A stretch of 64,000 nucleotides of DNA from positions 1 to 64,000 of the forward strand of contig NZ_JACJUK010000004.1 in NCBI RefSeq assembly GCF_014235875.1, written 5' to 3'. Positions 1-64,000 of this stretch are shown in pieces. Under the pieces are notes generated by a model, which saw only the letters and a program-made list of their open reading frames with translations, was not told the origin of the DNA and did not search any database. The DNA comes from Croceivirga lutea (GTDB lineage Bacteria; Bacteroidota; Bacteroidia; Flavobacteriales; Flavobacteriaceae). The position numbers and the translations under genes were made by a program. Positions within the stretch are counted from its first letter, which is position 1, and each line of letters begins with the position of its first letter.

Positions 1-774
1 AAATTTTGCAAATTTCCACTACCGGTCAACGTAGCTACCTCTGTAAAATCGTTTGGATCATTGCTTTCGCTATTTCCCACGTAAAGTTTCGCACCCTGCA
101 AACGCCCGGAACAACAGTCCGTTCTATTGAATACTCCAATATCGGAAATATCATAGGTATCACCAAGGTCTACGCGCCACCAGGGATTAGTATCAAAACC
201 TGTATGCGTTACCGAATTCTGACCTCTTTTGTTGCCTGACAAATTACCATCTACGGCCCTGGACGAGGGCCCGTCAAAATCTGTAGAAGACTGCACCGTG
301 GGTTTGTTTAAAGCAATATTCGCTTTAGGCGCGTCGGTGCTTAACTCTCCGAACACCTGCACCTCGGCCAAACTCAGGAACTCTTGCCGTACGTGACGAA
401 CCATCACATAACGCCCGCTGACATCGAGGTTATTAAAATTTTGCAAATTTCCACTACCGGTCAACGTAGCTACCTCTGTAAAATCGTTTGGATCATTGCT
501 TTCGCTATTTCCCACGTAAAGTTTCGCACCCTGCAAACGCCCGGAACAACAGTCCGTTCTATTGAATACTCCAATATCGGAAATATCATAGGTATCACCA
601 AGGTCTACGCGCCACCAGGGATTAGTATCAAAACCTGTATGCGTTACCGAATTCTGACCTCTTTTGTTGCCTGACAAATTACCATCTACGGCCCTGGACG
701 AGGGCCCGTCAAAATCTGTAGAAGACTGCACGGTGGGTTTGTTTAAAGCAATATTCGCTTTAGGCGCGTCGGTG
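1..774 (-). repeat. 435-bp tandem repeat encoding duplicated F5/8C domains
   Basis: Bases 1-339 match 436-774 with a single mismatch (C297 versus G732), an offset of 435 bases or 145 codons. The first copy is cut by the window edge, so the true copy number is unknown. The unit encodes one discoidin-like carbohydrate-binding domain starting near DAPKANIALNKP. The near-perfect nucleotide identity points to a recent duplication or ongoing gene conversion rather than an old domain repeat. Confidence 0.95.
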
Positions 775-2315
775 TTTTGAAGGTTTCCAACAGTATCTAT
801 CCGTAAAACCTCCGCTATACTTGGCACGCCTTGATTATCTAAGCCAAACAACATATAGTATCCTGGCGGAAGTAAATTGGATCCTGGAACCGCTATCCGA
901 TATTGATCACCATTCCTGGTAAACGAAGTAGGGATTCTTCTCTGTTCGTTATTGGTACTGTGGGTTGCGGAAGACATTCTAATAAATGCAAACTGGGTTA
1001 TATTTTCAGAACCTGTTGCCGAAATCGTACTGTTAAAAGGAGCCGTCTCCGGAGCATTTAAAGTTGGTCGTACCGCTAAGTCACCGTCTATATCAAACAA
1101 ATAAGGTGGACTATAGATTTCAGCATCCATATGGTTAACACTACATCCACCGCACAAACCCCCTCCACCAACGAAAACGCGAGCATCGGTCTGTAAGATG
1201 GCTACACTATGGTAGGTTCGGGGCACTTGCATGCCGGCGACATTACGCCAGCGGTTAGTTTCGGGATTGTAAATCTCGGCGGTCAATCTCGCCCCCTGAT
1301 CTGAAAAAGTAAAGGCACTACTGAGCCCTCCCGTAACCAATACTTCGCCATTGGGCAATACGGTGCTGTTATGCATCGTTCGCGAAAAACTTAAGTTGTT
1401 TTCGGTAGGCAAGACCGTCACATTGTTTTCATCGTTGATGTCTATCACAAAGCTATTATCTTTAGCGGGTGACCTACCAGCGTAAGTTTCAGAACCGCCG
1501 ACTTTCAAGAGCTTACCCACATCGAACATGACCGTAGTGCCTTTCATGGAATAGGTGTCGTCAGCCCTTTTACCGGCAAATTCAAATGATCCGGAACCTG
1601 ATGTGTCCAACCAGTGCATATCCTCACCTGGGCCCGCATGAAATAGTTTTCCATTTGGTGCTGGCCATAGCCACACATGATTATCCAATCGAAAAACCCC
1701 TTCAGGTTCTAAATTGGAATCATTTTGGTTGAACGTGACATCACCGGGTATTCCTGGTAAATTACGCCAACCTGAATCGGGTGTCCATACCTCGGCTATT
1801 TTACCACCTAGGCCACCGCTCCACGAACCACCAATGGTAAATGCACTTCCATCAGCTAGGGTCACATTGCCCTGATAACCTCTCCCCACGTTCATATTTT
1901 CAGCAGATAACCACGAATCAGTTTCGTAGTCGTAAATAGTCGTTTTAGGATTGGATGAACCACCAGCAACCAAGAGACGGCCATCTGGCAGATTATTGAT
2001 TCCGGGACAGAACATATCGTGGTTAGTGGTTGTCTGCTTAAAGCCCAAAGCTTCACCACTTTCACCCTCAAAAGGATCAAAAAGTTCATAGTAGGTAAAC
2101 CCATCGCCCCCACCAAAATTACCCCTAAACTTAGAGGACCAGGTAATTAACTTACCGTCAGGCAGATTGGCCACGGCAACCGGTACCAGACCAAAAGGAA
2201 TAGGATCACTCCATGCTCCTACCTCGTTTGAACTCTGTGAGAAAAGAGTTGAGCAATAAAAGAAAATTAAAATAACTGGTGTAAATATTTTTACAGTAGA
2301 ATAATTCTGTTTCAT
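1..2315 (-). CDS. Secreted galactose-oxidase-like copper radical oxidase with tandem F5/8C domains (3' incomplete)
   Basis: Reading the minus strand from ATG at 2315 gives an open frame of over 770 codons that runs off the left edge. Residues 1-26 are a signal peptide ending near FSQ. Residues 30-510 resemble fungal galactose oxidase (AA5): DMFCPGI gives the Cys (about 103) and RGYQ the Tyr (about 147) that form the crosslinked cofactor. GGSWSGG supplies the stacking Trp (about 165), RTYHS the axial Tyr and a His ligand (368, 369), and THSTNNEQRR the second His ligand (452). A glyoxal-oxidase C-terminal domain follows. Then come at least two copies of a discoidin-like (F5/8 type C) domain of about 145 residues. 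Such enzymes oxidise primary alcohols of sugars to aldehydes with O2, releasing H2O2. In the fungal enzyme the F5/8C domain is N-terminal; here the domains are C-terminal. Family call is firm; substrate is unknown. Confidence 0.88.
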   Translation of the reverse strand, partial: MKQNYSTVKIFTPVILIFFYCSTLFSQSSNEVGAWSDPIPFGLVPVAVANLPDGKLITWSSKFRGNFGGGDGFTYYELFDPFEGESGEALGFKQTTTNHDMFCPGINNLPDGRLLVAGGSSNPKTTIYDYETDSWLSAENMNVGRGYQGNVTLADGSAFTIGGSWSGGLGGKIAEVWTPDSGWRNLPGIPGDVTFNQNDSNLEPEGVFRLDNHVWLWPAPNGKLFHAGPGEDMHWLDTSGSGSFEFAGKRADDTYSMKGTTVMFDVGKLLKVGGSETYAGRSPAKDNSFVIDINDENNVTVLPTENNLSFSRTMHNSTVLPNGEVLVTGGLSSAFTFSDQGARLTAEIYNPETNRWRNVAGMQVPRTYHSVAILQTDARVFVGGGGLCGGCSVNHMDAEIYSPPYLFDIDGDLAVRPTLNAPETAPFNSTISATGSENITQFAFIRMSSATHSTNNEQRRIPTSFTRNGDQYRIAVPGSNLLPPGYYMLFGLDNQGVPSIAEVLRIDTVGNLQNTDAPKANIALNKPTVQSSTDFDGPSSRAVDGNLSGNKRGQNSVTHTGFDTNPWWRVDLGDTYDISDIGVFNRTDCCSGRLQGAKLYVGNSESNDPNDFTEVATLTGSGNLQNFNNLDVSGRYVMVRHVRQEFLSLAEVQVFGELSTDAPKANIALNKPTVQSSTDFDGPSSRAVDGNLSGNKRGQNSVTHTGFDTNPWWRVDLGDTYDISDIGVFNRTDCCSGRLQGAKLYVGNSESNDPNDFTEVATLTGSGNLQN

Positions 2316-3035
2316 AGAAAGTCTAAATTTTCGTTAAATTTAAACGATTAACCCCTGTAATTGAATCGAAGACCGATAATCTGACCCTTTTTATCTTTTA
2401 ACGACATATTTATTGATAACGAATTGCAACATCCAATTTATATCCACTGTAAAACAACAGCCGTTGTTCATTTAAATAAGATTACATATCAAAGGATTGG
2501 TATTGCTGATAAACGCTATTGGTTGATACATTGCACTCGAATCATTACCTGAAATTTACAATGTTAGCTAGAATTTGTAAACCTATTGACATACCTGTGG
2601 TAATTGATTCATAGTAAGAACCGGTCACATAATTAAGATAACTTTGTAAACCTGTTGTCATACCTATGGTAATTGATTCATAGTAAGAACCAGTCACATA
2701 ATTAAGATAACAGGGAACGATACTTTTGCTTGATTTTGAAACTATGGAGCTATCCAGTGGAATTTAATGTAAAAGTATACTAGGTTTTGAATTTTTAATT
2801 TATTTAAATTAACAGCATCTTAGAAATTATCTACGTTTGCTTTTTAACTTGAGGAATTAAGCACTCTACAGCCAGAATATTGCATTAAGTTATATTTAGG
2901 TTTGTTGGACAGTGTTAATTATCCATAGGGTGAAAGATATTCACAAAAGGACCAGAAGACCGAAGTGGTACATTTGGGTTCAAAGAACGTCAAATCTACT
3001 AAATTGGGTGGATTGCGAGACCAAAGCTTTTCAAA
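2316..3035. other. 720-bp intergenic region without a recognisable gene
   Basis: No convincing reading frame is seen on either strand. The region is AT-rich and holds a 69-bp direct repeat (2574-2711). It should contain the promoter of the galactose-oxidase-like gene (start 2315, minus strand) and the end of the isomerase transcript. I see no copy of the shared GTACAGGATA element with correct spacing. Two partial look-alikes upstream of 2315 do not fit. Confidence 0.6.
2574..2711. repeat. Two-copy 69-bp direct tandem repeat, noncoding
   Basis: Units 2574-2642 and 2643-2711 abut and differ at about four positions. Each begins TTTGTAAACCT and ends AATTAAGATAAC. No open frame crosses them and the unit has no long internal hairpin. 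It looks like a simple recent duplication of intergenic DNA; a regulatory role is possible but unsupported. Confidence 0.85.
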
Positions 3036-3953
3036 CTACCCTTTATGAAACTCCCGTTTAAACGCATCAACCATTGCTTTAATAATCGCTTTAGGGTCAC
3101 CATCCGATAGGCTCTCAAAGGAAACATAACCTTGAAATCCCTGTTTTTTAATCATTGCCGCCATCTTGGCCATATCGGTTGGTTTTTTCTCTTGATTATG
3201 GTAGATATGCTCTTTGATAAACCAATAATTGGCATACGGCGCCAATTTTTCTGCCTCGGCATAGGGGTCGTCTGTGGTACGCAAACCGGAAATATCCAAA
3301 ATAAGTCCGAACCATTCCGAGTCAACTCGCTTTAGGATATCAATAACTTCATCGGCCGTAAACAAAAACTCATTATGGTTCTGCAAGGCCGCGATAACAC
3401 CTGCCTGGGCACTGTATTGTGCGCATAATTTATATTCTTCCACCAGCCATGTTTTGACCTCTTCTTTGGTATAGCCCTCAGGAATGTTTCGCCCCGTGAA
3501 AATCCGTAAAATGGATGATCCTATCGCAGAAGATATGTGCAGCCAATCTTTGATCATTTTACGGTCCCTTTTTCGGGCCTCCACATCTGCCGTTACAAAG
3601 TTATTTCTAACGCCAGTCCATGAGATATTCAAACCGAGCTCCAATGCCCGTTTTTTTAAAGCAAAAATCTCCGATTTAGCAGGAAGATTAGGATAGGACG
3701 AAAAATAATAGGAGGTCAAATCAACTGCATTCAGGCCGATATCCGAAGCAAACTCCATCATATCGAACAAGTCCATCTCTCCACTTTTGAATTCTTCATT
3801 GAACGAATATGCGTTAACGCTATATTGCACGCGTTTTAGCATTGGATTTGGCTTTACCGTTTTAGTAGCTGTGGCGCTCAATAGGGCTGGAGTAGCAGCA
3901 AGTGCAGGTACCGCGGCTAGTTTACGAAGGGCGTCTCTTCTGCTGTTTTTCAT
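3036..3953 (-). CDS. Exported sugar phosphate isomerase/epimerase-like TIM-barrel protein
   Basis: This 305-residue protein starts with a twin-arginine-like signal (NSRRDALRKLAAVPALAA). It continues as a xylose-isomerase-like TIM barrel of the AP endonuclease 2 superfamily. ALQNHNEFLF and GLILDISGLR carry residues typical of the metal-binding strands. Such proteins isomerise or epimerise keto-sugars or sugar acids, often with a divalent metal. The exported forms in Bacteroidota are poorly characterised. It is the last gene of a minus-strand unit behind the ulvan lyase and the diketogulonate reductase-like gene, 19 bases after the latter. Substrate cannot be deduced; an acid sugar released from the polymer is a reasonable inference. 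Confidence 0.75.
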   Translation of the reverse strand: MKNSRRDALRKLAAVPALAATPALLSATATKTVKPNPMLKRVQYSVNAYSFNEEFKSGEMDLFDMMEFASDIGLNAVDLTSYYFSSYPNLPAKSEIFALKKRALELGLNISWTGVRNNFVTADVEARKRDRKMIKDWLHISSAIGSSILRIFTGRNIPEGYTKEEVKTWLVEEYKLCAQYSAQAGVIAALQNHNEFLFTADEVIDILKRVDSEWFGLILDISGLRTTDDPYAEAEKLAPYANYWFIKEHIYHNQEKKPTDMAKMAAMIKKQGFQGYVSFESLSDGDPKAIIKAMVDAFKREFHKG

Positions 3954-3972
3954 GGCCTTAACTTTTGTCTTT

Positions 3973-4977
3973 TTATAAGTTGATTACTTTATTCCAAATT
4001 TCTTCGCTTACCTTCATTCCATTTTTTTGATTATAGATTTTATTAGCAAGTGATTTTTCACCGGGATAGTATGTTTTTCCATCTAATCGTGTTGGGGTAA
4101 CTTCCTTGGTATATGAAATAATTTCTTCCATAAGTTTTTCTTGAAGGTCACCATCTTGAAAGGTTGATGAATCAATACAGAGAAAAATTTGTGACACCCC
4201 ATATTCGTGCGGCTCCAAACCTAATTTATAGGTTGATTTTCCAGCCGACAACAGCGTTGCCAACATATCCAAAACCATGGAAAGTGCCGACCCCTTCCAA
4301 TAGCCAATGGGCAGTCCACTTTTAGTTTGCAAAATATCCTGCGGATTTTTCGTAAGTTTTCCGTCCTCGTCAAATCCCCCATCGTAGGGCAATTGTTCTC
4401 CACTTAATTTATACTGATTGATTTTACCAAAAGAGAATTGGGTCATGGCCATATCCAAAACCACATGGCCTTTTTTTCTGGGTAGGGCAATAACCAAGGG
4501 GTTGTTTCCCAATCGTGCCTCTTTACCGCCCCATGCAGGCATGTTGGGTTCGGTATTGGTAAACAAGATGCCGATACAACTGTGTTCCGCTGCCATCCAA
4601 CCATAATATCCGGCGCGCATCCAATGGTTGGTATTGCGCAAAGCCACCAGTCCCATACCGTTTTCTTTGGCCATTGCAATGGCCCGGTTGGTGCATTTCA
4701 CAGCGTTGATTACGCCAGGGCCTAAATTACCATCCCAGCGTTCTAGATTACCAAAGCTCTCAATCTTTTCAGCCTCAGCATCTTTGACGACAAGACCAAG
4801 TTGCAACTGTTCAATAAAAAAAGGCACCCGATTAATACCGTGAGAATTTACCCCGTGAAGGGTATTTTCTGTATGTACTTGGGCCAAGAGTTTTGCCTTT
4901 TCTTCCGCAAAACCGTGTTTTCGAAAAAGTGTAAGCAGCTCAGCACGCATTTCTTTCGCTTGAATAGTTCGGGTCAT
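3973..4977 (-). CDS. dlgD: 2,3-diketo-L-gulonate reductase-like dehydrogenase (Ldh/YiaK family)
   Basis: The 334-residue protein belongs to the malate/L-lactate dehydrogenase family 2 (sulfolactate/ureidoglycolate/YiaK type), which does not use a Rossmann fold. It closely follows E. coli YiaK from memory: SHGINRVPFF near the start, LRNTNHWMRAGYYGW, WGGKEARLGNNPL and LPIGYWKGSALSMVLD. The conserved His of RNTNHW is the likely proton relay. YiaK reduces 2,3-diketo-L-gulonate with NAD(P)H. The context here is ulvan degradation, so the physiological substrate may be another 2-keto sugar acid. It lies 57 bases after the ulvan lyase gene and shares its promoter. Symbol is by homology only. Confidence 0.8.
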   Translation of the reverse strand: MTRTIQAKEMRAELLTLFRKHGFAEEKAKLLAQVHTENTLHGVNSHGINRVPFFIEQLQLGLVVKDAEAEKIESFGNLERWDGNLGPGVINAVKCTNRAIAMAKENGMGLVALRNTNHWMRAGYYGWMAAEHSCIGILFTNTEPNMPAWGGKEARLGNNPLVIALPRKKGHVVLDMAMTQFSFGKINQYKLSGEQLPYDGGFDEDGKLTKNPQDILQTKSGLPIGYWKGSALSMVLDMLATLLSAGKSTYKLGLEPHEYGVSQIFLCIDSSTFQDGDLQEKLMEEIISYTKEVTPTRLDGKTYYPGEKSLANKIYNQKNGMKVSEEIWNKVINL

Positions 4978-5034
4978 TTGTACTTTTTTAGAATTGGGTT
5001 AGGTTAAAAGCGGATATTCCAAGAATAATGGAAT

Positions 5035-5961
5035 TTAATCATTTTCTGCTTTTTCATAGGTAGTATTCGCCCATCGAATCTGGGCGCGGCCACCTTTGAC
5101 ACGATAAGCCCCATATCTAATTCCAGACTGGGTGCCGCGATCAGGTTCTGGAATGTTCCAATCATAGGCAACTCCACCAATAACGGCATTGGCATAATGT
5201 ATTTTTTTAGTAGCATCAATTGGGTCCTCAGCAAAACCAACTTCCAATTCAATTTCGATAGGTACATTTTTCTCAATATTGGTTAGGAAGACAATATCTC
5301 GGCCGTCAGCTCCTGAACCACCCCTGAAGTTGATTTGTTCCCTAAAAATATCAAACGATTGTTGTACTTGATTTCCATTGCCATCATCACCATAAACCGG
5401 TTTTGCTAAATAGAGACAAATGGCAGGGTCATTGGGTCCACCGCCACCCGTATGCTTTCCTTTTGCTTGCATGATGTAGGTGCCATCACTACCATCATTA
5501 TCGGTTTTACCAACTTCGAGTATGCGCACGGTACCGGTAAACTTGGCAAAACTACCCACACCTGTGGTCTGGGATCTTGATAAAGAACGTTCAATTCTAG
5601 GCTGTAAGGTATTTGGGGCATCCATATGGTTAGACCCGGTGGTAATATTATAAATGCCCCACACCGTGCCATCAATTGTTATTTCTTTATAATTAGCATA
5701 ACAACTTCTATCATCGATGGCACCTACATTAGCCGGATTAGCTATGTCTGTTGCTCGTTCTGGATTGGTGCCTTCTTGGGTACAGGCAACTATCGGGCCC
5801 GTTTCTTCATCCACGATTTCAGCTACTTCAATTGTAGGAGTGTCTTCGACAATGATATCTTCAGATGTAATTTCTTCTTCGGTACCGCAAGAAATCAGGG
5901 AAATATTTACTAGTGCTAAAACCGACGATATATCAATAATTCTTGACTTAAAAAATCGCAT
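5035..5961 (-). CDS. PL28-type ulvan lyase, lipoprotein
   Basis: The 308-residue product has a signal with a Cys at 25 (ISLISCGT), an acidic linker (residues 28-55), then a single beta-jelly-roll domain. Recognisable family segments, recalled from Nonlabens and Formosa ulvan lyases, are [63 protein letters not shown] and [17 protein letters not shown]. The family cleaves rhamnose-3-sulfate to uronate bonds by beta-elimination, giving oligosaccharides with a 4,5-unsaturated uronate end. His112 in GSNHMDAP is a candidate active-site residue, not proven. It heads a three-gene minus-strand unit with a promoter at 5982-6026. This gene is the main reason for calling the locus ulvan-related. Confidence 0.82.
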
Positions 5962-5981
5962 GGTAAACAGAAATTAGAAAA

Positions 5982-6026
5982 CTAAAATATTCTAATTTCA
6001 ATCTTGACGTGTCCTGTACCATACTG
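5982..6026 (-). promoter_or_regulatory. Shared-regulon promoter A, ulvan lyase unit
   Basis: On the minus strand CAGTATGGTACAGGACA (6026-6010) is followed by exactly 20 bases and then TATTTTAG (5989-5982), one base off the TAnnTTTG -7 box. The start codon at 5961 is about 20 bases further on. The same arrangement occurs at six other places in the window. Confidence 0.75.
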
Positions 6027-6100
6027 AAACGGAATTAGGTTTAGAGCTTTCAAGAATACAGAAACCGGTTTTTAGTACTAGGAATTCATCCTCCCATCAC

Positions 6101-6139
6101 ACTACAGGATAAATAGAAGCATGTGCTTCCATAAGTTTG
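6101..6139 (+). promoter_or_regulatory. Shared-regulon promoter E, GH2 gene
   Basis: ACTACAGGATA (6101-6111), 20 bases, then TAAGTTTG (6132-6139), a perfect match to the Bacteroidota -7 box. The placement means transcription starts after about 6145. The in-frame ATG at 6121 is therefore upstream of the transcript, which decides the GH2 start at 6172. Confidence 0.78.
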
Positions 6140-6171
6140 GTTCTTGTGATGAACGCTTTAATTTTTACATT

Positions 6172-9100
6172 ATGCGAATTAAGTTTTGGATGTTTTTGGT
6201 GGGATGTCTTCTCATTTGTACCACTTATTCCCAACGAACCGAAATCAATTTCAATAAAGACTGGAAGTTTGTTTTAGAGGATGATTCTGAATTTTCTACT
6301 TTATTATTGGATGATTCATCGTGGGATGAATTGAATATTCCCCATGACTGGTCTTTTGAAAAAGGCGTTCGTAAAGGTGGTGACCAGGGCCAAGGTGGTG
6401 GTTACCATGATGGCGGTATAGGTTGGTATCGGAAAACATTCAACATAGAGGAACAGACCTTAAACAATACTGTTTATATTGAATTTGATGGGGTATATAT
6501 GAATAGTGAGGTGTGGATAAACAGCCATTATTTGGGTAAACGACCCTATGGATATATCAGTTTTCGATATGACATTTCCAAACATTTAAAACAAGGTAAA
6601 AATACAGTTGCGGTAAGGGTGGACAATAGTTTAGAACCTTCGGCCCGTTGGTATCATCCTTGTGGGATTTATGCACCAGTTCGCCTTATAGAAGTGAATC
6701 CAACCCATATAAGTCCTAATGGAATTTTTGTTACCACTCCTAAAATTGATATGGCCTCAGGTTCCGTCTTGGTAGATTTATCCTTAACAAACGTTACTCA
6801 AGAAATCCAGGTGGAACAAACTATACAATCACCTGATGGAAGCGAAGTGGCCAGCGGCATTGAAGTAATATCCTTCGGTCAAGAATCTGTTCTAAGTGAA
6901 ATGACGGTCGCCAAACCAAAATTATGGAGTCCGGAAACACCCACACTTTACACACTGATTAGCAGAATAAGGAGAAACGGAAACTTGCTTGATGAAAAAA
7001 TCACCAAATTTGGTTTTAGAACTGTGGAATGGAAAACTGAGAGTGGCTTTTGGCTCAATGGTGAAAACATAAAGCTAAAGGGAGTTTGTGAACATTGGGA
7101 AGGCGGCCCGGTAGGTGGCGCTTGGACCAAGCCAATGTTACGTTGGAAATTGCAGTTGTTGAAAGATATGGGCATCAATGCCATACGCCCATCGCACAAT
7201 CCTACACCTCCAATGTTCTATGACATTTGTGATGAAATTGGCCTTTTAGTGATAGATGAAATTTTTGATGGATGGCATAAAAAAGCCCCGGAAGACTACG
7301 GTAAACAAGCCTTTAATGAATGGTGGCAGCGTGATGTGACGGAATGGATTACCCGAGACCAGAACCACCCCAGTATTTTTGTATGGAGTTTAGGCAATGA
7401 AACCCATAGCGATATTGCTGCTCAGCTTGTAAAATTTGGTAAATCACTGGATTCAACAAGACTGTTTACCTCGGGGGCCGGTAATCCGGAAGACATGGAC
7501 ATACAAGGTGTAAACGGTGGTTCTGAGACCAAATCTTTTATTGAAAGTAAAATCTTAGACAAACCATTTATTTCTACAGAAGCTCCTCATACCTGGCAAA
7601 CTAGAGGGTATTATAGAACACAAACGTGGTGGAGAGATAATGAGTTGCCAGGAACCTATGAACTCCCCAATCTTACAGAAAAGGAAATTTTCTTTTATGA
7701 AGGTTTAAATCCAAAGGATTGGAAAAACAGAAAACAGCGCTTCAATTCCTCCTATGATAATGCCACGGTGCGGGTTTCTGCAAGAAAATATTGGGAGGTT
7801 ATGCGAGATACCCCCTGGCACAGCGGTCATTTTAGATGGACAGGTTTTGATTACTACGGCGAGGCTGGACTGGTTCATGGCGGACTACCATTCAACCTCT
7901 TTATGGGTGGTGCCATTGATGTTGCAGGTTTTAAAAAAGACCTATATCATTTTTATCGAAGCCAATGGACTAAGGAGCCCATGATACACATGTTACCACA
8001 TTGGACACATCCTAGAATGAAAAAAGGAACAAAAATTCCGGTTTGGGTTTATTCTAACACAGATGAAGTGGAACTTTTTCTAAATGGAAAATCCTTGGGT
8101 AAAGATTCACCCGGAACCATCTGGAAAGAAATGCAATGTGAGTGGATAGTGCCCTATGAAGATGGCACTATAGAAGCTGTTGGTTATATTGATGGTAAGG
8201 AAGTTAATCGAACTTCATTTTCCACAGCGAAGCAACCTGTTAGACTGAAGAATACCCTTAATAAATTAAAGGCAGAAGATGGTTTTTTGGCTAGTTATAT
8301 ATTAACTTCAGAAGGCGTAGACAAATACGTAAAACTTTTTCCTTATGCCGAAAATAGAGTGTATTATCACATAGCTGGTGATATTCAAAAAATATCCATG
8401 GAAAATGGAAATCCTATTGACCCTACTAGTAGAACAAAAGCTAACTTTAGAAGTATGTTTTTTGGTAAAACTAGATTGTTTTTAAAAGAAGTTCAAAAAA
8501 CACGAGAAATAGCTATAACAACAGGTGCTATTTTGGGTGATAAGGCTTTATACACTTCTAATAGGATATCCATAGATGTACAAACACTTAGCACATCAGG
8601 TAAACAAAAGCCAGCAGACTTTAAGATTTTATATACCCTAAATGGTAAAAATCCCGTAACAGATGGTATACCTTACACCTTTCCCTTTGAAATAAAAAAT
8701 GAGACTAAGATTACAACTGTTAGAGCAGTTGTTATCCAGAAAGGTGAAATTATTTTGAATATGGAAGAAAGTTTTGGAAAAAACGAGGGCTTGTTTTGGG
8801 GAGATGAACACTCTGCTGATATGTGGATTGGTAGAGGTATAAACATTGCCGCCGAAGATGGTATTTTGACAGGAGCCGCTGTTCCAAGTAGGAATGCACA
8901 TCGTTTTAAAGGATCAGGTTTTGTAGATTTTAAAAAAGGAGAAGGTTCAATAACTTGGTACCAAGAAAATGATGGAGAACCTGGAGATTACAGCATTCGT
9001 TTTAGGTATATGCACAATAATGAGGAAAAGTTACATCCTATGAAATTGTATGTTAATGACGAATTTGTAAGGAAAATTGAATTTAAACCTACTGGAGGCT

Positions 9101-9219
9101 GGGACAAAGAATGGAAGTTTTCACCTACTATAATTACTTTAAAATCAGGAGCCAACACTATTAAATTAGAGACAATAGGAGAGAGCGCTCCTTACATAGA
9201 CGAATTATTTATTGATTAA
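6172..9219 (+). CDS. GH2 family glycosidase with C-terminal CBM-like domain
   Basis: Taken from ATG 6172 the product is 1015 residues with a signal peptide (MRIKFWMFLVGC to YSQ). It has the GH2 plan: jelly-roll sugar-binding domain with IGWYRKTF, immunoglobulin-like domain, then a TIM barrel. SLGNETH holds the acid/base Glu (about 410). ISTEAPHTW holds a likely nucleophile Glu (about 470) in an atypical setting, since many members read TEYG. A DUF4982-like segment follows, and the last 130 residues resemble a CBM6/35 beta-sandwich. GH2 enzymes of this kind act on beta-galactosides, beta-glucuronides or related sugars; a uronide or xyloside in ulvan oligosaccharides is plausible. It is transcribed alone from its own promoter. 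Confidence 0.85.
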   Translation: MRIKFWMFLVGCLLICTTYSQRTEINFNKDWKFVLEDDSEFSTLLLDDSSWDELNIPHDWSFEKGVRKGGDQGQGGGYHDGGIGWYRKTFNIEEQTLNNTVYIEFDGVYMNSEVWINSHYLGKRPYGYISFRYDISKHLKQGKNTVAVRVDNSLEPSARWYHPCGIYAPVRLIEVNPTHISPNGIFVTTPKIDMASGSVLVDLSLTNVTQEIQVEQTIQSPDGSEVASGIEVISFGQESVLSEMTVAKPKLWSPETPTLYTLISRIRRNGNLLDEKITKFGFRTVEWKTESGFWLNGENIKLKGVCEHWEGGPVGGAWTKPMLRWKLQLLKDMGINAIRPSHNPTPPMFYDICDEIGLLVIDEIFDGWHKKAPEDYGKQAFNEWWQRDVTEWITRDQNHPSIFVWSLGNETHSDIAAQLVKFGKSLDSTRLFTSGAGNPEDMDIQGVNGGSETKSFIESKILDKPFISTEAPHTWQTRGYYRTQTWWRDNELPGTYELPNLTEKEIFFYEGLNPKDWKNRKQRFNSSYDNATVRVSARKYWEVMRDTPWHSGHFRWTGFDYYGEAGLVHGGLPFNLFMGGAIDVAGFKKDLYHFYRSQWTKEPMIHMLPHWTHPRMKKGTKIPVWVYSNTDEVELFLNGKSLGKDSPGTIWKEMQCEWIVPYEDGTIEAVGYIDGKEVNRTSFSTAKQPVRLKNTLNKLKAEDGFLASYILTSEGVDKYVKLFPYAENRVYYHIAGDIQKISMENGNPIDPTSRTKANFRSMFFGKTRLFLKEVQKTREIAITTGAILGDKALYTSNRISIDVQTLSTSGKQKPADFKILYTLNGKNPVTDGIPYTFPFEIKNETKITTVRAVVIQKGEIILNMEESFGKNEGLFWGDEHSADMWIGRGINIAAEDGILTGAAVPSRNAHRFKGSGFVDFKKGEGSITWYQENDGEPGDYSIRFRYMHNNEEKLHPMKLYVNDEFVRKIEFKPTGGWDKEWKFSPTIITLKSGANTIKLETIGESAPYIDELFID

Positions 9220-9232
9220 AAAAAGAACTTAT

Positions 9233-10585
9233 CTACACGGCAATATCACCCTCAAGAATGTGCTTCTCCTCATTATTTTTAGACTTCATCCAAATGGCCA
9301 AACCAAAAGTGAGTACACCAAGTCTGCCAATAAACATCAGCACTATGATGGTTACTTTACCGATGTTTGTTAAGTCTACAGTTACTCCTGTACTTAATCC
9401 AACAGTTCCGAGAGCAGAGGCTACTTCAAAAATAATATCTTCTAAAGCAAAAGATTCAGAAAATGTCAATATAAAGGTTCCTAAAAAGACCAAAATAGTA
9501 TAAAATATAAAAGAAGATGTTGCTATGTAAAGTCGCTCAAATGGAATTACTCTGCCCAAAAAAGTAATTTTATCACTCCCTCTTAATCTGCTTTTAATAA
9601 TTGCTAATACGGCAGTTAATGTTGTTATCTTCATACCTCCTGCGGTACCAGAAGGAGACGCACCGATATACATTAAAAAAACGGTAACTACCAACATAGA
9701 GAGATTAAATGCACCAAAATTTACGGTATTAAAACCCACAGTAGTCATTGCGGTCATAGCTTGAAAAAAAGCTGCATAGCCTTTAGATGAACCTTCTAGG
9801 ATTTGAATACTAGGCTCATAAAAGTAAAAGAACAGATATCCTAAACCTAAAAGAACTATGAAGCCGTAGATAATAATTTTGGTAGTAAAACTTAGCTTAT
9901 GTTCTTTCTTTCTCAATAACAAGGTAAAATCTGTAACCACAATAAAGCCTAAAGACCCGGCAATGGCTAAAAACGCTATAATAAAGTTAACAAGGCCATT
10001 GTCTATATAAGCCGTAAATCCAGTATTAAATAAACTAAAACCCGCAGTACAAAATGCACTAATGCTATGAAAAATAGCATTCCACAAAGCTGTCCCTGTT
10101 TCCATACCTTCAATTTTAAAAGCGATAAAGAAAAGAATGGCTCCTACTAATTCCATAATAGTTGTGAATAGTATTACGGATTTTAAAAAATCATTGATTT
10201 TTATAGTAATAGGTAAAGTAAATTCTGTTTTTAATAATCTCTGGTGCCAATGGGTAATTTTTCTTGTGGTGGATAAAAGCATAAATGTGGTGAATGTTAA
10301 GTAGCCAATACCACCAAGTTGAAATAGAATCATAACCACAAATTGCCCAAATAGATTATAAGTATCAAAAACACTTACCGTAACCAAACCTGTAGTTGAA
10401 ACTGCTGATGTAGCGATAAACAAGTGGTCAATAAATGGAGCGCTTTCTTTTTGTAACCACGGTAATGAAAGTAATAAAGTTCCAGCAACTACATAGGTAA
10501 GAAAGCCATAAAATAGATTTTGTTGCGGTGTCTTACTTAATTTAAATCTTCTATATCGATTAAATATTCTTTTTAAAAAATCCAT
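9233..10585 (-). CDS. TrkH/KtrB-type potassium uptake membrane protein
   Basis: The 450-residue polytopic membrane protein shows the four-fold pore repeat of the TrkH/KtrB/HKT family, each with its filter glycine: SAVSTTGLVTV, SAFCTAGFSLF, TAMTTVGFNTV and SALGTVGLSTG. The length fits KtrB better than the longer TrkH. It imports K+ (often with Na+) across the inner membrane with a cytosolic KtrA/TrkA subunit, which is not encoded in this window. It sits between catabolic units, converges on the GH2 gene with 13 bases between stops, and is divergent from the large enzyme operon. It is probably a housekeeping gene caught inside the locus. Confidence 0.9.
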   Translation of the reverse strand: MDFLKRIFNRYRRFKLSKTPQQNLFYGFLTYVVAGTLLLSLPWLQKESAPFIDHLFIATSAVSTTGLVTVSVFDTYNLFGQFVVMILFQLGGIGYLTFTTFMLLSTTRKITHWHQRLLKTEFTLPITIKINDFLKSVILFTTIMELVGAILFFIAFKIEGMETGTALWNAIFHSISAFCTAGFSLFNTGFTAYIDNGLVNFIIAFLAIAGSLGFIVVTDFTLLLRKKEHKLSFTTKIIIYGFIVLLGLGYLFFYFYEPSIQILEGSSKGYAAFFQAMTAMTTVGFNTVNFGAFNLSMLVVTVFLMYIGASPSGTAGGMKITTLTAVLAIIKSRLRGSDKITFLGRVIPFERLYIATSSFIFYTILVFLGTFILTFSESFALEDIIFEVASALGTVGLSTGVTVDLTNIGKVTIIVLMFIGRLGVLTFGLAIWMKSKNNEEKHILEGDIAV

Positions 10586-10733
10586 ATGGCTAAAACGTTC
10601 ATCTAAACAAAAGTAGATAGATTTAGTAACGAAACTAGAGCCATTATATTTATTCTAAAAAAATTATAGAATGATACGCTGTAAAATTCAGATAATCAAT
10701 TTTTTAATGCTAAAACTATATCACCTTGCCAAA

Positions 10734-10773
10734 CAGTACAGGATACAATTTAATACACCTTAAAGTACATTGG
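10734..10773 (+). promoter_or_regulatory. Shared-regulon promoter B, GH106-to-RhaM operon
   Basis: CAGTACAGGATA (10734-10745), 20 bases, then TACATTGG (10766-10773), one base off TAnnTTTG. The GH106 ATG at 10792 follows within 20 bases. The in-frame ATG at 10726 lies upstream of the promoter and cannot be the start. Confidence 0.77.
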
Positions 10774-10791
10774 TTCACTTTCAGTTGTTTT

Positions 10792-13700
10792 ATGAAAAAC
10801 CCTGTTTTTGGTATAAGGTATTTATTTTTTTTTCTTTTAATTTCATGTGTTGGAGGCAACATGTCTAATCAAGACTTAGAATTAGCATTTAAAAACCCAC
10901 CAAAAGAAGCACAGCCCAGAACGTGGATGCATGCCATGAGTGGCAATATGTCCAAAGATGGTATAACCAAAGACTTAGAAGCTATGGCAGAAGTTGGTAT
11001 AGGTGGCTTTTTACTGTTCAATGTTACGCAGGGCATTCCGAACGGACCCATTATTTATGATTCTGAAGAACATCACGAAATGATAGCCCATGCCGCAAAG
11101 GAAGCGGAACGACTGGGGTTGAGCTTTGGGGTGCATAATTGTGATGGTTGGTCGTCAAGTGGTGGGCCATGGGTTACCCCAGAAGAGTCTATGAAAATGG
11201 TGGTTTGGAGTGAATCACAAGTTTCAGGAGGTGAAGTGGATATACAATTGTCCGTCCCAACAAAACGAAAAGGTTTTTACAAGGATATCGCCGTTCTCGC
11301 CTACCCAAGTTTGGAGGGCGAATTGGATGATGCCAAAAACCGTCCTACCGTAAAAGCTTCGGATAGAACGACGGATATTCGATTGATTACCGATGGAAAG
11401 GTGGATGCCGAATCCATACTACACAAACAAAAGAATGCCAATCCGTGGTTGCAATTCAATTATGACCAGGATAAAACCATTCGTTCCGTAAAAGCTGTTT
11501 TCAATGATAGAAGGGCTACTGCGATACTGCAGACCAGTAAAGATGGCATCACCTTTAAGGATGAACGCGAGTTGTTCAAAGTCCGCACTGGTAAAGGAGA
11601 ATGGGCCATAAACGACCATTTTGAAGGCATTACTTCAAAGATTTTTCGCTTGCAGTTCAACCAAACAACGACGCTTAAGGAGGTAGAATTGACAAGCACT
11701 TACTACCTTAATAATCCTCTGGGTAGAACTTCCATTGCCAGAACGGAAGACCATGTCTTGGCACCCATTGGTCATCCTGAGGAAATTATGGTTATTGACA
11801 AGGGGGCCATCAAAGATTTAAGCGGGATTATGAACGCCGATGGAGTTTTAAAAACAGAACTCCCCGAAGGCGATTGGACCATTCTTCGTTTTGGATATAC
11901 CTCAACGGGAGCCTTCAACAATCCGGCCTCAGATGAAGGACGCGGATTGGAAGTCGACAAGTTGAGTCGCCCCGCGTTTAAAAAACACTATGATGCCTTT
12001 TTAGGGCAGGTTGTTGAAAACACAAAAGAACTAGCCCCAAATGCACTACAGTATGCTGAGATTGACAGTTATGAAATGGGAGGCCAGAACTGGACAGTTG
12101 GTTTAGACAGTATTTTTAAAAGCGAAAAGGGTTATGACCTTATCAAAATGTTGCCTTTAGTGGCTGGGCGTTTTGTGGAAAGTGCAGCAGCTTCAGAAGC
12201 CGTGCTTTATGACTATAGGGACGTCATTACCAATTTGATGACCAAAAATTACTTTCAATATTTTACGGAACTCTGTAATGCCCATGGCATTCAAAGTTAT
12301 ATTGAACCCTATGGTTTTGGTCCTTTAAACGATTTGGACGTAGGTGGGGTCACTGATATTCCCATGGGAGAATTTTGGATGAGCCGTCCTATTACCCAAA
12401 CGGCCTCTGCAGTCTCTTCAGCGCATATTTACGGTAAACCTGTGATTTCTGCGGAATCGTTCACCTCTACACCGCAAATCAATTGGAAAGGGCATCCGGC
12501 CATGGCAAAGACGTCTGGTGATTTGGCTTGGACTTATGGAATCAATGAGTTTATGTTCCATCGTTTTGCGCACCAGGCCAATATTCATGCCGAACCGGGA
12601 ATGACCATGAACCGTTGGGGATTTCACTTTGACCGCACCCAAACTTGGTGGAAGAATGCCGGAAAGGACTGGTTCAATTATATTGCACGAGGTTCCCATA
12701 TGTTACGTCAAGGAGTTCCAGTGGCTGACATGCTGGTCTATATTGGGGAGGGCACTCCAAATTCATCCTATTATCGGAACGATTTTAAACCTGCTATTCC
12801 CAAGCAACTCAATTTTGATAATGTCAATACCGATGTATTATTGAACCGATTACAAATTGATGGGAATAAACTAAAGCTTCCGGAAGGCAATACCTACCGT
12901 ATTCTGGTACTAAAAAATACAGAAACGCTCTCTTTAAAAACGCTGAAAAGGTTATTGGAAATTGCCAAGGCAGGCGTACCCATTGTAGGTGAAAAACCGG
13001 AAAGATTATCCGGATATCATCCTGAAAAAGAGGATATAGCAAGTTTTAATAAAACAGTTACAGAGCTTATAAGTTATATCGGTGCAACTACAGATTGGCA
13101 AAAACTGATGCAAAAGGCCAAGCTACTCCCAGACATGAATATTTTAAATGGTGAGGCGGTGGATTATGCGCACCGAAAAACGGACAATGAGGATATTTAT
13201 TTCTTTTTTAATGCGGATAGTATTGCCAAAACCTTTGAAGCTTCCTTTCGGGTGGTTGATAAAATTCCTGAATTATGGAACCCTATGACGGGTGAGGTGA
13301 CCAAATTGGCCCAATTTAAAAGTAACCACGAAAATACGGTTACCAATATTCCATTAGAGGTTGGTGAATCGGTTTTCGTGGTGTTTCGAGAAGCTACAGA
13401 CGGTATCGTTTCAGTTAAAGATTCTGAAGGAAATCTTTCGTTGCACTTATCGGAAGATAATCAAATACGAGCTAGAACCACGGCAACAGGCTTTTATGAA
13501 GTACCATTGTCAAATGGCGATACTTGGAATTTTTCGGTGACGGAAATACCTCCTGCAGTGGATATCTCCAAAAATTGGCAAGTTACTTTTGAAGAAAAAA
13601 GTGGTTATGGCGGCACAGTACACTTTGATTCCCTTATCGATTGGAGCAAACATCCATTGGATTCCATCAACTATTATAGCGGTACAGCCAGATACCAAAA

Positions 13701-14142
13701 ACAATTTGAACTGTCTAAAAATCAATTGGGCCATAACACCAATATTTCCTTGGATTTGGGTACGGTTTATATCGTTGCTGAGGTTCTCATTAATGGCCAA
13801 AATGTAGCTGTCTCGTGGATGCCACCTTTTACGTTGGATATTACAAAATTCGTAAAGGAAGGAACGAACACCATAGAACTACTAATAACCAATCAATGGA
13901 GCAATCGATTGATAGGTGATGAACGTTATCCGGCCAATGATGGAGAATATCAATTAGGGCCACATAGAGCAACCAATTTAACCATGCCCGCATGGTATAC
14001 CAATAATGAGCCAAGGCCAAAGGGAGAACGGACCACCTTTACTACGGCACCATTTTATAAAAAAGATGACCCGCTAATGCCTTCTGGATTAATTGGCCCA
14101 GTAACAATTAACTTTTCCAAAATTATATCGTACAACCAATGA
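10792..14142 (+). CDS. GH106 alpha-L-rhamnosidase, lipoprotein
   Basis: From ATG 10792 the protein has 1116 residues and a lipoprotein signal (FFFLLISC). The opening PRTWMHAMSGNMSKDGITKDLEAMAEVGIGGFLLF is the typical start of the GH106 TIM barrel, and FGVHNCDGWSSSGGPWVTP, YAEIDSYEMGG and ISAESFTS are further family segments carrying the likely acidic active-site residues. The C-terminus (about 930-1116) is a galactose-binding-like beta-sandwich. Members remove terminal alpha-L-rhamnose from oligosaccharides. The enzyme is probably anchored to the outer or inner membrane facing the periplasm. It heads a nine-gene operon and its stop overlaps the next start (ATGA). Confidence 0.88.
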   Translation: MKNPVFGIRYLFFFLLISCVGGNMSNQDLELAFKNPPKEAQPRTWMHAMSGNMSKDGITKDLEAMAEVGIGGFLLFNVTQGIPNGPIIYDSEEHHEMIAHAAKEAERLGLSFGVHNCDGWSSSGGPWVTPEESMKMVVWSESQVSGGEVDIQLSVPTKRKGFYKDIAVLAYPSLEGELDDAKNRPTVKASDRTTDIRLITDGKVDAESILHKQKNANPWLQFNYDQDKTIRSVKAVFNDRRATAILQTSKDGITFKDERELFKVRTGKGEWAINDHFEGITSKIFRLQFNQTTTLKEVELTSTYYLNNPLGRTSIARTEDHVLAPIGHPEEIMVIDKGAIKDLSGIMNADGVLKTELPEGDWTILRFGYTSTGAFNNPASDEGRGLEVDKLSRPAFKKHYDAFLGQVVENTKELAPNALQYAEIDSYEMGGQNWTVGLDSIFKSEKGYDLIKMLPLVAGRFVESAAASEAVLYDYRDVITNLMTKNYFQYFTELCNAHGIQSYIEPYGFGPLNDLDVGGVTDIPMGEFWMSRPITQTASAVSSAHIYGKPVISAESFTSTPQINWKGHPAMAKTSGDLAWTYGINEFMFHRFAHQANIHAEPGMTMNRWGFHFDRTQTWWKNAGKDWFNYIARGSHMLRQGVPVADMLVYIGEGTPNSSYYRNDFKPAIPKQLNFDNVNTDVLLNRLQIDGNKLKLPEGNTYRILVLKNTETLSLKTLKRLLEIAKAGVPIVGEKPERLSGYHPEKEDIASFNKTVTELISYIGATTDWQKLMQKAKLLPDMNILNGEAVDYAHRKTDNEDIYFFFNADSIAKTFEASFRVVDKIPELWNPMTGEVTKLAQFKSNHENTVTNIPLEVGESVFVVFREATDGIVSVKDSEGNLSLHLSEDNQIRARTTATGFYEVPLSNGDTWNFSVTEIPPAVDISKNWQVTFEEKSGYGGTVHFDSLIDWSKHPLDSINYYSGTARYQKQFELSKNQLGHNTNISLDLGTVYIVAEVLINGQNVAVSWMPPFTLDITKFVKEGTNTIELLITNQWSNRLIGDERYPANDGEYQLGPHRATNLTMPAWYTNNEPRPKGERTTFTTAPFYKKDDPLMPSGLIGPVTINFSKIISYNQ

Positions 14143-17006
14143 TTCACCAAATAAAAAATAGACCTATTCCTGTCCATAAAATGCTTCTGACCTTTTTGGT
14201 TATGATGGTGTTGGCTGGCTGTGAAAGCAAACAAGAAATTAGTTCCCTAACTTTTGTAAAAGCTACCACTGATTACAAGGAGAATCCGATAGCCATCGAA
14301 AATGAAAAACCGCAATTCTCATGGGTGGTCAATGCCGATGGGTTCAATCGCTCGCAAACGGCCTATCATATTTTGGTGGCCACCGCTGAGGAACTATTGA
14401 ATGAAAACGAAGTGGATAGTTGGAATTCAAATAAAGTGCAGAGTGCATCATCCACCTTTGTGGATTACGCAGGTTCAACCTTACAACCCACGCAAACTTA
14501 TTATTGGAAAGTCAAGATTTGGGATGAGAACGGAAAGCCTTCGGATTGGTCTGAAGTGCAACAGTTTACCATGGGCTTGATGAACGAAGCCAATTGGGGA
14601 GCGGCCAAATGGATAACCTTGAACCAAGACAACAGAACATCGCCACATCGTTTTCGGGATTATAAAACGGGGAAAATGGATAAGCCAACGCCCGTAGAAG
14701 GTTTTGCGGCCAGTTATTTTAGAAAGGAAGTCAATCTAAATAAAGAGGTGAAAAATGCGGAAGCCTATATCTGTGGTTTGGGCTATTATGAACTATACCT
14801 AAATGGAGAAAAAGTAGGAGACCAGGTGTTGGATCCCGCACCCTCCAATTACGATAAACAAGCCTACTACGTGAAATATGATATTACGGAAGCGATTGAA
14901 TCAGGAGAAAATGCCTTAGGCATTATCATGGGCAATGGCTTTTACGGGCAGAACATTTCTTGGAAAAACGACCCGGAATCTGAACGCGATTTGGCCTACG
15001 GACCACCAACAGTAAAACTAGCGGTCAAAATCACCTATACCGATGGTTCTAAAGAAGATTTTTATACAGATAATACGTGGAAGGAATCCACAGGCCCTAT
15101 CGTGTTTAACAACATTTACGGTGGGGACACCTATGACGCCAGTTACGAAATCAATGGCTGGAACAACGTAGGATATGAGGATACGACTTGGGGGAATCCG
15201 AAAGAGGTAACGCCCGTAGTCGGCAAACTCAGCGCACAACAAATTCCCCCGATTAAAAAATTACAGGAACTTGAACCACAAAAAGTGTTCAAAGGGGCTG
15301 ATGGGGAATGGATTGTTGATTTCGGCCAAAACATAGCGGGATGGGTAAAATTGAACGTTTCCGAAAAAGAGGGACAATTGATACAAATTACAACAACCGA
15401 AGCTTTGCTTACTGATGGTAGTGATATCTTTCAAGGGTCAACGGGCGGTGGGGCCAATGGCATGCCCCAAATATATAAATACATCTGTAAGGGTGAAGGA
15501 TCCGAATCTTGGGAACCCAAATTCAGTTACCATGGTTTTCGATACGCCAAGGTAAAGGGAGTTTCTAAACAACCCGATGCTGAAATGATAAAGGCGGTCT
15601 TGGTAGCGACAGATGTTGAAGAAACAGGAAGTTTTACTTCTTCGGAAGAACTGTTCAACAAAATGCACATCATCAGCAAATGGACGATTCAGGACAACCT
15701 TCATGGTATACCCGAAGACTGCCCGCATCGTGAAAAATGCGGTTGGTTGGGTGATGCCCATGCTTTTGCCGAGTATGCGCTGTACAATTATGACATGTAC
15801 GATTTCTACAAAAAATATATGGAGGACATCCGTACACAAATGCGGCCGACCAAAGGAACCAACGACCCAGATATCTCATTTCAAGTACCTACTATGATTG
15901 CTCCGGGCAAACGTACCTCTACCTACGCAAAAATTGATTGGGGCGTGGCTACTATGTATTTACCATGGTACAATTACGTGTATTATGGTGATGATTCCAT
16001 CATTATGGAGTACTATGACGAAATGAAAAACCTGACGGATTTCTACCTGAATTTCAAGGGTGAAAACGGCATAATGCAAGACGGTATGGGCGATTGGTGT
16101 CCGCCCTTATGGGATCGCAGAAAAAACCCAAGCGCGATGGAGACCGACCCTATCATCTCGGCCAACGCGTATTTCTACGATGTTTTGGGTATTATGGAAA
16201 AGTTTGCTGAAATGAATGATGATCTTGACTATGTCGCCCAAATGAAGACGGAAAAAGAGACGTTGAAAGAAGCCTTTAATAGTGAATATTTACGGCCCAT
16301 TCCTAATACTCAATACAAATGGTATTTAAGTCAAACGGCAACGGTACAAGCCTTACAGTTTGGATTGGTTCCTGAAAACGAAATTGAAAATGTGGTCAAT
16401 GGTTTGGCCCACAATATCGTTGAAGTAAAAGGAGGGCACCACGCTACGGGTATCCATGGCAATCGCTATATCTACACCGTACTTGCCGCCTACGGAAAAG
16501 CCGATTTGGCCCATGAGATATTGACAACACCCGAATTTCCGAGTCAGACCTATGTGATGAATTCGGGCTTTACCACTTGGCCAGAACGTCAATTTATCTG
16601 GGAAGAAATGGTGGGCCCGACCAATTCATTAAACCACCCGATGCATACGGGTTTTGCCACCTATTTTTATGAATCTTTAGGGGGAATTAAATCTTCCAAA
16701 GAAAATCCGGGGTATAAAAAATTTGTGGTCAATCCGAAATTTCCCAGTCAGATTACAAGTACGGATGTTTCTGTTCCTACCCCGTATGGAGATATTACAA
16801 ACAAATGGAAAATAAACGGCACTAGTTTTGAAATGGAACTGAGCGTACCGTTCAATACTACTGCTATACTGCCATTGACCGAAGATGAGAAGAAAACCTT
16901 GCGTATCAATAATGAAAATCCGGAAGCTTATGGTACTGCCGATTCCACAAGTTCTTCTGTGCAATTAGGCTCAGGGGAGTATAAAATAACCTACACAAAA
17001 TCATGA
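14139..17006 (+). CDS. GH78 alpha-L-rhamnosidase, lipoprotein
   Basis: The 955-residue product has a lipoprotein signal (VMMVLAGC). Its domain order matches bacterial GH78: an N-terminal beta-sandwich (FSWVVNADGFNRSQTAYHILVA), further beta domains, an (alpha/alpha)6 barrel and a C-terminal beta domain. DCPHREKCGWLGDAHAF carries the Asp-Glu-Asp residues of the family active site. WEEMVGPTNSLNHPMHTGFATY carries the later conserved Glu. It cleaves terminal alpha-L-rhamnose. ATG 14139 overlaps the GH106 stop by four bases, which favours this start; ATG 14181 would give a shorter signal peptide. Two rhamnosidase families in tandem imply different linkages or sulfation contexts. Confidence 0.92.
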   Translation: MIHQIKNRPIPVHKMLLTFLVMMVLAGCESKQEISSLTFVKATTDYKENPIAIENEKPQFSWVVNADGFNRSQTAYHILVATAEELLNENEVDSWNSNKVQSASSTFVDYAGSTLQPTQTYYWKVKIWDENGKPSDWSEVQQFTMGLMNEANWGAAKWITLNQDNRTSPHRFRDYKTGKMDKPTPVEGFAASYFRKEVNLNKEVKNAEAYICGLGYYELYLNGEKVGDQVLDPAPSNYDKQAYYVKYDITEAIESGENALGIIMGNGFYGQNISWKNDPESERDLAYGPPTVKLAVKITYTDGSKEDFYTDNTWKESTGPIVFNNIYGGDTYDASYEINGWNNVGYEDTTWGNPKEVTPVVGKLSAQQIPPIKKLQELEPQKVFKGADGEWIVDFGQNIAGWVKLNVSEKEGQLIQITTTEALLTDGSDIFQGSTGGGANGMPQIYKYICKGEGSESWEPKFSYHGFRYAKVKGVSKQPDAEMIKAVLVATDVEETGSFTSSEELFNKMHIISKWTIQDNLHGIPEDCPHREKCGWLGDAHAFAEYALYNYDMYDFYKKYMEDIRTQMRPTKGTNDPDISFQVPTMIAPGKRTSTYAKIDWGVATMYLPWYNYVYYGDDSIIMEYYDEMKNLTDFYLNFKGENGIMQDGMGDWCPPLWDRRKNPSAMETDPIISANAYFYDVLGIMEKFAEMNDDLDYVAQMKTEKETLKEAFNSEYLRPIPNTQYKWYLSQTATVQALQFGLVPENEIENVVNGLAHNIVEVKGGHHATGIHGNRYIYTVLAAYGKADLAHEILTTPEFPSQTYVMNSGFTTWPERQFIWEEMVGPTNSLNHPMHTGFATYFYESLGGIKSSKENPGYKKFVVNPKFPSQITSTDVSVPTPYGDITNKWKINGTSFEMELSVPFNTTAILPLTEDEKKTLRINNENPEAYGTADSTSSSVQLGSGEYKITYTKS

Positions 17007-17767
17007 AAAGAACTTGTCTGAGACCATTCGTTATTGCATTGCTTTATGTGATAACCTCCGCATGCAGTTCTGATGCTGTTTCAGAAGAACCCGTAGAAGA
17101 ACAGCAAGAAGAAATGGAGGAAGCAGTCGACGAAACCGAAGATACCACCGTAGACAATACTCCCGACGCCCTAACTTATCTAGAGAGAAACGGCATAGTC
17201 AGTGTTGAGTTTGAAACAGTGGCAGGCGAAATTGAATGGGAGCGCGGTAACCAACTTAGCGGTTTTGATGGCGAGGGATATTTGGTTTGGAACCAAGCTG
17301 ATAGTTTCCAGACACCCGGTAATGGAATATTGACCTACAAATTGAACATTGCTACACCAGGCACTTACCAATTTGTTTGGCGGTCGCGAATTACCGAAGG
17401 CGATACCCAATCTGAAGCCAATGATTCATGGTTACGGTTCAATGATGCCGCTGACTTTTTTGGGCAACGTGAAAACAGTATTGTATATCCTAGGGGAAGT
17501 GGAAAAACACCCAACCCCGAAGGTAGCAGTGCTGACGGATGGTTCAAAATATATATGAACCGTGTAGGCGAATGGTTTTGGAGGTCAAATACCAGCGACA
17601 ATAACCCCCATGACATTTTTGTGACATTTGAATCATCGGGTATTTACACGATGGAGGTTTCTGGTCGTTCCCAATTTCATGGGTTGGACCGATTTGTATT
17701 GTTTACGGGGTCGGCCACCTTGACCGATGCCCAAAATGCGGAACGCAGTGAAATCGTTCAGCCTTAA
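17003..17767 (+). CDS. Lipoprotein of unknown function with a carbohydrate-binding-like domain
   Basis: The 254-residue product has a signal ending YVITSACSS, an acidic spacer rich in Glu and Asp (residues 28-55), then a single all-beta domain. Segments such as NGILTYKLNIATPGTYQF and HDIFVTFESSGIYTMEVSGR resemble CBM6/35-like sandwiches that end in a ligand edge strand. No catalytic motif is seen. It overlaps the GH78 stop (ATGA) and precedes GH43. A surface glycan-binding lipoprotein helping SusD is a reasonable inference, but the family is not recognised. Confidence 0.7.
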   Translation: MKRTCLRPFVIALLYVITSACSSDAVSEEPVEEQQEEMEEAVDETEDTTVDNTPDALTYLERNGIVSVEFETVAGEIEWERGNQLSGFDGEGYLVWNQADSFQTPGNGILTYKLNIATPGTYQFVWRSRITEGDTQSEANDSWLRFNDAADFFGQRENSIVYPRGSGKTPNPEGSSADGWFKIYMNRVGEWFWRSNTSDNNPHDIFVTFESSGIYTMEVSGRSQFHGLDRFVLFTGSATLTDAQNAERSEIVQP

Positions 17768-17782
17768 ATTGTAACTAGTACT

Positions 17783-19147
17783 ATGCACGCAACGCAGGTA
17801 AAAAAAATATGGTTATTGGTCTACGGAATCCTTCCTATTGTGGCATGGGGACAAAACCCTATCGTGCCCAATAAAGGGCTTAATGATCCCCATGTGCATA
17901 TTTTTAATGATACGGCCTATGTGTATGCCTCCCATGATAAATCCCTAGAAAACAAACGATTTATTATGGAAGATTGGTGGGTCTGGTCGTCTCCCGATTT
18001 GGTCAATTGGACGTATAGAAACACCTTAACCCCACAAGAGACCTATATCGGCAAACCTTTTGAAGGATGCTGGGCCACCGATGTGGCCTACAAAAAAGGA
18101 AAATACTACTGGTATTTCTCTGAAAAAAACCAACAATCCGGGGTAATGGTGGGTGATTCGCCCATTGGACCATGGTCAGACCCTTTGGGTGAACCCTTGC
18201 TAAGCGAAGAACTTACTCCAACTGATGAATATGACATGGCAATTTTTGAAGAGGATGGGGAACACTATATCATTTTTGGAGTGTGGGACTATTACATCGC
18301 AAAGCTCAATTATGACATGATAAGCTTGGCCGAGGCACCCAGAAAAATAGAAATCTCTCATCCTAGGGGACCGTATAACCAAGACGGAAGCAACAGCGAA
18401 AAACCAACAGATGACAAACCCTTTGTACATCAATATAACGGAAAATACTACCTCTCATGGGGGTGTTTTTATGCCATGTCAGACAATTTATATGGACCCT
18501 ATGATTATAAAGGAAGTGTTATCAATGAAAACAGTTTTGCCCAGGGGTATGATGCCCCAACCTGGCCCAATGGATTTCTGCAGGGGCGTCACGGTTCCTT
18601 TTTCGAATGGCACAACCAATGGTATTATGCGTATTGCGACATCAGCCAAACCGGAAATCGATGGTTTAGGGATACCTTTATCAGTTACGTACATTTTAAG
18701 GATAACGGTGAAATGGCTCCGATTCGGGTAGATGGTACTGGAGTTGGAAATTACCACGCCAGTCAGTCAAGAATCGAAGCCGAAGATTATTTCAAAGCTG
18801 AAGGTTTTGAAAAAAAGGAACTGGAAGGCAACGGTTTTTCGGTTATCACCAATGCGCAAAAAAGCTATCTGAATTTTCCGAATATTAGAGGAGCGGCTGC
18901 ATTTAAGGGAATTGAGATACAAATAAAAATTCCGTTTGACACCACATACGAACTCGAAGTCAGAAGGGGCGTTCTTGCGGGGGACATTTTGAATACCATT
19001 ACCATCAATGCTATTTCGGCAACTGGTGGTTTTACTACTTTAAAAGTACCGATTACCGATTTGCAAGAAACTGAAGACCTATATCTGTTGTTCGCCCGAA
19101 AAAGTGGCACAGCACTTGAATTGGATAACTTAAAATTTTACAACTAA
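17783..19147 (+). CDS. GH43-like five-bladed propeller glycosidase with C-terminal CBM6-like domain
   Basis: The 454-residue secreted protein (signal to about residue 23) opens with GLNDPHVHIF, whose Asp35 matches the GH43 base. Asp151 in DEYDMAIF fits the pKa-modulating Asp. At the place of the acid Glu (usually EGP or EAP before a segment like NGKYYLSY) the sequence reads PTDDKPFVHQYNGKYYLSW. The canonical Glu therefore appears to be Asp (210 or 211). Residues 320-454 (SRIEAEDYFKAEG to ELDNLKFYN) are a CBM6-like sandwich. GH43 members release xylose or arabinose; a beta-xylosidase on ulvan fragments is the natural guess. The altered acid leaves activity uncertain. It lies 15 bases after the lipoprotein gene. 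Confidence 0.83.
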   Translation: MHATQVKKIWLLVYGILPIVAWGQNPIVPNKGLNDPHVHIFNDTAYVYASHDKSLENKRFIMEDWWVWSSPDLVNWTYRNTLTPQETYIGKPFEGCWATDVAYKKGKYYWYFSEKNQQSGVMVGDSPIGPWSDPLGEPLLSEELTPTDEYDMAIFEEDGEHYIIFGVWDYYIAKLNYDMISLAEAPRKIEISHPRGPYNQDGSNSEKPTDDKPFVHQYNGKYYLSWGCFYAMSDNLYGPYDYKGSVINENSFAQGYDAPTWPNGFLQGRHGSFFEWHNQWYYAYCDISQTGNRWFRDTFISYVHFKDNGEMAPIRVDGTGVGNYHASQSRIEAEDYFKAEGFEKKELEGNGFSVITNAQKSYLNFPNIRGAAAFKGIEIQIKIPFDTTYELEVRRGVLAGDILNTITINAISATGGFTTLKVPITDLQETEDLYLLFARKSGTALELDNLKFYN

Positions 19148-19171
19148 ACAGGAATAAAACAACGAACACTT

Positions 19172-21427
19172 ATGAAAAAAACGATTCTATTTCTTTTTGT
19201 CAGTCTAGGCTTTTGTCTTAATGCGCAGAACAAGAAAATGGCGTACAAAGATGCCTCCCTCTCGATTGAGGAACGTGTTGAAGATTTGCTGCCCAGAATG
19301 TCATTGGAGGAAAAAGTGGCGCAAATGCGGATTTTTCACGCCAATATCGGCGTGAAATCCGATGAGAAGGGCAAGATGGAATTATCCGAAAGGGTCATTG
19401 AAAAATTAAAATTGGGGATTGCGGGCATCAAGAATCCCGGAGAACATATTTCTCCGCTCGCAGCGGCAAAACTCAATAACGAGTTGCAGAAGTACATCAT
19501 GAAAAGCAATCGTTGGGGCATTCCGGCACTGTTCGTAACCGAATCCTATAATGGGGTCGATGCTGCAGGTTGCACCAAATTTGGACGACCCATTAATTCG
19601 GCCGCAACCTTTAATCCAGAACTGGTCAATCGTATTTGGGATGTTGTAGGTCGTGAGGCAAGGCTTAGGGGCATGCACATGTGCCACTCTCCGGAGGCAG
19701 ATTTAGTTCGTGACCCACGTTTTGGTAGAATGTCCGAAGCGTTTGGCGAGGACACCTATTTAACCACACAAATGGTATTGAATGCCATTAAAGGCGTACA
19801 AGGTGATTATGAAGGCTTGGGTAATGGCACCCATATTGGTGCCGTGGCCAAACACTTTGCAGGGTATGGACAAGTATTGGGTGGTTCCAATTTTGCAGCT
19901 ATTGAGATTTCGCCAAGAACATTGATCGATGAAATTTATCCTCCTTTTGAAGCGGCGGTAAAAGAAGCTAGAACGCTTGGGGTGATGGCATCTCACGGCG
20001 ATATCAATGGCATTGCCAGTCATGGTAATCCTGAGTTGTTAACCGGCGTGTTGCGTGACCAATGGGGATTTGATGGCTATGTCGTTTCCGATTCCAATGA
20101 CATTGCAAGACTCTATTATTTTATGAAAGTAGCCGAAAGTCCGGAAGCTGCAGCTTTAATGGGCTTGGTTGCCGGAATTGACATCGATTTATATGCTGAG
20201 GATTCGTATGCCTACCTACCCGAGATGGTCAAGAAAGACCCCTCCATAGAAAAAATGATAGACCGTTCCGTGCGACGTGTGTTACGGACAAAAATGATTT
20301 TGGGGCTTTTCGACAATCCGTTTATCGATGTAAAAAAAGTAGAGAAAGAAGTACGTTCGGCATCGTCCTTAGCTTTGGCAGAAGAGGCCGATTTGGAGTC
20401 CATCATTCTATTGAAAAACGAGAAAAACACCCTTCCATTGGCTAAGAAAACACAAAAAATAGCACTTTTAGGGCCTTTATTGGATGAAGGAACTCAAAAA
20501 GCATTTGAATCTGTCACCGGAAGTCAAGTGAGGTATGTCACGGATAAAGGTTTTGAATTGACAGATGGTAACAAAGGCGTGCCCGCTGTATTACCCACCG
20601 ATGAAAAAGCCTTAGAGCGACTCACCAATCTGGCAAAAGAGGCAGATGTTACTATCTTATTTTTAGGTGGAGATGAATTTACGGCTAAAGAAGCTTATTT
20701 CAATAACGCTTTGGGCGACCGCGCCACTATTGAGCCTGTTGGGCCACAAGATGAGTTGGTCAAGCGTATTAAAGCGTTGGAGAAACCCGTAATTATCGTC
20801 TTAAAACACCGCAGAACCTTGGCCATAAATATTATGGCAGAACAAGCCGATGCTATTCTTGATGCCTGGGACTTAAGCGAAATGGGCGACACGGCCATGG
20901 CTAAAGTCATTTTTGGCGAAGTTTCGCCTTCCGGGAAACTACCGGTTACCGTGCCACGTTCCATTGGTCAGTTACCATTCCATTACAGCATGAAAGAAAT
21001 CAATAACAAGAAAGGCTATCTCTTTTTGGAAGATGGGCCTTTATACCCTTTCGGTTTCGGATTAAGCTACAGTCCATTTTCTTATGAAGATGTCATACTT
21101 TCATCTACAGAAATAACACCTAGCTCAGAAATTACAGTAAGCGTCAAAGTGACCAACACCGGTAAAATGAAAGCCAAAGAAGTGGTACAACTCTATATAA
21201 AAGATGAAATTGGCTCCGTTACCCGACCGGACAAGGAATTGAAAGGCTTTGAAAAAATCACCTTGAATCCCGGGGAATCCAAGACCGTCAGTTTTACGAT
21301 TACTCCCAAAATGTTGGAATTTACGGGCTTGACCATGGAGAAAATATTGGAAGCAGGCGATTACACCGTTATGGTAGGTACTTCCTCAAAAGAAGGACTG
21401 ACCGCAAGATTTAGATTGGAAAAATAA
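19172..21427 (+). CDS. GH3 beta-glycosidase (xylosidase/glucosidase type)
   Basis: The 751-residue protein has a signal peptide ([19 protein letters not shown]). It shows the usual GH3 order: TIM barrel ([42 protein letters not shown]), alpha/beta sandwich and C-terminal fibronectin-III-like domain ([16 protein letters not shown]). The nucleophile is Asp307 in GYVVSDSND, where many members have SDW. It removes terminal beta-linked glucose or xylose in the periplasm. Together with GH43 it could clear xylose from ulvan oligosaccharides. It belongs to the GH106 operon, 24 bases after GH43. Confidence 0.9.
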
Positions 21428-21456
21428 ACAAGAACATAGAAATCAATACAACAAAT

Positions 21457-22575
21457 ATGAAGCGATTACATAAACCAATGAGCAAAAGCATACTACTGTT
21501 TTTCTTAGCGTGCCTCGGGCTAAATGCCCAGAACACCATAAATAAAGAAAACATTGAAAAGGCAATGGTGCGGGCGATGGAATGGCAAGAAGCCCATCCT
21601 ATTTTTGCACTTGCTCCTACCGATTGGACCAATGGTGCCTATTATGTGGGTGTCACCAGAGCACACCAAACGACCAAGAATCCTATATTCTTGGCAGCTT
21701 TGAAAACGGCTGGCTATCGCAATGAATGGAAACCGCTGTACAGAACCTACCATGCCGATGATGTGGCCATTTCGTATGCCTATTTATACGCCAATTCCAC
21801 TAGAAAAAACTTGGTGGATTTAGGGCCGACAAAAGCATTCTTGGATACCCATTTGTACGAACCCAACAAATGGAAAGATGGCACCGACCCCAATAAGGAA
21901 AAAAAGATATTATGGTGGTGGTGTGATGCCCTCTTTATGGCGCCGCCCGTAATCACGGAATACGCTAAGCAAACCGGGGAACAAAAGTACCTCGATGCCA
22001 TGCACAAATATTACATGGAAACCTATAACTTGTTATACGACAAAGAAGAACATCTTTTCGCCAGGGATACCCGTTACCAATGGGGTGTCAACGAAAAAGA
22101 CCTCAAAGAACCCAATGGTAAAAAAATATTTTGGGCACGTGGAAACGGATGGGTTTTGGGCGGACTTGCCCTAGTATTGACAGACCTTCCCGAAGATTAT
22201 AAACACCGTGATTTCTACGTTAACCTGTACAAGGAAATGGCGGCAAGAATTAAAGAGATACAGCATGAGGACGGACTCTGGAGAACCAGTTTACTTTCAC
22301 CGGAATCCTGGAATCACGGTGAAGTGAGTGCCAGTGGCTTTTATACTTTCGCCCTAGCTTGGGGTGTCAATAACGGACTTTTGAACAAAGCGGAGTACGG
22401 CCCAGCCGTAAAGAAAGCGTGGAACGCTCTGATTGCCTGTCAACATGAAAACGGCATGGTAGGTTGGGTACAGGACATTGGTGCCGACCCACAGCCGGCA
22501 ACAGCAGATAGCTGGCAGAATTATGGCACAGGAGCCTTTTTATTGGCAGGCAGTGAATTGCTAAAAATGGACTAG
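21457..22575 (+). CDS. GH105 unsaturated uronyl hydrolase
   Basis: The 372-residue secreted protein is an (alpha/alpha)6 barrel. Family marks are [27 protein letters not shown] with the catalytic Asp, and [16 protein letters not shown]105 hydrates the double bond of a terminal 4,5-unsaturated uronate left by a lyase, so that the residue falls off as 5-keto-4-deoxyuronate. It therefore acts directly after the PL28 lyase and feeds KduI/KduD. ATG 21481 is an alternative start giving a tidier signal peptide ([18 protein letters not shown]). The stop codon shares its last base with the GTG start of the next gene. Confidence 0.92.
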
Positions 22576-23783
22576 TGCGAAGCAGAACGTCCGTTTATAG
22601 AATCCCTTTACTATTGGGCATATGCTTTTTTATGCAAAGCAATGCCCAATTGACCAATTTGGATTATGATAAGTTGGTAAGGGTCAAAAATGCCATTAAA
22701 AATGGGGATGTTCGTTATGTGTCGGCCTACAAGAAGCTCATTAGCCAAGCGGATGAAGCTTTGGATGAAGGTCCTTTTTCTGTACTGCAAAAAAAATTGG
22801 TTGCGGCCAGTGGTGACAAACATGATTATTTAAGTTTGGCACCCTATTGGTGGCCAGATCTGGAAAAAGAGGACGGCCTGCCTTGGATTCGTAAAGATGG
22901 AATTGTAAATCCCATGACCAAGGGCGATAACGTGGACGACCTTGCAAAAGACAAAATGGTCAATAATGTTAAGGTACTTTCACTGGCCTATTTTTTTACA
23001 GGTAAAAAACGCTATGCCCGCAAGGTTAACGAGCTTTTAAAGGTTTGGTTTTTAGATGAAGCTACCCGAATGAACCCCAATCTGAACTATGCGCAGGGCA
23101 TACCCGGTAAAAACACGGGAAGGGGTTTTGGTATTATTGAGTTTTCTGGCGTGGTACATATTATCAATGCCATAGAATTCTTGGAGTTGAAATACAAGCT
23201 CCCAAAAGAGCTGGGCACAGGATTGCGACTATGGTTAAGTGATTACCTAACTTGGTTGCAGACCAGTGAATTTGGCATTTTTGAAAAAACAAGGTCTAAC
23301 AACCATGGTTCCCTCTATGATGCACAACTGGTCTCCTTATTGCTTTTTTTTGATAGGAAAGAAGAGGCAAAATCAGTGTTGAATTCGGTTTTTAAGGAAC
23401 GTATAGCACCACAAATAGAATCAGATGGTAGCCAACCCCACGAATTAAAACGAACCAAGGGATTAACATACAGCATTTTAAATTTATCTGCCTTGAACCG
23501 ATTAGCCTTTTATGGCAAAAAAGTGGGTGTCGATATTTGGGGCCGTGTTTCAGCAGAAGGGGATATGCAGAAGGCCTACAATTTTTTATATCCCTATTTG
23601 GACGAAAAGAATAACTGGCCCCATGAGCAACTCGGAAGTATGGAAAAGGCCTTGGAACGATTACGAAGATTGTTCGTAAATTCAGGGAGCATGCTGGAAA
23701 TACCGAGGTACTGCAACATCGCAGCGCAATTAAAAGATTTAGATGATACCCAACAATTAATGTATCCCTGCATAGGAGAATAA
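22575..23783 (+). CDS. Alginate-lyase-fold protein (PF05426 type), putative polyuronate lyase
   Basis: The 402-residue protein starts with GTG, which overlaps the previous stop by one base (TAGTG). No ATG precedes the signal peptide (SVYRIPLLLGICFFMQSNAQ), so GTG is well supported. The mature part is an alpha-barrel of the Alginate_lyase domain: YLSLAPYWWPD near the start, then RSNNHGSLYDAQLVSLL. The NNH motif matches catalytic Asn/His of PL5/PL38-like enzymes. Members cleave alginate or glucuronan by beta-elimination. Here a glucuronate- or iduronate-containing oligosaccharide is the likely substrate. Exact PL family needs profile comparison. Confidence 0.8.
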   Translation: MRSRTSVYRIPLLLGICFFMQSNAQLTNLDYDKLVRVKNAIKNGDVRYVSAYKKLISQADEALDEGPFSVLQKKLVAASGDKHDYLSLAPYWWPDLEKEDGLPWIRKDGIVNPMTKGDNVDDLAKDKMVNNVKVLSLAYFFTGKKRYARKVNELLKVWFLDEATRMNPNLNYAQGIPGKNTGRGFGIIEFSGVVHIINAIEFLELKYKLPKELGTGLRLWLSDYLTWLQTSEFGIFEKTRSNNHGSLYDAQLVSLLLFFDRKEEAKSVLNSVFKERIAPQIESDGSQPHELKRTKGLTYSILNLSALNRLAFYGKKVGVDIWGRVSAEGDMQKAYNFLYPYLDEKNNWPHEQLGSMEKALERLRRLFVNSGSMLEIPRYCNIAAQLKDLDDTQQLMYPCIGE

Positions 23784-23811
23784 CATTGCTATTTAAAAAG
23801 AGTACCGAAGA

Positions 23812-25134
23812 ATGAAAAAAGATACCACAGAAAAAAACCAAAGAACAACTGGAGTTTCCAGAAGGAAATTTATTCGCAATACCGCCCTTGCCACAGGTTT
23901 AATAAGCATTGTCCCAAGACACGTTTTGGGTAGGGGGTTTATGCCTCCAAGCGATAAAATAAATCTTGGTTATATAGGTTTGGGTAAGCAAGGTGGTATC
24001 CTAGCCAACAAATTTCTGAGTAATACGGAGGCCCAAATCGTAGCAGGCGCAGAAGTTTGGACTTCAAAACAAACATGGTTCAAACGACTTGTAGAAGGCT
24101 ATTATGCCGAAAAAAGAAACGTTTCTAACTATAACGGAGTCACTACCTATTTGGAATACGGAGAACTATTGGAACGAAATGATATTGATGCCGTAGTCAT
24201 CGCCACCCCGGACCATTGGCATGCCATACAAGCTATAGACGCCATGAAATCGGGCAAAGATGTATACTGCGAAAAACCAATGACCAATACTATCGATGAC
24301 GGACGGAAAATGGTGGATGCCAAAGAAAAATACAGCCGTATCGTTCAAATTGGTAGCATGCAACGGTCTTGGGAAAAATTCAGAAAGGCACAGGAAATAG
24401 TAAGCTCAGGAAAACTTGGGGAAATCAAAAAAGTTTTGGTCAATGTGGGCGACCCCTACCGTCCTTATGACCTTCCTTTTCAAGAAACTCCCACGGGTGT
24501 AGATTGGAATCTTTGGTGCGGTCCTGCGCCTTTGATCAGTTATCATGACACCATCGCCCCAGAAGTGGTAAAAACCTACCCGGCGTGGCGCGATTTCAAG
24601 GAAACCGGTGGCGGGCGAATCGCAGATTGGGGCACACACATGTTCGATATTGCACAATGGTGCCTGGGAATGGACAAAACCGGCCCCATTTCCTTTATTC
24701 CACCAAAAGATCCTAAGGCAGTACGAGGACTTCGTATGTTCTATAAAAACGGAATTAAAATGGTGCACGAAGATTTTGGTCGTGGATGTGCCGTACGCTT
24801 TATTGGAACCGAGGGAGAATTGGATGTAAGCCGTGGGTTTTTGGAAACACGACCGGAAACCATTCTTCTCCCCAATGGAGGAGACCCCAAGGGCATGTTC
24901 AAAGACCAAGGAAACCACTACCAAAATTGGTTGGACGCCATTAAAACCAGGCAAGAACCTATTTGTAGCGTAGAAACAGGACACCGCTCCGCAACCATTT
25001 GCAACGTAGCGAATATCGCTTACGAACTAGGAAGGTCGTTGGAATGGAATCCGGTTAAGGAAAAATTCAAAGGGGATTCCGAAGCCAATAAAATGAGGAA
25101 ACGGAAGAAACGCAAATACGCAAAACATCAATAG
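23812..25134 (+). CDS. Tat-exported Gfo/Idh/MocA family oxidoreductase
   Basis: The 440-residue product carries a twin-arginine signal (SRRKFIRNTALATGL). A Rossmann domain follows (NLGYIGLGKQGGILANKF, then AVVIATPDHWHAIQAI and GKDVYCEKPMTN). The C-terminal alpha/beta sheet domain holds WADWGTHMFDIAQW-like residues (RIADWGTHMFDI). EKP contains the usual catalytic Lys. Members oxidise or reduce sugars with tightly bound NAD(P), and exported ones include retaining glycosidases that use NAD (GH109-like). It sits between the lyase-like gene and RhaM in the GH106 operon. The sugar is unknown. Confidence 0.82.
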   Translation: MKKDTTEKNQRTTGVSRRKFIRNTALATGLISIVPRHVLGRGFMPPSDKINLGYIGLGKQGGILANKFLSNTEAQIVAGAEVWTSKQTWFKRLVEGYYAEKRNVSNYNGVTTYLEYGELLERNDIDAVVIATPDHWHAIQAIDAMKSGKDVYCEKPMTNTIDDGRKMVDAKEKYSRIVQIGSMQRSWEKFRKAQEIVSSGKLGEIKKVLVNVGDPYRPYDLPFQETPTGVDWNLWCGPAPLISYHDTIAPEVVKTYPAWRDFKETGGGRIADWGTHMFDIAQWCLGMDKTGPISFIPPKDPKAVRGLRMFYKNGIKMVHEDFGRGCAVRFIGTEGELDVSRGFLETRPETILLPNGGDPKGMFKDQGNHYQNWLDAIKTRQEPICSVETGHRSATICNVANIAYELGRSLEWNPVKEKFKGDSEANKMRKRKKRKYAKHQ

Positions 25135-25144
25135 AAAGAACAGC

Positions 25145-25459
25145 ATGCAACGACTCGCTTTTAAAATGAAATTGAATCCTGGGCAAAAGGAAGACTATAC
25201 GAAACGTCACAACGAATTATGGCCCGAGCTAAAAAAATTATTGAAAGATGCAGGAGTTAGTGAATACTCCATATTCATAGATGAAGATACCGATACGCTT
25301 TTTGCCTTTCAAAAAGTTTCTGGTGATGGCGGTTCACAAGATTTGGCGAGTAACCCTATTGTTCAAAAATGGTGGGCCTTTATGGCGGATATTATGGAGA
25401 CAAATCCAGATAATTCCCCTATCTCTAAACCGCTTGAAGAGGTGTTTTTTATGGAGTGA
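25145..25459 (+). CDS. rhaM: L-rhamnose mutarotase
   Basis: The 104-residue protein matches RhaM in length and sequence: Tyr18 and His22 in YTKRHNELWPEL, VQKWWAFMADIM and the C-terminal NPDNSPISKPLEEVFFME. It interconverts alpha- and beta-L-rhamnopyranose in the cytoplasm so that the isomerase receives the right anomer. It is the last gene of the GH106 operon, 10 bases after the oxidoreductase, and shows that the operon releases free rhamnose. No rhamnose isomerase gene is in the window. Confidence 0.95.
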   Translation: MQRLAFKMKLNPGQKEDYTKRHNELWPELKKLLKDAGVSEYSIFIDEDTDTLFAFQKVSGDGGSQDLASNPIVQKWWAFMADIMETNPDNSPISKPLEEVFFME

Positions 25460-25515
25460 TTTCCCGAAAGTTTTTCACCAAAGCCATCACGACGTCTATT
25501 CTTATGATGGCGATA

Positions 25516-25560
25516 CAGTACGGTACAGGATATCAAAATGTTCAAGTCTTTTTATTATTG
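25516..25560 (+). promoter_or_regulatory. Shared-regulon promoter C, unknown toroid protein
   Basis: CAGTACGGTACAGGATA (25516-25532), 20 bases, then TATTATTG (25553-25560), one base off TAnnTTTG. The element is nearly identical over 17 bases to promoter A in front of the ulvan lyase. The start codon at 25594 follows 34 bases after the -7 box. Confidence 0.76.
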
Positions 25561-25593
25561 ATACTATTCAAGTAAAACCGAACACCAATTTTT

Positions 25594-27513
25594 ATGGAAA
25601 GACGCAGCTTTACCCAACTTTCACTTCTGGCCAGCATGGGGCTCTTGGTACCCTTACATGCCTGCAAGGACAACGAAAAAGAGACCACCGAAAACCTATC
25701 GGAGGAAATCCCTTTTGAAACCTTGTCAGCCGAACTACTGACCACGTGGTGCGATGGGATGTTGGCCACCCAAATCAATGACCCAGAAAATCCGGAACTG
25801 CATGGGGCATTGTACTGCGAAGCCTGCGATAGAATACACGGCCGTTGTATGGATGCGGTCTATCCGTTTCTATATATGGCCGACACCACAGGGGAACAAA
25901 AATATTTGGATGCTGCAATCAATGTTATGAAATGGTCAGAAAATGTTTCAAAACCCGATGGAAGTTGGACAGTGGTTCCTAATCCAGAATCATGGTCTGG
26001 GATTACCGTTTTTGGGGCCATTGCATTGGCAGAAGCATTACATCATCATGGTCATATTCTACCTGAGGAAATTAAACTAGAATGGACCGAACGACTGAAG
26101 AAGGCCGCTGATTTTGTACATAAAACGTTCAATATAGATTACAGCCATACCAACTATCCGATTACCGCGGTTTATGGTCTTCATTTGTGGGGTGAAATGT
26201 TTGACAATGCAGCATATTTAAATCATGCAAGAGAACTTGCTAATGAATTTCCTGGAAGGCTTACCCAACCCAACCATATCATTTTCGGGGAGAACAAACC
26301 AGCCACTGAGCCTAGTGAAAAAGGTCTTCTTCCCGTTGATTTGGGATACAATGTGGAGGAAACCTTAAATGGTATTGCCCTGTATGCCGTAGCAGTAAAA
26401 AATGATGAACTTTTAGCCTTGTTGGAAAAATCGATGGAAGGCCATTTAGAGTTTATGTTGCCCGATGGTGCGTGGGACAATAGTTGGGGAACCCGACAAA
26501 ACAAATGGAGCTATTGGGGCAGTCGCACTACCGACGGATGTCAACCCGCCTTTGCCCTGATGGCGGATAGAAATAAAGCCTTTGGTACCACCGCTTATTT
26601 AAGTACTGAACTGTTGCAGCGTTGCACTGTTGACGGACTTTTGGCAGGAGGGCTACATTATGGGTCGCACGGTGTTTTGCCCTGTCTGCATCATAGTTTT
26701 GCACATGCCAAATCACTGGCCTTTGTGTTGGATAATAGCAAAGAACTTCCCGCGATTACCAAAAGTGAACCCTTGCCCAGAAGTGGAACGTACGGCATTA
26801 AACACTTTTCTGACCTTGATGTTTGGTTAGTTTCTACGGGGCCATGGCGGGCTACGGTTTCATCAAATGATGTTGTCTTTAAAAAACCACTATCTCAAGC
26901 TGCTACTGGAGGTTCGCTTGCGGTGCTTTGGCATGAAAAAGTAGGGCCTTTGTTTACCGCAAGTATGGCCGAATATCTTTTGGTAGAACCCTATAACCAA
27001 CAGCCACAACCCGACGATGAAGATATCGCCTTAACCCCAAGAATTGAGGTAAAAAATGACGAGCGTTGGTTCACCAATTTGTATGATAGAAAAGCGGATG
27101 TTTTAACAAGTCAGGCCCCAGGAAAATCTGTTGTAAGTGTAAAAACACAGCTGACCGATAACGAGCAAAAAGTATTGGATGATGCTCAGTTCTATCTCAC
27201 CTATAGTTTTGAGGATGAGTTGACAAAAATCACGGCTATGACTAAAACTTGGAACCCAACCTCTGGTGTTGCTTCTTTGGTGTTGCCTTTGATATCGCCC
27301 AATCATGAAAAAGTCGTACAAGTTTCCAAGCAAGAAATCGAGGTGCATAAAAAAGGAGGAAGAGTAGTGATTTCAGCCAATGCACCGATTACCCTAATGA
27401 AGACCAAAAAGAGTAGGGTATTCAATATGGTGCCGGGTATGGAAGCCATTCCGCTACAAATTGATTTTGAAGAAGGCATGGATTCAATTGAATGTAGCAT
27501 CAAGGTGGTGTAA
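25594..27513 (+). CDS. Secreted lipoprotein with alpha-toroid and beta-sandwich, possible polysaccharide lyase
   Basis: I do not recognise the family of this 639-residue protein. The signal has both a twin Arg (ERRSF) and a lipobox (PLHAC). Residues about 50-400 are helical repeats as in alpha-toroid lyases and glycosidases: ALYCEACDRIHGRCMDAVYPFLYMA, WGTRQNKWSYWGSRTTDG and LPCLHHSFAHAKSL. Residues about 400-639 are beta-rich. This layout resembles heparinase-like and other toroid-plus-sandwich polysaccharide lyases. Conserved-looking His, Tyr and Arg residues could form an active site, but this is inference. It has its own copy of the shared promoter and no co-transcribed neighbour, so the cell treats it as a separate unit of the regulon. 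Confidence 0.68.
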   Translation: MERRSFTQLSLLASMGLLVPLHACKDNEKETTENLSEEIPFETLSAELLTTWCDGMLATQINDPENPELHGALYCEACDRIHGRCMDAVYPFLYMADTTGEQKYLDAAINVMKWSENVSKPDGSWTVVPNPESWSGITVFGAIALAEALHHHGHILPEEIKLEWTERLKKAADFVHKTFNIDYSHTNYPITAVYGLHLWGEMFDNAAYLNHARELANEFPGRLTQPNHIIFGENKPATEPSEKGLLPVDLGYNVEETLNGIALYAVAVKNDELLALLEKSMEGHLEFMLPDGAWDNSWGTRQNKWSYWGSRTTDGCQPAFALMADRNKAFGTTAYLSTELLQRCTVDGLLAGGLHYGSHGVLPCLHHSFAHAKSLAFVLDNSKELPAITKSEPLPRSGTYGIKHFSDLDVWLVSTGPWRATVSSNDVVFKKPLSQAATGGSLAVLWHEKVGPLFTASMAEYLLVEPYNQQPQPDDEDIALTPRIEVKNDERWFTNLYDRKADVLTSQAPGKSVVSVKTQLTDNEQKVLDDAQFYLTYSFEDELTKITAMTKTWNPTSGVASLVLPLISPNHEKVVQVSKQEIEVHKKGGRVVISANAPITLMKTKKSRVFNMVPGMEAIPLQIDFEEGMDSIECSIKVV

Positions 27514-27529
27514 GTGAGTTTCATTGCCC

Positions 27530-27571
27530 GTTAGTGCAGGACGGTTCACCAGTGAATTAATTGTAAAATTG
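27530..27571 (+). promoter_or_regulatory. Shared-regulon promoter G, acid-sugar operon
   Basis: GTTAGTGCAGGACG (27530-27543), 20 bases, then TAAAATTG (27564-27571), one base off TAnnTTTG. The element differs from the consensus at the third base (GTGCAGGAC for GTACAGGAT), so this copy is weaker. Spacing is exactly as in the others. Start codon at 27637. Confidence 0.6.
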
Positions 27572-27636
27572 ACTACAATGCCATCGTGGCTATAGACCTA
27601 AGTATTATAAATAATAACAAATAAGAAAATCAAAGC

Positions 27637-28698
27637 ATGAGCAAAACCTATAAGATAGCAGTAGTCAATGGGGATGGCATCGGTAATGAGATAGTGCCAG
27701 CAGGCGTTTCCATCATTAATGAGGTGGCCAAAAAATACAATTTCGAGGTGGAGACCGAAGACTTTTCTTGGGGTGCAGGACATTACCTGAAGCACGGAGA
27801 GTTTATGCCGGAAAACGGCATCGAGACACTTAAACAATTCGATGCCATTTATTTTGGTGCAGTTGGATTACCGGAAGTTGATGATACCTTACCCGCTAAA
27901 GACTATACATTTAAGGTAAGAACCGACCTGCAGCAATATGTCAACTACCGTCCGGTTAAATTGTTTTCGGGAGTTAAAAGTCCGTTGCGGGATAAAACCG
28001 AAAAAGACATTGACTTCGTCATCATTAGGGAAAACAACGAGGGCGAATTTGTTCAGAACGGTAAGATTTTTTATCCAGATACACCCAATGGCTGTGCGGT
28101 AGATACCAGTATGGTGACCCGTTTGGGCGTTGAGCGCATTGCGCATTACTCTTTTAAACTCGCACGAACCCGGAGAAAAAAAGTAACCAATGTGACCAAA
28201 TCAAATACACTGATTTATTCCTTGGGCTATTGGGACAAGGTCATGCAAGAGGTGGCGGACCAATACCCAGATGTGGAATACAGTAAGATGTATGTGGATA
28301 ATGCTTCGGCCAGTTTTGTTTTAAAACCTGAAGTTTTTGATGTGATTGTGACCACGAACATGATTGGGGATATCCTTTCTGATTTGGGAGGGGCCATTAT
28401 GGGTAGTCTAGGTTTGGGAGGAAGCGGAAATATCAATCCGGAAAAGGAATTTCCGTCCATGTTTGAACCCATCCACGGTTCAGCACCTGACATTGCTGGG
28501 CAAAATATTGCCAACCCCATAGGCCAAATTTGGTCTGCAGCCATTATGTTGGAGCATTTAGGGGAAAAAGCCGCTGCGGATAATATCGTTGAGGCCATAG
28601 AACATGCCACAGCAGGGGGCGATTTGACCAAGGATTTAAAAGGAAACGCGTCTACGTCTGAAATTGCAGAACGCATCAGTTCCTTCATCAATAGCTAG
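27637..28698 (+). CDS. Tartrate dehydrogenase/decarboxylase-like enzyme (isocitrate/isopropylmalate dehydrogenase family)
   Basis: The 353-residue protein has the family start KIAVVNGDGIGNEIVP and the substrate region VRTDLQQYVNYRPV. IIRENNEGEFVQNGKIF, VTTNMIGDILSDLGGAIMGSLGLG and MFEPIHGSAPDIAGQNIANP follow. The metal-binding Asp residues and the NAD-binding HGSAPDIAG are intact. Members oxidise a (2R)-hydroxyacid and decarboxylate the beta-keto product; the YVNYRP pattern favours tartrate or D-malate-like substrates over isopropylmalate. It leads an operon with a four-carbon acid sugar kinase, which suggests a tetronate or its phosphate as substrate. True leuB function is unlikely from the context. 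Confidence 0.85.
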   Translation: MSKTYKIAVVNGDGIGNEIVPAGVSIINEVAKKYNFEVETEDFSWGAGHYLKHGEFMPENGIETLKQFDAIYFGAVGLPEVDDTLPAKDYTFKVRTDLQQYVNYRPVKLFSGVKSPLRDKTEKDIDFVIIRENNEGEFVQNGKIFYPDTPNGCAVDTSMVTRLGVERIAHYSFKLARTRRKKVTNVTKSNTLIYSLGYWDKVMQEVADQYPDVEYSKMYVDNASASFVLKPEVFDVIVTTNMIGDILSDLGGAIMGSLGLGGSGNINPEKEFPSMFEPIHGSAPDIAGQNIANPIGQIWSAAIMLEHLGEKAAADNIVEAIEHATAGGDLTKDLKGNASTSEIAERISSFINS

Positions 28699-28703
28699 TT
28701 TTT

Positions 28704-29348
28704 ATGGAAGGCTTTGGGGACAAAAAAATCATTGATTTAACACTGACCTTGACCAATGAGATGAAGGGGGTGTCCATCACGGAGGCTAGGAATTTGACCA
28801 AAGATGGATGGAACGCCAGTACGTTGGAACTGTATTCCCACATTGGCACCCATATGGATGCCCCTTTACATTTTGAGGTCAACCAACAGAGTATTGATGA
28901 AATTGCCGTAGAACGCTTTATTAGACAAGCTTGGGTCGTTGACCTCTCTGATATTTCTCCTAGTGCAATGATTACCGTTGCCGATATGGCTCCGATTGCC
29001 GATAACATCCAAAAAGGGGAAAGCCTCATAATACGAACGGATTGGAGCAAAAAGTTGGGCACAAAAAGCTATCGTGATGAACTGCCCAGAATAAGTGAAG
29101 AGCTGGCCCAATGGCTGGGACAAAAAGGTGTGGGTCTATTGGCTATAGAACCGCCTTCGGTAGCTGATGTCAATAATTTGGAAGAGGTGACCAAAATCCA
29201 TACCATATTGATGGAACATGATATTATCATTGTTGAGGGACTAACCAACCTAGATGCGCTCACAAAGAATCAAGTCATCTTGATTGCCACACCTTTAAAA
29301 ATAATGAGGGGAGACGGAGCCCCCGCTAGGGTTTTGGCCTTGGAATAA
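28704..29348 (+). CDS. Cyclase family metal-dependent hydrolase
   Basis: The 214-residue protein belongs to the cyclase/kynurenine formamidase-like family (PF04199). HIGTHMDAPLHF is the family metal-binding signature, and the C-terminal VEGLTNLDAL and TPLKIMRGDGAPARVLA fit the fold. Known members open amide or lactone-like bonds with Mn2+ or Zn2+. In this acid-sugar operon a lactone-opening role is plausible. It begins 5 bases after the dehydrogenase stop and ends 6 bases before the kinase start. Confidence 0.83.
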   Translation: MEGFGDKKIIDLTLTLTNEMKGVSITEARNLTKDGWNASTLELYSHIGTHMDAPLHFEVNQQSIDEIAVERFIRQAWVVDLSDISPSAMITVADMAPIADNIQKGESLIIRTDWSKKLGTKSYRDELPRISEELAQWLGQKGVGLLAIEPPSVADVNNLEEVTKIHTILMEHDIIIVEGLTNLDALTKNQVILIATPLKIMRGDGAPARVLALE

Positions 29349-29354
29349 GAAATT

Positions 29355-30734
29355 ATGAACGACCAGACCATCTTAGCATCCATTAAAGAGGGTGAACGTT
29401 TAAAAGGGCGTCAAAGGGAGGTGTGTGAATTTTTAAATAAAAATCCGCGTACCATCGTGATTTTGGACGACGACCCTACAGGCACCCAAACCGTTCAAAA
29501 TATTCCGGTAATAACCAATTGGTCCGAAGAAATCTTAGCGCTAGAAATGCAGCACAGTAGTGTATTTTTTGTGTTGACGAATTCCCGTGCATTACAAAAA
29601 AGTGAAGCGGTCGAATTGGCCGAGACTTTGGGTAAGCGTCTAAAAAAACTAGCAACGACACACGATAAAAAATTGATTGTCATCAGCCGCGGAGATTCGA
29701 CATTGCGCGGTCATTATCCTGATGAGGTCGAGGTTTTGGCAAAAGCATTGGGTCATCAAGACGGAAAACATGCCCTGATTCCCGCTTTTTTTGAGGGAGG
29801 ACGGTTCACTTATAAAGACATTCATTATGTCCGCGAAGAAGACCACTTTGTGCCTGCAGCGGAGACCCCTTTTGCCAAGGACAGCACTTTTGGATATAAC
29901 AACTCGAATTTACATGATTATGTTTTGGAAAAATATCAGGGTGATTTGACCACAGATAAAATTGTTTCAGCAAGTATTGATACCTTACGTTCGGGGGGAG
30001 TTTCAAAGGAACTTTCAGAAAAGATTCGAACCCAGTATTGTATTGTTGTCAATGCCACTGTCCATGCCGACCTCGAAAATTTCGCATTGGCGGCCTTACG
30101 ATCCGGTCAGGATATCGTATTCAGAACCGCAGCTTCTTTTGTAAATGCCATTCTGGGGCAACGGCCTGCTAACTTATTGGATAAAACGGATATTGTCCAT
30201 CAAGAAAGCACGGGTGGATTGATTGTCATTGGTTCATACGTTCCGAAAACTACGGCCCAATTGAACATCCTAAAAAACCATTATGACGCTGAATATGTGG
30301 AGTTGGATGTCAACGCGCTTTTCACAGATGCCCATTTAGAAGATACTTTAGCAAAAAAAGCAAGGCTGTTAGATGATGCTTTAGAAAATGGAAAAAATAT
30401 AGTGGTTTATACCAGCCGAAAAGTAAAAACGGGAAGCAGCAAAGAAGAAAGTCTTGCCATTGTCAATGTAGTATCCCAAGCCTTGACCAAGCTGGTTGAA
30501 ATGATTGGGGTACAACCCCGATTTATTTTGGCAAAAGGGGGCATTACCTCAAGTGATATTGCCGTAAAATCATTGAACATACAACGCGCAAGGGTGTTGG
30601 GGCAACTCATAAAAGGGGTGCCCGTTTGGCAGGCCAATGAAAAATCAAAGTTCCCGGCGATTCCCTACATCGTTTTTCCTGGAAATGTAGGTAGCGACTA
30701 CGATTTGTATAACGCATTAAAAAAGTTGGAATGA
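29355..30734 (+). CDS. Four-carbon acid sugar kinase (OtnK/DUF1537 family)
   Basis: The 459-residue protein has the N-terminal substrate domain with ILDDDPTGTQTVQNIPV and VISRGDSTLRGHYPDE. Its C-terminal nucleotide domain carries GGLIVIGSYVPKTTAQL, LAKGGITSSDIAVKSL and a final YIVFPGNVGSDYDL. Family members phosphorylate D- or L-threonate, D-erythronate or 3-oxo-tetronates at C4 using ATP. They normally work with PdxA2 or with an OtnC-type decarboxylase. Here the partner is the tartrate-dehydrogenase-like enzyme two genes upstream. Its stop overlaps the MFS start by four bases (ATGA). The exact sugar acid cannot be read from the sequence. Confidence 0.9.
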   Translation: MNDQTILASIKEGERLKGRQREVCEFLNKNPRTIVILDDDPTGTQTVQNIPVITNWSEEILALEMQHSSVFFVLTNSRALQKSEAVELAETLGKRLKKLATTHDKKLIVISRGDSTLRGHYPDEVEVLAKALGHQDGKHALIPAFFEGGRFTYKDIHYVREEDHFVPAAETPFAKDSTFGYNNSNLHDYVLEKYQGDLTTDKIVSASIDTLRSGGVSKELSEKIRTQYCIVVNATVHADLENFALAALRSGQDIVFRTAASFVNAILGQRPANLLDKTDIVHQESTGGLIVIGSYVPKTTAQLNILKNHYDAEYVELDVNALFTDAHLEDTLAKKARLLDDALENGKNIVVYTSRKVKTGSSKEESLAIVNVVSQALTKLVEMIGVQPRFILAKGGITSSDIAVKSLNIQRARVLGQLIKGVPVWQANEKSKFPAIPYIVFPGNVGSDYDLYNALKKLE

Positions 30735-31999
30735 GCACAAAGAACCATTTTCCGAAGCGCTACTTTATGGTGGCCGGCACATTTTTACTGGCCCTGTTGC
30801 TATATATTGACCGAATCTGCATCTCAGTGGCGAAAGAGCCGATTTCTGCAAGTTTAGATCTAAACGATAAGCAAATGGGCTGGGTATTGGCTGCGTTTTC
30901 CTTGGGGTATGCGTTCTTTCAAACCCCATCGGGACTCATGGCCGACAAATACGGTCCTAGAAAAATACTGGCAGGTATTGTCACCTTGTGGTCCACGTTT
31001 ACCGCATTAACGGCCGCCGCTTGGAATTTCAGTTCACTATTGGTGGTCCGTTTTCTTTTTGGTGCGGGCGAAGCAGGCGCATTTCCTGGCATGTCGCGGG
31101 CCATTTACAATTGGTTTCCGTTACAAGAACGAGGTATCGTAACAGGTATCAATTTTTCGGGTTCAAGATTGGGTGCGGCATTTGCGTTGCCCTTAGTAGC
31201 TTGGATGATTGAGGATTTTGGATGGAGAACTACATTCTTGGTTTTGGGAGTGATTGGAGTAGTTTGGGCTTTGGGCTGGTATTTTTTGTTCAGGGATAGG
31301 CCCGAAGAACATAAGGGTATTTCAGACGGCGAAAAAGAATACATATTGGCCACTAGGCAAGATAAAAAAGTGTCTGCCGCTAAAGAGAAAATAAGTTTTC
31401 GCCAACTGTCAAAATCCAAAAACATGTGGTTGGCCATGGGGCAATATTTCTGCAGTAATTTCACCTTCTTTTTTGCGTTGACGTGGTTGTTTCCCCATAT
31501 CAAGAAAGAATATGGTCTTGAAACTGTTGAGGCGGGATTGTATACGGCGGTACCCTTAATATTCGGAGCTTTTGGCAACTGGTTTGCAGGTTGGTTGATC
31601 GATAGGATTTTTTCTAAAGGCAATTGGGACAAGTCTCGAATTTTACCAGCATCCTTGGGTTTTGCCTTGGCCGCTATTGGGCTGATTGGCAGTATTTATA
31701 TGGATTCTGCCATAGGTGCCATTATCATGTTGAGCATCGCCATTTTTGGTGCCGATATGACCTTACCGCCCTCCTGGGCCTTTTGTGTGGATATTGGCAA
31801 ACAAAATTCAGGAGCCATATCGGGTACGATGAACATGGCCGGAAACATAGGCGCATTTATAACGGCCCTATTATTTCCGTATCTTTTGGATTGGACAGGC
31901 TCTACAACCTTATTTTTTGTTGTAGGGGCGATTTTGAATATTATTGCGATTTTCTTGTGGTCAAAAATGCGGCCCCAATATCACTTTACTGAATACTAA
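30731..31999 (+). CDS. MFS transporter of the anion:cation symporter family
   Basis: The 422-residue protein has 12 predicted membrane segments. The ACS-type marks are LLYIDRICISVAKEPI in helix 1, GLMADKYGPRK in the first cytoplasmic loop, FLFGAGEAGAFPGMSRAIYNWFP and ERGIVTGINFSGSRLGAAF. Relatives import hexuronates, galactarate, tartrate or similar organic anions with protons. It overlaps the acid sugar kinase gene, so a tetronate or aldonate is the likely cargo. It adds a second acid-sugar importer next to the TRAP system at 52933-55688. Confidence 0.9.
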   Translation: MSTKNHFPKRYFMVAGTFLLALLLYIDRICISVAKEPISASLDLNDKQMGWVLAAFSLGYAFFQTPSGLMADKYGPRKILAGIVTLWSTFTALTAAAWNFSSLLVVRFLFGAGEAGAFPGMSRAIYNWFPLQERGIVTGINFSGSRLGAAFALPLVAWMIEDFGWRTTFLVLGVIGVVWALGWYFLFRDRPEEHKGISDGEKEYILATRQDKKVSAAKEKISFRQLSKSKNMWLAMGQYFCSNFTFFFALTWLFPHIKKEYGLETVEAGLYTAVPLIFGAFGNWFAGWLIDRIFSKGNWDKSRILPASLGFALAAIGLIGSIYMDSAIGAIIMLSIAIFGADMTLPPSWAFCVDIGKQNSGAISGTMNMAGNIGAFITALLFPYLLDWTGSTTLFFVVGAILNIIAIFLWSKMRPQYHFTEY

Positions 32000-33031
32000 A
32001 TGAAAAAACTAAGAGCGGTTGCCGTAGGCATAGGGTACTTTAGCCGGTTTCAGTATGAAGCTTGGTCAAGGTTGGATGAGGTAGAATTAACTGCCATTTG
32101 CGGTAGGGATTTAGGGAGGACAAAAGCCTTTGCGGCCAACTATGGTGTGCCAAATGCGTATATCGATGTCAACGAAATGCTAGAGCAAGAAAAGCCCGAT
32201 TTCATTGACATTATTACCCCGCCTGAAACTCATTTGGAGTTCTGTAGATTGGCGGCCCAAAAGGGCGTACATAGTATTTGCCAAAAACCAATAGCGCCAA
32301 CCTTTGAGGAAGCAGAAAAAATTGCAGCATTGACTACGGAATATGGGGTGCGCATTATGGTACATGAAAACTTTAGGTTTCAACCATGGCATCGGGAAAT
32401 TAAAAAATTACTGAACCAAAATATAATTGGTGACCAACTGCTTGCACTGCAATGGCGTATGCGTATGGGCGATGGTTGGCAGGAAGACGCTTATATGAAC
32501 CGTCAACCCTATTTCAGGGAAATGAAGCAACTTTTAATGTACGAAACAGGAGTGCATCTTATTGACGTGCTGCGTTATTTTGGGGGAGATATTAACCAAG
32601 TACTTGCGAAATTAAAACGCTTTAACACCAATATTAAAGGGGAAGACACGGCCCTAGTACTGTGCGATTTTTCAAAAGGTGGTACTGCAATTATAGATGC
32701 AGGTCGTTATCATGAGAGCACCTGTTCAAATCCAAGATTGACCTTTGGGGAGGTAAGAATTGAAGGAAATAGAGGTGTTATTCACCTTCTTGAAGATGGT
32801 ACAATTACCATTAAACGTTTAGGGCAGCCGGAAACCGTGCATCCTTATACCTTTGAGGACAAGAATTTTGCTGGTGATTGTGTGTACGCTACACAAAAAC
32901 ACTTTATTGAACAATTGCAATCAGGAGCGCCATTTGAAACTGATGTTCACGACTACCTGACCAATATTAAAATCATTGATAAAATCTACGAATCAAATAA
33001 GAAGAACCTTCCCCAACAGATTAATTCGTAG
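32000..33031 (+). CDS. Cytoplasmic Gfo/Idh/MocA family oxidoreductase
   Basis: The 343-residue protein lacks a signal peptide. It has the NAD-binding start AVAVGIGYFSRFQYEAW, then FIDIITPPETHLEFC and SICQKPIAPTFEEA, where QKP holds the catalytic Lys. The C-terminal sheet contains YETGVHLIDVLRYFGG. It directly abuts the MFS gene and precedes the kelch gene by 2 bases. In the acid-sugar operon it may oxidise the aldose or keto acid before phosphorylation. Substrate unknown. Confidence 0.83.
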   Translation: MKKLRAVAVGIGYFSRFQYEAWSRLDEVELTAICGRDLGRTKAFAANYGVPNAYIDVNEMLEQEKPDFIDIITPPETHLEFCRLAAQKGVHSICQKPIAPTFEEAEKIAALTTEYGVRIMVHENFRFQPWHREIKKLLNQNIIGDQLLALQWRMRMGDGWQEDAYMNRQPYFREMKQLLMYETGVHLIDVLRYFGGDINQVLAKLKRFNTNIKGEDTALVLCDFSKGGTAIIDAGRYHESTCSNPRLTFGEVRIEGNRGVIHLLEDGTITIKRLGQPETVHPYTFEDKNFAGDCVYATQKHFIEQLQSGAPFETDVHDYLTNIKIIDKIYESNKKNLPQQINS

Positions 33032-33033
33032 TT

Positions 33034-34041
33034 ATGGCCAGCATAAAACAAAGGTTGTGTGGGATTGTTGTGATTGTTCTTTTTATCGGTTATCATCATG
33101 ATTTATGGGCTCAGGAAACGGTTAGTATCGACTGGAAGATTTCCCATGCCACTATTGAGGCTGTAGCACGGCATGAGAACAGTTTTGTAGCCCTAGGGGA
33201 TAATTTTTATCTAATCGGAGGAAGGGGTATCAAACCCTTGGCTATCTACGACACCCTAACAAATTCTTGCGGAACAGGTAAAGAACCGCCTATGGAAATT
33301 CATCATTTTCAGGGCGTGGCCTACAACGGTAAGATATATGTTATTGGGGCGATGACCGGAAAGTATCCGTATGAAACCCCAGTACCCAACATACTGATAT
33401 ATGATCCAAAAGAAGATAATTGGGAAATGGGCGCGGAGATTCCCAAAGAGCGACGTAGGGGTTCCTGTGGAGTTGTCATAGATGGGGATAGTGCTTTTCT
33501 GATTAGTGGTATCGTTGATGGGCATAATAGTACCCATGTACCATGGACGGACCGTTTTGATTTCAAGACTCAGAAGTGGACTGTTTTGCACGATGCGCCA
33601 AGAGCGCGTGACCATTTTCATGCCGCCCTAGGAAACGGTAAAATTTATGCAGCTGGCGGAAGAAATTCGTCCTATGCAACCAAGCAGACCTTTGAACTTA
33701 CCATAGCGCCCATTGATGTCTACGATGTTAAAACGGATACGTGGTCTACCTTGGAGAAAGCGCACAATCTGCCCACCGAAAGAGCGGGCTGTTCGGCTGT
33801 ATACTACAATAACAATCTTGTTGTATTAGGCGGGGAAAGTGTGGCCCTAGAATTGGCCCACAATCAGGTGGAAGCCCTTAATTTGGAAACCATGCAATGG
33901 AAAGCATGGAAACCTTTGAATAGGGGTCGACATGGTACCCAAGCCATTCTGCATAATGGAAACATTTACATCGCTGCTGGTAGCGGTAAACGTGGTGGGA
34001 GACCAGAATTGGATTCCATGGAAATATTAGTTTTGGAATGA
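33034..34041 (+). CDS. Exported kelch-repeat beta-propeller protein
   Basis: The 335-residue protein has a signal peptide ending near LWAQ, then about five to six kelch repeats: FYLIGGRGIKPLAIYD, IYVIGAMTGKY, SAFLISGIVDGH, IYAAGGRNSS, LVVLGGESV and IYIAAGSGKRGG. It lacks the Cys, Tyr and His residues of the copper radical oxidase at 1-2315, so it is not a second galactose oxidase. Relatives include sialate mutarotases of the NanM type and uncharacterised sugar-binding propellers. A mutarotase or sugar-acid lactone role in the periplasm is possible. Last gene of the acid-sugar operon, converging on the lactonase-like gene. Confidence 0.78.
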   Translation: MASIKQRLCGIVVIVLFIGYHHDLWAQETVSIDWKISHATIEAVARHENSFVALGDNFYLIGGRGIKPLAIYDTLTNSCGTGKEPPMEIHHFQGVAYNGKIYVIGAMTGKYPYETPVPNILIYDPKEDNWEMGAEIPKERRRGSCGVVIDGDSAFLISGIVDGHNSTHVPWTDRFDFKTQKWTVLHDAPRARDHFHAALGNGKIYAAGGRNSSYATKQTFELTIAPIDVYDVKTDTWSTLEKAHNLPTERAGCSAVYYNNNLVVLGGESVALELAHNQVEALNLETMQWKAWKPLNRGRHGTQAILHNGNIYIAAGSGKRGGRPELDSMEILVLE

Positions 34042-34050
34042 GGTGGCACC

Positions 34051-35196
34051 TTATCGCAATTGGTAAGTATGCATTTGTAAGGTAGAAGGGTTATCCATTT
34101 TAATTTCTTGGGGAAGTTTGGTCAATATTCCCGTTGTCTCATTGCGTTCAAAAATCATTATCGTATTGCTAAATTGATTGGCAACGATCAAATGTTTGCT
34201 GGAAGGACTGAGGCAAAAATTTCTGGGATGTTTGCCATAAGTTGGTTCATGACCAACCAAACTCAATTTTCCAGAATCGCTATCAATGGAAAAAATGGCT
34301 ATGGAATCTTCTTTTGGGCCGCGATTAGAAGTGTATAAATAGCGCCCATCAGGTGAAATATGGATATCCGCTGCGCGATAGAGGTCCTGTTTGGTTGCAT
34401 AGGAAGCATAATCTTCCAAGAACACCAAATCACCATCTGAATAGTGGTAGGCCGTAACTTTTCCACTCAACTCAGAAATCCCATATCCAAATTTTCCATT
34501 GGGATGAAATGTAAAATGTCTTGGACCACTACCTGGTTTTAAGGAGATTTCTTTTGATGCTTGTAATCGTAAAGAACCGGTCTCTGTATCAATTACTTCA
34601 AAGGCACGTATTTTATCGGCCCCTAAATCCTGTCCGAATAAAAACTGGCCATCAGGCGAAAAATTGGTGGAATGCAAATGGGCGGCATCCTGTCGGCCTT
34701 TAATGACACTACTATCCTTAAATTCCAACAGTTGATAATGGGGGTCTAGACTTCCACCTGAATTTATATTGAAAATAGAAATACCAGCATCCGTATAATT
34801 GGAATTTACCAAATACATTCCTGACGGATGTAGGGCAAGATGCGCTGGATTTCTACCTCCCGAGTCCTGCATATTCAATAACTGTAACTTACCTGTCAGG
34901 GAATCCACCGAAAAAGCGGCAACCTTGCCATGAGTTGGTAATTGACTCTCCATAACCGAATAGAGATAGCGCCCATCATCAGAAATTTTTAAAAAAGAGG
35001 GATTAGTGGTCTGTGGTTGTTCGTACAGCAATTCTACCGCTCCGGTAGTATCATCAAATTCATACACCCGAATGCCACTAGCTGGTTGGCCCTGGGTAAA
35101 ACTGCCAACAAAGAGCACGTGTCTCTCTTTTGTGCCTTTACAAGAGAGTAGGAGCACTAGGCAGGCTAGGCCGAAAAGAAAGTTGGGTGCTTTCAT
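34051..35196 (-). CDS. Seven-bladed propeller lactonase-like lipoprotein (6-phosphogluconolactonase family)
   Basis: The 381-residue protein has a lipoprotein signal (CLVLLLSCKG) and the PF10282 lactonase propeller: FVGSFTQGQPASGIRVYEFD, GRNPAHLALHPSG, DAAHLHSTNFSPDGQFLF, GSGPRHFTFHPNGKFGYGISELSG and DIHISPDGRYLYTSNRG. Cytoplasmic relatives hydrolyse 6-phosphogluconolactone. Exported lipoproteins of this type in PULs probably open sugar lactones in the periplasm, for example aldonolactones from oxidised oligosaccharide ends. That would pair well with the copper radical oxidase of this locus, but the link is inferred. It follows the GH2 gene by 4 bases on the minus strand. Confidence 0.82.
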   Translation of the reverse strand: MKAPNFLFGLACLVLLLSCKGTKERHVLFVGSFTQGQPASGIRVYEFDDTTGAVELLYEQPQTTNPSFLKISDDGRYLYSVMESQLPTHGKVAAFSVDSLTGKLQLLNMQDSGGRNPAHLALHPSGMYLVNSNYTDAGISIFNINSGGSLDPHYQLLEFKDSSVIKGRQDAAHLHSTNFSPDGQFLFGQDLGADKIRAFEVIDTETGSLRLQASKEISLKPGSGPRHFTFHPNGKFGYGISELSGKVTAYHYSDGDLVFLEDYASYATKQDLYRAADIHISPDGRYLYTSNRGPKEDSIAIFSIDSDSGKLSLVGHEPTYGKHPRNFCLSPSSKHLIVANQFSNTIMIFERNETTGILTKLPQEIKMDNPSTLQMHTYQLR

Positions 35197-35200
35197 CGGT

Positions 35201-37609
35201 TCATTCTTTTGCTATGTTCAGAAAAGTGCCTTTGAAACTTTGATTGAGAACAGTTGCTTTTATGGCCCTTTCAGTACCATCGGGAATGATTTCTACCGAG
35301 GCCCTGCCATTGGCCATGCCAATAATGGAGCTGCCCGTTGGGGTGCCTTGGTCTTTAAGAAGGGTGCCACCTTCCAAACACTGAAAATAGACCTTGTCTT
35401 CATAATCTAGACAACGCAAACCATCTTTGTCAACAGCGGTTGCAGTCATTAAAAAACTTCCGTTTTCTAAAGGTTCATAAGATAACTGTAGTGCTTTAGC
35501 AGCACCATTTTTTTGGTAGCGATAATTCACTTCTAGGGTATCTTTTACGGTTCCCTGTTGTGTTTTTCCGATAGCTATAAGTTCATTTGCCCCTTCTTTG
35601 AAATCTATTTCCCAGACCAGTCCAGATGCTGGAAATTTGGAAATATCCTTTGTTTTCGTGCCTAAATCGATACCATTATGGGTAAGTTTAACTTCATTGC
35701 AATTACTAAATACACTAATCTCACGAGATTTGTCTGCAGGCCCTTGACGTTCTGTCCATGTTTTGGATTCGATATATACAAAAGGGTCGTTGCTCCAGTA
35801 ACTTTTAAACACGTAGTACGCATCCTTTGGTTTTCCATTGCGGTCTACCAACCCCTTTTGGTTCATGTACGGAATATCATTTTCTGGGCGCAGTGGCGTA
35901 CCAAAATCTTTGAAGGCCCATTGGGCATTGCCTACAAAAGTGGAATCTTGTTCTGTAATGCGAAGGTGCCAATCAAAAAGGTCAACAATATAATTTTCAC
36001 TCCAATCCCCAATTTGGGCAATATTCGTCACTTTAGTCTGTACGATGGCCTCTTCCCATCCATCAGAATTAATAACACCCTCACCCGTAATCGGGTTCTC
36101 TGTATGTCGCCCCACATGGCTCGAACCACCGTATTCGGTATGTAAAAAATGATTGTATTGCGGTTTGTAGGTATCAATGGCTTTTTGGTAGCTTTTGTAA
36201 CTGCCCGAATACCACCCTGACCATATCGATGGTGAAAAGACATCTACGATATCCGCGCCCTCATAATACTTGCGGATAGCGGTTTTTCTGGTAGGGTCCA
36301 ATTCATGGGCAATATCATTTAACTCGGTCAGAAATGCATTCATTCTATCGGTATCATCACCATTCTCAAAATCAGGCAGCCAATACATTTCGTTGCCCAA
36401 AGACCAGATAATAATACTTGGGTGGTTGTAGTTTTGGTCAATAATTTCGCGAAGCATGTTTTTTGTGTTCGTCTGCCATACTTCTTCACCTAAGCCTCCA
36501 CGGCACCACGGCAATTCATCCCAAACCAGAATTCCCAATTCATCACAGGCCTGATAAATTTCGGGGTCTTGCGGGTAGTGTGCCAAGCGGATAAAATTGG
36601 CACCCATTTCCTTAATTTGTTCGATGTCTTTTCGGTGTTGGGCATTGCTCATCGCAGCGCCAACGCCGGCGTGTTCTTCATGCCGATGGGTACCCCGTAG
36701 CAATACCCGTTTTCCGTTGAGGTAAAAAGGGCCATTCTTCTTAAACTCAAACCAGCGAAAACCTACTTTTTCGGTAATCTGGTCGATTAGGATGTCGTTT
36801 TCAAATAATGAAAGGGCTATCTCATAGAGATTAGGGGCATCGATATCCCACAATAACGGTTTTTCAATATTGAATACTTCAATACTGGCGCGCTCGCCGT
36901 CGAGATTTTGTTCCATCGTTTTAACCACCTCACCATTCGGATTCTTCAATTCAGCCTTAAGCTTGAAACTCTTGCCGTTTTCCAGTCCCGCAACAGGAAC
37001 GTTTATTTTCAAGCTAGCATTTTCACGAGAAACTTCGGGCGTGGTCAATTTCACTTTTCCTATGAATACTTTAGGTTTGGTAACCAACCAAACGTCTCTT
37101 GTAATACCGCCATAAATAAAAAAGTCACTTTTTTGTGAAGGAATAACATCGCGATTGTAACCATTGTCTACACGAACCAAAATGGTATTTTCTCCTTTCT
37201 TCAAGTAAGGCGACATAGCAACCTCAAAACCAATATAGCCGCCAATATGGCCACCAGCTTTCTGCCCGTTTACATAAACCGCCGTAGTGATGTTGGCTCC
37301 TTCGAAGTAGAGGCTGTAGTCAGCGTTCGAATCAATTTCATCAAATGATAGTACTTTTTTGTACCAACTGCCGCTTCTTCGGTATCCTGCCTGATTATCG
37401 GTCGGGTCTTCGGTATTCCATGTATGCGGTAGGTCGATACTTTCCCAGCTTTCTGCTCTTTGTACATCAGCGATAGTTTTTGAATCATTTTCAAGATATG
37501 ACCATTCTTGATTGATATTTGTCTTGACTCTCAAGGCTTTGTCAGCGCTTTCATTTTGGCATCCTGAGATAAAAACGAACAGAAAAAGAACAATTGGAAG
37601 TACTCTCAT
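35201..37609 (-). CDS. GH2 beta-glycosidase (galactosidase/glucuronidase type), lipoprotein
   Basis: The 802-residue protein has a lipoprotein signal (FLFVFISGC). The GH2 domains follow in order: sugar-binding jelly roll (LPHTWNTEDP, GSWYKKVL), immunoglobulin-like domain, TIM barrel with FYLNGKRVLLRGTHRHEE. The acid/base Glu lies near 405 in WSLGNEMYW and the nucleophile Glu near 492 in HTEYGGSSH. A C-terminal DUF4982-like part follows. It cleaves non-reducing beta-galactosides or beta-glucuronides in the periplasm. Unlike the GH2 at 6172-9219 it has the canonical nucleophile context and no added CBM, so the two are not recent duplicates. Own shared-type promoter upstream. Confidence 0.9.
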   Translation of the reverse strand: MRVLPIVLFLFVFISGCQNESADKALRVKTNINQEWSYLENDSKTIADVQRAESWESIDLPHTWNTEDPTDNQAGYRRSGSWYKKVLSFDEIDSNADYSLYFEGANITTAVYVNGQKAGGHIGGYIGFEVAMSPYLKKGENTILVRVDNGYNRDVIPSQKSDFFIYGGITRDVWLVTKPKVFIGKVKLTTPEVSRENASLKINVPVAGLENGKSFKLKAELKNPNGEVVKTMEQNLDGERASIEVFNIEKPLLWDIDAPNLYEIALSLFENDILIDQITEKVGFRWFEFKKNGPFYLNGKRVLLRGTHRHEEHAGVGAAMSNAQHRKDIEQIKEMGANFIRLAHYPQDPEIYQACDELGILVWDELPWCRGGLGEEVWQTNTKNMLREIIDQNYNHPSIIIWSLGNEMYWLPDFENGDDTDRMNAFLTELNDIAHELDPTRKTAIRKYYEGADIVDVFSPSIWSGWYSGSYKSYQKAIDTYKPQYNHFLHTEYGGSSHVGRHTENPITGEGVINSDGWEEAIVQTKVTNIAQIGDWSENYIVDLFDWHLRITEQDSTFVGNAQWAFKDFGTPLRPENDIPYMNQKGLVDRNGKPKDAYYVFKSYWSNDPFVYIESKTWTERQGPADKSREISVFSNCNEVKLTHNGIDLGTKTKDISKFPASGLVWEIDFKEGANELIAIGKTQQGTVKDTLEVNYRYQKNGAAKALQLSYEPLENGSFLMTATAVDKDGLRCLDYEDKVYFQCLEGGTLLKDQGTPTGSSIIGMANGRASVEIIPDGTERAIKATVLNQSFKGTFLNIAKE

Positions 37610-37640
37610 AGGGAATTTTGTGGTGTAAATGTTAGTTGGC

Positions 37641-37682
37641 TAAAGCTAGGGTTTGGTGTATTGGTTCCTATCCTGTACTATC
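37641..37682 (-). promoter_or_regulatory. Shared-regulon promoter D, GH2-lactonase unit
   Basis: On the minus strand GATAGTACAGGATA (37682-37669), 20 bases, then TAGCTTTA (37648-37641), one base off TAnnTTTG. The GH2 ATG at 37609 lies 31 bases beyond. It drives the two-gene unit 34051-37609. Confidence 0.77.
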
Positions 37683-37713
37683 TAGCTATCAATTAAAACC
37701 ATTGGTTACGAGC

Positions 37714-38901
37714 TTATAGGTTTTTTTGCCGAAGCAGTGCCTCTAAAAAGTAATAATCCCCATAAACAATGGGTTCGTCTATCTCATCTTTTTTAGGCCA
37801 GTTGCCCGTACTGTGTTTTAAGATGAACGGTGCCTCGACCTCTGGTTCTAATAGATATTTTTTAGACATCAATGTTTTTAACACCTTATCTGCATAGGTT
37901 TTATACTCTGGATTTTTATCGTAACCGTAGAGTTCATAACAAGCCGATGCGACAATGGTCGCTGCTGAAACGTCTCTTACAGCCATAGGTATGGCAGGAT
38001 CGTTAAAATCCCAAAATGGAATTCCATCTTCTCGCATATTAGGATGATCTAGGTAAAAAGCCAAGCTTGCTTTAGCTTGGTTTAAATAGGCGATGTCATT
38101 TGTGTATCTATAAGACATCGTATACCCATAAATACCCCATGCTTGACCTCTTGCCCAAGCAGACGAGGCATCAAAACCTTGATGGGTTACCTTATCTTTT
38201 ACCGCTCCGTTTATGGTATCGTAAACGACGACATGGTAACTACTATTATTTTTTCTAAAGTGGTTTTTAAGGGTGGTATTTGCATGTGAGACCGCTATGT
38301 CGTGAAAAGTACTGTCACCTGATATTCTAGTGGCTTCAAAAAGCAATTCTAAATTCATCATATTATCAATGATGACAGGGAATTCCCAGATATCTTTATT
38401 AAAATCCCAAGATCGTAGACTGCCAACGTTTTTATTAAAACGCGTACTTAAGGTTTTAGCACTTTCTACTATGATTTTTTCGTAAGTTTCGGTCTGTTCT
38501 ACTTTGGTGCCTTGGCCAAAACTACAATAGACTTTAAACCCCATATCATGCGTGCCATCATTGAATTTCTCCTTTTCAATGAACGAAGTCCACTGGGCTG
38601 CACGATTCTTAAAGTCAGGGTTGCCAGTAAGTTGGTATACATGCCAAAGATTGCCAGGAAAAAAGCCACTGGTCCAATCTCTAGAGGGCACTTTATTCAC
38701 TTCGGCTTTAGCCAAGGAATAACTTCTTGGAAAACCAATAGAGTCTAAGGGATGTTTCAAAAGGTTTTCGAATCTGACCGATAATAGGGAATCAGCAGTC
38801 ATCGCAGGTGTTTCCTTAGGTTCTTTTGTCTCACTTTTGCACGCTAAAAATAGCACCACAAAGGGTAGGACAAAAACTAAATACTTAATTTTTGCAATCA
38901 T
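37714..38901 (-). CDS. GH88 unsaturated glucuronyl hydrolase, lipoprotein
   Basis: From ATG 38901 the protein has 395 residues and starts with a lipoprotein signal (FVVLFLACKS). The longer in-frame start at 39048 would run into the SusD gene and has no signal at its end, so it is rejected. The (alpha/alpha)6 barrel carries RDWTSGFFPGNLWH and IIDNMMNLELLF, the two Asp sites typical of GH88, and GFDASSAWARGQAWGIYGYT. It hydrates terminal unsaturated glucuronate from lyase-cut oligosaccharides. The locus thus has both GH88 and GH105, which usually differ in the sugar next to the unsaturated residue. It lies downstream of SusD, just past a terminator-like hairpin. Confidence 0.9.
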   Translation of the reverse strand: MIAKIKYLVFVLPFVVLFLACKSETKEPKETPAMTADSLLSVRFENLLKHPLDSIGFPRSYSLAKAEVNKVPSRDWTSGFFPGNLWHVYQLTGNPDFKNRAAQWTSFIEKEKFNDGTHDMGFKVYCSFGQGTKVEQTETYEKIIVESAKTLSTRFNKNVGSLRSWDFNKDIWEFPVIIDNMMNLELLFEATRISGDSTFHDIAVSHANTTLKNHFRKNNSSYHVVVYDTINGAVKDKVTHQGFDASSAWARGQAWGIYGYTMSYRYTNDIAYLNQAKASLAFYLDHPNMREDGIPFWDFNDPAIPMAVRDVSAATIVASACYELYGYDKNPEYKTYADKVLKTLMSKKYLLEPEVEAPFILKHSTGNWPKKDEIDEPIVYGDYYFLEALLRQKNL

Positions 38902-38913
38902 AACATGAAGTGT

Positions 38914-38951
38914 AAAAAAGGAGGTGTCCTTTAAATAAAGACCACCTCCTT
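38914..38951 (-). terminator. Terminator-like hairpin between susD and GH88
   Basis: Bases 38918-38926 (AAGGAGGTG) pair perfectly with 38943-38951 (CACCTCCTT), with a shorter inner stem of CTTT/AAAG. On the minus strand the stem is followed by a run of six T (complement of 38914-38919). This is a classic intrinsic terminator placed after the SusD stop (38960) and only 12 bases before the GH88 start (38901). It could end most SusCD transcripts and let a fraction read into GH88. Confidence 0.8.
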
Positions 38952-38959
38952 CGGGGAAA

Positions 38960-40474
38960 TTAATAACCTGGATTGTTAGGTGCCAAATTTGGATTACGAT
39001 CCAACTCGTCAAAAGGAAGGGGGAACAAATAATCTCTTGATGGGTCAAAATTGGGTTGTGGTTCTAAGCCATTTGGACCAAAAAGCTCTGACCCCAGTTG
39101 TCTTCTCTTAATATCATACCACCGCTTGAACTCAAAAGCAAGTTCCCATTTACGTTCCTCAAGTACTAAATCTCTAAATTCTTCTTGGGAAAGCCCACTA
39201 ACTACATCCGCAGGAAAATCAGAACCATTACCCGATCTTGCTCTTGCTCTTACGCGATTTATATACCCAACAGCCTCGCCTGAACCCGGACTTATTTCAT
39301 TTAAAGCTTCTGCCGCAATCAAAAGCACTTCAGCATACCGCATAAGTGCATAATTAAGACTAGAGGCTCTACCATTACCTGTTCCTGTGGGTCCGATGGC
39401 GCGAGTATATTTTGCGATATAAGCACTCTGAATGTTTCTTGAATCAAACTCAGGGAATCTATCGAAACGTAATTCTTCACCTCCGAAGATACCAGTGGTA
39501 TCTAAACTCACCGCTTTTCTGTAATCCCTACCGTCCCATGTGTTATACACTTCTATAGTAGGAACAGCAACCGACCAGCCGCCACCAATATTACCACGTT
39601 CGTTAGCTCTAATTCCAGTAAGTGCAGGGGTATAGTCTCTTCCATCATTACCTTCACTAAATCCATTAAAATCTAGACTTAACAAAAATTCATTTAAACC
39701 GGCCTGTTTACTATGGTCAAATAAATCTTGAAAGTCACTCGCTAAGCCAAGATTAAATTCAGCTTCACCATCTATAACAAATTTTGCTTCATTATAAGAA
39801 TTTTGAAATTCTCCTAATGTTAAGTATACCGAAGCTAAGAATGCTGCAGCTGTAGCTTTACTGGGTAACGCCCTAACAGATTGTGTGTTTGGTAACATTT
39901 CTTTTGCCATTTCTAAATCTGCAATAATACTGGAATAAACTTGGTCTGCAGATGTCTTAGAAATGGTTTTAGCATCATCGATGTTTTCTACAGGTGCATC
40001 TAAATAAGGTATGTCACCAAATAAGCGCACTAGGTGATAGTAAGTATATGCTCTAAAAAAATAGGCTTGACCCACTACTGGATTTAATTGCTCGGCTGGT
40101 GAATCTAAAGTAGCTGCCGCTGCAATAGCCTCATTGGTACCTGCGATAACTTGATAAGCTCTAGGCCATAAAGCGGTAACCATTCCGTTATCTGAGGCCA
40201 TCGAAAACCTGTCAACATCTTGCCTACGACCAGGAGTTCCTTGATCGCCTATAGAAACCATATCACTCCGTAACATAATTGGTAATGATAATTTTCTTCC
40301 CCAATAGGCTTCGGTAGCCATATTGCCTATGGCACCATTTACTAGAGTTTGAACGTCTTCAGGGGAATTAATCAAGCCGTCAGGAGAAAGTTGTCCTACG
40401 GGTACTTCTTCTAAATCTGAACACCCAAAAAATATGACAGAAAGTAATAGTCCGATATATTGTAACCTTTTCAT
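38960..40474 (-). CDS. SusD/RagB-like surface glycan-binding lipoprotein
   Basis: The 504-residue protein has a lipoprotein signal (LSVIFFGCSD). It shows the helical SusD/RagB plan: GQAYFFRAYTYYHLVRLFGDIPYLD, tetratricopeptide-like helices (ALPSKATAAAFLASVYLTLGEF), YALMRYAEVLLIAAEALNEI and the C-terminal RKWELAFEFKRWYDIKR. It caps the SusC channel on the outer face and binds oligosaccharide. The start is 10 bases after the SusC stop. The glycan is presumably ulvan fragments, by context only. Confidence 0.95.
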   Translation of the reverse strand: MKRLQYIGLLLSVIFFGCSDLEEVPVGQLSPDGLINSPEDVQTLVNGAIGNMATEAYWGRKLSLPIMLRSDMVSIGDQGTPGRRQDVDRFSMASDNGMVTALWPRAYQVIAGTNEAIAAAATLDSPAEQLNPVVGQAYFFRAYTYYHLVRLFGDIPYLDAPVENIDDAKTISKTSADQVYSSIIADLEMAKEMLPNTQSVRALPSKATAAAFLASVYLTLGEFQNSYNEAKFVIDGEAEFNLGLASDFQDLFDHSKQAGLNEFLLSLDFNGFSEGNDGRDYTPALTGIRANERGNIGGGWSVAVPTIEVYNTWDGRDYRKAVSLDTTGIFGGEELRFDRFPEFDSRNIQSAYIAKYTRAIGPTGTGNGRASSLNYALMRYAEVLLIAAEALNEISPGSGEAVGYINRVRARARSGNGSDFPADVVSGLSQEEFRDLVLEERKWELAFEFKRWYDIKRRQLGSELFGPNGLEPQPNFDPSRDYLFPLPFDELDRNPNLAPNNPGY

Positions 40475-40484
40475 ATTATTCTTT

Positions 40485-43400
40485 TTAAAATTTTAAATTC
40501 AATGATACTGTGTACGCCCTTATGTTAGGGTAACTACCGTAATCGAAACCTCTATTAACATTACTATTTAGATTTCCTTGACTTTGGTAGCTTGCTTCTG
40601 GATCAGTACCAGGAAAGTCTGTAAATGTTAATAAGTTCTGGCCGCTTACCCCTAATCTAACTGATTGCATACCAAACTTTGATACGATATCTTGTGGGAT
40701 ATTGTAGCCTAATGCAAGGTTCTTAAGACGAATATAGCTGCCGTCGTAAACAAATCTGTCAGTTATTCTTTTTTCCCGTACTGCTGCAGATGGTATATTA
40801 GTATTAGTATTTGACGGTGTCCAAGCATTTAGCACCTCTGGGGTGGCGTTTGATTCTCCTGAAGCTAATTCAAGAAAAGTATAACTGAAAATATCACCAC
40901 CCACTGATGCCTGGAAAAAGATATTTAAATCAAAATCTTTATACCTTAAATTATTATTAAAACCGGCAATCCAGTCTGGATTAGGATCACCAATTATTTT
41001 TCTGTCTGCTCCAGTAATTACACCATCTCCATCAATATCTGTAAATAGTTCATCACCAGCTCCTGTTTCTGCAAAGCCTGCAGTCCCGGTTTCTGGTGTT
41101 CCTTGGTTAACTCCTCGATACTCGTAACCCCAAAATACACCTACAGCTTCACCCTCTCTTAAAAGATGTGTTTCGTCTTGTAAAAAAGACCCTGGAGAAG
41201 AATCTAGAAATATATCTTGGCCATCTACTAATTTTATTACCTCATTACGATTTCTTGACCAGTTAAAATCCGTACTCCAGCTGAAGTTTTCGTTAGTGAT
41301 GTTTTTTGTATTTAAAGTTATTTCTAACCCTCTATTATTAATTTCACCAATGTTACGAAGAGATGTTAAGTTTGCAAAACCTATATATTCTGGTGCAGAA
41401 GAATCTCCAAGAATTAAATCTTTGGTGTCTATGGTATAATAGTCGAAGGTCATGACTATTTTATTGTCTAATAACCCTAAATCAAATCCAATATTGGTTT
41501 GGTATGAGGTTTCCCATTTTAGGTCTGGATTTGCCAATTGTTCAGGCACCACGGCATTGACAGCCTGATCGCCAACATTTGAATAAATTCTACTAAAGCT
41601 CGCTAATGATTGGTAAGGAGAAATAGCTGGATTACCGGTTAGACCATAACTAGCTCTAAATTTTAAATTAGAAATGGTAGTATTGTTTCTTAGAAATTCT
41701 TCATTTGAAATTCTCCATCCGATTGCACCTGAAGGAAAAAAGGCATATTTGTTATTTCTGGAAAAGTTAGACGATCCATCTCTTCTTGCAGTGAACGTTA
41801 CTAAATATCTATCATCATATTCATAATTAAGTCGCCCAAACTGTGATACTATTTCACGTTCAACGAGACTGGAAAAAGGGGTTTGTATATCTGATCCTGC
41901 TCCTAAATTAAAGTAAGAAAGGCTATTGCTAATAAAGTTTTGAGCTGCTGCACCAAAAGATTCAGTTCTGGTTTTTTGATAGGAATACCCCAACAAAGCT
42001 GTTAGATTTCCTTTTCCAATTTCTTTAGTGTAGGTAAGATAATTTTCTGAAAGAATATCTTTTCTTTTAATTGCTTGTATACTACCAATACCCCCTTGAT
42101 TACTTGCTTGACCTATAAGTGTTGAGGGTTGAAAACGTCCACGTGTGCTGTTTGTGGTCCCGTAACCAAAAGTTGTTTTAAAAGATAAACCATCTATAAT
42201 TTGATAATCGGCATAAAAATTAGCTCTGTAATCATCTGTTTTAGTTTCGTCTATAGATTCAGTGGCAATAGCAAAAGGGTTGTCAAACTGATCCCCAACA
42301 GGATTGGTGGTATTTACCCCGTTTGCATCTTGTACGGGTGTATCAGGTGCAAAACGATAAGCCGTTGAGATAACATCACCTCCACCGCTACCACCACTAG
42401 TAGCCTGACTTTGAACGCCGTCTCTATTGCCTACATTTGCAAATGCATTGAATCCTAATTTTAATTTGTCTGTTGCTTGAACATCAATATTACTTAAGAA
42501 TGAAAAGCGTTCAAAACCTGAATTAATAACTACTCCTTCTTGATTAAAATAATTACCAGACACGTAATAATTAATCTTTTCTGAACCTCCAGAGAAAGAA
42601 AGTTGATGATTAGCTACACTACCTGTTGTATAGATTAAATCTTGCCAATCAATATTTGCTGTACCTTGCTCATATGTAGGATTTATAGCTTGTCTGTAAG
42701 TGGCAAATTCAGAGGCATTTAATAATTCTAAGCGTTCAGATACACTTTGAGATGAGTAAGAAGAGTTTAATTCTATAGCCATTCTACCCTTACTTCCTTT
42801 TTTAGTGGTAACTAAAATAACACCATTTGCACCTCTTGAACCATAAATGGCTGTAGCTGAAGCATCTTTTAGGATTTCTATAGACTCAATGTCCGATGGT
42901 TGGGGTAATGTACCACCGACGAAACCATCAACTACAACTAAAGCCTCACTACTGGCACCAATTGAAGTGTTACCTCTAATACTTATAGATATTGGCGCTC
43001 CCGGTTCACCACCGTTGTTTGATTGTACGGCAACACCCGCAGCTCTACCTTGTAAAGATTGCTCTGCAGTAAGTACTGGAAATGCAGCAAGCTCTTCAGC
43101 TTTAACTGATGACACAGAACCTGTAATATCTGATTTTTTAGATGTACCGTACCCAACAACCACTACCTCATCTAAGGCACTTACATCTTCTCTAAGTGTA
43201 ACATTTAAGGTGCTATTTCCATTTAGAGGTTGTTCTTGAGCTACAAATCCAATGTAACTGAATATTAAAATAGCATCTTTATTAGATACAGTAATGGAAT
43301 AATTACCGTCAAAATCGGTAGATGTACCATTAGTTGTTCCTTTTTCGATTACATTAACTCCTGGAATACCTAGACCATCATCACTGGATACAACCGTACC

Positions 43401-43499
43401 AAATATTTCTTGCTGTTGACCAAATGCTGATAAGGTTAAAAGAAGGAAAACCCCAAAGAGTGAATTCTTTAGTTTTTTAAAAATTTCACTTTCATACAT
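40485..43499 (-). CDS. SusC-like TonB-dependent oligosaccharide importer
   Basis: The 1004-residue outer-membrane protein has a signal peptide ending SAFGQ. Next is a CarboxypepD-regulatory-like domain (IFGTVVSSDDGLGIPGVNVIEKG, residues 31-110), the TonB-box-like DEVVVVGYG, a plug domain (LQGRAAGVAVQ, VLVVDG-type VVVDGFVGG, ILKDASATAIYGSRGANGVILVTTKKG) and a 22-strand barrel ending in Phe. It imports oligosaccharides with TonB energy in partnership with SusD. It is the only SusCD pair in the window, so it is the likely entry port for the whole locus. It lies next to the hybrid regulator, transcribed the same way, with its own upstream region. Confidence 0.96.
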   Translation of the reverse strand: MYESEIFKKLKNSLFGVFLLLTLSAFGQQQEIFGTVVSSDDGLGIPGVNVIEKGTTNGTSTDFDGNYSITVSNKDAILIFSYIGFVAQEQPLNGNSTLNVTLREDVSALDEVVVVGYGTSKKSDITGSVSSVKAEELAAFPVLTAEQSLQGRAAGVAVQSNNGGEPGAPISISIRGNTSIGASSEALVVVDGFVGGTLPQPSDIESIEILKDASATAIYGSRGANGVILVTTKKGSKGRMAIELNSSYSSQSVSERLELLNASEFATYRQAINPTYEQGTANIDWQDLIYTTGSVANHQLSFSGGSEKINYYVSGNYFNQEGVVINSGFERFSFLSNIDVQATDKLKLGFNAFANVGNRDGVQSQATSGGSGGGDVISTAYRFAPDTPVQDANGVNTTNPVGDQFDNPFAIATESIDETKTDDYRANFYADYQIIDGLSFKTTFGYGTTNSTRGRFQPSTLIGQASNQGGIGSIQAIKRKDILSENYLTYTKEIGKGNLTALLGYSYQKTRTESFGAAAQNFISNSLSYFNLGAGSDIQTPFSSLVEREIVSQFGRLNYEYDDRYLVTFTARRDGSSNFSRNNKYAFFPSGAIGWRISNEEFLRNNTTISNLKFRASYGLTGNPAISPYQSLASFSRIYSNVGDQAVNAVVPEQLANPDLKWETSYQTNIGFDLGLLDNKIVMTFDYYTIDTKDLILGDSSAPEYIGFANLTSLRNIGEINNRGLEITLNTKNITNENFSWSTDFNWSRNRNEVIKLVDGQDIFLDSSPGSFLQDETHLLREGEAVGVFWGYEYRGVNQGTPETGTAGFAETGAGDELFTDIDGDGVITGADRKIIGDPNPDWIAGFNNNLRYKDFDLNIFFQASVGGDIFSYTFLELASGESNATPEVLNAWTPSNTNTNIPSAAVREKRITDRFVYDGSYIRLKNLALGYNIPQDIVSKFGMQSVRLGVSGQNLLTFTDFPGTDPEASYQSQGNLNSNVNRGFDYGSYPNIRAYTVSLNLKF

Positions 43500-43597
43500 A
43501 AGTTTAGTTTATTTAGTTAGTAACTTAAAATCAGTTTTAAATTTGCCTGTCTTGTATGTATGAAATAATACCGCAGCATAGGCAATTAAAACCTTTT

Positions 43598-43605
43598 CAA
43601 AACTA
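43598..43605 (-). promoter_or_regulatory. Candidate -7 box of the susC promoter
   Basis: The minus strand reads TAGTTTTG, a perfect TAnnTTTG, 98 bases before the SusC start. There is no GTACAGGATA element 20 bases upstream of it, so susCD seems to be controlled differently from the enzyme operons. A single octamer match in AT-rich DNA is weak evidence. Confidence 0.35.
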
Positions 43606-43687
43606 TCATAATAGAGGTTTTTAAAAGTTCAGAAATAGGGGTTAAATAATACAAAAACCTAAAAATTTGGGGGATATGATTATGATT

Positions 43688-46600
43688 TTAATTTAAATCG
43701 AAGAAGTTTTCAGAAAATTTCTGAATATAAGCTGTTGGACTTAGATTATATTTTTTTTGAAAACATTTACTAAAATACTTGGGGTTATTAAAACCAACTA
43801 GATAGCTTATTTCCGAAATATTTAAGTTCCCCTGTTCCAATAGTTCAGCGGCCCTTTTCAATCTTAGTTCTTGTATAAATTCGTTGGGTGTGCAATTTGT
43901 CCAAGCTTTAATTTTTGTAAACAACAAAGTTCTGCTTACACCCAATTCTGTGGCAAATGTGATAATATCAAAATTGGCATTGGAGATGTTACTTTCTACA
44001 ATTTCTAATGCTTTTTTCAAAAGATTTTCATCCATTGACGATGCCACAATTTCATTAGCAAGTAAGCTTTGTTTTTCAGAAAATTTGGTGCGCATTCGTT
44101 TAGACGAATCAATTAGGTTTCTAATTCGCAGTTTAAATTCTGTTATGTTAAATGGTTTACTTATGTAATCATCGGCCCCATTTTCAAGACCTTCAAACTT
44201 ATATAGCAGAGCTGTTCTAGAGGTTAAAAGGACAACGGGTATGTGACTGGTTTTTAAATTTGATTTTAATTTAGCACATAATTCAGTGCCAACCATTTCT
44301 GGCATAATAACATCAGATATTACCAGGTTTAGGTCATGTTTTAGAGCTTTCGACAATGCTTCTTTACCATCACCAGCTTCTAAAATATTGTACTTGTCTT
44401 TAAGAAAATCTTTTATAAAATTCCTCAAAGGCACGTTATCTTCAACCAAAAGAATTGTGTCTTTTTGTTTTTCTTGTAATAAATCTTCAGTACCAATTAA
44501 AGCATCAAAATCACTCTTAATAAGTTGAGACTTATACAAACCTAAATCATCACTGAATTTGTATTCATGGTTGATTTCATTTAGCTCAATGTGATTTTTC
44601 CCTAATTTTAAGCGGACCTTGAATATTGCACCACTATTTTGAGCATTGCTTACACTGATATCTCCTTTATGCAGGTCTACTATACTTTTAGCTATAGATA
44701 ACCCTATACCTGTCCCAGAACCTTTTGCATTTGCAGGTTTTTGAAATTCTGGTATTTCAAAAAATCGGTCAAAGATTTTTTCCTTGTAATCGTCAGGTAT
44801 TCCTGTCCCGGAGTCAGTTATACAAATTACAATATTCTCTTGGTCTTTTTGTACTTCAATTTGTATATCACCTCCGGCTGGCGTGTATTTAAAGGCATTG
44901 GAAATTAAGTTGTAGAAAACCTGTTCTAACTTGGGCCTATCATAATAGACCAGGATTTCTTCTTCTTCGGAATAAAATTTATAGGAAAAACCGTTGCATC
45001 TTGCATATTCTGAAAATGATAAATAAATTTCTTTTAAAAACTTTACAATATTGCCTTCGGCCGCCTCTAAGGTATATTTTTGGTGTTCAAGTTTTCTAAA
45101 GTCCATTAATCTATTAATCAATTGTAAAAGTCTATTTGCATTGCTTTCTATCACCAATAATTTTTTATAGACTACACTACTGCCCTTATAATCAGTTAAT
45201 AACTGCTGCAAAGGGCCAGTAATAAGGGTTAAGGGTGTTCTAAATTCATGAGAAATATTTGTGAAAAATTGCAACTTTGCGTCATTTAGAACTCTGTTTT
45301 TTTCGTTTTCAACATGTTCCAATTCTAAACGGTGTTTCAGTTTTGTTCTTGAACGTATAATACCGGTTAGCCAAAATAATATGGCTAGAACGGTCAAGAA
45401 ATATAGGGTAATTGCCCAATTGGTTAACCAGGGTGATGGGTCAACATTTATTTTTAAGGATGTTGGATTGTTGTTCCATACCCCATCATTATTCGCTCCT
45501 TTTACTTCGAATATGTAATTACCCGGTCTTTGTATTATAAAATTGGCACTAGGTGTATTGGTAAGAATCCAATTATCCTCTAAGCCAAGCATACGATACT
45601 TATAGTAATTACTATTTGAGTTGATGTAATTTGGAATGGAAAAATCAATAGAAAAGTTTGTGTTTTTATGGTCAAGGTTAATGGTTTTGGTAAACGAAAT
45701 ATTCTGCGTTAAAACACCATTGTTTTGATTAACTTTTACGGTTTGGTTTTTGAGTTTAAAATCGGTTAAAATTACTTGTGGGCTATAAGAATTTGTAGTT
45801 AGCTTGTTTTCGTCGAAGATTGATACACCATTTGGCCCTCCAAATAGAAACTTTGATTGCCCTTGCTTTAAAGCTGCTCCACTGCTGAATTCATTACCGA
45901 CCAAACCATCTTTTTCAGAATAATTTTGGAATGTTCTGTTGTTTATATCATATTTAATTAATCCTTCATTACTGCTCAACCACATAGTATTATCATTACC
46001 TTGAAGCATAGCATATATTGAAGTGATATCACTTGCGGTGTTTATGGTAACCTTTTTAAAGGTGTTTCCATTAAATCTAAACAGCCCCTTTGCCCTTGTG
46101 CCGACCCAGATAACACCTTTTGTATCTTGGAAAAGGGTTAAAACATCCTCTCCAGAACTTGTGTTTATATCGTAAAAAAAGCGCTTTATTTGAACTCTAT
46201 TGTTTGCAGAATCAGAAATTGTCAATAGATTTAAACCGCTTTGGGTTCCCACCCAAACGTTAGAGTTTTTATCTACCATTAAACAACGAACTCTGTTACT
46301 AGATAGACTCTTTTCAGAATTGGTTTTGTTTCTGTAATTGAAGATTGATTTGTCTTTAAGATTATATCGCCAAATACCTTTACCAAAGGTGCCTATCCAA
46401 ATTTCATTATTAATACCTTTAGTTATTGCATATATTCCAGTGTTCTCTAAAAGTGAATTAAGTTCTTTAGAAACTAAATTTGGTTCTTGCTTGTTCTTTT
46501 TTAGATTGAATGTTTCAATACCCTTGTCAAACGTTCCAATCCAGAGTATATCTTGTTCAATTAGAAGTGATTTTATATTGTTGCTTTCTAAAAAATTGGT

Positions 46601-47794
46601 ATTGGAGGTATTCAGAAATTTGGTTTCGTTATAATTGGTATTTAAGATAGTAATTCCACCACCTTCGGTTCCAAAATATAAGTTGTTATAGCTGTCTTCT
46701 ACTATTGAACTAACTACTTTATGAGAAAGTCTTGTTTTACTATCAGATTCTGTAAGATTAATAAAATTAGTGTTAGATTCATCCCAAATGTCAATTCCTC
46801 CATAGTATGAGCCAATCCAAATTGAACCTTTACGATCTTTAAAAACAGACTTAATATAGTTATGGCTTAAGCCATTATCATCATTTGGGTCATACTCAAG
46901 TCGTTTCACGTGTTTTTCTGGACTAATAATAGCAATACCTATAGAGGTGCCTACCCATAATTCTCCATTATTGCCTGAAATTATAGCTCTTACATCTTCG
47001 GATTGTTCTAATAGTTTATTTTGTATAAATGATTCGGATATCAAATCAAACTGCAACAATCCTAAGTTTTTTGTACCAATACAAATGGTGTTGTCATCGC
47101 AAAGAGACATATTTTGAACGTATGGATAATCTTTACTATGTAATGGCGAAATTGACTTGAAATTATAAGAATGATTATCCTTTTTACTTGCTTTAAATAA
47201 GCCCTTAGAAGTTCCTATCCATATTGTACCATTTTTTGCTTGCTTTATACTCAAAATAAAATTAGATGAAAGTTGATCATCTTTTACAAATTCTTTGAGC
47301 TGATAATTAGTAAAATGATTTGTTTTTTTATTGTAAATACTTAAACCATTTGCTGTGCCAATCCAGAGTTTGCCATCTGCTGTTTCTTCTATTGCCCAAA
47401 CAGAATTGTCACATAAAGAATTTTTATCTGCATAGTGATAGTATCTTGTAAATGAATCTTTTTTAGGGTCATATTTATTTAGGCCGTTGTAGGTTCCAAT
47501 CCAAATATAACCTTGAGAATCTTCTTTTATACTTAAAATATCACTGTTGCTGATTGTAGTACTGTCAGATGGATTATTCCTAAATATTCTAAAACTACTA
47601 CCATTATATAGGTTTAACCCATCACGTGTACCTAACCACATTCTATTCAATTTATCTTGCTCCATGGTAATTACCGAACTTTGAGAAAGTCCGTCAGAAG
47701 TACTAAGATGATTAAATATATATGGGTTATAATTTTCTTGTGAAAAAGTGGTAATTACAATTAATAAATTCAAAAAGATGAACAGAGATTTCAT
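43688..47794 (-). CDS. Hybrid two-component system regulator (sensor kinase, receiver and AraC-type output in one chain)
   Basis: The 1368-residue protein is a complete HTCS. After a signal peptide (1-18) come two seven-bladed propellers of Reg_prop repeats (WIGTxxGL patterns such as MWLGTRDGLNLYN) and a Y_Y_Y domain (about 710-780). One membrane helix follows near 787-812, then HisKA with His about 849 in FFTNISHEFRTPLTLI. HATPase has NLISNAFKYTP and GTGIGLSIAKS. The receiver domain (about 1113-1230) carries the phospho-Asp in VISDVIMPEM, and a C-terminal AraC helix-turn-helix ends with FNNPKYFSKCFQKKYNLSP. It binds an oligosaccharide in the periplasm and activates PUL genes. It is the best local candidate to bind the shared promoter element; that link is inferred. 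Confidence 0.95.
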   Translation of the reverse strand: MKSLFIFLNLLIVITTFSQENYNPYIFNHLSTSDGLSQSSVITMEQDKLNRMWLGTRDGLNLYNGSSFRIFRNNPSDSTTISNSDILSIKEDSQGYIWIGTYNGLNKYDPKKDSFTRYYHYADKNSLCDNSVWAIEETADGKLWIGTANGLSIYNKKTNHFTNYQLKEFVKDDQLSSNFILSIKQAKNGTIWIGTSKGLFKASKKDNHSYNFKSISPLHSKDYPYVQNMSLCDDNTICIGTKNLGLLQFDLISESFIQNKLLEQSEDVRAIISGNNGELWVGTSIGIAIISPEKHVKRLEYDPNDDNGLSHNYIKSVFKDRKGSIWIGSYYGGIDIWDESNTNFINLTESDSKTRLSHKVVSSIVEDSYNNLYFGTEGGGITILNTNYNETKFLNTSNTNFLESNNIKSLLIEQDILWIGTFDKGIETFNLKKNKQEPNLVSKELNSLLENTGIYAITKGINNEIWIGTFGKGIWRYNLKDKSIFNYRNKTNSEKSLSSNRVRCLMVDKNSNVWVGTQSGLNLLTISDSANNRVQIKRFFYDINTSSGEDVLTLFQDTKGVIWVGTRAKGLFRFNGNTFKKVTINTASDITSIYAMLQGNDNTMWLSSNEGLIKYDINNRTFQNYSEKDGLVGNEFSSGAALKQGQSKFLFGGPNGVSIFDENKLTTNSYSPQVILTDFKLKNQTVKVNQNNGVLTQNISFTKTINLDHKNTNFSIDFSIPNYINSNSNYYKYRMLGLEDNWILTNTPSANFIIQRPGNYIFEVKGANNDGVWNNNPTSLKINVDPSPWLTNWAITLYFLTVLAILFWLTGIIRSRTKLKHRLELEHVENEKNRVLNDAKLQFFTNISHEFRTPLTLITGPLQQLLTDYKGSSVVYKKLLVIESNANRLLQLINRLMDFRKLEHQKYTLEAAEGNIVKFLKEIYLSFSEYARCNGFSYKFYSEEEEILVYYDRPKLEQVFYNLISNAFKYTPAGGDIQIEVQKDQENIVICITDSGTGIPDDYKEKIFDRFFEIPEFQKPANAKGSGTGIGLSIAKSIVDLHKGDISVSNAQNSGAIFKVRLKLGKNHIELNEINHEYKFSDDLGLYKSQLIKSDFDALIGTEDLLQEKQKDTILLVEDNVPLRNFIKDFLKDKYNILEAGDGKEALSKALKHDLNLVISDVIMPEMVGTELCAKLKSNLKTSHIPVVLLTSRTALLYKFEGLENGADDYISKPFNITEFKLRIRNLIDSSKRMRTKFSEKQSLLANEIVASSMDENLLKKALEIVESNISNANFDIITFATELGVSRTLLFTKIKAWTNCTPNEFIQELRLKRAAELLEQGNLNISEISYLVGFNNPKYFSKCFQKKYNLSPTAYIQKFSENFFDLN

Positions 47795-47890
47795 AAGGTG
47801 TAAAAACTAATAAGCTATTCTGAAACATTCAAGTAGCTATTTCTAATATAAAATTGATAATTCTATAAAAACGTATCACATTTAAAACAA

Positions 47891-47932
47891 GATACAACAG
47901 GATGGGTAAACTTTATTCACTACCTAATTTTA
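47891..47932 (+). promoter_or_regulatory. Shared-regulon promoter F, uronate/TRAP operon
   Basis: GATACAACAGGATG (47891-47904), 20 bases, then TAATTTTA (47925-47932), one base off TAnnTTTG. It is a weaker copy of the shared element (CAACAGGATG for GTACAGGATA). The leader would be about 105 bases to the ATG at 48045, longer than in the other six cases. Confidence 0.58.
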
Positions 47933-48044
47933 ATCTATTAAAATGGACTAGATTAGGGGTATTGTGTACGTTTTTATACCTCCTAAAAAAAAATGTTTCG
48001 AACAAATAAATTAATATTACCAAAACAAATATTTAGTAAAATAA

Positions 48045-48875
48045 ATGACAACCAAAACCATTATTTTAACTGGTGCCGGAGGTGTATTGTGTAGCACTTT
48101 GGCAAAGGCATTAGCAAAAGAAGGCCATAAAATAGCTGTGTTGGACCTTAATAAAGAAGCTGCCGACAAGGTTGCAGTAGAAATCATAGATGATGGGGGC
48201 ACGGCACTTGGTGTTGAGGCCAATGTGTTGCAAAAAGATTCCCTCGAGAAAGCAAGAACAATAGTTCATTCAGAATTGGGGCCTTGTGACATATTGATAA
48301 ACGGAGCCGGAGGAAACCACCCGCTGGGGACCACTTCCAATCCATTTTTTGAAATGGATGATTTGAAAAACACTACGGAAGGGTTCAAGACTTTTTTTGA
48401 TTTGGATGCCGATGGTATACAGTTCACCTTTAACTTGAATTTCATTGGAACCCTGTTGCCAACCCAGGTATTTGCAGCTGATATGGTGGGAAAAGAGGGA
48501 TGCAGTATTTTAAATATCTCGTCAATGAACGCTTTTACGCCCTTGACCAAAATTCCTGCATACAGTGGTGCAAAAGCTGCTGTATCGAATTTTACGCAAT
48601 GGCTGGCGGTACATTTTTCAAAAGTAGGAATACGGGTCAATGCCCTGGCACCTGGCTTTTTTCTTACCGACCAAAACCGTGCTTTATTAACAGAAAGCGA
48701 TGGTTCGTTGACCCCAAGGGGAAATACTATTATTGGCCAAACCCCCATGGGGCGATTTGGTGAACCTGAAGATTTAATAGGCACTACACTTTGGCTATGC
48801 GGAGAAGGCGCTTCGTTTGTTACTGGAGTGGTGGTTCCTGTTGATGGCGGATTTAGCGCATTTAGTGGTGTATAA
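48045..48875 (+). CDS. uxuB: SDR-type D-mannonate oxidoreductase (fructuronate reductase)
   Basis: The 276-residue protein is a classical short-chain dehydrogenase with an unusual cofactor loop [18 protein letters not shown], and the Ser/Tyr/Lys site in [23 protein letters not shown]. The inserted segment [21 protein letters not shown] is typical of the SDR family annotated as D-mannonate oxidoreductase, which replaces the long-chain UxuB in many Bacteroidota. It converts fructuronate to mannonate with NADH. It lies 17 bases before uxuA, which supports the call. Specificity is inferred by context. Confidence 0.85.
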
Positions 48876-48892
48876 TTATAGGAAAGATTAAA

Positions 48893-50086
48893 ATGACAAA
48901 CGGTTTAGAAAATACATGGCGATGGTACGGTCCGAACGACCCGGTATCGCTTTCGGATATAAAACAAGCCGGGGCAACGGGAATTGTAAGTGCCCTGCAT
49001 TATATACCCAATGGCGAAGTTTGGCCGATTGAGGAAATTCAAAAACGAAAAAAAGAAATAGAAAACGCCAGGCTCTCATGGTCGGTGGTAGAAAGTGTCC
49101 CTATTCACGAGGCTATCAAAACCCAGGCTGATGGCTACATGAACTATGTTGAAAACTATAAACAAACGCTGCGCAACTTGGGCGAATGCGGCATCGATAT
49201 CGTTTGCTACAATTTTATGCCTGTTTTGGACTGGACGCGTACCAACTTAGATTATGAAGTGGAAGATGGTTCGACAGCACTTCGTTTCGAAGCAGCAGCT
49301 TTCGCCGCTTTTGAATTGTTTCTTTTGAAAAGACCTGGGGCTAATGAAAGTTACTCCGAAGAAGAAAAGAAAGCGGCCAAAGCCTATTTTGATCAATTGA
49401 AGGAGGTAGAAAAAAAACAACTGAGCAACAATATCATTGCCGGTTTACCAGGTGCTGAGGAAGGCTATACCCTTGAGGCTTTTAACAACGTGTTGAATAC
49501 GTATAAAGACATAGGTCCCAAAGAATTAAAGAAGCATCTTTTTGAGTTTTTGGGCCATATTATTCCTGCCGCCGAACGGGCTGGGGTGTTACTATGCATT
49601 CATCCTGATGATCCGCCATATCCTATCTTAGGGTTGCCCAGAGTAGTCAGTACCGAACAAGATATTGTAGACCTGTATCAAGCGGTCGATAGTCCAAATA
49701 ATGGACTCACCTTTTGTACGGGCTCTTTTGGGGTTCGTGCCGATAATGACTTGGCGGGTATGATTGAACGTTTGGGGCATCGCATCCATTTTATACATTT
49801 AAGAAGCACAAAAAGGGATGAATACGGTAATTTTCACGAGGCCAACCATTTAGAGGGCGATGTGGATATGTACGGTGTCATGAAAGCTTTGGTCAATGAA
49901 CAAGAAAAAAGAAAAGCTGCCGGCCGTGAAGATACCAGAATGCCAATGAGACCCGATCACGGGCATAAGATGCTCGATGACCTCAAGAAAAAGACCAATC
50001 CAGGTTATTCCGGTATTGGGCGCTTACGCGGACTAGCCGAATTACGTGGCCTAGAATTGGGAATCAGAAAATCAATAGTTAACTAA
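48893..50086 (+). CDS. uxuA: Mannonate dehydratase
   Basis: The 397-residue protein has the UxuA signature throughout: [115 protein letters not shown] and [12 protein letters not shown]. The Cys, His and Asp residues of the metal site are in place. It dehydrates D-mannonate to 2-keto-3-deoxygluconate (KDG). Together with UxaC (56684) and the preceding reductase it completes the glucuronate branch. Confidence 0.97.
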
Positions 50087-50102
50087 ACATAAAAAAATTA
50101 TA

Positions 50103-50942
50103 ATGTCAGTATCCTACGAAACACGATATGCTTCAAGTCCTGAAGCGGTTAAAAAATACGACACTACCGAACTTAGAGATGAATTCTTGATTGATAACCT
50201 GATGGAAAAAGGGAAAATCAATCTCACCTATACCCATTACGACCGGTATATCGCAGGCTCGGCCGTACCAGATAGCCCACTGAAGTTAGAAACCATAGAC
50301 CCGTTGAAAGCGCAATATTTTCTAGAAAGAAGAGAGTTGGGCATTATCAACGTTGGTGGTTCCGGAAGTGTAGAAGTTGATGGGGAAACCTTTAGCCTAG
50401 CGCACAAAGACGCCCTATATATTGGTCAAGGGGCTAAATCGGTCATTTTTAAAAGTGACGATTCCTCGGCTCCAGCGAAGTTCTATTTGAACTCTGCCCC
50501 AGCACATACCTCGTATCCTACCAAAAAAGTAAGTCTTGCCGAAGCCAATAAATTGGAATTGGGTTCTTTGGAAACCGCAAATCACAGAACGGTAAGCCAA
50601 ATGATTATTGGTGGCATTGTAACTACCTGCCAATTGCAAATGGGAATGACCGAGCTGAAGACAGGAAGCGTATGGAATACCATGCCTGCCCACGTGCATG
50701 ATAGACGTATGGAAGTCTATTTTTATTTGGATGTCCCCGAAGGGCAATCTGTTTGCCATTTTATGGGACAACCCCATGAAACACGCCATATCTGGATGCA
50801 GAACCACGAAGCGGTCATTTCCCCACCATGGTCCATCCACTGCGGTTCGGGCACCTCAAACTATACTTTCATTTGGGGCATGGCTGGTGAGAATTTAGAT
50901 TATGGTGATATGGATGTGGCCAAAATAACTGATTTAAGATAA
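50103..50942 (+). CDS. kduI: 5-keto-4-deoxyuronate isomerase
   Basis: The 279-residue cupin protein matches KduI: YETRYASSPEAVKKYDTTELRDEFLI at the start, THYDRYIAGSAVP, then the zinc site PAHVHDRRMEVYFYLD and the later His of WSIHCGSGTSNY. It isomerises 5-keto-4-deoxyuronate, the product of GH105 and GH88 action, to 2,5-diketo-3-deoxygluconate. It is followed 4 bases later by kduD. Confidence 0.97.
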   Translation: MSVSYETRYASSPEAVKKYDTTELRDEFLIDNLMEKGKINLTYTHYDRYIAGSAVPDSPLKLETIDPLKAQYFLERRELGIINVGGSGSVEVDGETFSLAHKDALYIGQGAKSVIFKSDDSSAPAKFYLNSAPAHTSYPTKKVSLAEANKLELGSLETANHRTVSQMIIGGIVTTCQLQMGMTELKTGSVWNTMPAHVHDRRMEVYFYLDVPEGQSVCHFMGQPHETRHIWMQNHEAVISPPWSIHCGSGTSNYTFIWGMAGENLDYGDMDVAKITDLR

Positions 50943-50946
50943 TTCA

Positions 50947-51741
50947 ATGAGTATAGAACTATTCAATCTTAAAGGTAAAATCGCCTTGGTAACGGGCAGT
51001 ACCCACGGTTTGGGGATGGCCATGGCCAAAGCGATGGGCAAAGCCGGGGCGTCACTTGTTGTCAACGGAAATTCTTCCCAAGAAAAAATAGACAAGGCGC
51101 TTGAAGTATATAAAGGGGAAGGTATTCATGCGGTCGGATATAAATTCAATGTGGCTAATGAGGCCCAAGTGATAGAGGCCATCGCTAAGATAGAAAGCGA
51201 GGTCGGTCCCATTGATATTTTGGTTAACAACGCCGGAATCATTAAGCGAACTCCTTTGGAAGAAATGGAAGTAGCCGATTTTAAGCAAGTCATCGATATC
51301 GATTTGGTAAGTCCGTTTATCATGTCAAAACATGTGGTAAAAGGAATGATTGCGCGTAAAGAAGGTAAAATCATTAATATTTGTTCGATGATGAGCGAGC
51401 TGGGGAGAAACACGGTTGGTGCCTATGCCGCCGCCAAGGGTGGATTAAAAATGCTCACCCAGAACATGGCCACCGAATGGGCCAAACATAATATTCAGAT
51501 TAACGGAATTGGCCCAGGGTATTTTGCCACTTCACAGACGGCTCCCATTCGGGTAGATGGACATCCCTTCAATGAATTCATTGTCAACCGAACTCCGGCC
51601 GCCAAATGGGGTGATCCAGATGAATTGGGAGGAGCTGCGATATTTTTGGCCTCTAAAGCCAGTGACTTTGTAAACGGCCATGTGCTTTATGTTGATGGGG
51701 GAATTTTGGCCACTATCGGAAAACCATCTAATGAAAACTAA
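50947..51741 (+). CDS. kduD: 2-deoxy-D-gluconate 3-dehydrogenase / KduD-type SDR
   Basis: The 264-residue protein is a classical SDR with TGSTHGLGMAMA cofactor loop, NNAG, and the Ser-Tyr-Lys site in INICSMMSELGRNTVGAYAAAKGGL. Family alternatives are gluconate 5-dehydrogenase and KduD. The position directly after kduI makes KduD the better call: it reduces 2,5-diketo-3-deoxygluconate to KDG with NADH. Sequence alone would not separate the two. Confidence 0.87.
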   Translation: MSIELFNLKGKIALVTGSTHGLGMAMAKAMGKAGASLVVNGNSSQEKIDKALEVYKGEGIHAVGYKFNVANEAQVIEAIAKIESEVGPIDILVNNAGIIKRTPLEEMEVADFKQVIDIDLVSPFIMSKHVVKGMIARKEGKIINICSMMSELGRNTVGAYAAAKGGLKMLTQNMATEWAKHNIQINGIGPGYFATSQTAPIRVDGHPFNEFIVNRTPAAKWGDPDELGGAAIFLASKASDFVNGHVLYVDGGILATIGKPSNEN

Positions 51742-51750
51742 ACATATCCT

Positions 51751-52926
51751 ATGAAATCCTTTTCTTCAATTCTAGTGGTGCTGATAACAGTTTTTACTAT
51801 TTCCTGTCAAGAAAAAACAGTTACACAAAAGATATTGGTTGAGAATACCATGAATGTCGAACGTGCTTTTGAAACCGTTTCAGTTGACCTTTCAGTCATT
51901 AAAACCGATACTAATTCTGCTGCTATTGTTTTAAAGGAATCTGAAACGGGTGAAGTCATGACCACCCAAGAAGTAGATACCGATGGTGATGGTCTTGTTG
52001 ACGCCTTGCTTTTTCAACCTGAAATTGGGGCGAATGAAATCAAAACTTATGAGGTTCATTTCGGTAATACCGAAGCGGAAACCGAAGGTGACCCTGCTTG
52101 TTATTCGCGATTTGTACCCGAACGCACCGATGATTACGCGTGGGAAAATAATCGTGTAGCGTTTAGGACTTATGGTCCCGTTGCACAGAAAATGAAAGAA
52201 GACGGAGTCAAAGGCGGTACCTTATCTAGCGGAATGGATGCGTGGTTAAAGCGTGTCGACTATCCTATTATTAATAAATGGTACAAAAAAGAATTGGAGA
52301 CCGATGGCAGCTACCACAAAGATGATGGCGAAGGATTGGATAATTTCCACGTGGGCATCAGTCGTGGTGTTGGCGGTATTGCTAAAAAGGTGGATACTTC
52401 ATACCACATCTCAAAAAATTTTACCAGTTGGAAAACCTTAAGTACAGGTCCAATTCGCACGAGTTTTATTTTAAGATATGCGGATTGGGATGCCAATGGA
52501 AAAACAATTTCTGAGGAGAAAAAGATTTCTTTGGATTATGGCCAAAATCTGTCCCGATTTGAAATAACCCTAAAGGGAACAGATACCATTTCTGCCGGAT
52601 TGACCCTTCATGAAAAAGATGGAGAAATTGGGATAAATCAAGAGAATGGCTGGGTAAGCTACTGGGAACCCCATGAAGACTCAGAACTGGGTACTGGTAT
52701 TGTTATTCCTGATGATATGATGACAGGCCATGACCATTATGTGACGAATAAAAAAGACGATAGCAACCTATATGCTCATATCAAGACGAACGACCAAAAA
52801 GTAGTGTATTACGCTGGTTTTGGTTGGAAAAAAAGTGGTCAATTTTCGACCCAGACCGAATGGGAAGCTTATTTGGAAGAATTCGCTCATAAATTGCAAA
52901 ATCCACTACAGGTAACTGTAATATAA
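51751..52926 (+). CDS. DUF4861 lipoprotein
   Basis: The 391-residue protein has a lipoprotein signal (LITVFTISCQ) and an all-beta body of the DUF4861 type. Marks are DTDGDGLVDALLFQPE, YSRFVPERTDDYAWENNRVAFRTYGP, DAWLKRVDYPIINKWY, SYHKDDGEGLDNFHVG, and later GWVSYWEPHEDSELGTGIV and AYLEEFAHKLQNPL. The family is common in uronate PULs next to TRAP or KduI genes; its reaction is not known to me. Conserved Arg, His and Tyr clusters suggest an enzyme or binder acting on unsaturated or acidic sugars in the periplasm. Confidence 0.82.
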   Translation: MKSFSSILVVLITVFTISCQEKTVTQKILVENTMNVERAFETVSVDLSVIKTDTNSAAIVLKESETGEVMTTQEVDTDGDGLVDALLFQPEIGANEIKTYEVHFGNTEAETEGDPACYSRFVPERTDDYAWENNRVAFRTYGPVAQKMKEDGVKGGTLSSGMDAWLKRVDYPIINKWYKKELETDGSYHKDDGEGLDNFHVGISRGVGGIAKKVDTSYHISKNFTSWKTLSTGPIRTSFILRYADWDANGKTISEEKKISLDYGQNLSRFEITLKGTDTISAGLTLHEKDGEIGINQENGWVSYWEPHEDSELGTGIVIPDDMMTGHDHYVTNKKDDSNLYAHIKTNDQKVVYYAGFGWKKSGQFSTQTEWEAYLEEFAHKLQNPLQVTVI

Positions 52927-52932
52927 AGAGTT

Positions 52933-53910
52933 ATGAGATTCAAATATTTTTCTATCATTCTAATTTTGGTATTCTGTAACAACTCCTGCTCAGAATCAGA
53001 GAATTTTAAAACATTGCGCTTAGGTCACGGATTGGATGTCAGCCATTCGGTGCACAAGGCCATGGTCAAGATGGGAGAGGACCTTGAAGCCTTGTCCGAT
53101 GGAAAGCTAAAACTTGAAATTTATCCCAGTCAGCAATTGGGTACCGAACGGCAATGTCTGGAATTACTGCAAATAGGAAGTTTGGATATGACCAAGGTAT
53201 CAGTAGGTGTTTTGGAAAATTTCGCTCCAAAAATGAAAGTATTGGGCTTGCCTTTTTTGTTTCGCGGCCGTGAACATGCCTTTAGTGTGTTAGATGGTTC
53301 CATTGGGCAACAATTGTTGAACGATGGCGAACAATACTGGTTAAAGGGATTGGGCTATTACGATGCGGGTAGTCGTAGTTTCTACACCAAAAATAAACCG
53401 GTAAATGCTCCAGAAGATTTAAAAGGGCAAAAAATCAGGGTAATGGAGAGCGTTACCGCCATGGATATGGTGCGCGGGCTTGGAGGCTCTCCCACACCCA
53501 TATCATGGGGCGAACTCTACACGGCATTGCAACAAGGGGTTGTAGATGGTGCAGAGAACAATCCGCCCAGTTTTTACCTTTCTAGACATTACGAGGTCTG
53601 TAAATACTACACATTGGATGAACATACTGTGCTGCCTGATGTTTTACTTGCAGGTACCCAAACGTGGGAAAAACTCACCCAAGAAGAACAAGGTTGGTTA
53701 AAAGAAGCTGTTGAAAAATCCGTAGTATACCAACGGGAGCTGTGGCTAGAAGCGGAGAATGAAGCTTTGGAGGCCGTAAAAAAAGCGGGTGTTGAAATTA
53801 TTCGACCCGATAAAACCCTTTTTGCCGATAAGATAAAAGATAGTTTTGATAAATATAAAGATGATGAGGTGATGTATCAGCTCATTAAAGAAATTCAGGC
53901 AACCGAATAA
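52933..53910 (+). CDS. dctP: TRAP transporter substrate-binding lipoprotein
   Basis: The 325-residue DctP-family protein has a lipoprotein signal (FCNNSC). Family marks are LRLGHGLDVSHSVHKAM, YPSQQLGTERQCLELLQIGSLDM and GQKIRVMESVTAMDM with the substrate-clamping Arg. VDGAENNPPSFYLSRHYEVCKYYTLDEH follows. It binds organic acids in the periplasm and hands them to DctQM. With kduI, kduD and uxuAB in the same operon the ligand is probably a free uronate or the unsaturated uronate. Confidence 0.93.
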   Translation: MRFKYFSIILILVFCNNSCSESENFKTLRLGHGLDVSHSVHKAMVKMGEDLEALSDGKLKLEIYPSQQLGTERQCLELLQIGSLDMTKVSVGVLENFAPKMKVLGLPFLFRGREHAFSVLDGSIGQQLLNDGEQYWLKGLGYYDAGSRSFYTKNKPVNAPEDLKGQKIRVMESVTAMDMVRGLGGSPTPISWGELYTALQQGVVDGAENNPPSFYLSRHYEVCKYYTLDEHTVLPDVLLAGTQTWEKLTQEEQGWLKEAVEKSVVYQRELWLEAENEALEAVKKAGVEIIRPDKTLFADKIKDSFDKYKDDEVMYQLIKEIQATE

Positions 53911-53927
53911 TACCAAAAATTCAAACC

Positions 53928-54389
53928 ATGCAACTACGAAAAACTATAGACAAAATACTGGCCAATTTTTTGGTTATTATCATGGCCATTATGGTCATCA
54001 ATGTCCTTTGGCAAGTGGCTAGTAGGTTTATTATTGGTTCACCAAGCTCTTTTACCGATGAACTCGCACGGTACTTAATGATATGGATCGGTATTTTAGG
54101 TGCCGCATACGTTTCTGGTAGAAATATGCACGTGGCTATTGATGTGCTTCCAAGAAGGTTCAATCCTCCTACCCAAAAACGTCTGATGTTGGTGGTTCGT
54201 TTGTTGATTATTCTGTTCTGCTTGGTCGCGATGGTCATTGGCGGTTCCAGATTGGTGTACATTACCTATGTGCTCGGTCAAAATTCCCCTGCCTTGCAAG
54301 TGCCTTTGGCTGTGGTCTACGCCGTCATACCTATTAGTGGTGTATTGATTATTTATTATAAACTGTCCGATATCCTAAAAAAACAATAG
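53928..54389 (+). CDS. dctQ: TRAP transporter small permease subunit
   Basis: The 153-residue protein has four predicted membrane helices and DctQ features: VINVLWQVASRFIIGSPSSFTDELARYLMIWIGILGAAYV and the conserved GRNMHVAIDVL. It forms the membrane complex with DctM, which starts 3 bases later. Confidence 0.93.
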   Translation: MQLRKTIDKILANFLVIIMAIMVINVLWQVASRFIIGSPSSFTDELARYLMIWIGILGAAYVSGRNMHVAIDVLPRRFNPPTQKRLMLVVRLLIILFCLVAMVIGGSRLVYITYVLGQNSPALQVPLAVVYAVIPISGVLIIYYKLSDILKKQ

Positions 54390-54392
54390 ACT

Positions 54393-55688
54393 ATGGAATA
54401 CATTCCTATTCTCGTACTTGTACTCAGTTTTGTTTGTCTATTAGCCATAGGAACTCCTGTTGCGTGGAGTATTGCCATATCCTCTTTACTGACCTTAATG
54501 GTCAGCATCCCAATATTGCCGGCAGCAACGACCGTTTCCCAACGTATTGGAACGGGCCTAGATAGTTTTGCGCTCTTGGCGATACCCTTATTTATTCTGT
54601 CAGGGGAATTGATGAACAAGGGAGGCATAGCGCATCGGCTCATTGCCTTTGCCAAGACTATGGTGGGCGCACTCCCAGGTGGATTGGCATTGATAAATAT
54701 CATATCAGCCATGCTCATGGGGGCCATTGCAGGTTCGGCTATGGCCGCAGCATCTGCAATGGGTAGTATTTTGGGTCCCGAAATGGAAAAAGAAGGCTAT
54801 TCCAAAGAGTTCGGTGCAGCTGTTAACATTACCGCGGCCACAACAGGTTTGGTCATACCACCAAGTAATGTATTAATTGTATATTCTTTGGCCAGCGGTG
54901 GTGCATCTATTGCGGCGTTGTTTTTGGCGGGATATATCCCTGGAATTTTAACAGGTTTGTTCCTAATGATAGTTGCATCGGTCTGGGCAAAAAAGAAGGG
55001 CTATAAAGTAGGAAAACGCAGTACCTTCAAACAGGTGTTCAGAACTTTTATTGATGCTCTGCCAAGTCTTTTTATGTTAGTCGTGGTTATCGGCGGTATT
55101 GTTACGGGAATCTTTACAGCTACCGAAGCATCGGCCATAGCGGTGTTGTACAGTTTTTTATTGGGATTGTTATATAAAGAAATCAGCTTATCTAAAATGC
55201 CACAGATTTTATTGGATTCGTCAGCAACTACGGCCATTGTGATGTTGTTGATTGGAGCCTCTATGAGTATGTCATGGGCATTGAGCTATGAGAACATTCC
55301 ACAAGATATTAGTACCGCATTATTAGCCTTAAGTGATAATCCTATAGTCATTTTGTTGATAATCAATTTACTATTGCTTTTTGTTGGGATTTTTATGGAT
55401 ATGACTCCGGCAGTACTCATATTTACCCCGATTTTTTTACCAGTAGTGACGGCCTTAGGCCTTGACCCAGTTCATTTCGGAATTATAATGGTGTTGAACC
55501 TTTGTATTGGATTGTGCACCCCGCCCGTAGGTTCGGTGCTGTTTGTTGGGGTTGGTATCGCAAAGACATCTATAGAAAAGGTAGTCAAACCTTTGCTACC
55601 GCTTTTTATAGCAATGATTATAGCCTTGTTTTTGGTAACCTATTTTCCTGAGTTAAGTTTGTGGCTACCAAGGCAGTTTGGGCTTTAA
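54393..55688 (+). CDS. dctM: TRAP transporter large permease subunit
   Basis: The 431-residue DctM protein has about 12 membrane helices. Family marks are LFILSGELMNKGGIAHRL, AGSAMAAASAMGSILGPEM, ITAATTGLVIPPSNVLIVYSLASGG, GIFTATEASAIAVLYSFLLGL and NLCIGLCTPPVGSVLFVG. It imports the ligand delivered by DctP with Na+ or H+. Last gene of the operon started at 48045, converging on the oxidoreductase gene with 14 bases between stops. Confidence 0.95.
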   Translation: MEYIPILVLVLSFVCLLAIGTPVAWSIAISSLLTLMVSIPILPAATTVSQRIGTGLDSFALLAIPLFILSGELMNKGGIAHRLIAFAKTMVGALPGGLALINIISAMLMGAIAGSAMAAASAMGSILGPEMEKEGYSKEFGAAVNITAATTGLVIPPSNVLIVYSLASGGASIAALFLAGYIPGILTGLFLMIVASVWAKKKGYKVGKRSTFKQVFRTFIDALPSLFMLVVVIGGIVTGIFTATEASAIAVLYSFLLGLLYKEISLSKMPQILLDSSATTAIVMLLIGASMSMSWALSYENIPQDISTALLALSDNPIVILLIINLLLLFVGIFMDMTPAVLIFTPIFLPVVTALGLDPVHFGIIMVLNLCIGLCTPPVGSVLFVGVGIAKTSIEKVVKPLLPLFIAMIIALFLVTYFPELSLWLPRQFGL

Positions 55689-55702
55689 GAAGAATAGGCT
55701 GA

Positions 55703-56671
55703 TTATCGCCCAGAAAGTTTTTCCATAGCCTTCATTATGGTAAGTCCCTCCTCAGCTGAACAGGGGTTTTCTTCATTTCCTAGGAAATAGGAAACAACGG
55801 CTTCAATCATAGGCTGCTGAATGTGTTTAGGATTTTTGAATTCGAAAACGGTTTCCCTATCTTGGTTGTTTAGGATGACATTATCACCATAAAAAGTAAA
55901 ATAAATGCTTCCTTTGGTACCGTAAATGACACATTCTTCTTTTTTGTAGGTTTCGGAAGCCGTGAAATTCCAAAGGCCTCGAAACTGGATGTCATTTTTG
56001 AAAAGGATGATTCCGTTTACGGTATCCGCCACACCAATTACTTCTCCGGTAGAAAAACCTGATACGTCTTCGAATTCTCCGAAGTAATGGTACATCAAAT
56101 CTATTTGATGCGGGGCCAAATCATAAAAATAGCCCCCGCCCGAAATAGCAGGGTTCAACCGCCAGTTTTCTTCAGAATTGGCTACGATATCAGAATTTTT
56201 AGGCTGTAGAATTTGTATGTCCGCAAAAAGAACCGAGCCAATCGCCTTGTTGTCAAGCAATGCCTTTACCTTTTCAAAGGCAGGCAGCTTTCTGCGGTAA
56301 TGGGCAACGGATAACTTGTTGTCACTATTGTTTACGGCAGTTACTAATTCCCGTGCTTCCTCCGATGTAAGTGCCATAGGTTTTTCTAAATACACGTTTT
56401 TACCCGCCGTAAGGGCATCCATTGTATACTTTAAATGTGTGGATGGCGGGGTGGCCACATAAATCGCATTGATCTCATCATTGTCCAATAACTCGTCTGC
56501 ATTATCTGTCCAAATAGGAACTTGATGCCTTTGCGCAAAATCTTGGGCTTTTTTCCCATTACGTCGCATAACCCCAAGAAGTTCGGAGCCTGCAATTTTT
56601 TGAAACGCAGGACCACTTTTAACTTCGGCAACATCACCACAACCAATAATGCCCCATTTTACTGTTTCCAT
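55703..56671 (-). CDS. Gfo/Idh/MocA family oxidoreductase
   Basis: The 322-residue cytoplasmic protein starts VKWGIIGCGDVAEVKSGPAF and contains AIYVATPPSTHLKYTMDAL, NVYLEKPMALTSEEARELV with the catalytic Lys of EKP, and GGGYFYDLAPHQIDLMYHYFGEF. It is the last gene of the kdgK-aldolase-uxaC unit, 12 bases after uxaC. Its base composition is less AT-rich than its upstream partners. It is the third cytoplasmic or exported family member in the window. Its sugar is unknown. Confidence 0.87.
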   Translation of the reverse strand: METVKWGIIGCGDVAEVKSGPAFQKIAGSELLGVMRRNGKKAQDFAQRHQVPIWTDNADELLDNDEINAIYVATPPSTHLKYTMDALTAGKNVYLEKPMALTSEEARELVTAVNNSDNKLSVAHYRRKLPAFEKVKALLDNKAIGSVLFADIQILQPKNSDIVANSEENWRLNPAISGGGYFYDLAPHQIDLMYHYFGEFEDVSGFSTGEVIGVADTVNGIILFKNDIQFRGLWNFTASETYKKEECVIYGTKGSIYFTFYGDNVILNNQDRETVFEFKNPKHIQQPMIEAVVSYFLGNEENPCSAEEGLTIMKAMEKLSGR

Positions 56672-56683
56672 AAGTTCAATTTT

Positions 56684-58081
56684 TTATAGTCCGAAGTATG
56701 CTTTTGCATTGTAATAACAGATATCACTTACAATTTTACCAAGCCATTTTTCATCAGCTGGTAGTTCTCCATTTTCAACATCTTGGCCTATTAGGTTACA
56801 AAGGATACGTCTAAAGTATTCATGCCTTGGAAAAGATAAGAAACTTCTTGAATCTGTAAGCATACCAACAAAACTACTCAACAAACCCATATTGGACAGG
56901 GTGTTGATTTGTTTTTCCATTCCGTCTTTTTGGTCGAGAAACCACCAAGCAGAACCATATTGCACTTTTCCTTTTACAGTACCATCATTAAAATTTCCAG
57001 CCATTGTTGCAAATACCTCATTATAGGCAGGATTTAAATTGTAAAGAATAGTTTTACTTAATTGATTAGTACTGTCAAGATTATTTAAAAAGCTACTAAG
57101 TGCTTTGGCTTGCGAAAAGTCACCCATAGAATCAAAACCAGTATCTGATCCCAATTTATCTAAAAGCCTCGTATTATTATTTCTAATAGCGCCTAAATGG
57201 AATTGTTGAACCCATCCTTTTGCATGATACCTTCTGCAAAGAAGTAATAAGGTTGTTGATTTAAATGTTTTTACTTCTTCTTTGCTTAGGTTTTTTCTAG
57301 ATTTTATTTTATTAAAAATTACATTGCAATCTCCACTTTTTTTATCAACTTCATATAGCTGTTCCAATCCATGATCGGCAATTCTGCACCCAACATCGTG
57401 AAAATACGTTATTCTATTATCTAAAGCAGAAATTAAATCATCATAAGTTTTAATTTCTATTTGCGATACATTTGAGAGTAAATCCAAATAATCTAGATAA
57501 GTAGAAATATTTTCAACCGCATAAGCCTTATCAGGTCTAAATGTAGGCAAAGTTTTAGGTGCATCATTATTTTCATCTATGATTTTATGGTAAATCAAAG
57601 TGTCTACAGGATCATCTGTGGTACCCAAAAATTCTACTTTGCGTTGAGTTAGTAGCCCTATTGTATGGTAAGGGGTCTCTTGTAGTCTATTAGAACATTC
57701 TCTATATACTTCCTCCGCATTTTCTAGGGTGAGTAAATCATCTATATTAAAATATCTTTTAAGCTCAAGATGTGTCCAATGGTAAAGCGGATTTCTTACT
57801 GTGTAAGGTACTGTTTCTGCCCACTTTAAAAATTTCTCTTTATCAGAGGCATCACCCGTAATATATTTTTCATCCACCCCTTGAGCACGTAATGCACGCC
57901 ATTTATAATGATCACCTTCTAACCAGACTTGAGAAAGGTTTTGAAAAATACGATTTTCAGCAATATCCTTTGGTGGTAGATGATTGTGATAATCTATTAT
58001 TGGTAAATCTCTTACATATTCATGATAGAGTTTTTCGCTAAAAGAATTTTGCAATAAAAAGTTATCATTTATAAAACTCAT
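56684..58081 (-). CDS. uxaC: Glucuronate isomerase
   Basis: From ATG 58081 the protein has 465 residues (an in-frame ATG at 58111 would overlap the aldolase gene by 17 bases). It shows the amidohydrolase-like UxaC fold: LPIIDYHNHLPPKDIAENRIF with the metal His pair, KWAETVPYTVRNPLYHWTHLELKRYF, GTTDDPVDTL and FPRHEYFRRILCNLIGQDVENGELP. It isomerises D-glucuronate to D-fructuronate, and galacturonate to tagaturonate. The next steps are at 48045-50086. Confidence 0.97.
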   Translation of the reverse strand: MSFINDNFLLQNSFSEKLYHEYVRDLPIIDYHNHLPPKDIAENRIFQNLSQVWLEGDHYKWRALRAQGVDEKYITGDASDKEKFLKWAETVPYTVRNPLYHWTHLELKRYFNIDDLLTLENAEEVYRECSNRLQETPYHTIGLLTQRKVEFLGTTDDPVDTLIYHKIIDENNDAPKTLPTFRPDKAYAVENISTYLDYLDLLSNVSQIEIKTYDDLISALDNRITYFHDVGCRIADHGLEQLYEVDKKSGDCNVIFNKIKSRKNLSKEEVKTFKSTTLLLLCRRYHAKGWVQQFHLGAIRNNNTRLLDKLGSDTGFDSMGDFSQAKALSSFLNNLDSTNQLSKTILYNLNPAYNEVFATMAGNFNDGTVKGKVQYGSAWWFLDQKDGMEKQINTLSNMGLLSSFVGMLTDSRSFLSFPRHEYFRRILCNLIGQDVENGELPADEKWLGKIVSDICYYNAKAYFGL

Positions 58082-58094
58082 AAAAAACAGTTTA

Positions 58095-58760
58095 TTAGCG
58101 TAACGATGCAATAAGCTCTAAGGTACCTTTTACCAACTTTTGCAAACTTTCGTAATCTTCATTTTTTAATAGCTCTTTACTAATAAGCTTTGACCCCATA
58201 CCTACACAAGTTACTCCAGCATCAAACCATCCTTTTAGGTTATCGGCATCTGTACTTACACCACCAGTTGGCATTACACTTGTCCATGGTTGTGGGCCTT
58301 TAATTGCTTTTACAAAGCCTGGACCGTATGTAGACCCAGGGAACAGTTTAACCAAATCACAACCTAACTCTTCTGCTGCGTTGATTTCTGTTAAGCTACC
58401 ACAACCCGGTGACCATAGTACTTTTCTACGATTACATACTTTAGCTATGTCTTCTCTCAACGATGGGGTTACAATAAAGTTCGCTCCCATTTGCATAAAT
58501 AAACTTGCTGCAGCAGCGTCTGTTATGGAACCTACACCCATAATCATACCTGGTAATTCTTTAACCGCATATTTATTTAATTCAGAGAATACTTCATAGG
58601 CAAAGTCTCCTCTGGCGGTAAATTCTAGTAAACGAGCGCCACCATCATAACACGCCTTTAAAACCTTTTTGCCCAACTCTACATCGGGGTGGTAAAACAG
58701 GGGCACCATTCCAGTGCCCTGCATTGCTTGTAATACTTCTAATTTTGAATATTGTGCCAT
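58095..58760 (-). CDS. eda: 2-keto-3-deoxy-6-phosphogluconate aldolase
   Basis: The 221-residue protein belongs to the class I KDPG/KHG aldolase family. ARLLEFTARGD contains the catalytic Glu, IVTPSL and WSPGCGSLTEI follow, and CDLVKLFPGSTYGPGFV contains the Schiff-base Lys. MPTGGVSTDADNLKGWFDAG forms the phosphate site. It cleaves KDPG to pyruvate and glyceraldehyde-3-phosphate. It sits 7 bases after kdgK and 13 bases before uxaC. Confidence 0.95.
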   Translation of the reverse strand: MAQYSKLEVLQAMQGTGMVPLFYHPDVELGKKVLKACYDGGARLLEFTARGDFAYEVFSELNKYAVKELPGMIMGVGSITDAAAASLFMQMGANFIVTPSLREDIAKVCNRRKVLWSPGCGSLTEINAAEELGCDLVKLFPGSTYGPGFVKAIKGPQPWTSVMPTGGVSTDADNLKGWFDAGVTCVGMGSKLISKELLKNEDYESLQKLVKGTLELIASLR

Positions 58761-58767
58761 ACTATTT

Positions 58768-59814
58768 TTATCTAGCTACCCTACCGGAAGCATCGCCACT
58801 CATTAATTTTTCTACTTCTTCTACTGTTGCTAAGTTAGCATCACCTTTAATGGTATGTTTTAAACAAGACGCTGCAACCGCAAAATTCAATGCGTTTTGG
58901 TCGTCTTCTGGGTATTTTAACAATCCGTAGATTAAGCCACCCATAAAAGAATCGCCACCACCTACACGGTCAACAATATGTGTAATTTGGTATTCTGGTG
59001 ATTTGTACATAGTCTTACCATCGTATAACACACCAGCCCAAGTATTATGGCTCGCAGAAAGTGAACCTCTTAAGGTTGTAATTACTTTTTTAGCACGAGG
59101 AAAACGCTTCATCATTTGTTGACATACTGATAAAAAGGCTTCTGCCTTTACATGCTCTCCTTGAGTTGTAATATCTAAACCTTCTGGTTTAATACCAAAA
59201 TGCTTTTCAGCATCTTCTTCGTTACCCAAAACAATATCGCAATACGATGTAAGCTCAGACATAATTTCTTCGCGTTTAGCATCATCACAATACTTCCAAA
59301 GTTTAGCTCTATAATTTAAATCTGTAGAAATGGTAACACCCATTTCACTAGCTGCTTTTACCGCTTCTAAACATGCATCTGCTGCACCTTGAGAAATAGC
59401 TGGGGTAATACCAGTCCAATGAAACCATTCAACACCTTCAAAGACCGATTTCCAATCAACCATGCCTTTTTCTATTTCTGCCATGGCAGAATGTGCACGG
59501 TCATATACCACTTTGCTACCTCTAGATACAGCTCCCGTTTCTAAAAAATAGATACCCAAACGGTCACCACCGTAAACAATCTTATCTGTACCCACACCAC
59601 GCTTACGCATTTCCATAAGAGCACATTGACCAATATCATTCTTAGGTAAACGAGTTACAAAATCTACGGGTACACCATAATTAGCTAAAGAAACAGCAAC
59701 ATTAGATTCACCACCGCCATACACTACATCAAAACTGTTGGCCTGTGAAAATCTTAAAAATCCTTGAGGTGCCAAACGAAGCATTATCTCTCCGAAGGTT
59801 ACTACTTTTTTCAT
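58768..59814 (-). CDS. kdgK: 2-keto-3-deoxygluconate kinase (PfkB family)
   Basis: The 348-residue ribokinase-type protein starts VVTFGEIMLRLAPQGFLRFSQ. It has the substrate-binding VVYGGGESNVAVSLANYG and the catalytic GGGDSFMGGLIYGL near the C-terminus. It phosphorylates KDG to KDPG, joining the UxuA and KduD branches. It heads the kdgK-eda-uxaC-oxidoreductase unit, with a 138-base upstream gap that must hold its promoter. Confidence 0.94.
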   Translation of the reverse strand: MKKVVTFGEIMLRLAPQGFLRFSQANSFDVVYGGGESNVAVSLANYGVPVDFVTRLPKNDIGQCALMEMRKRGVGTDKIVYGGDRLGIYFLETGAVSRGSKVVYDRAHSAMAEIEKGMVDWKSVFEGVEWFHWTGITPAISQGAADACLEAVKAASEMGVTISTDLNYRAKLWKYCDDAKREEIMSELTSYCDIVLGNEEDAEKHFGIKPEGLDITTQGEHVKAEAFLSVCQQMMKRFPRAKKVITTLRGSLSASHNTWAGVLYDGKTMYKSPEYQITHIVDRVGGGDSFMGGLIYGLLKYPEDDQNALNFAVAASCLKHTIKGDANLATVEEVEKLMSGDASGRVAR

Positions 59815-59952
59815 TATTTGTTTTTCTAAGTTGTTTATTGAATTATTAATTATTTATAGAAATCTATTTAAGGCGCCAAAGTACTAACCACAAAGCATTC
59901 TCAGGTTCATTATTGGAGTGATATTGTACATTGGTTCTTAAAATAATAAAGA
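59815..59952 (-). promoter_or_regulatory. Upstream region of kdgK with weak -7 candidate
   Basis: This 138-base gap separates the rhamnose-like operon from kdgK. The minus strand has TACTTTGG at 59883-59876, one base off TAnnTTTG, about 62 bases before the kdgK ATG. The position 20 bases upstream does not contain the shared GTACAGGATA element. The kdgK unit is thus probably outside the seven-promoter regulon. Confidence 0.35.
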
Positions 59953-61239
59953 TCACCCTAAAAAAGTCTCTTTTAATTCCTTAATCTGTTGATCATTAAT
60001 TGGTTTTAAATTACCAAGAGAAGCCCCCATTACAAGGGATTTAGCACTAAATTCTGCAACTTCTAAGCGGTCAAATGTTTGTAATAATTCATCTCCGGTA
60101 ATCAAAACACAGTCATTTTTTATAAGTACTGCAGGTTTGGAATCTGTCCAAAGCTTATTTTCTTTATTACTAGTAAAATGGTCACCAAAGGGATATGCTA
60201 ACAAGTCTTGTAAAAAAATCCAACTCTCGGGAATAGTTCTTACATCTAAATGAACATCAGTAATACTAAATGCCATTAAATATGGAGATTGAGTCATAAT
60301 AATTGAATTTACATTCGGATTATTACGATATATTTCTTGATGGATGGCTGTGGCCCTACTTGGATATTTACCTTTTTCTCTTGTTCCGTTTTTTATTTGA
60401 ACTATATCATCAAGTTGGATTTCCCATCTAGAAAAATCTCTTGGAGTAATCAAAAAATCATTTTCTTTCCATCTAACAGAAACTGTTCCATAGGAACTTA
60501 TCATTAACCCTTGTTGGCACGCCCTTTTAACAATGGTGCATATTTTAGCTCTTTTTTCTCTCTCTTCAGAAGTGTACTTAGGATTATTTTTTGTTTCTGT
60601 TAGCTCAGTAATTTGATTATAAAATGCTTGTATTTGTTCGTTTTTGAGGTAGTTCGGCGTTCCTAACATTTGACCATAAAGTAAGGTACTAGCACAAAAT
60701 TCTAAGGTTTCGAATCTTTGATAAGCATCATCAATATTCGAACCGCCTAGAACAATACCGTGATTTTCCATAATTACGGCTTTAAAGCCCTTTTTGAATT
60801 CTTCGGCGATTACACTTCCTAAATCTTGACTTCCCGGCAGCTTATATGCTGCATAACCTATAGGCCCACAAATAGTTTTTGCTTGCGGAATTACATTGGT
60901 ATTTGGAATTTTATGAACAATACTAAAAGATACTAATGCAGGCGGATGCGCATGTATTACTGACTTTATATCTGGCCTAATATCATAGATTGCTTTATGA
61001 AATGGGAACTCTGAAGAAGGTTTATGTTTGCCTACGATAGTTCCATCTAGTTTAACGCAAATAATATCGGAGGCCCTGAGGGTTCCTTTATCAATTGCTG
61101 AGGGTGTTATCCAAATGTTACCATCCTCATCCTTAATAGAAATATTACCGCCAGAGGTAGTCGTCATACCTCTTTTGTAAATTCTATCTATTATGATGAT
61201 AATCTGTTCCCTTGGATGCAAAAGTTCATGAATCCTCAT
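59953..61239 (-). CDS. Fused tandem class II aldolase/adducin protein with degenerate second domain
   Basis: The 428-residue protein contains two class II aldolase domains in one chain, about twice the usual length. Domain 1 (1-200) has GNISIKDEDG, ITPSAIDKG, Glu77 in KPSSEFPFHKAIY, the zinc ligands His96 and His98 in IHAHPP, and His160 in ENHGIVLGG. Domain 2 (225-425) keeps the fold (ITPRDFSRWEIQLDDIV, FDRLEVAEFSAKSLV), but these sites read Ala296, Met315, Gln317 and KNDC. It should therefore be catalytically dead. Family members split fuculose-, rhamnulose- or ribulose-phosphates, or decarboxylate 3-oxo-tetronate phosphates (OtnC). The next genes (FMN lactate-type dehydrogenase, kinase) favour a deoxy-sugar aldolase yielding lactaldehyde, most likely for rhamnose. 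Confidence 0.85.
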   Translation of the reverse strand: MRIHELLHPREQIIIIIDRIYKRGMTTTSGGNISIKDEDGNIWITPSAIDKGTLRASDIICVKLDGTIVGKHKPSSEFPFHKAIYDIRPDIKSVIHAHPPALVSFSIVHKIPNTNVIPQAKTICGPIGYAAYKLPGSQDLGSVIAEEFKKGFKAVIMENHGIVLGGSNIDDAYQRFETLEFCASTLLYGQMLGTPNYLKNEQIQAFYNQITELTETKNNPKYTSEEREKRAKICTIVKRACQQGLMISSYGTVSVRWKENDFLITPRDFSRWEIQLDDIVQIKNGTREKGKYPSRATAIHQEIYRNNPNVNSIIMTQSPYLMAFSITDVHLDVRTIPESWIFLQDLLAYPFGDHFTSNKENKLWTDSKPAVLIKNDCVLITGDELLQTFDRLEVAEFSAKSLVMGASLGNLKPINDQQIKELKETFLG

Positions 61240-61247
61240 TGGTTTTA

Positions 61248-62660
61248 TTATTTATTCTTTTGCAATTGTTTGCTAAAAACTAAAAACAGTATACCACATA
61301 AAATCCAAGCGGGCAGGGTAACAAAAGACAGAAATACATCAAATTGGATAGAAATAAAGTAAAACAGTCCAAAGCTAACTACCCAAGCAAGAAATACGGC
61401 CTTATTAAATTTTATTCCAGCTTTTTCTGCATAGTTTTTTTCAATTCCTGCTTTGGTATGATAAAAGTGTTCAAATACGATAACAGCTCCGAATGGTGCT
61501 AAGATAAATCCATACAATGCCACAAAACCCAATAATTTCATTGCAAATGCCGGAAATAAACCAGCTATTGTAGCTATTGTACCTGCAATAATAGTGACCC
61601 AAAACGTTGAGATCTTAGGTGTAATAGCTTGGAAAGCTAGACCTGCTCTATAAATTGTAGGGTTGGCTGTTGTCCATCCTGCAAGCACAACTGCAATAAT
61701 TCCAAAGACGCCAATAGCATTATGTGCTAATGGTCCGGGCGCAACAGGTGGGGCTTCACCGTTAGAAAGAAAAGCTTGGGCTTCTGGAGATTTAAGATAT
61801 ACAGCGTATAATAAAGCTGCTGCTATCCATGCCATGTAATGCCCCACATACATACCAGCGGCAGTAGTCCATCCTGCACTTGATTTTTTTGCAAATCTAA
61901 AAACAGACAAATCAGACATACCTATATGCATGGCTGCATTGGCAAACCATGACCAAATTACTACGTGCCAAAAAGTAAATTTAATTTGACCGGGAAAAGG
62001 TTCTGAACCTTCTCCCCAAATGTTCCAAAAATCTTTAAAACTACCTACACCTAACTGATTAAGGGCAACAAACCCACACGCCACAAAGGCCAAAACAATC
62101 ACAGGAGACATCCAATTTGCTGCTTTGGAAACCGTATCATAACCTTTTGAAGCAATCAAAGAAATTACGGCACCAATACATATTACAATAATTATCCATG
62201 TAGGTCCATTAGGTAAGGTGTCTGTAAGTTTAGGCATCTCCATATTAAAGGGTATACCAACTGCGGTTGCAGATACAGTAATCATTGCTCCTGCAAGGAA
62301 ACAAAAAAGTATACCATTGGCGAGGTTATAACCAATAACTAAATTTTTACCACAAATTTTTTCTAATTGATAGTAGAGCGTTAACCTATTGTCTACAGCA
62401 ATTTTTGCAGTTAAATAGCGCCAACTTAAAACCGCGAGTAAATTGCCTATTAGAAGACCTATAATTAAATCGAAAGCACTTACACCAGCGGTTAAAAATA
62501 GGGGCCCAATCATAAACTCTGTTCCTGCAGCGTGTTCACCGGCATACATACCTAGAAAACTTTTCCACCCTTTAAGTTTAGAAGTTGGTACGGGTTGTCT
62601 CTCAAATTCGCCTCCGGCAATTTTCTCAATGATTTCTTCTTCAATGTTGTATTGGCTCAT
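61248..62660 (-). CDS. NCS1-type (purine-cytosine permease-like) transporter
   Basis: The 470-residue protein has about 12 membrane helices and NCS1-like segments: SFLGMYAGEHAAGTEFMIGPLFL, VDNRLTLYYQLEKICGKNLVIGYNLANGILF, WANAAMHIGMSDLSVFRF-type WFANAAMHIGMSDLS, and VVLAGWTTANPTIYRAGLAF. Known relatives carry nucleobases, hydantoins or vitamins. The position, 8 bases before the aldolase and 10 after the FMN enzyme, argues for a sugar or sugar-derived substrate such as rhamnose. That would be an unusual cargo for this family. Confidence 0.82.
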   Translation of the reverse strand: MSQYNIEEEIIEKIAGGEFERQPVPTSKLKGWKSFLGMYAGEHAAGTEFMIGPLFLTAGVSAFDLIIGLLIGNLLAVLSWRYLTAKIAVDNRLTLYYQLEKICGKNLVIGYNLANGILFCFLAGAMITVSATAVGIPFNMEMPKLTDTLPNGPTWIIIVICIGAVISLIASKGYDTVSKAANWMSPVIVLAFVACGFVALNQLGVGSFKDFWNIWGEGSEPFPGQIKFTFWHVVIWSWFANAAMHIGMSDLSVFRFAKKSSAGWTTAAGMYVGHYMAWIAAALLYAVYLKSPEAQAFLSNGEAPPVAPGPLAHNAIGVFGIIAVVLAGWTTANPTIYRAGLAFQAITPKISTFWVTIIAGTIATIAGLFPAFAMKLLGFVALYGFILAPFGAVIVFEHFYHTKAGIEKNYAEKAGIKFNKAVFLAWVVSFGLFYFISIQFDVFLSFVTLPAWILCGILFLVFSKQLQKNK

Positions 62661-62670
62661 GTTTGGTTAT

Positions 62671-63822
62671 TTAGTTGGTAATTAAATGCTTTGGAAGATC
62701 TTCAACACGTTCACAACAAAGTTGGTCCATTACTTGTTTAAATTGTGTTTTAAGCATAGTAATAGTATGCTCACCACCTTGGTTTCCTAATGCTCCGCAT
62801 CCGTAAAGAAAAGAACGTCCCATAAAAGTGAATTTCGCCCCAGAAGCTATTGTTCTTGCAATATCTGGCCCAGAACGTAATCCACTATCCATCATTACTT
62901 CAATTTTATCACCATATTTAGGGGCGATTTCTGCTAATGAATTTATTGTTGATTCTGCTGCGTCTAACTGTCTACCCCCATGATTTGAAACAATGATACC
63001 ATCAAAACCAAGCCTAATGGCATCTTCTGTATCTTGAGCAGAAGCCACACCTTTTAATACTAGTTTACCTTTCCATTTATCTCTAATAGGTTTGATACGT
63101 TCTTCATTAAGTCTGCCAGAAAATGTTCTATCCATAAATTGACCAAGTTGCCTAAGATTTAAACCTTCCGGAGTGTAAGGTTTTAAGGTTTCAAATGTTG
63201 GTTGACCATATCTTAAGGTATTCAAAGCCCATGTTGGCTTACCTAATATTTGCAGAATATTAGCTATTGACATTTTAGGAGGCAAAGCAAGTCCATTTCT
63301 AATATCTCTTGGACGATACCCAAAGGTGGGAACATCGCACAATAAAACTAATACAGGGCATTGTGCCGCTGCCGCTCGATCGATAATATCGTTTCTTATA
63401 GCATCTTCAGCCGGATTATACAATTGAAACCAAGCATTCCCGTTGGTTAGTTCACTGGCGCGTTCAATATTCATAGTAGTTACCGTACTAAGAATAAACG
63501 GAATATTGTGCCGATAAGCTGCTTTAGCTAAAATTTCTGGAGAATTTGGCCACATTAAGCCTTGGAGACCAACTGGTGCAATACCAAAAGGAGCATCAAA
63601 CTCCATTCCTAAAACTTTAGTTTTAGTTGAACTAACTCCTTTATTTCTAAGATATCTTGGTTCTAGTTTTACATCTCTAATCTCACTTGTATTTCTAATA
63701 ATATTTACATCTTCATTACATCCTCCATCTAGGTATTCAAAAGCAAATTTTGGAATTCGTTTTTGAGCTTTATTTCGTAAATCTTCCATTGAAGGATACT
63801 TGGAGTTAATTTTCCCTGCCAT
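62671..63822 (-). CDS. lldD: FMN-dependent 2-hydroxyacid dehydrogenase (L-lactate dehydrogenase type)
   Basis: The 383-residue protein has the family barrel: KFAFEYLDGGCNEDVN with the active-site Tyr, FGIAPVGLQGLMWP, AWFQLYNPAEDA, LLCDVPTFGYRPRDIRNGL, KLVLKGVASAQDTEDAI, the catalytic His and Arg in IVSNHGGRQLD and MMDSGLRSGPDIARTIASGA. It oxidises an L-2-hydroxyacid, usually L-lactate, to the keto acid and passes electrons to the respiratory chain. Next to the deoxy-sugar aldolase it would turn lactate from rhamnose-derived lactaldehyde into pyruvate. Symbol by homology. Confidence 0.87.
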   Translation of the reverse strand: MAGKINSKYPSMEDLRNKAQKRIPKFAFEYLDGGCNEDVNIIRNTSEIRDVKLEPRYLRNKGVSSTKTKVLGMEFDAPFGIAPVGLQGLMWPNSPEILAKAAYRHNIPFILSTVTTMNIERASELTNGNAWFQLYNPAEDAIRNDIIDRAAAAQCPVLVLLCDVPTFGYRPRDIRNGLALPPKMSIANILQILGKPTWALNTLRYGQPTFETLKPYTPEGLNLRQLGQFMDRTFSGRLNEERIKPIRDKWKGKLVLKGVASAQDTEDAIRLGFDGIIVSNHGGRQLDAAESTINSLAEIAPKYGDKIEVMMDSGLRSGPDIARTIASGAKFTFMGRSFLYGCGALGNQGGEHTITMLKTQFKQVMDQLCCERVEDLPKHLITN

Positions 63823-63828
63823 AAGTGA

Positions 63829-64000
63829 TTATTTTACTATAAATGGAACATGTTTTTTTAATGAATAATTCTTCCTTAAAAATTTTGAATTTAATTCATT
63901 GTCAGATATTGCAATAGCAGCTCCAAGCGCTGAACCTAGAGAGGAGTCTGTTGTGCGTAACTCCATATTTCTTAGATAATGAGATACTAGTTTTATATAG
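63829..64000 (-). CDS. C-terminal end of a probable FGGY-family sugar kinase (5' part beyond window)
   Basis: The minus-strand frame ending in TAA at 63831-63829 reads about 56 residues back to the window edge. It includes LRTTDSSLGSALGAAIAISDNELNS and ends HVPFIVK. The SALGAAIA stretch resembles the helix near the C-terminus of FGGY carbohydrate kinases. It ends 6 bases before the FMN dehydrogenase start, so it is in the same operon. A rhamnulokinase would complete the pathway, but this short fragment cannot prove it. Confidence 0.5.
   Translation of the reverse strand, partial: YIKLVSHYLRNMELRTTDSSLGSALGAAIAISDNELNSKFLRKNYSLKKHVPFIVK

Follow-up and report, generated by a model that had tools for sequence, protein, structure and literature searches.

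The window, by which we mean the whole 64,000-nucleotide stretch of DNA that was analysed, holds an ulvan lyase gene, numerous glycoside hydrolase genes, the gene of a toroid-type protein and a run of uronate and TRAP-transporter genes. A short operator followed by a -7 box lies before these genes at six places (A to F), and a weaker candidate (G) was not accepted:

6010..6026, minus strand: operator A, CAGTATGGTACAGGACA, matrix score 29.5
5982..5989, minus strand: -7 box of A, TATTTTAG
5035..5961, minus strand: PL28 ulvan lyase gene (PF22826), the first gene behind A
6095..6111, plus strand: operator E, CATCACACTACAGGATA, matrix score 29.0
6132..6139, plus strand: -7 box of E, TAAGTTTG
6172..9219, plus strand: GH2 gene behind E, with its probable start
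10729..10745, plus strand: operator B, CCAAACAGTACAGGATA, matrix score 21.8
10766..10773, plus strand: -7 box of B, TACATTGG
10789..25134, plus strand: GH106, GH78, GH43, GH3, GH88-type and further genes behind B, from profile matches and gene order
25516..25532, plus strand: operator C, CAGTACGGTACAGGATA, matrix score 29.1
25553..25560, plus strand: -7 box of C, TATTATTG
25594..27513, plus strand: toroid-type protein gene behind C, with homologues in ulvan loci
27527..27543, plus strand: candidate operator G, weak and not accepted, CCCGTTAGTGCAGGACG, matrix score 13.7
27564..27571, plus strand: -7-like box of G, TAAAATTG
37669..37685, minus strand: operator D, CTAGATAGTACAGGATA, matrix score 27.0
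37641..37648, minus strand: -7 box of D, TAGCTTTA
35201..37609, minus strand: GH2 gene behind D
47888..47904, plus strand: operator F, CAAGATACAACAGGATG, matrix score 27.1
47925..47932, plus strand: -7 box of F, TAATTTTA
48045..55688, plus strand: uronate and TRAP-transporter genes behind F

All scores come from a weight matrix trained on other genomes only, with a maximum of 37. The GH2 gene behind E probably starts near 6172, as a signal-peptide-like stretch suggests, and not at 6121, since a start there would put the box of E inside the gene. The genes behind B, judged by their order, and those behind F probably form one operon each.

The initial annotation described seven elements, each exactly 20 bases before a box that matches five or six of six fixed positions, and this description proved accurate. 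Six of the window's 14 copies of ACAGGAY are followed at a spacer of 20 by a box (at most one mismatch); all six stand upstream of genes, and they are A to F. Spacings between 8 and 40 other than 20, 32 in number, yield three such pairs in total, and in 40 window versions drawn from a first-order Markov model the mean at spacer 20 is 0.125 (maximum 1), which rejects chance as the origin of A to F. A scan of the whole genome agreed, finding element and box (at most one mismatch) together at eight places, five of which are A to E. The longer word GTACAGGAYA is found 10 times in the 3.45-Mb genome, five of them within the window and one of these five intragenic.

Site G is weak and was not accepted as an operator. 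Its score is 13.7: hits of at least 13.7 arise in the Markov versions 0.125 times on average and at most once per version (matrix applied to CAGNA words only), and wrong spacers in 275 kb of real DNA from the same genome give 1 to 5 matches scoring at least 14. In addition, its orthologue in a close relative (G176) contains no CAGGAYR word. The proposal of one operator before seven units thus stands, far beyond chance, for A to F and is not supported for G. The assignment of the acid-sugar operon to ulvan metabolism rested on G and loses its support with it. The prediction that the toroid gene belongs to ulvan metabolism was supported, with homologues in the ulvan loci of all seven genomes examined and the operator directly before the gene in seven of eight; in the eighth (G152) the toroid gene follows GH106. 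The protein itself has no Pfam or NCBIfam match. Homologues with 47-81% identity are present in ulvan loci from Flavobacteriaceae, Flammeovirga, Labilibacter and Saprospiraceae records.

Repeat structure and promoter spacing of the operator

PL28 ulvan lyase is present in 20 of 397 genomes of the family, the genome of the window included, and in 33 named loci. Across 62 ulvan-lyase loci from other genomes, the element and box match 67 times at a spacer of 20 and 1 to 10 times at each of 17 other spacings (12 to 29); several of these loci share a genome or belong to near relatives, and the p values treat them as independent. Removal of three duplicates leaves 64 distinct sites, whose column table gives the true form of the element as a 17-bp tandem repeat, CAgkAyA-N3-CAGGAyR, with a period of 10. 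Besides the two 7-mers, spaced 10 bp apart, and the -7 box, little else is kept, and nothing further is conserved upstream. The consensus given at first captured the promoter-side half and mostly missed the first repeat. The table has no visible symmetry; a palindromic operator was rejected in favour of a direct repeat, in which each unit spans one helical turn, the units follow head to tail and the 17 bp end 20 bp before the -7 box.

The spacing remains when sites are chosen blind to the box. With the 17-bp part as the sole criterion, 117 operators were selected, from loci that overlap the matrix training set in part; a box follows at 20 in 85 of them and in at most 7 at any other spacing, and 19 have no box at spacer 20. 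In the regions fetched from 11 genomes the distance between site and open reading frame is mostly no more than 80 bp; a few sites are farther away or have no reading frame found. Among orthologous loci, the close relative G176 keeps A, B, C, D and F at spacer 20, with weak versions of A and D (scores 12.6 and 13.8). No counterpart of the gene behind E turned up in the stretches fetched from G176, and the region upstream of the D orthologue of G152 has no CAGGAYR word. Taken across genomes, the spacing counts support the idea of one shared operator at a rigid distance from the box.

A GntR-family regulator as candidate binder

In the genome of the window the full pattern (at most two mismatches) has 12 matches, namely A to F, two sites beside a GntR gene, three on contig C17 and one on contig C12:

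59953..63822, minus strand: probable tail of the rhamnose operon, from gene order, with the same order in G268
C14:68716-68732, minus strand: operator of the rhamnose operon, just outside the window
C14:68688-68732, minus strand, and C14:69943-69987, plus strand: full-pattern sites flanking the GntR gene
C14:68822-69862, plus strand: GntR-family regulator gene beside the rhamnose operon, 4.8 kb past the window
C17:117559-128674: three full-pattern sites
C12:70605: full-pattern site before a second rhaEW-type gene

The first site on C14 and that on C12 each precede one of two copies, 88% identical, of an aldolase/dehydrogenase fusion (PF00596 and PF00106), a layout termed RhaEW (PMC3870299). 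A rhamnose-isomerase-like gene adjoins the C14 copy (TIGR02629, 504 bits, below the cut-off of 647). Gene order makes it probable that this rhamnose operon extends into the right end of the window (63822-59953). Together these sites suggest that A to F are likely operators of one rhamnose/ulvan regulon, and because such a regulon covers rhamnose catabolism, the inducing signal is likely derived from rhamnose. Elsewhere in the genome, C17:105620-157005 carries operator-like sites, a stand-alone AraC gene (147176) and GH3-like and partly GH78-like genes, and is perhaps a second rhamnose-polymer locus.

The distribution of the operator suggests that its most likely binder is the cytoplasmic GntR-family regulator at C14:68822-69862, whose layout looks AraR-like, with a C-terminal part akin to sugar-binding proteins. 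The N-terminal winged helix of this protein is clear (PF00392, 47.9 bits, cut-off 27), and its DNA-binding domain resembles that of AraR (4egy, E 3.5e-8). The C-terminal LacI-type domain barely exceeds the threshold (PF13377, 27.8 bits against 26.5) and is without a match in the homologue P0002; a structure prediction for two Saprospiraceae GntRs reached a pLDDT of 46.9, too low to use. Of the 22 genomes in our first set, all carry a P0002-type GntR at E≤1e-15 and 20 at E≤1e-80; the stricter threshold leaves out G341, at 27% identity and with no copy of the motif, and G246, at 40% and with four copies.

Taking a P0002 match at E≤1e-80 as presence, 79 of 397 family genomes are GntR-positive. 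At least three motif copies are found in 67 of these 79 vs 6 of the 318 GntR-negative genomes (Fisher p 7e-56, kinship ignored), and at least one copy in 79 of 79 vs 101 of 318. Five of the six exceptions (G033, G106, G225, G246 and G314), with three to four copies and no GntR at this threshold, count against the assignment; the sixth (G108) carries a GntR of the V class described below.

The rhamnose pathway is rejected as the sole cause of this association by the rhaEW-bearing genomes, in which at least three copies are found in 66 of 78 with GntR vs 1 of 16 without. We fetched the rhamnose regions of 15 of these 16, G108 among them (G298 was left out). Five have a V-class GntR with its own operator version and two a distant E-class GntR with CAGGA, and the other eight have no neighbouring GntR and no operator at their rhamnose promoters, the best words carrying one to three mismatches (G024, G037, G247, G249, G272, G291, G325 and G327, the last from a fetched stretch of 628 bases only). 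Where GntR lies elsewhere in the genome, the operator stands before the rhamnose genes in seven of seven cases (G396, G196, G364, G115, G311, G061 and G129).

Single loci point the same way. G268 has the motif throughout its ulvan region and a GntR gene divergent from rhaEW; it has no close HTCS, no copy of the stand-alone AraC-type regulator P0001 and only three AraC-type HTH matches. In a Saprospiraceae PL28 locus (L084) a divergent operator lies about 50 bp from the start of a GntR gene. Operators also lie near P0001 genes, which counts against the GntR: the counts near regulator genes are 19 operators in 121 kb for GntR, 6 in 50 kb for P0001 and 7 in 211 kb for HTCS, with means at wrong spacers of 6.5, 1.0 and 0.7, respectively.

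Furthermore, the class of GntR pairs with the version of the operator. From 89 stretches, 22 lacking a rhaEW start and 15 having rhaEW but no GntR, 52 with both remained, in which one recognition-helix position is E in 46 and V in 6. One E-class stretch (G127) had no operator, leaving 45 for comparison. Base 4 of the second repeat is G in 45/45 E-class and A in 6/6 V-class operators, and base 4 of the first repeat is A in 2/45 and 6/6, respectively; the V-class G307 departs at one further base (second repeat CATAACA). The genome of the window holds both pairs, C14 with CAGGACG and C12 with CAGAATA. Two rhamnose-type gene sets are found there (C14:64000-69862 and C12:69556-77113), each with a GntR of a different class and the matching operator version.

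The V-class proteins form a single clade (support 100/100), so the pairing represents one evolutionary event, and the two classes differ at many residues. Two E-class GntRs that are as distant from the protein beside the window (42-43% identity) as the V class is (42-46%) keep CAGGA. In 6 of 11 stretches with paralogues of an F/Y class, in which the E is missing, CAGGAYR-like sites occur nearby, and therefore the recognition-helix residue alone does not set the base; these sites may be read by an E-class protein or by the F/Y-class protein itself. A change in both repeats would fit two like helices reading the DNA head to tail. L-class paralogues (SRDTVLMA; L311-L316 and L319, seven genomes) have no such operator in the fetched stretches.

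Searches of the openly accessible literature on rhamnose or ulvan and GntR in Bacteroidetes/Flavobacteriaceae turned up no description of a regulon of this kind. The main text of PMC3870299 names AraC, DeoR and LacI regulators of rhamnose and contains no occurrence of "GntR".

Mode of action and related systems

A box centred at -7 would place the site between about -48 and -32, its midpoint falling near -40. Class II activators bind around that position, and the spacing counts place the operator at a fixed position beside the core promoter, a class II feature. Its exact distance to the -7 box argues for contact with the polymerase. The earlier proposal that an element over the -33 region fits an activator is thus supported by the position of the site. 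The argument from a missing -33 box is weaker than stated: global RNA-seq of Flavobacterium johnsoniae, as reported in PMC7366714, identified no -33 motif, so that its lack at A to F proves little.

On these grounds we think it reasonably probable that A to F are read by the GntR regulator acting as an activator. The two winged-helix domains of one dimer would sit on the two repeats in the same orientation, and the protein, with its midpoint near -40, would respond to rhamnose or a derivative of it and contact RNA polymerase as a class II activator. The HTCS may serve the susC promoter instead. Put more broadly, and tentatively, since the full statement seems to us a little less likely to be right than wrong, a Bacteroidota GntR/LacI-type chimera would read a 10-bp-period repeat head to tail, replace -33 contacts as a class II activator and, as a single sugar sensor in the cytoplasm, couple extracellular ulvan breakdown with rhamnose catabolism, and a paralogue clade would have shifted both repeats from CAGGA to CAGAA, one genome keeping both.

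The alternative that deserves most attention keeps the same protein and operators and makes the GntR a repressor on the upstream edge of the promoter, released by a rhamnose-derived ligand. Bacillus subtilis AraR, with the same domain layout, is a repressor (by its PDB name), and the operator overlaps the -33 region, as that of a repressor could; yet a repressor needs no exact spacing to the -7 box, and the spacing is exact over many promoters, which leaves repression unlikely, though worth serious consideration.

Several known systems share features with the proposed activation by the GntR regulator. The AraR subfamily has the PF00392 winged helix and a sugar regulon in common with it, and also a LacI-type C-terminal part, for which the match in the present protein is marginal. 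The AraR operator is palindromic; here the operator is a direct repeat with a 10-bp period, the targets are rhamnose and ulvan genes, the position is activator-like and the lineage is Bacteroidota instead of Firmicutes. Palindromes are described as the targets of most GntR proteins (PMC5320631). The MocR group (GabR, TauR, PdxR), as well as NanR, FarR and NagQ, are GntR proteins with direct-repeat operators, and activation of divergently encoded genes is described for some of the MocR group (PMC5320631, PMC4494728). In contrast to the present case, the repeats of MocR operators are separated by two or three turns, not one, and we saw no aminotransferase domain here. DeoR-family rhamnose regulators use direct repeats with a 10-11-bp period before rhamnose genes (PMC3870299) but belong to a different protein family and are known from other lineages. 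Bacteroides HTCS and AraC-type RhaR regulons likewise comprise polysaccharide and rhamnose loci with direct-repeat operators; their repeats are about 21 bp apart, and these regulators do not follow the motif.

If control of the ulvan genes lies with a rhamnose-sensing GntR and not with the local HTCS, induction would track intracellular sugar, and one DNA pattern would predict genes for ulvan and rhamnose polymers, such as that of the toroid protein, across many Flavobacteriaceae. The natural pairs of GntR class and operator version would open the reading of direct repeats by GntR proteins to study, and the fixed distance would supply a promoter rule in a phylum whose primary sigma factor is unusual.

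AraC-type regulators and other candidate binders

Binding by the stand-alone AraC-type regulator P0001 (own copy at C17:147176) appears very improbable to us. Its genes lie in or near the ulvan loci of several genomes, and 5 of 13 loci have operators close by, but it is present in 13 of 22 genomes and absent from five that are motif-rich (G045, G070, G265, G268 and G164), and the AraC-type rhamnose sites described for other lineages have a 21-bp period (PMC3870299).

The initial annotation had favoured the local HTCS, binding through its AraC-type output domain:

43688..47794, minus strand: HTCS, the first proposed binder, not supported as such
43500..43690, minus strand: susC upstream region, with no operator but a TAGTTTTG box and another block

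The scan of window proteins turned up no other regulator, and site F separates the HTCS gene from the uronate operon. Against this, matches at E≤1e-290 occur in 24 of 79 GntR-positive genomes, all of which have at least one motif copy (14 of 20 from the first set, 10 of 59 others), and in none of the five motif-rich genomes named above. In addition, the susC promoter beside the HTCS gene has no element in three of three genomes (best score at most 1.6), and the sites predicted for HTCS regulators have an average period of 21 bp (PMC3878776), the element one of 10. We consider this candidate highly improbable. A further regulator, co-inherited with the rhamnose genes and GntR, is the least credible binder of all, for although DeoR-family rhamnose regulators have direct repeats of 10-11 bp (PMC3870299), GntR class pairs with operator version in both repeats and all eight rhamnose promoters without GntR lack the operator.

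The susC upstream region (43500-43690) is itself a candidate HTCS target. Its block ACCCCTATTTCTG and the TAGTTTTG box are shared with G176 and, to a lesser degree, with the more distant G152. In eight genomes a GntR of the same family lies directly upstream of an HTCS relative on the same strand, and the two may cooperate there:

G071 C1:3107796-3113034: GntR-HTCS pair
G339 C1:2810997-2816232: GntR-HTCS pair
G152 C1:464740-469951: GntR-HTCS pair
G145 C11:65541-70813: GntR-HTCS pair
G044 C1:123950-129234: GntR-HTCS pair
G271 C101:7851-13069: GntR-HTCS pair
G374 C1:271601-276895: GntR-HTCS pair
G383 C1:1415229-1420429: GntR-HTCS pair
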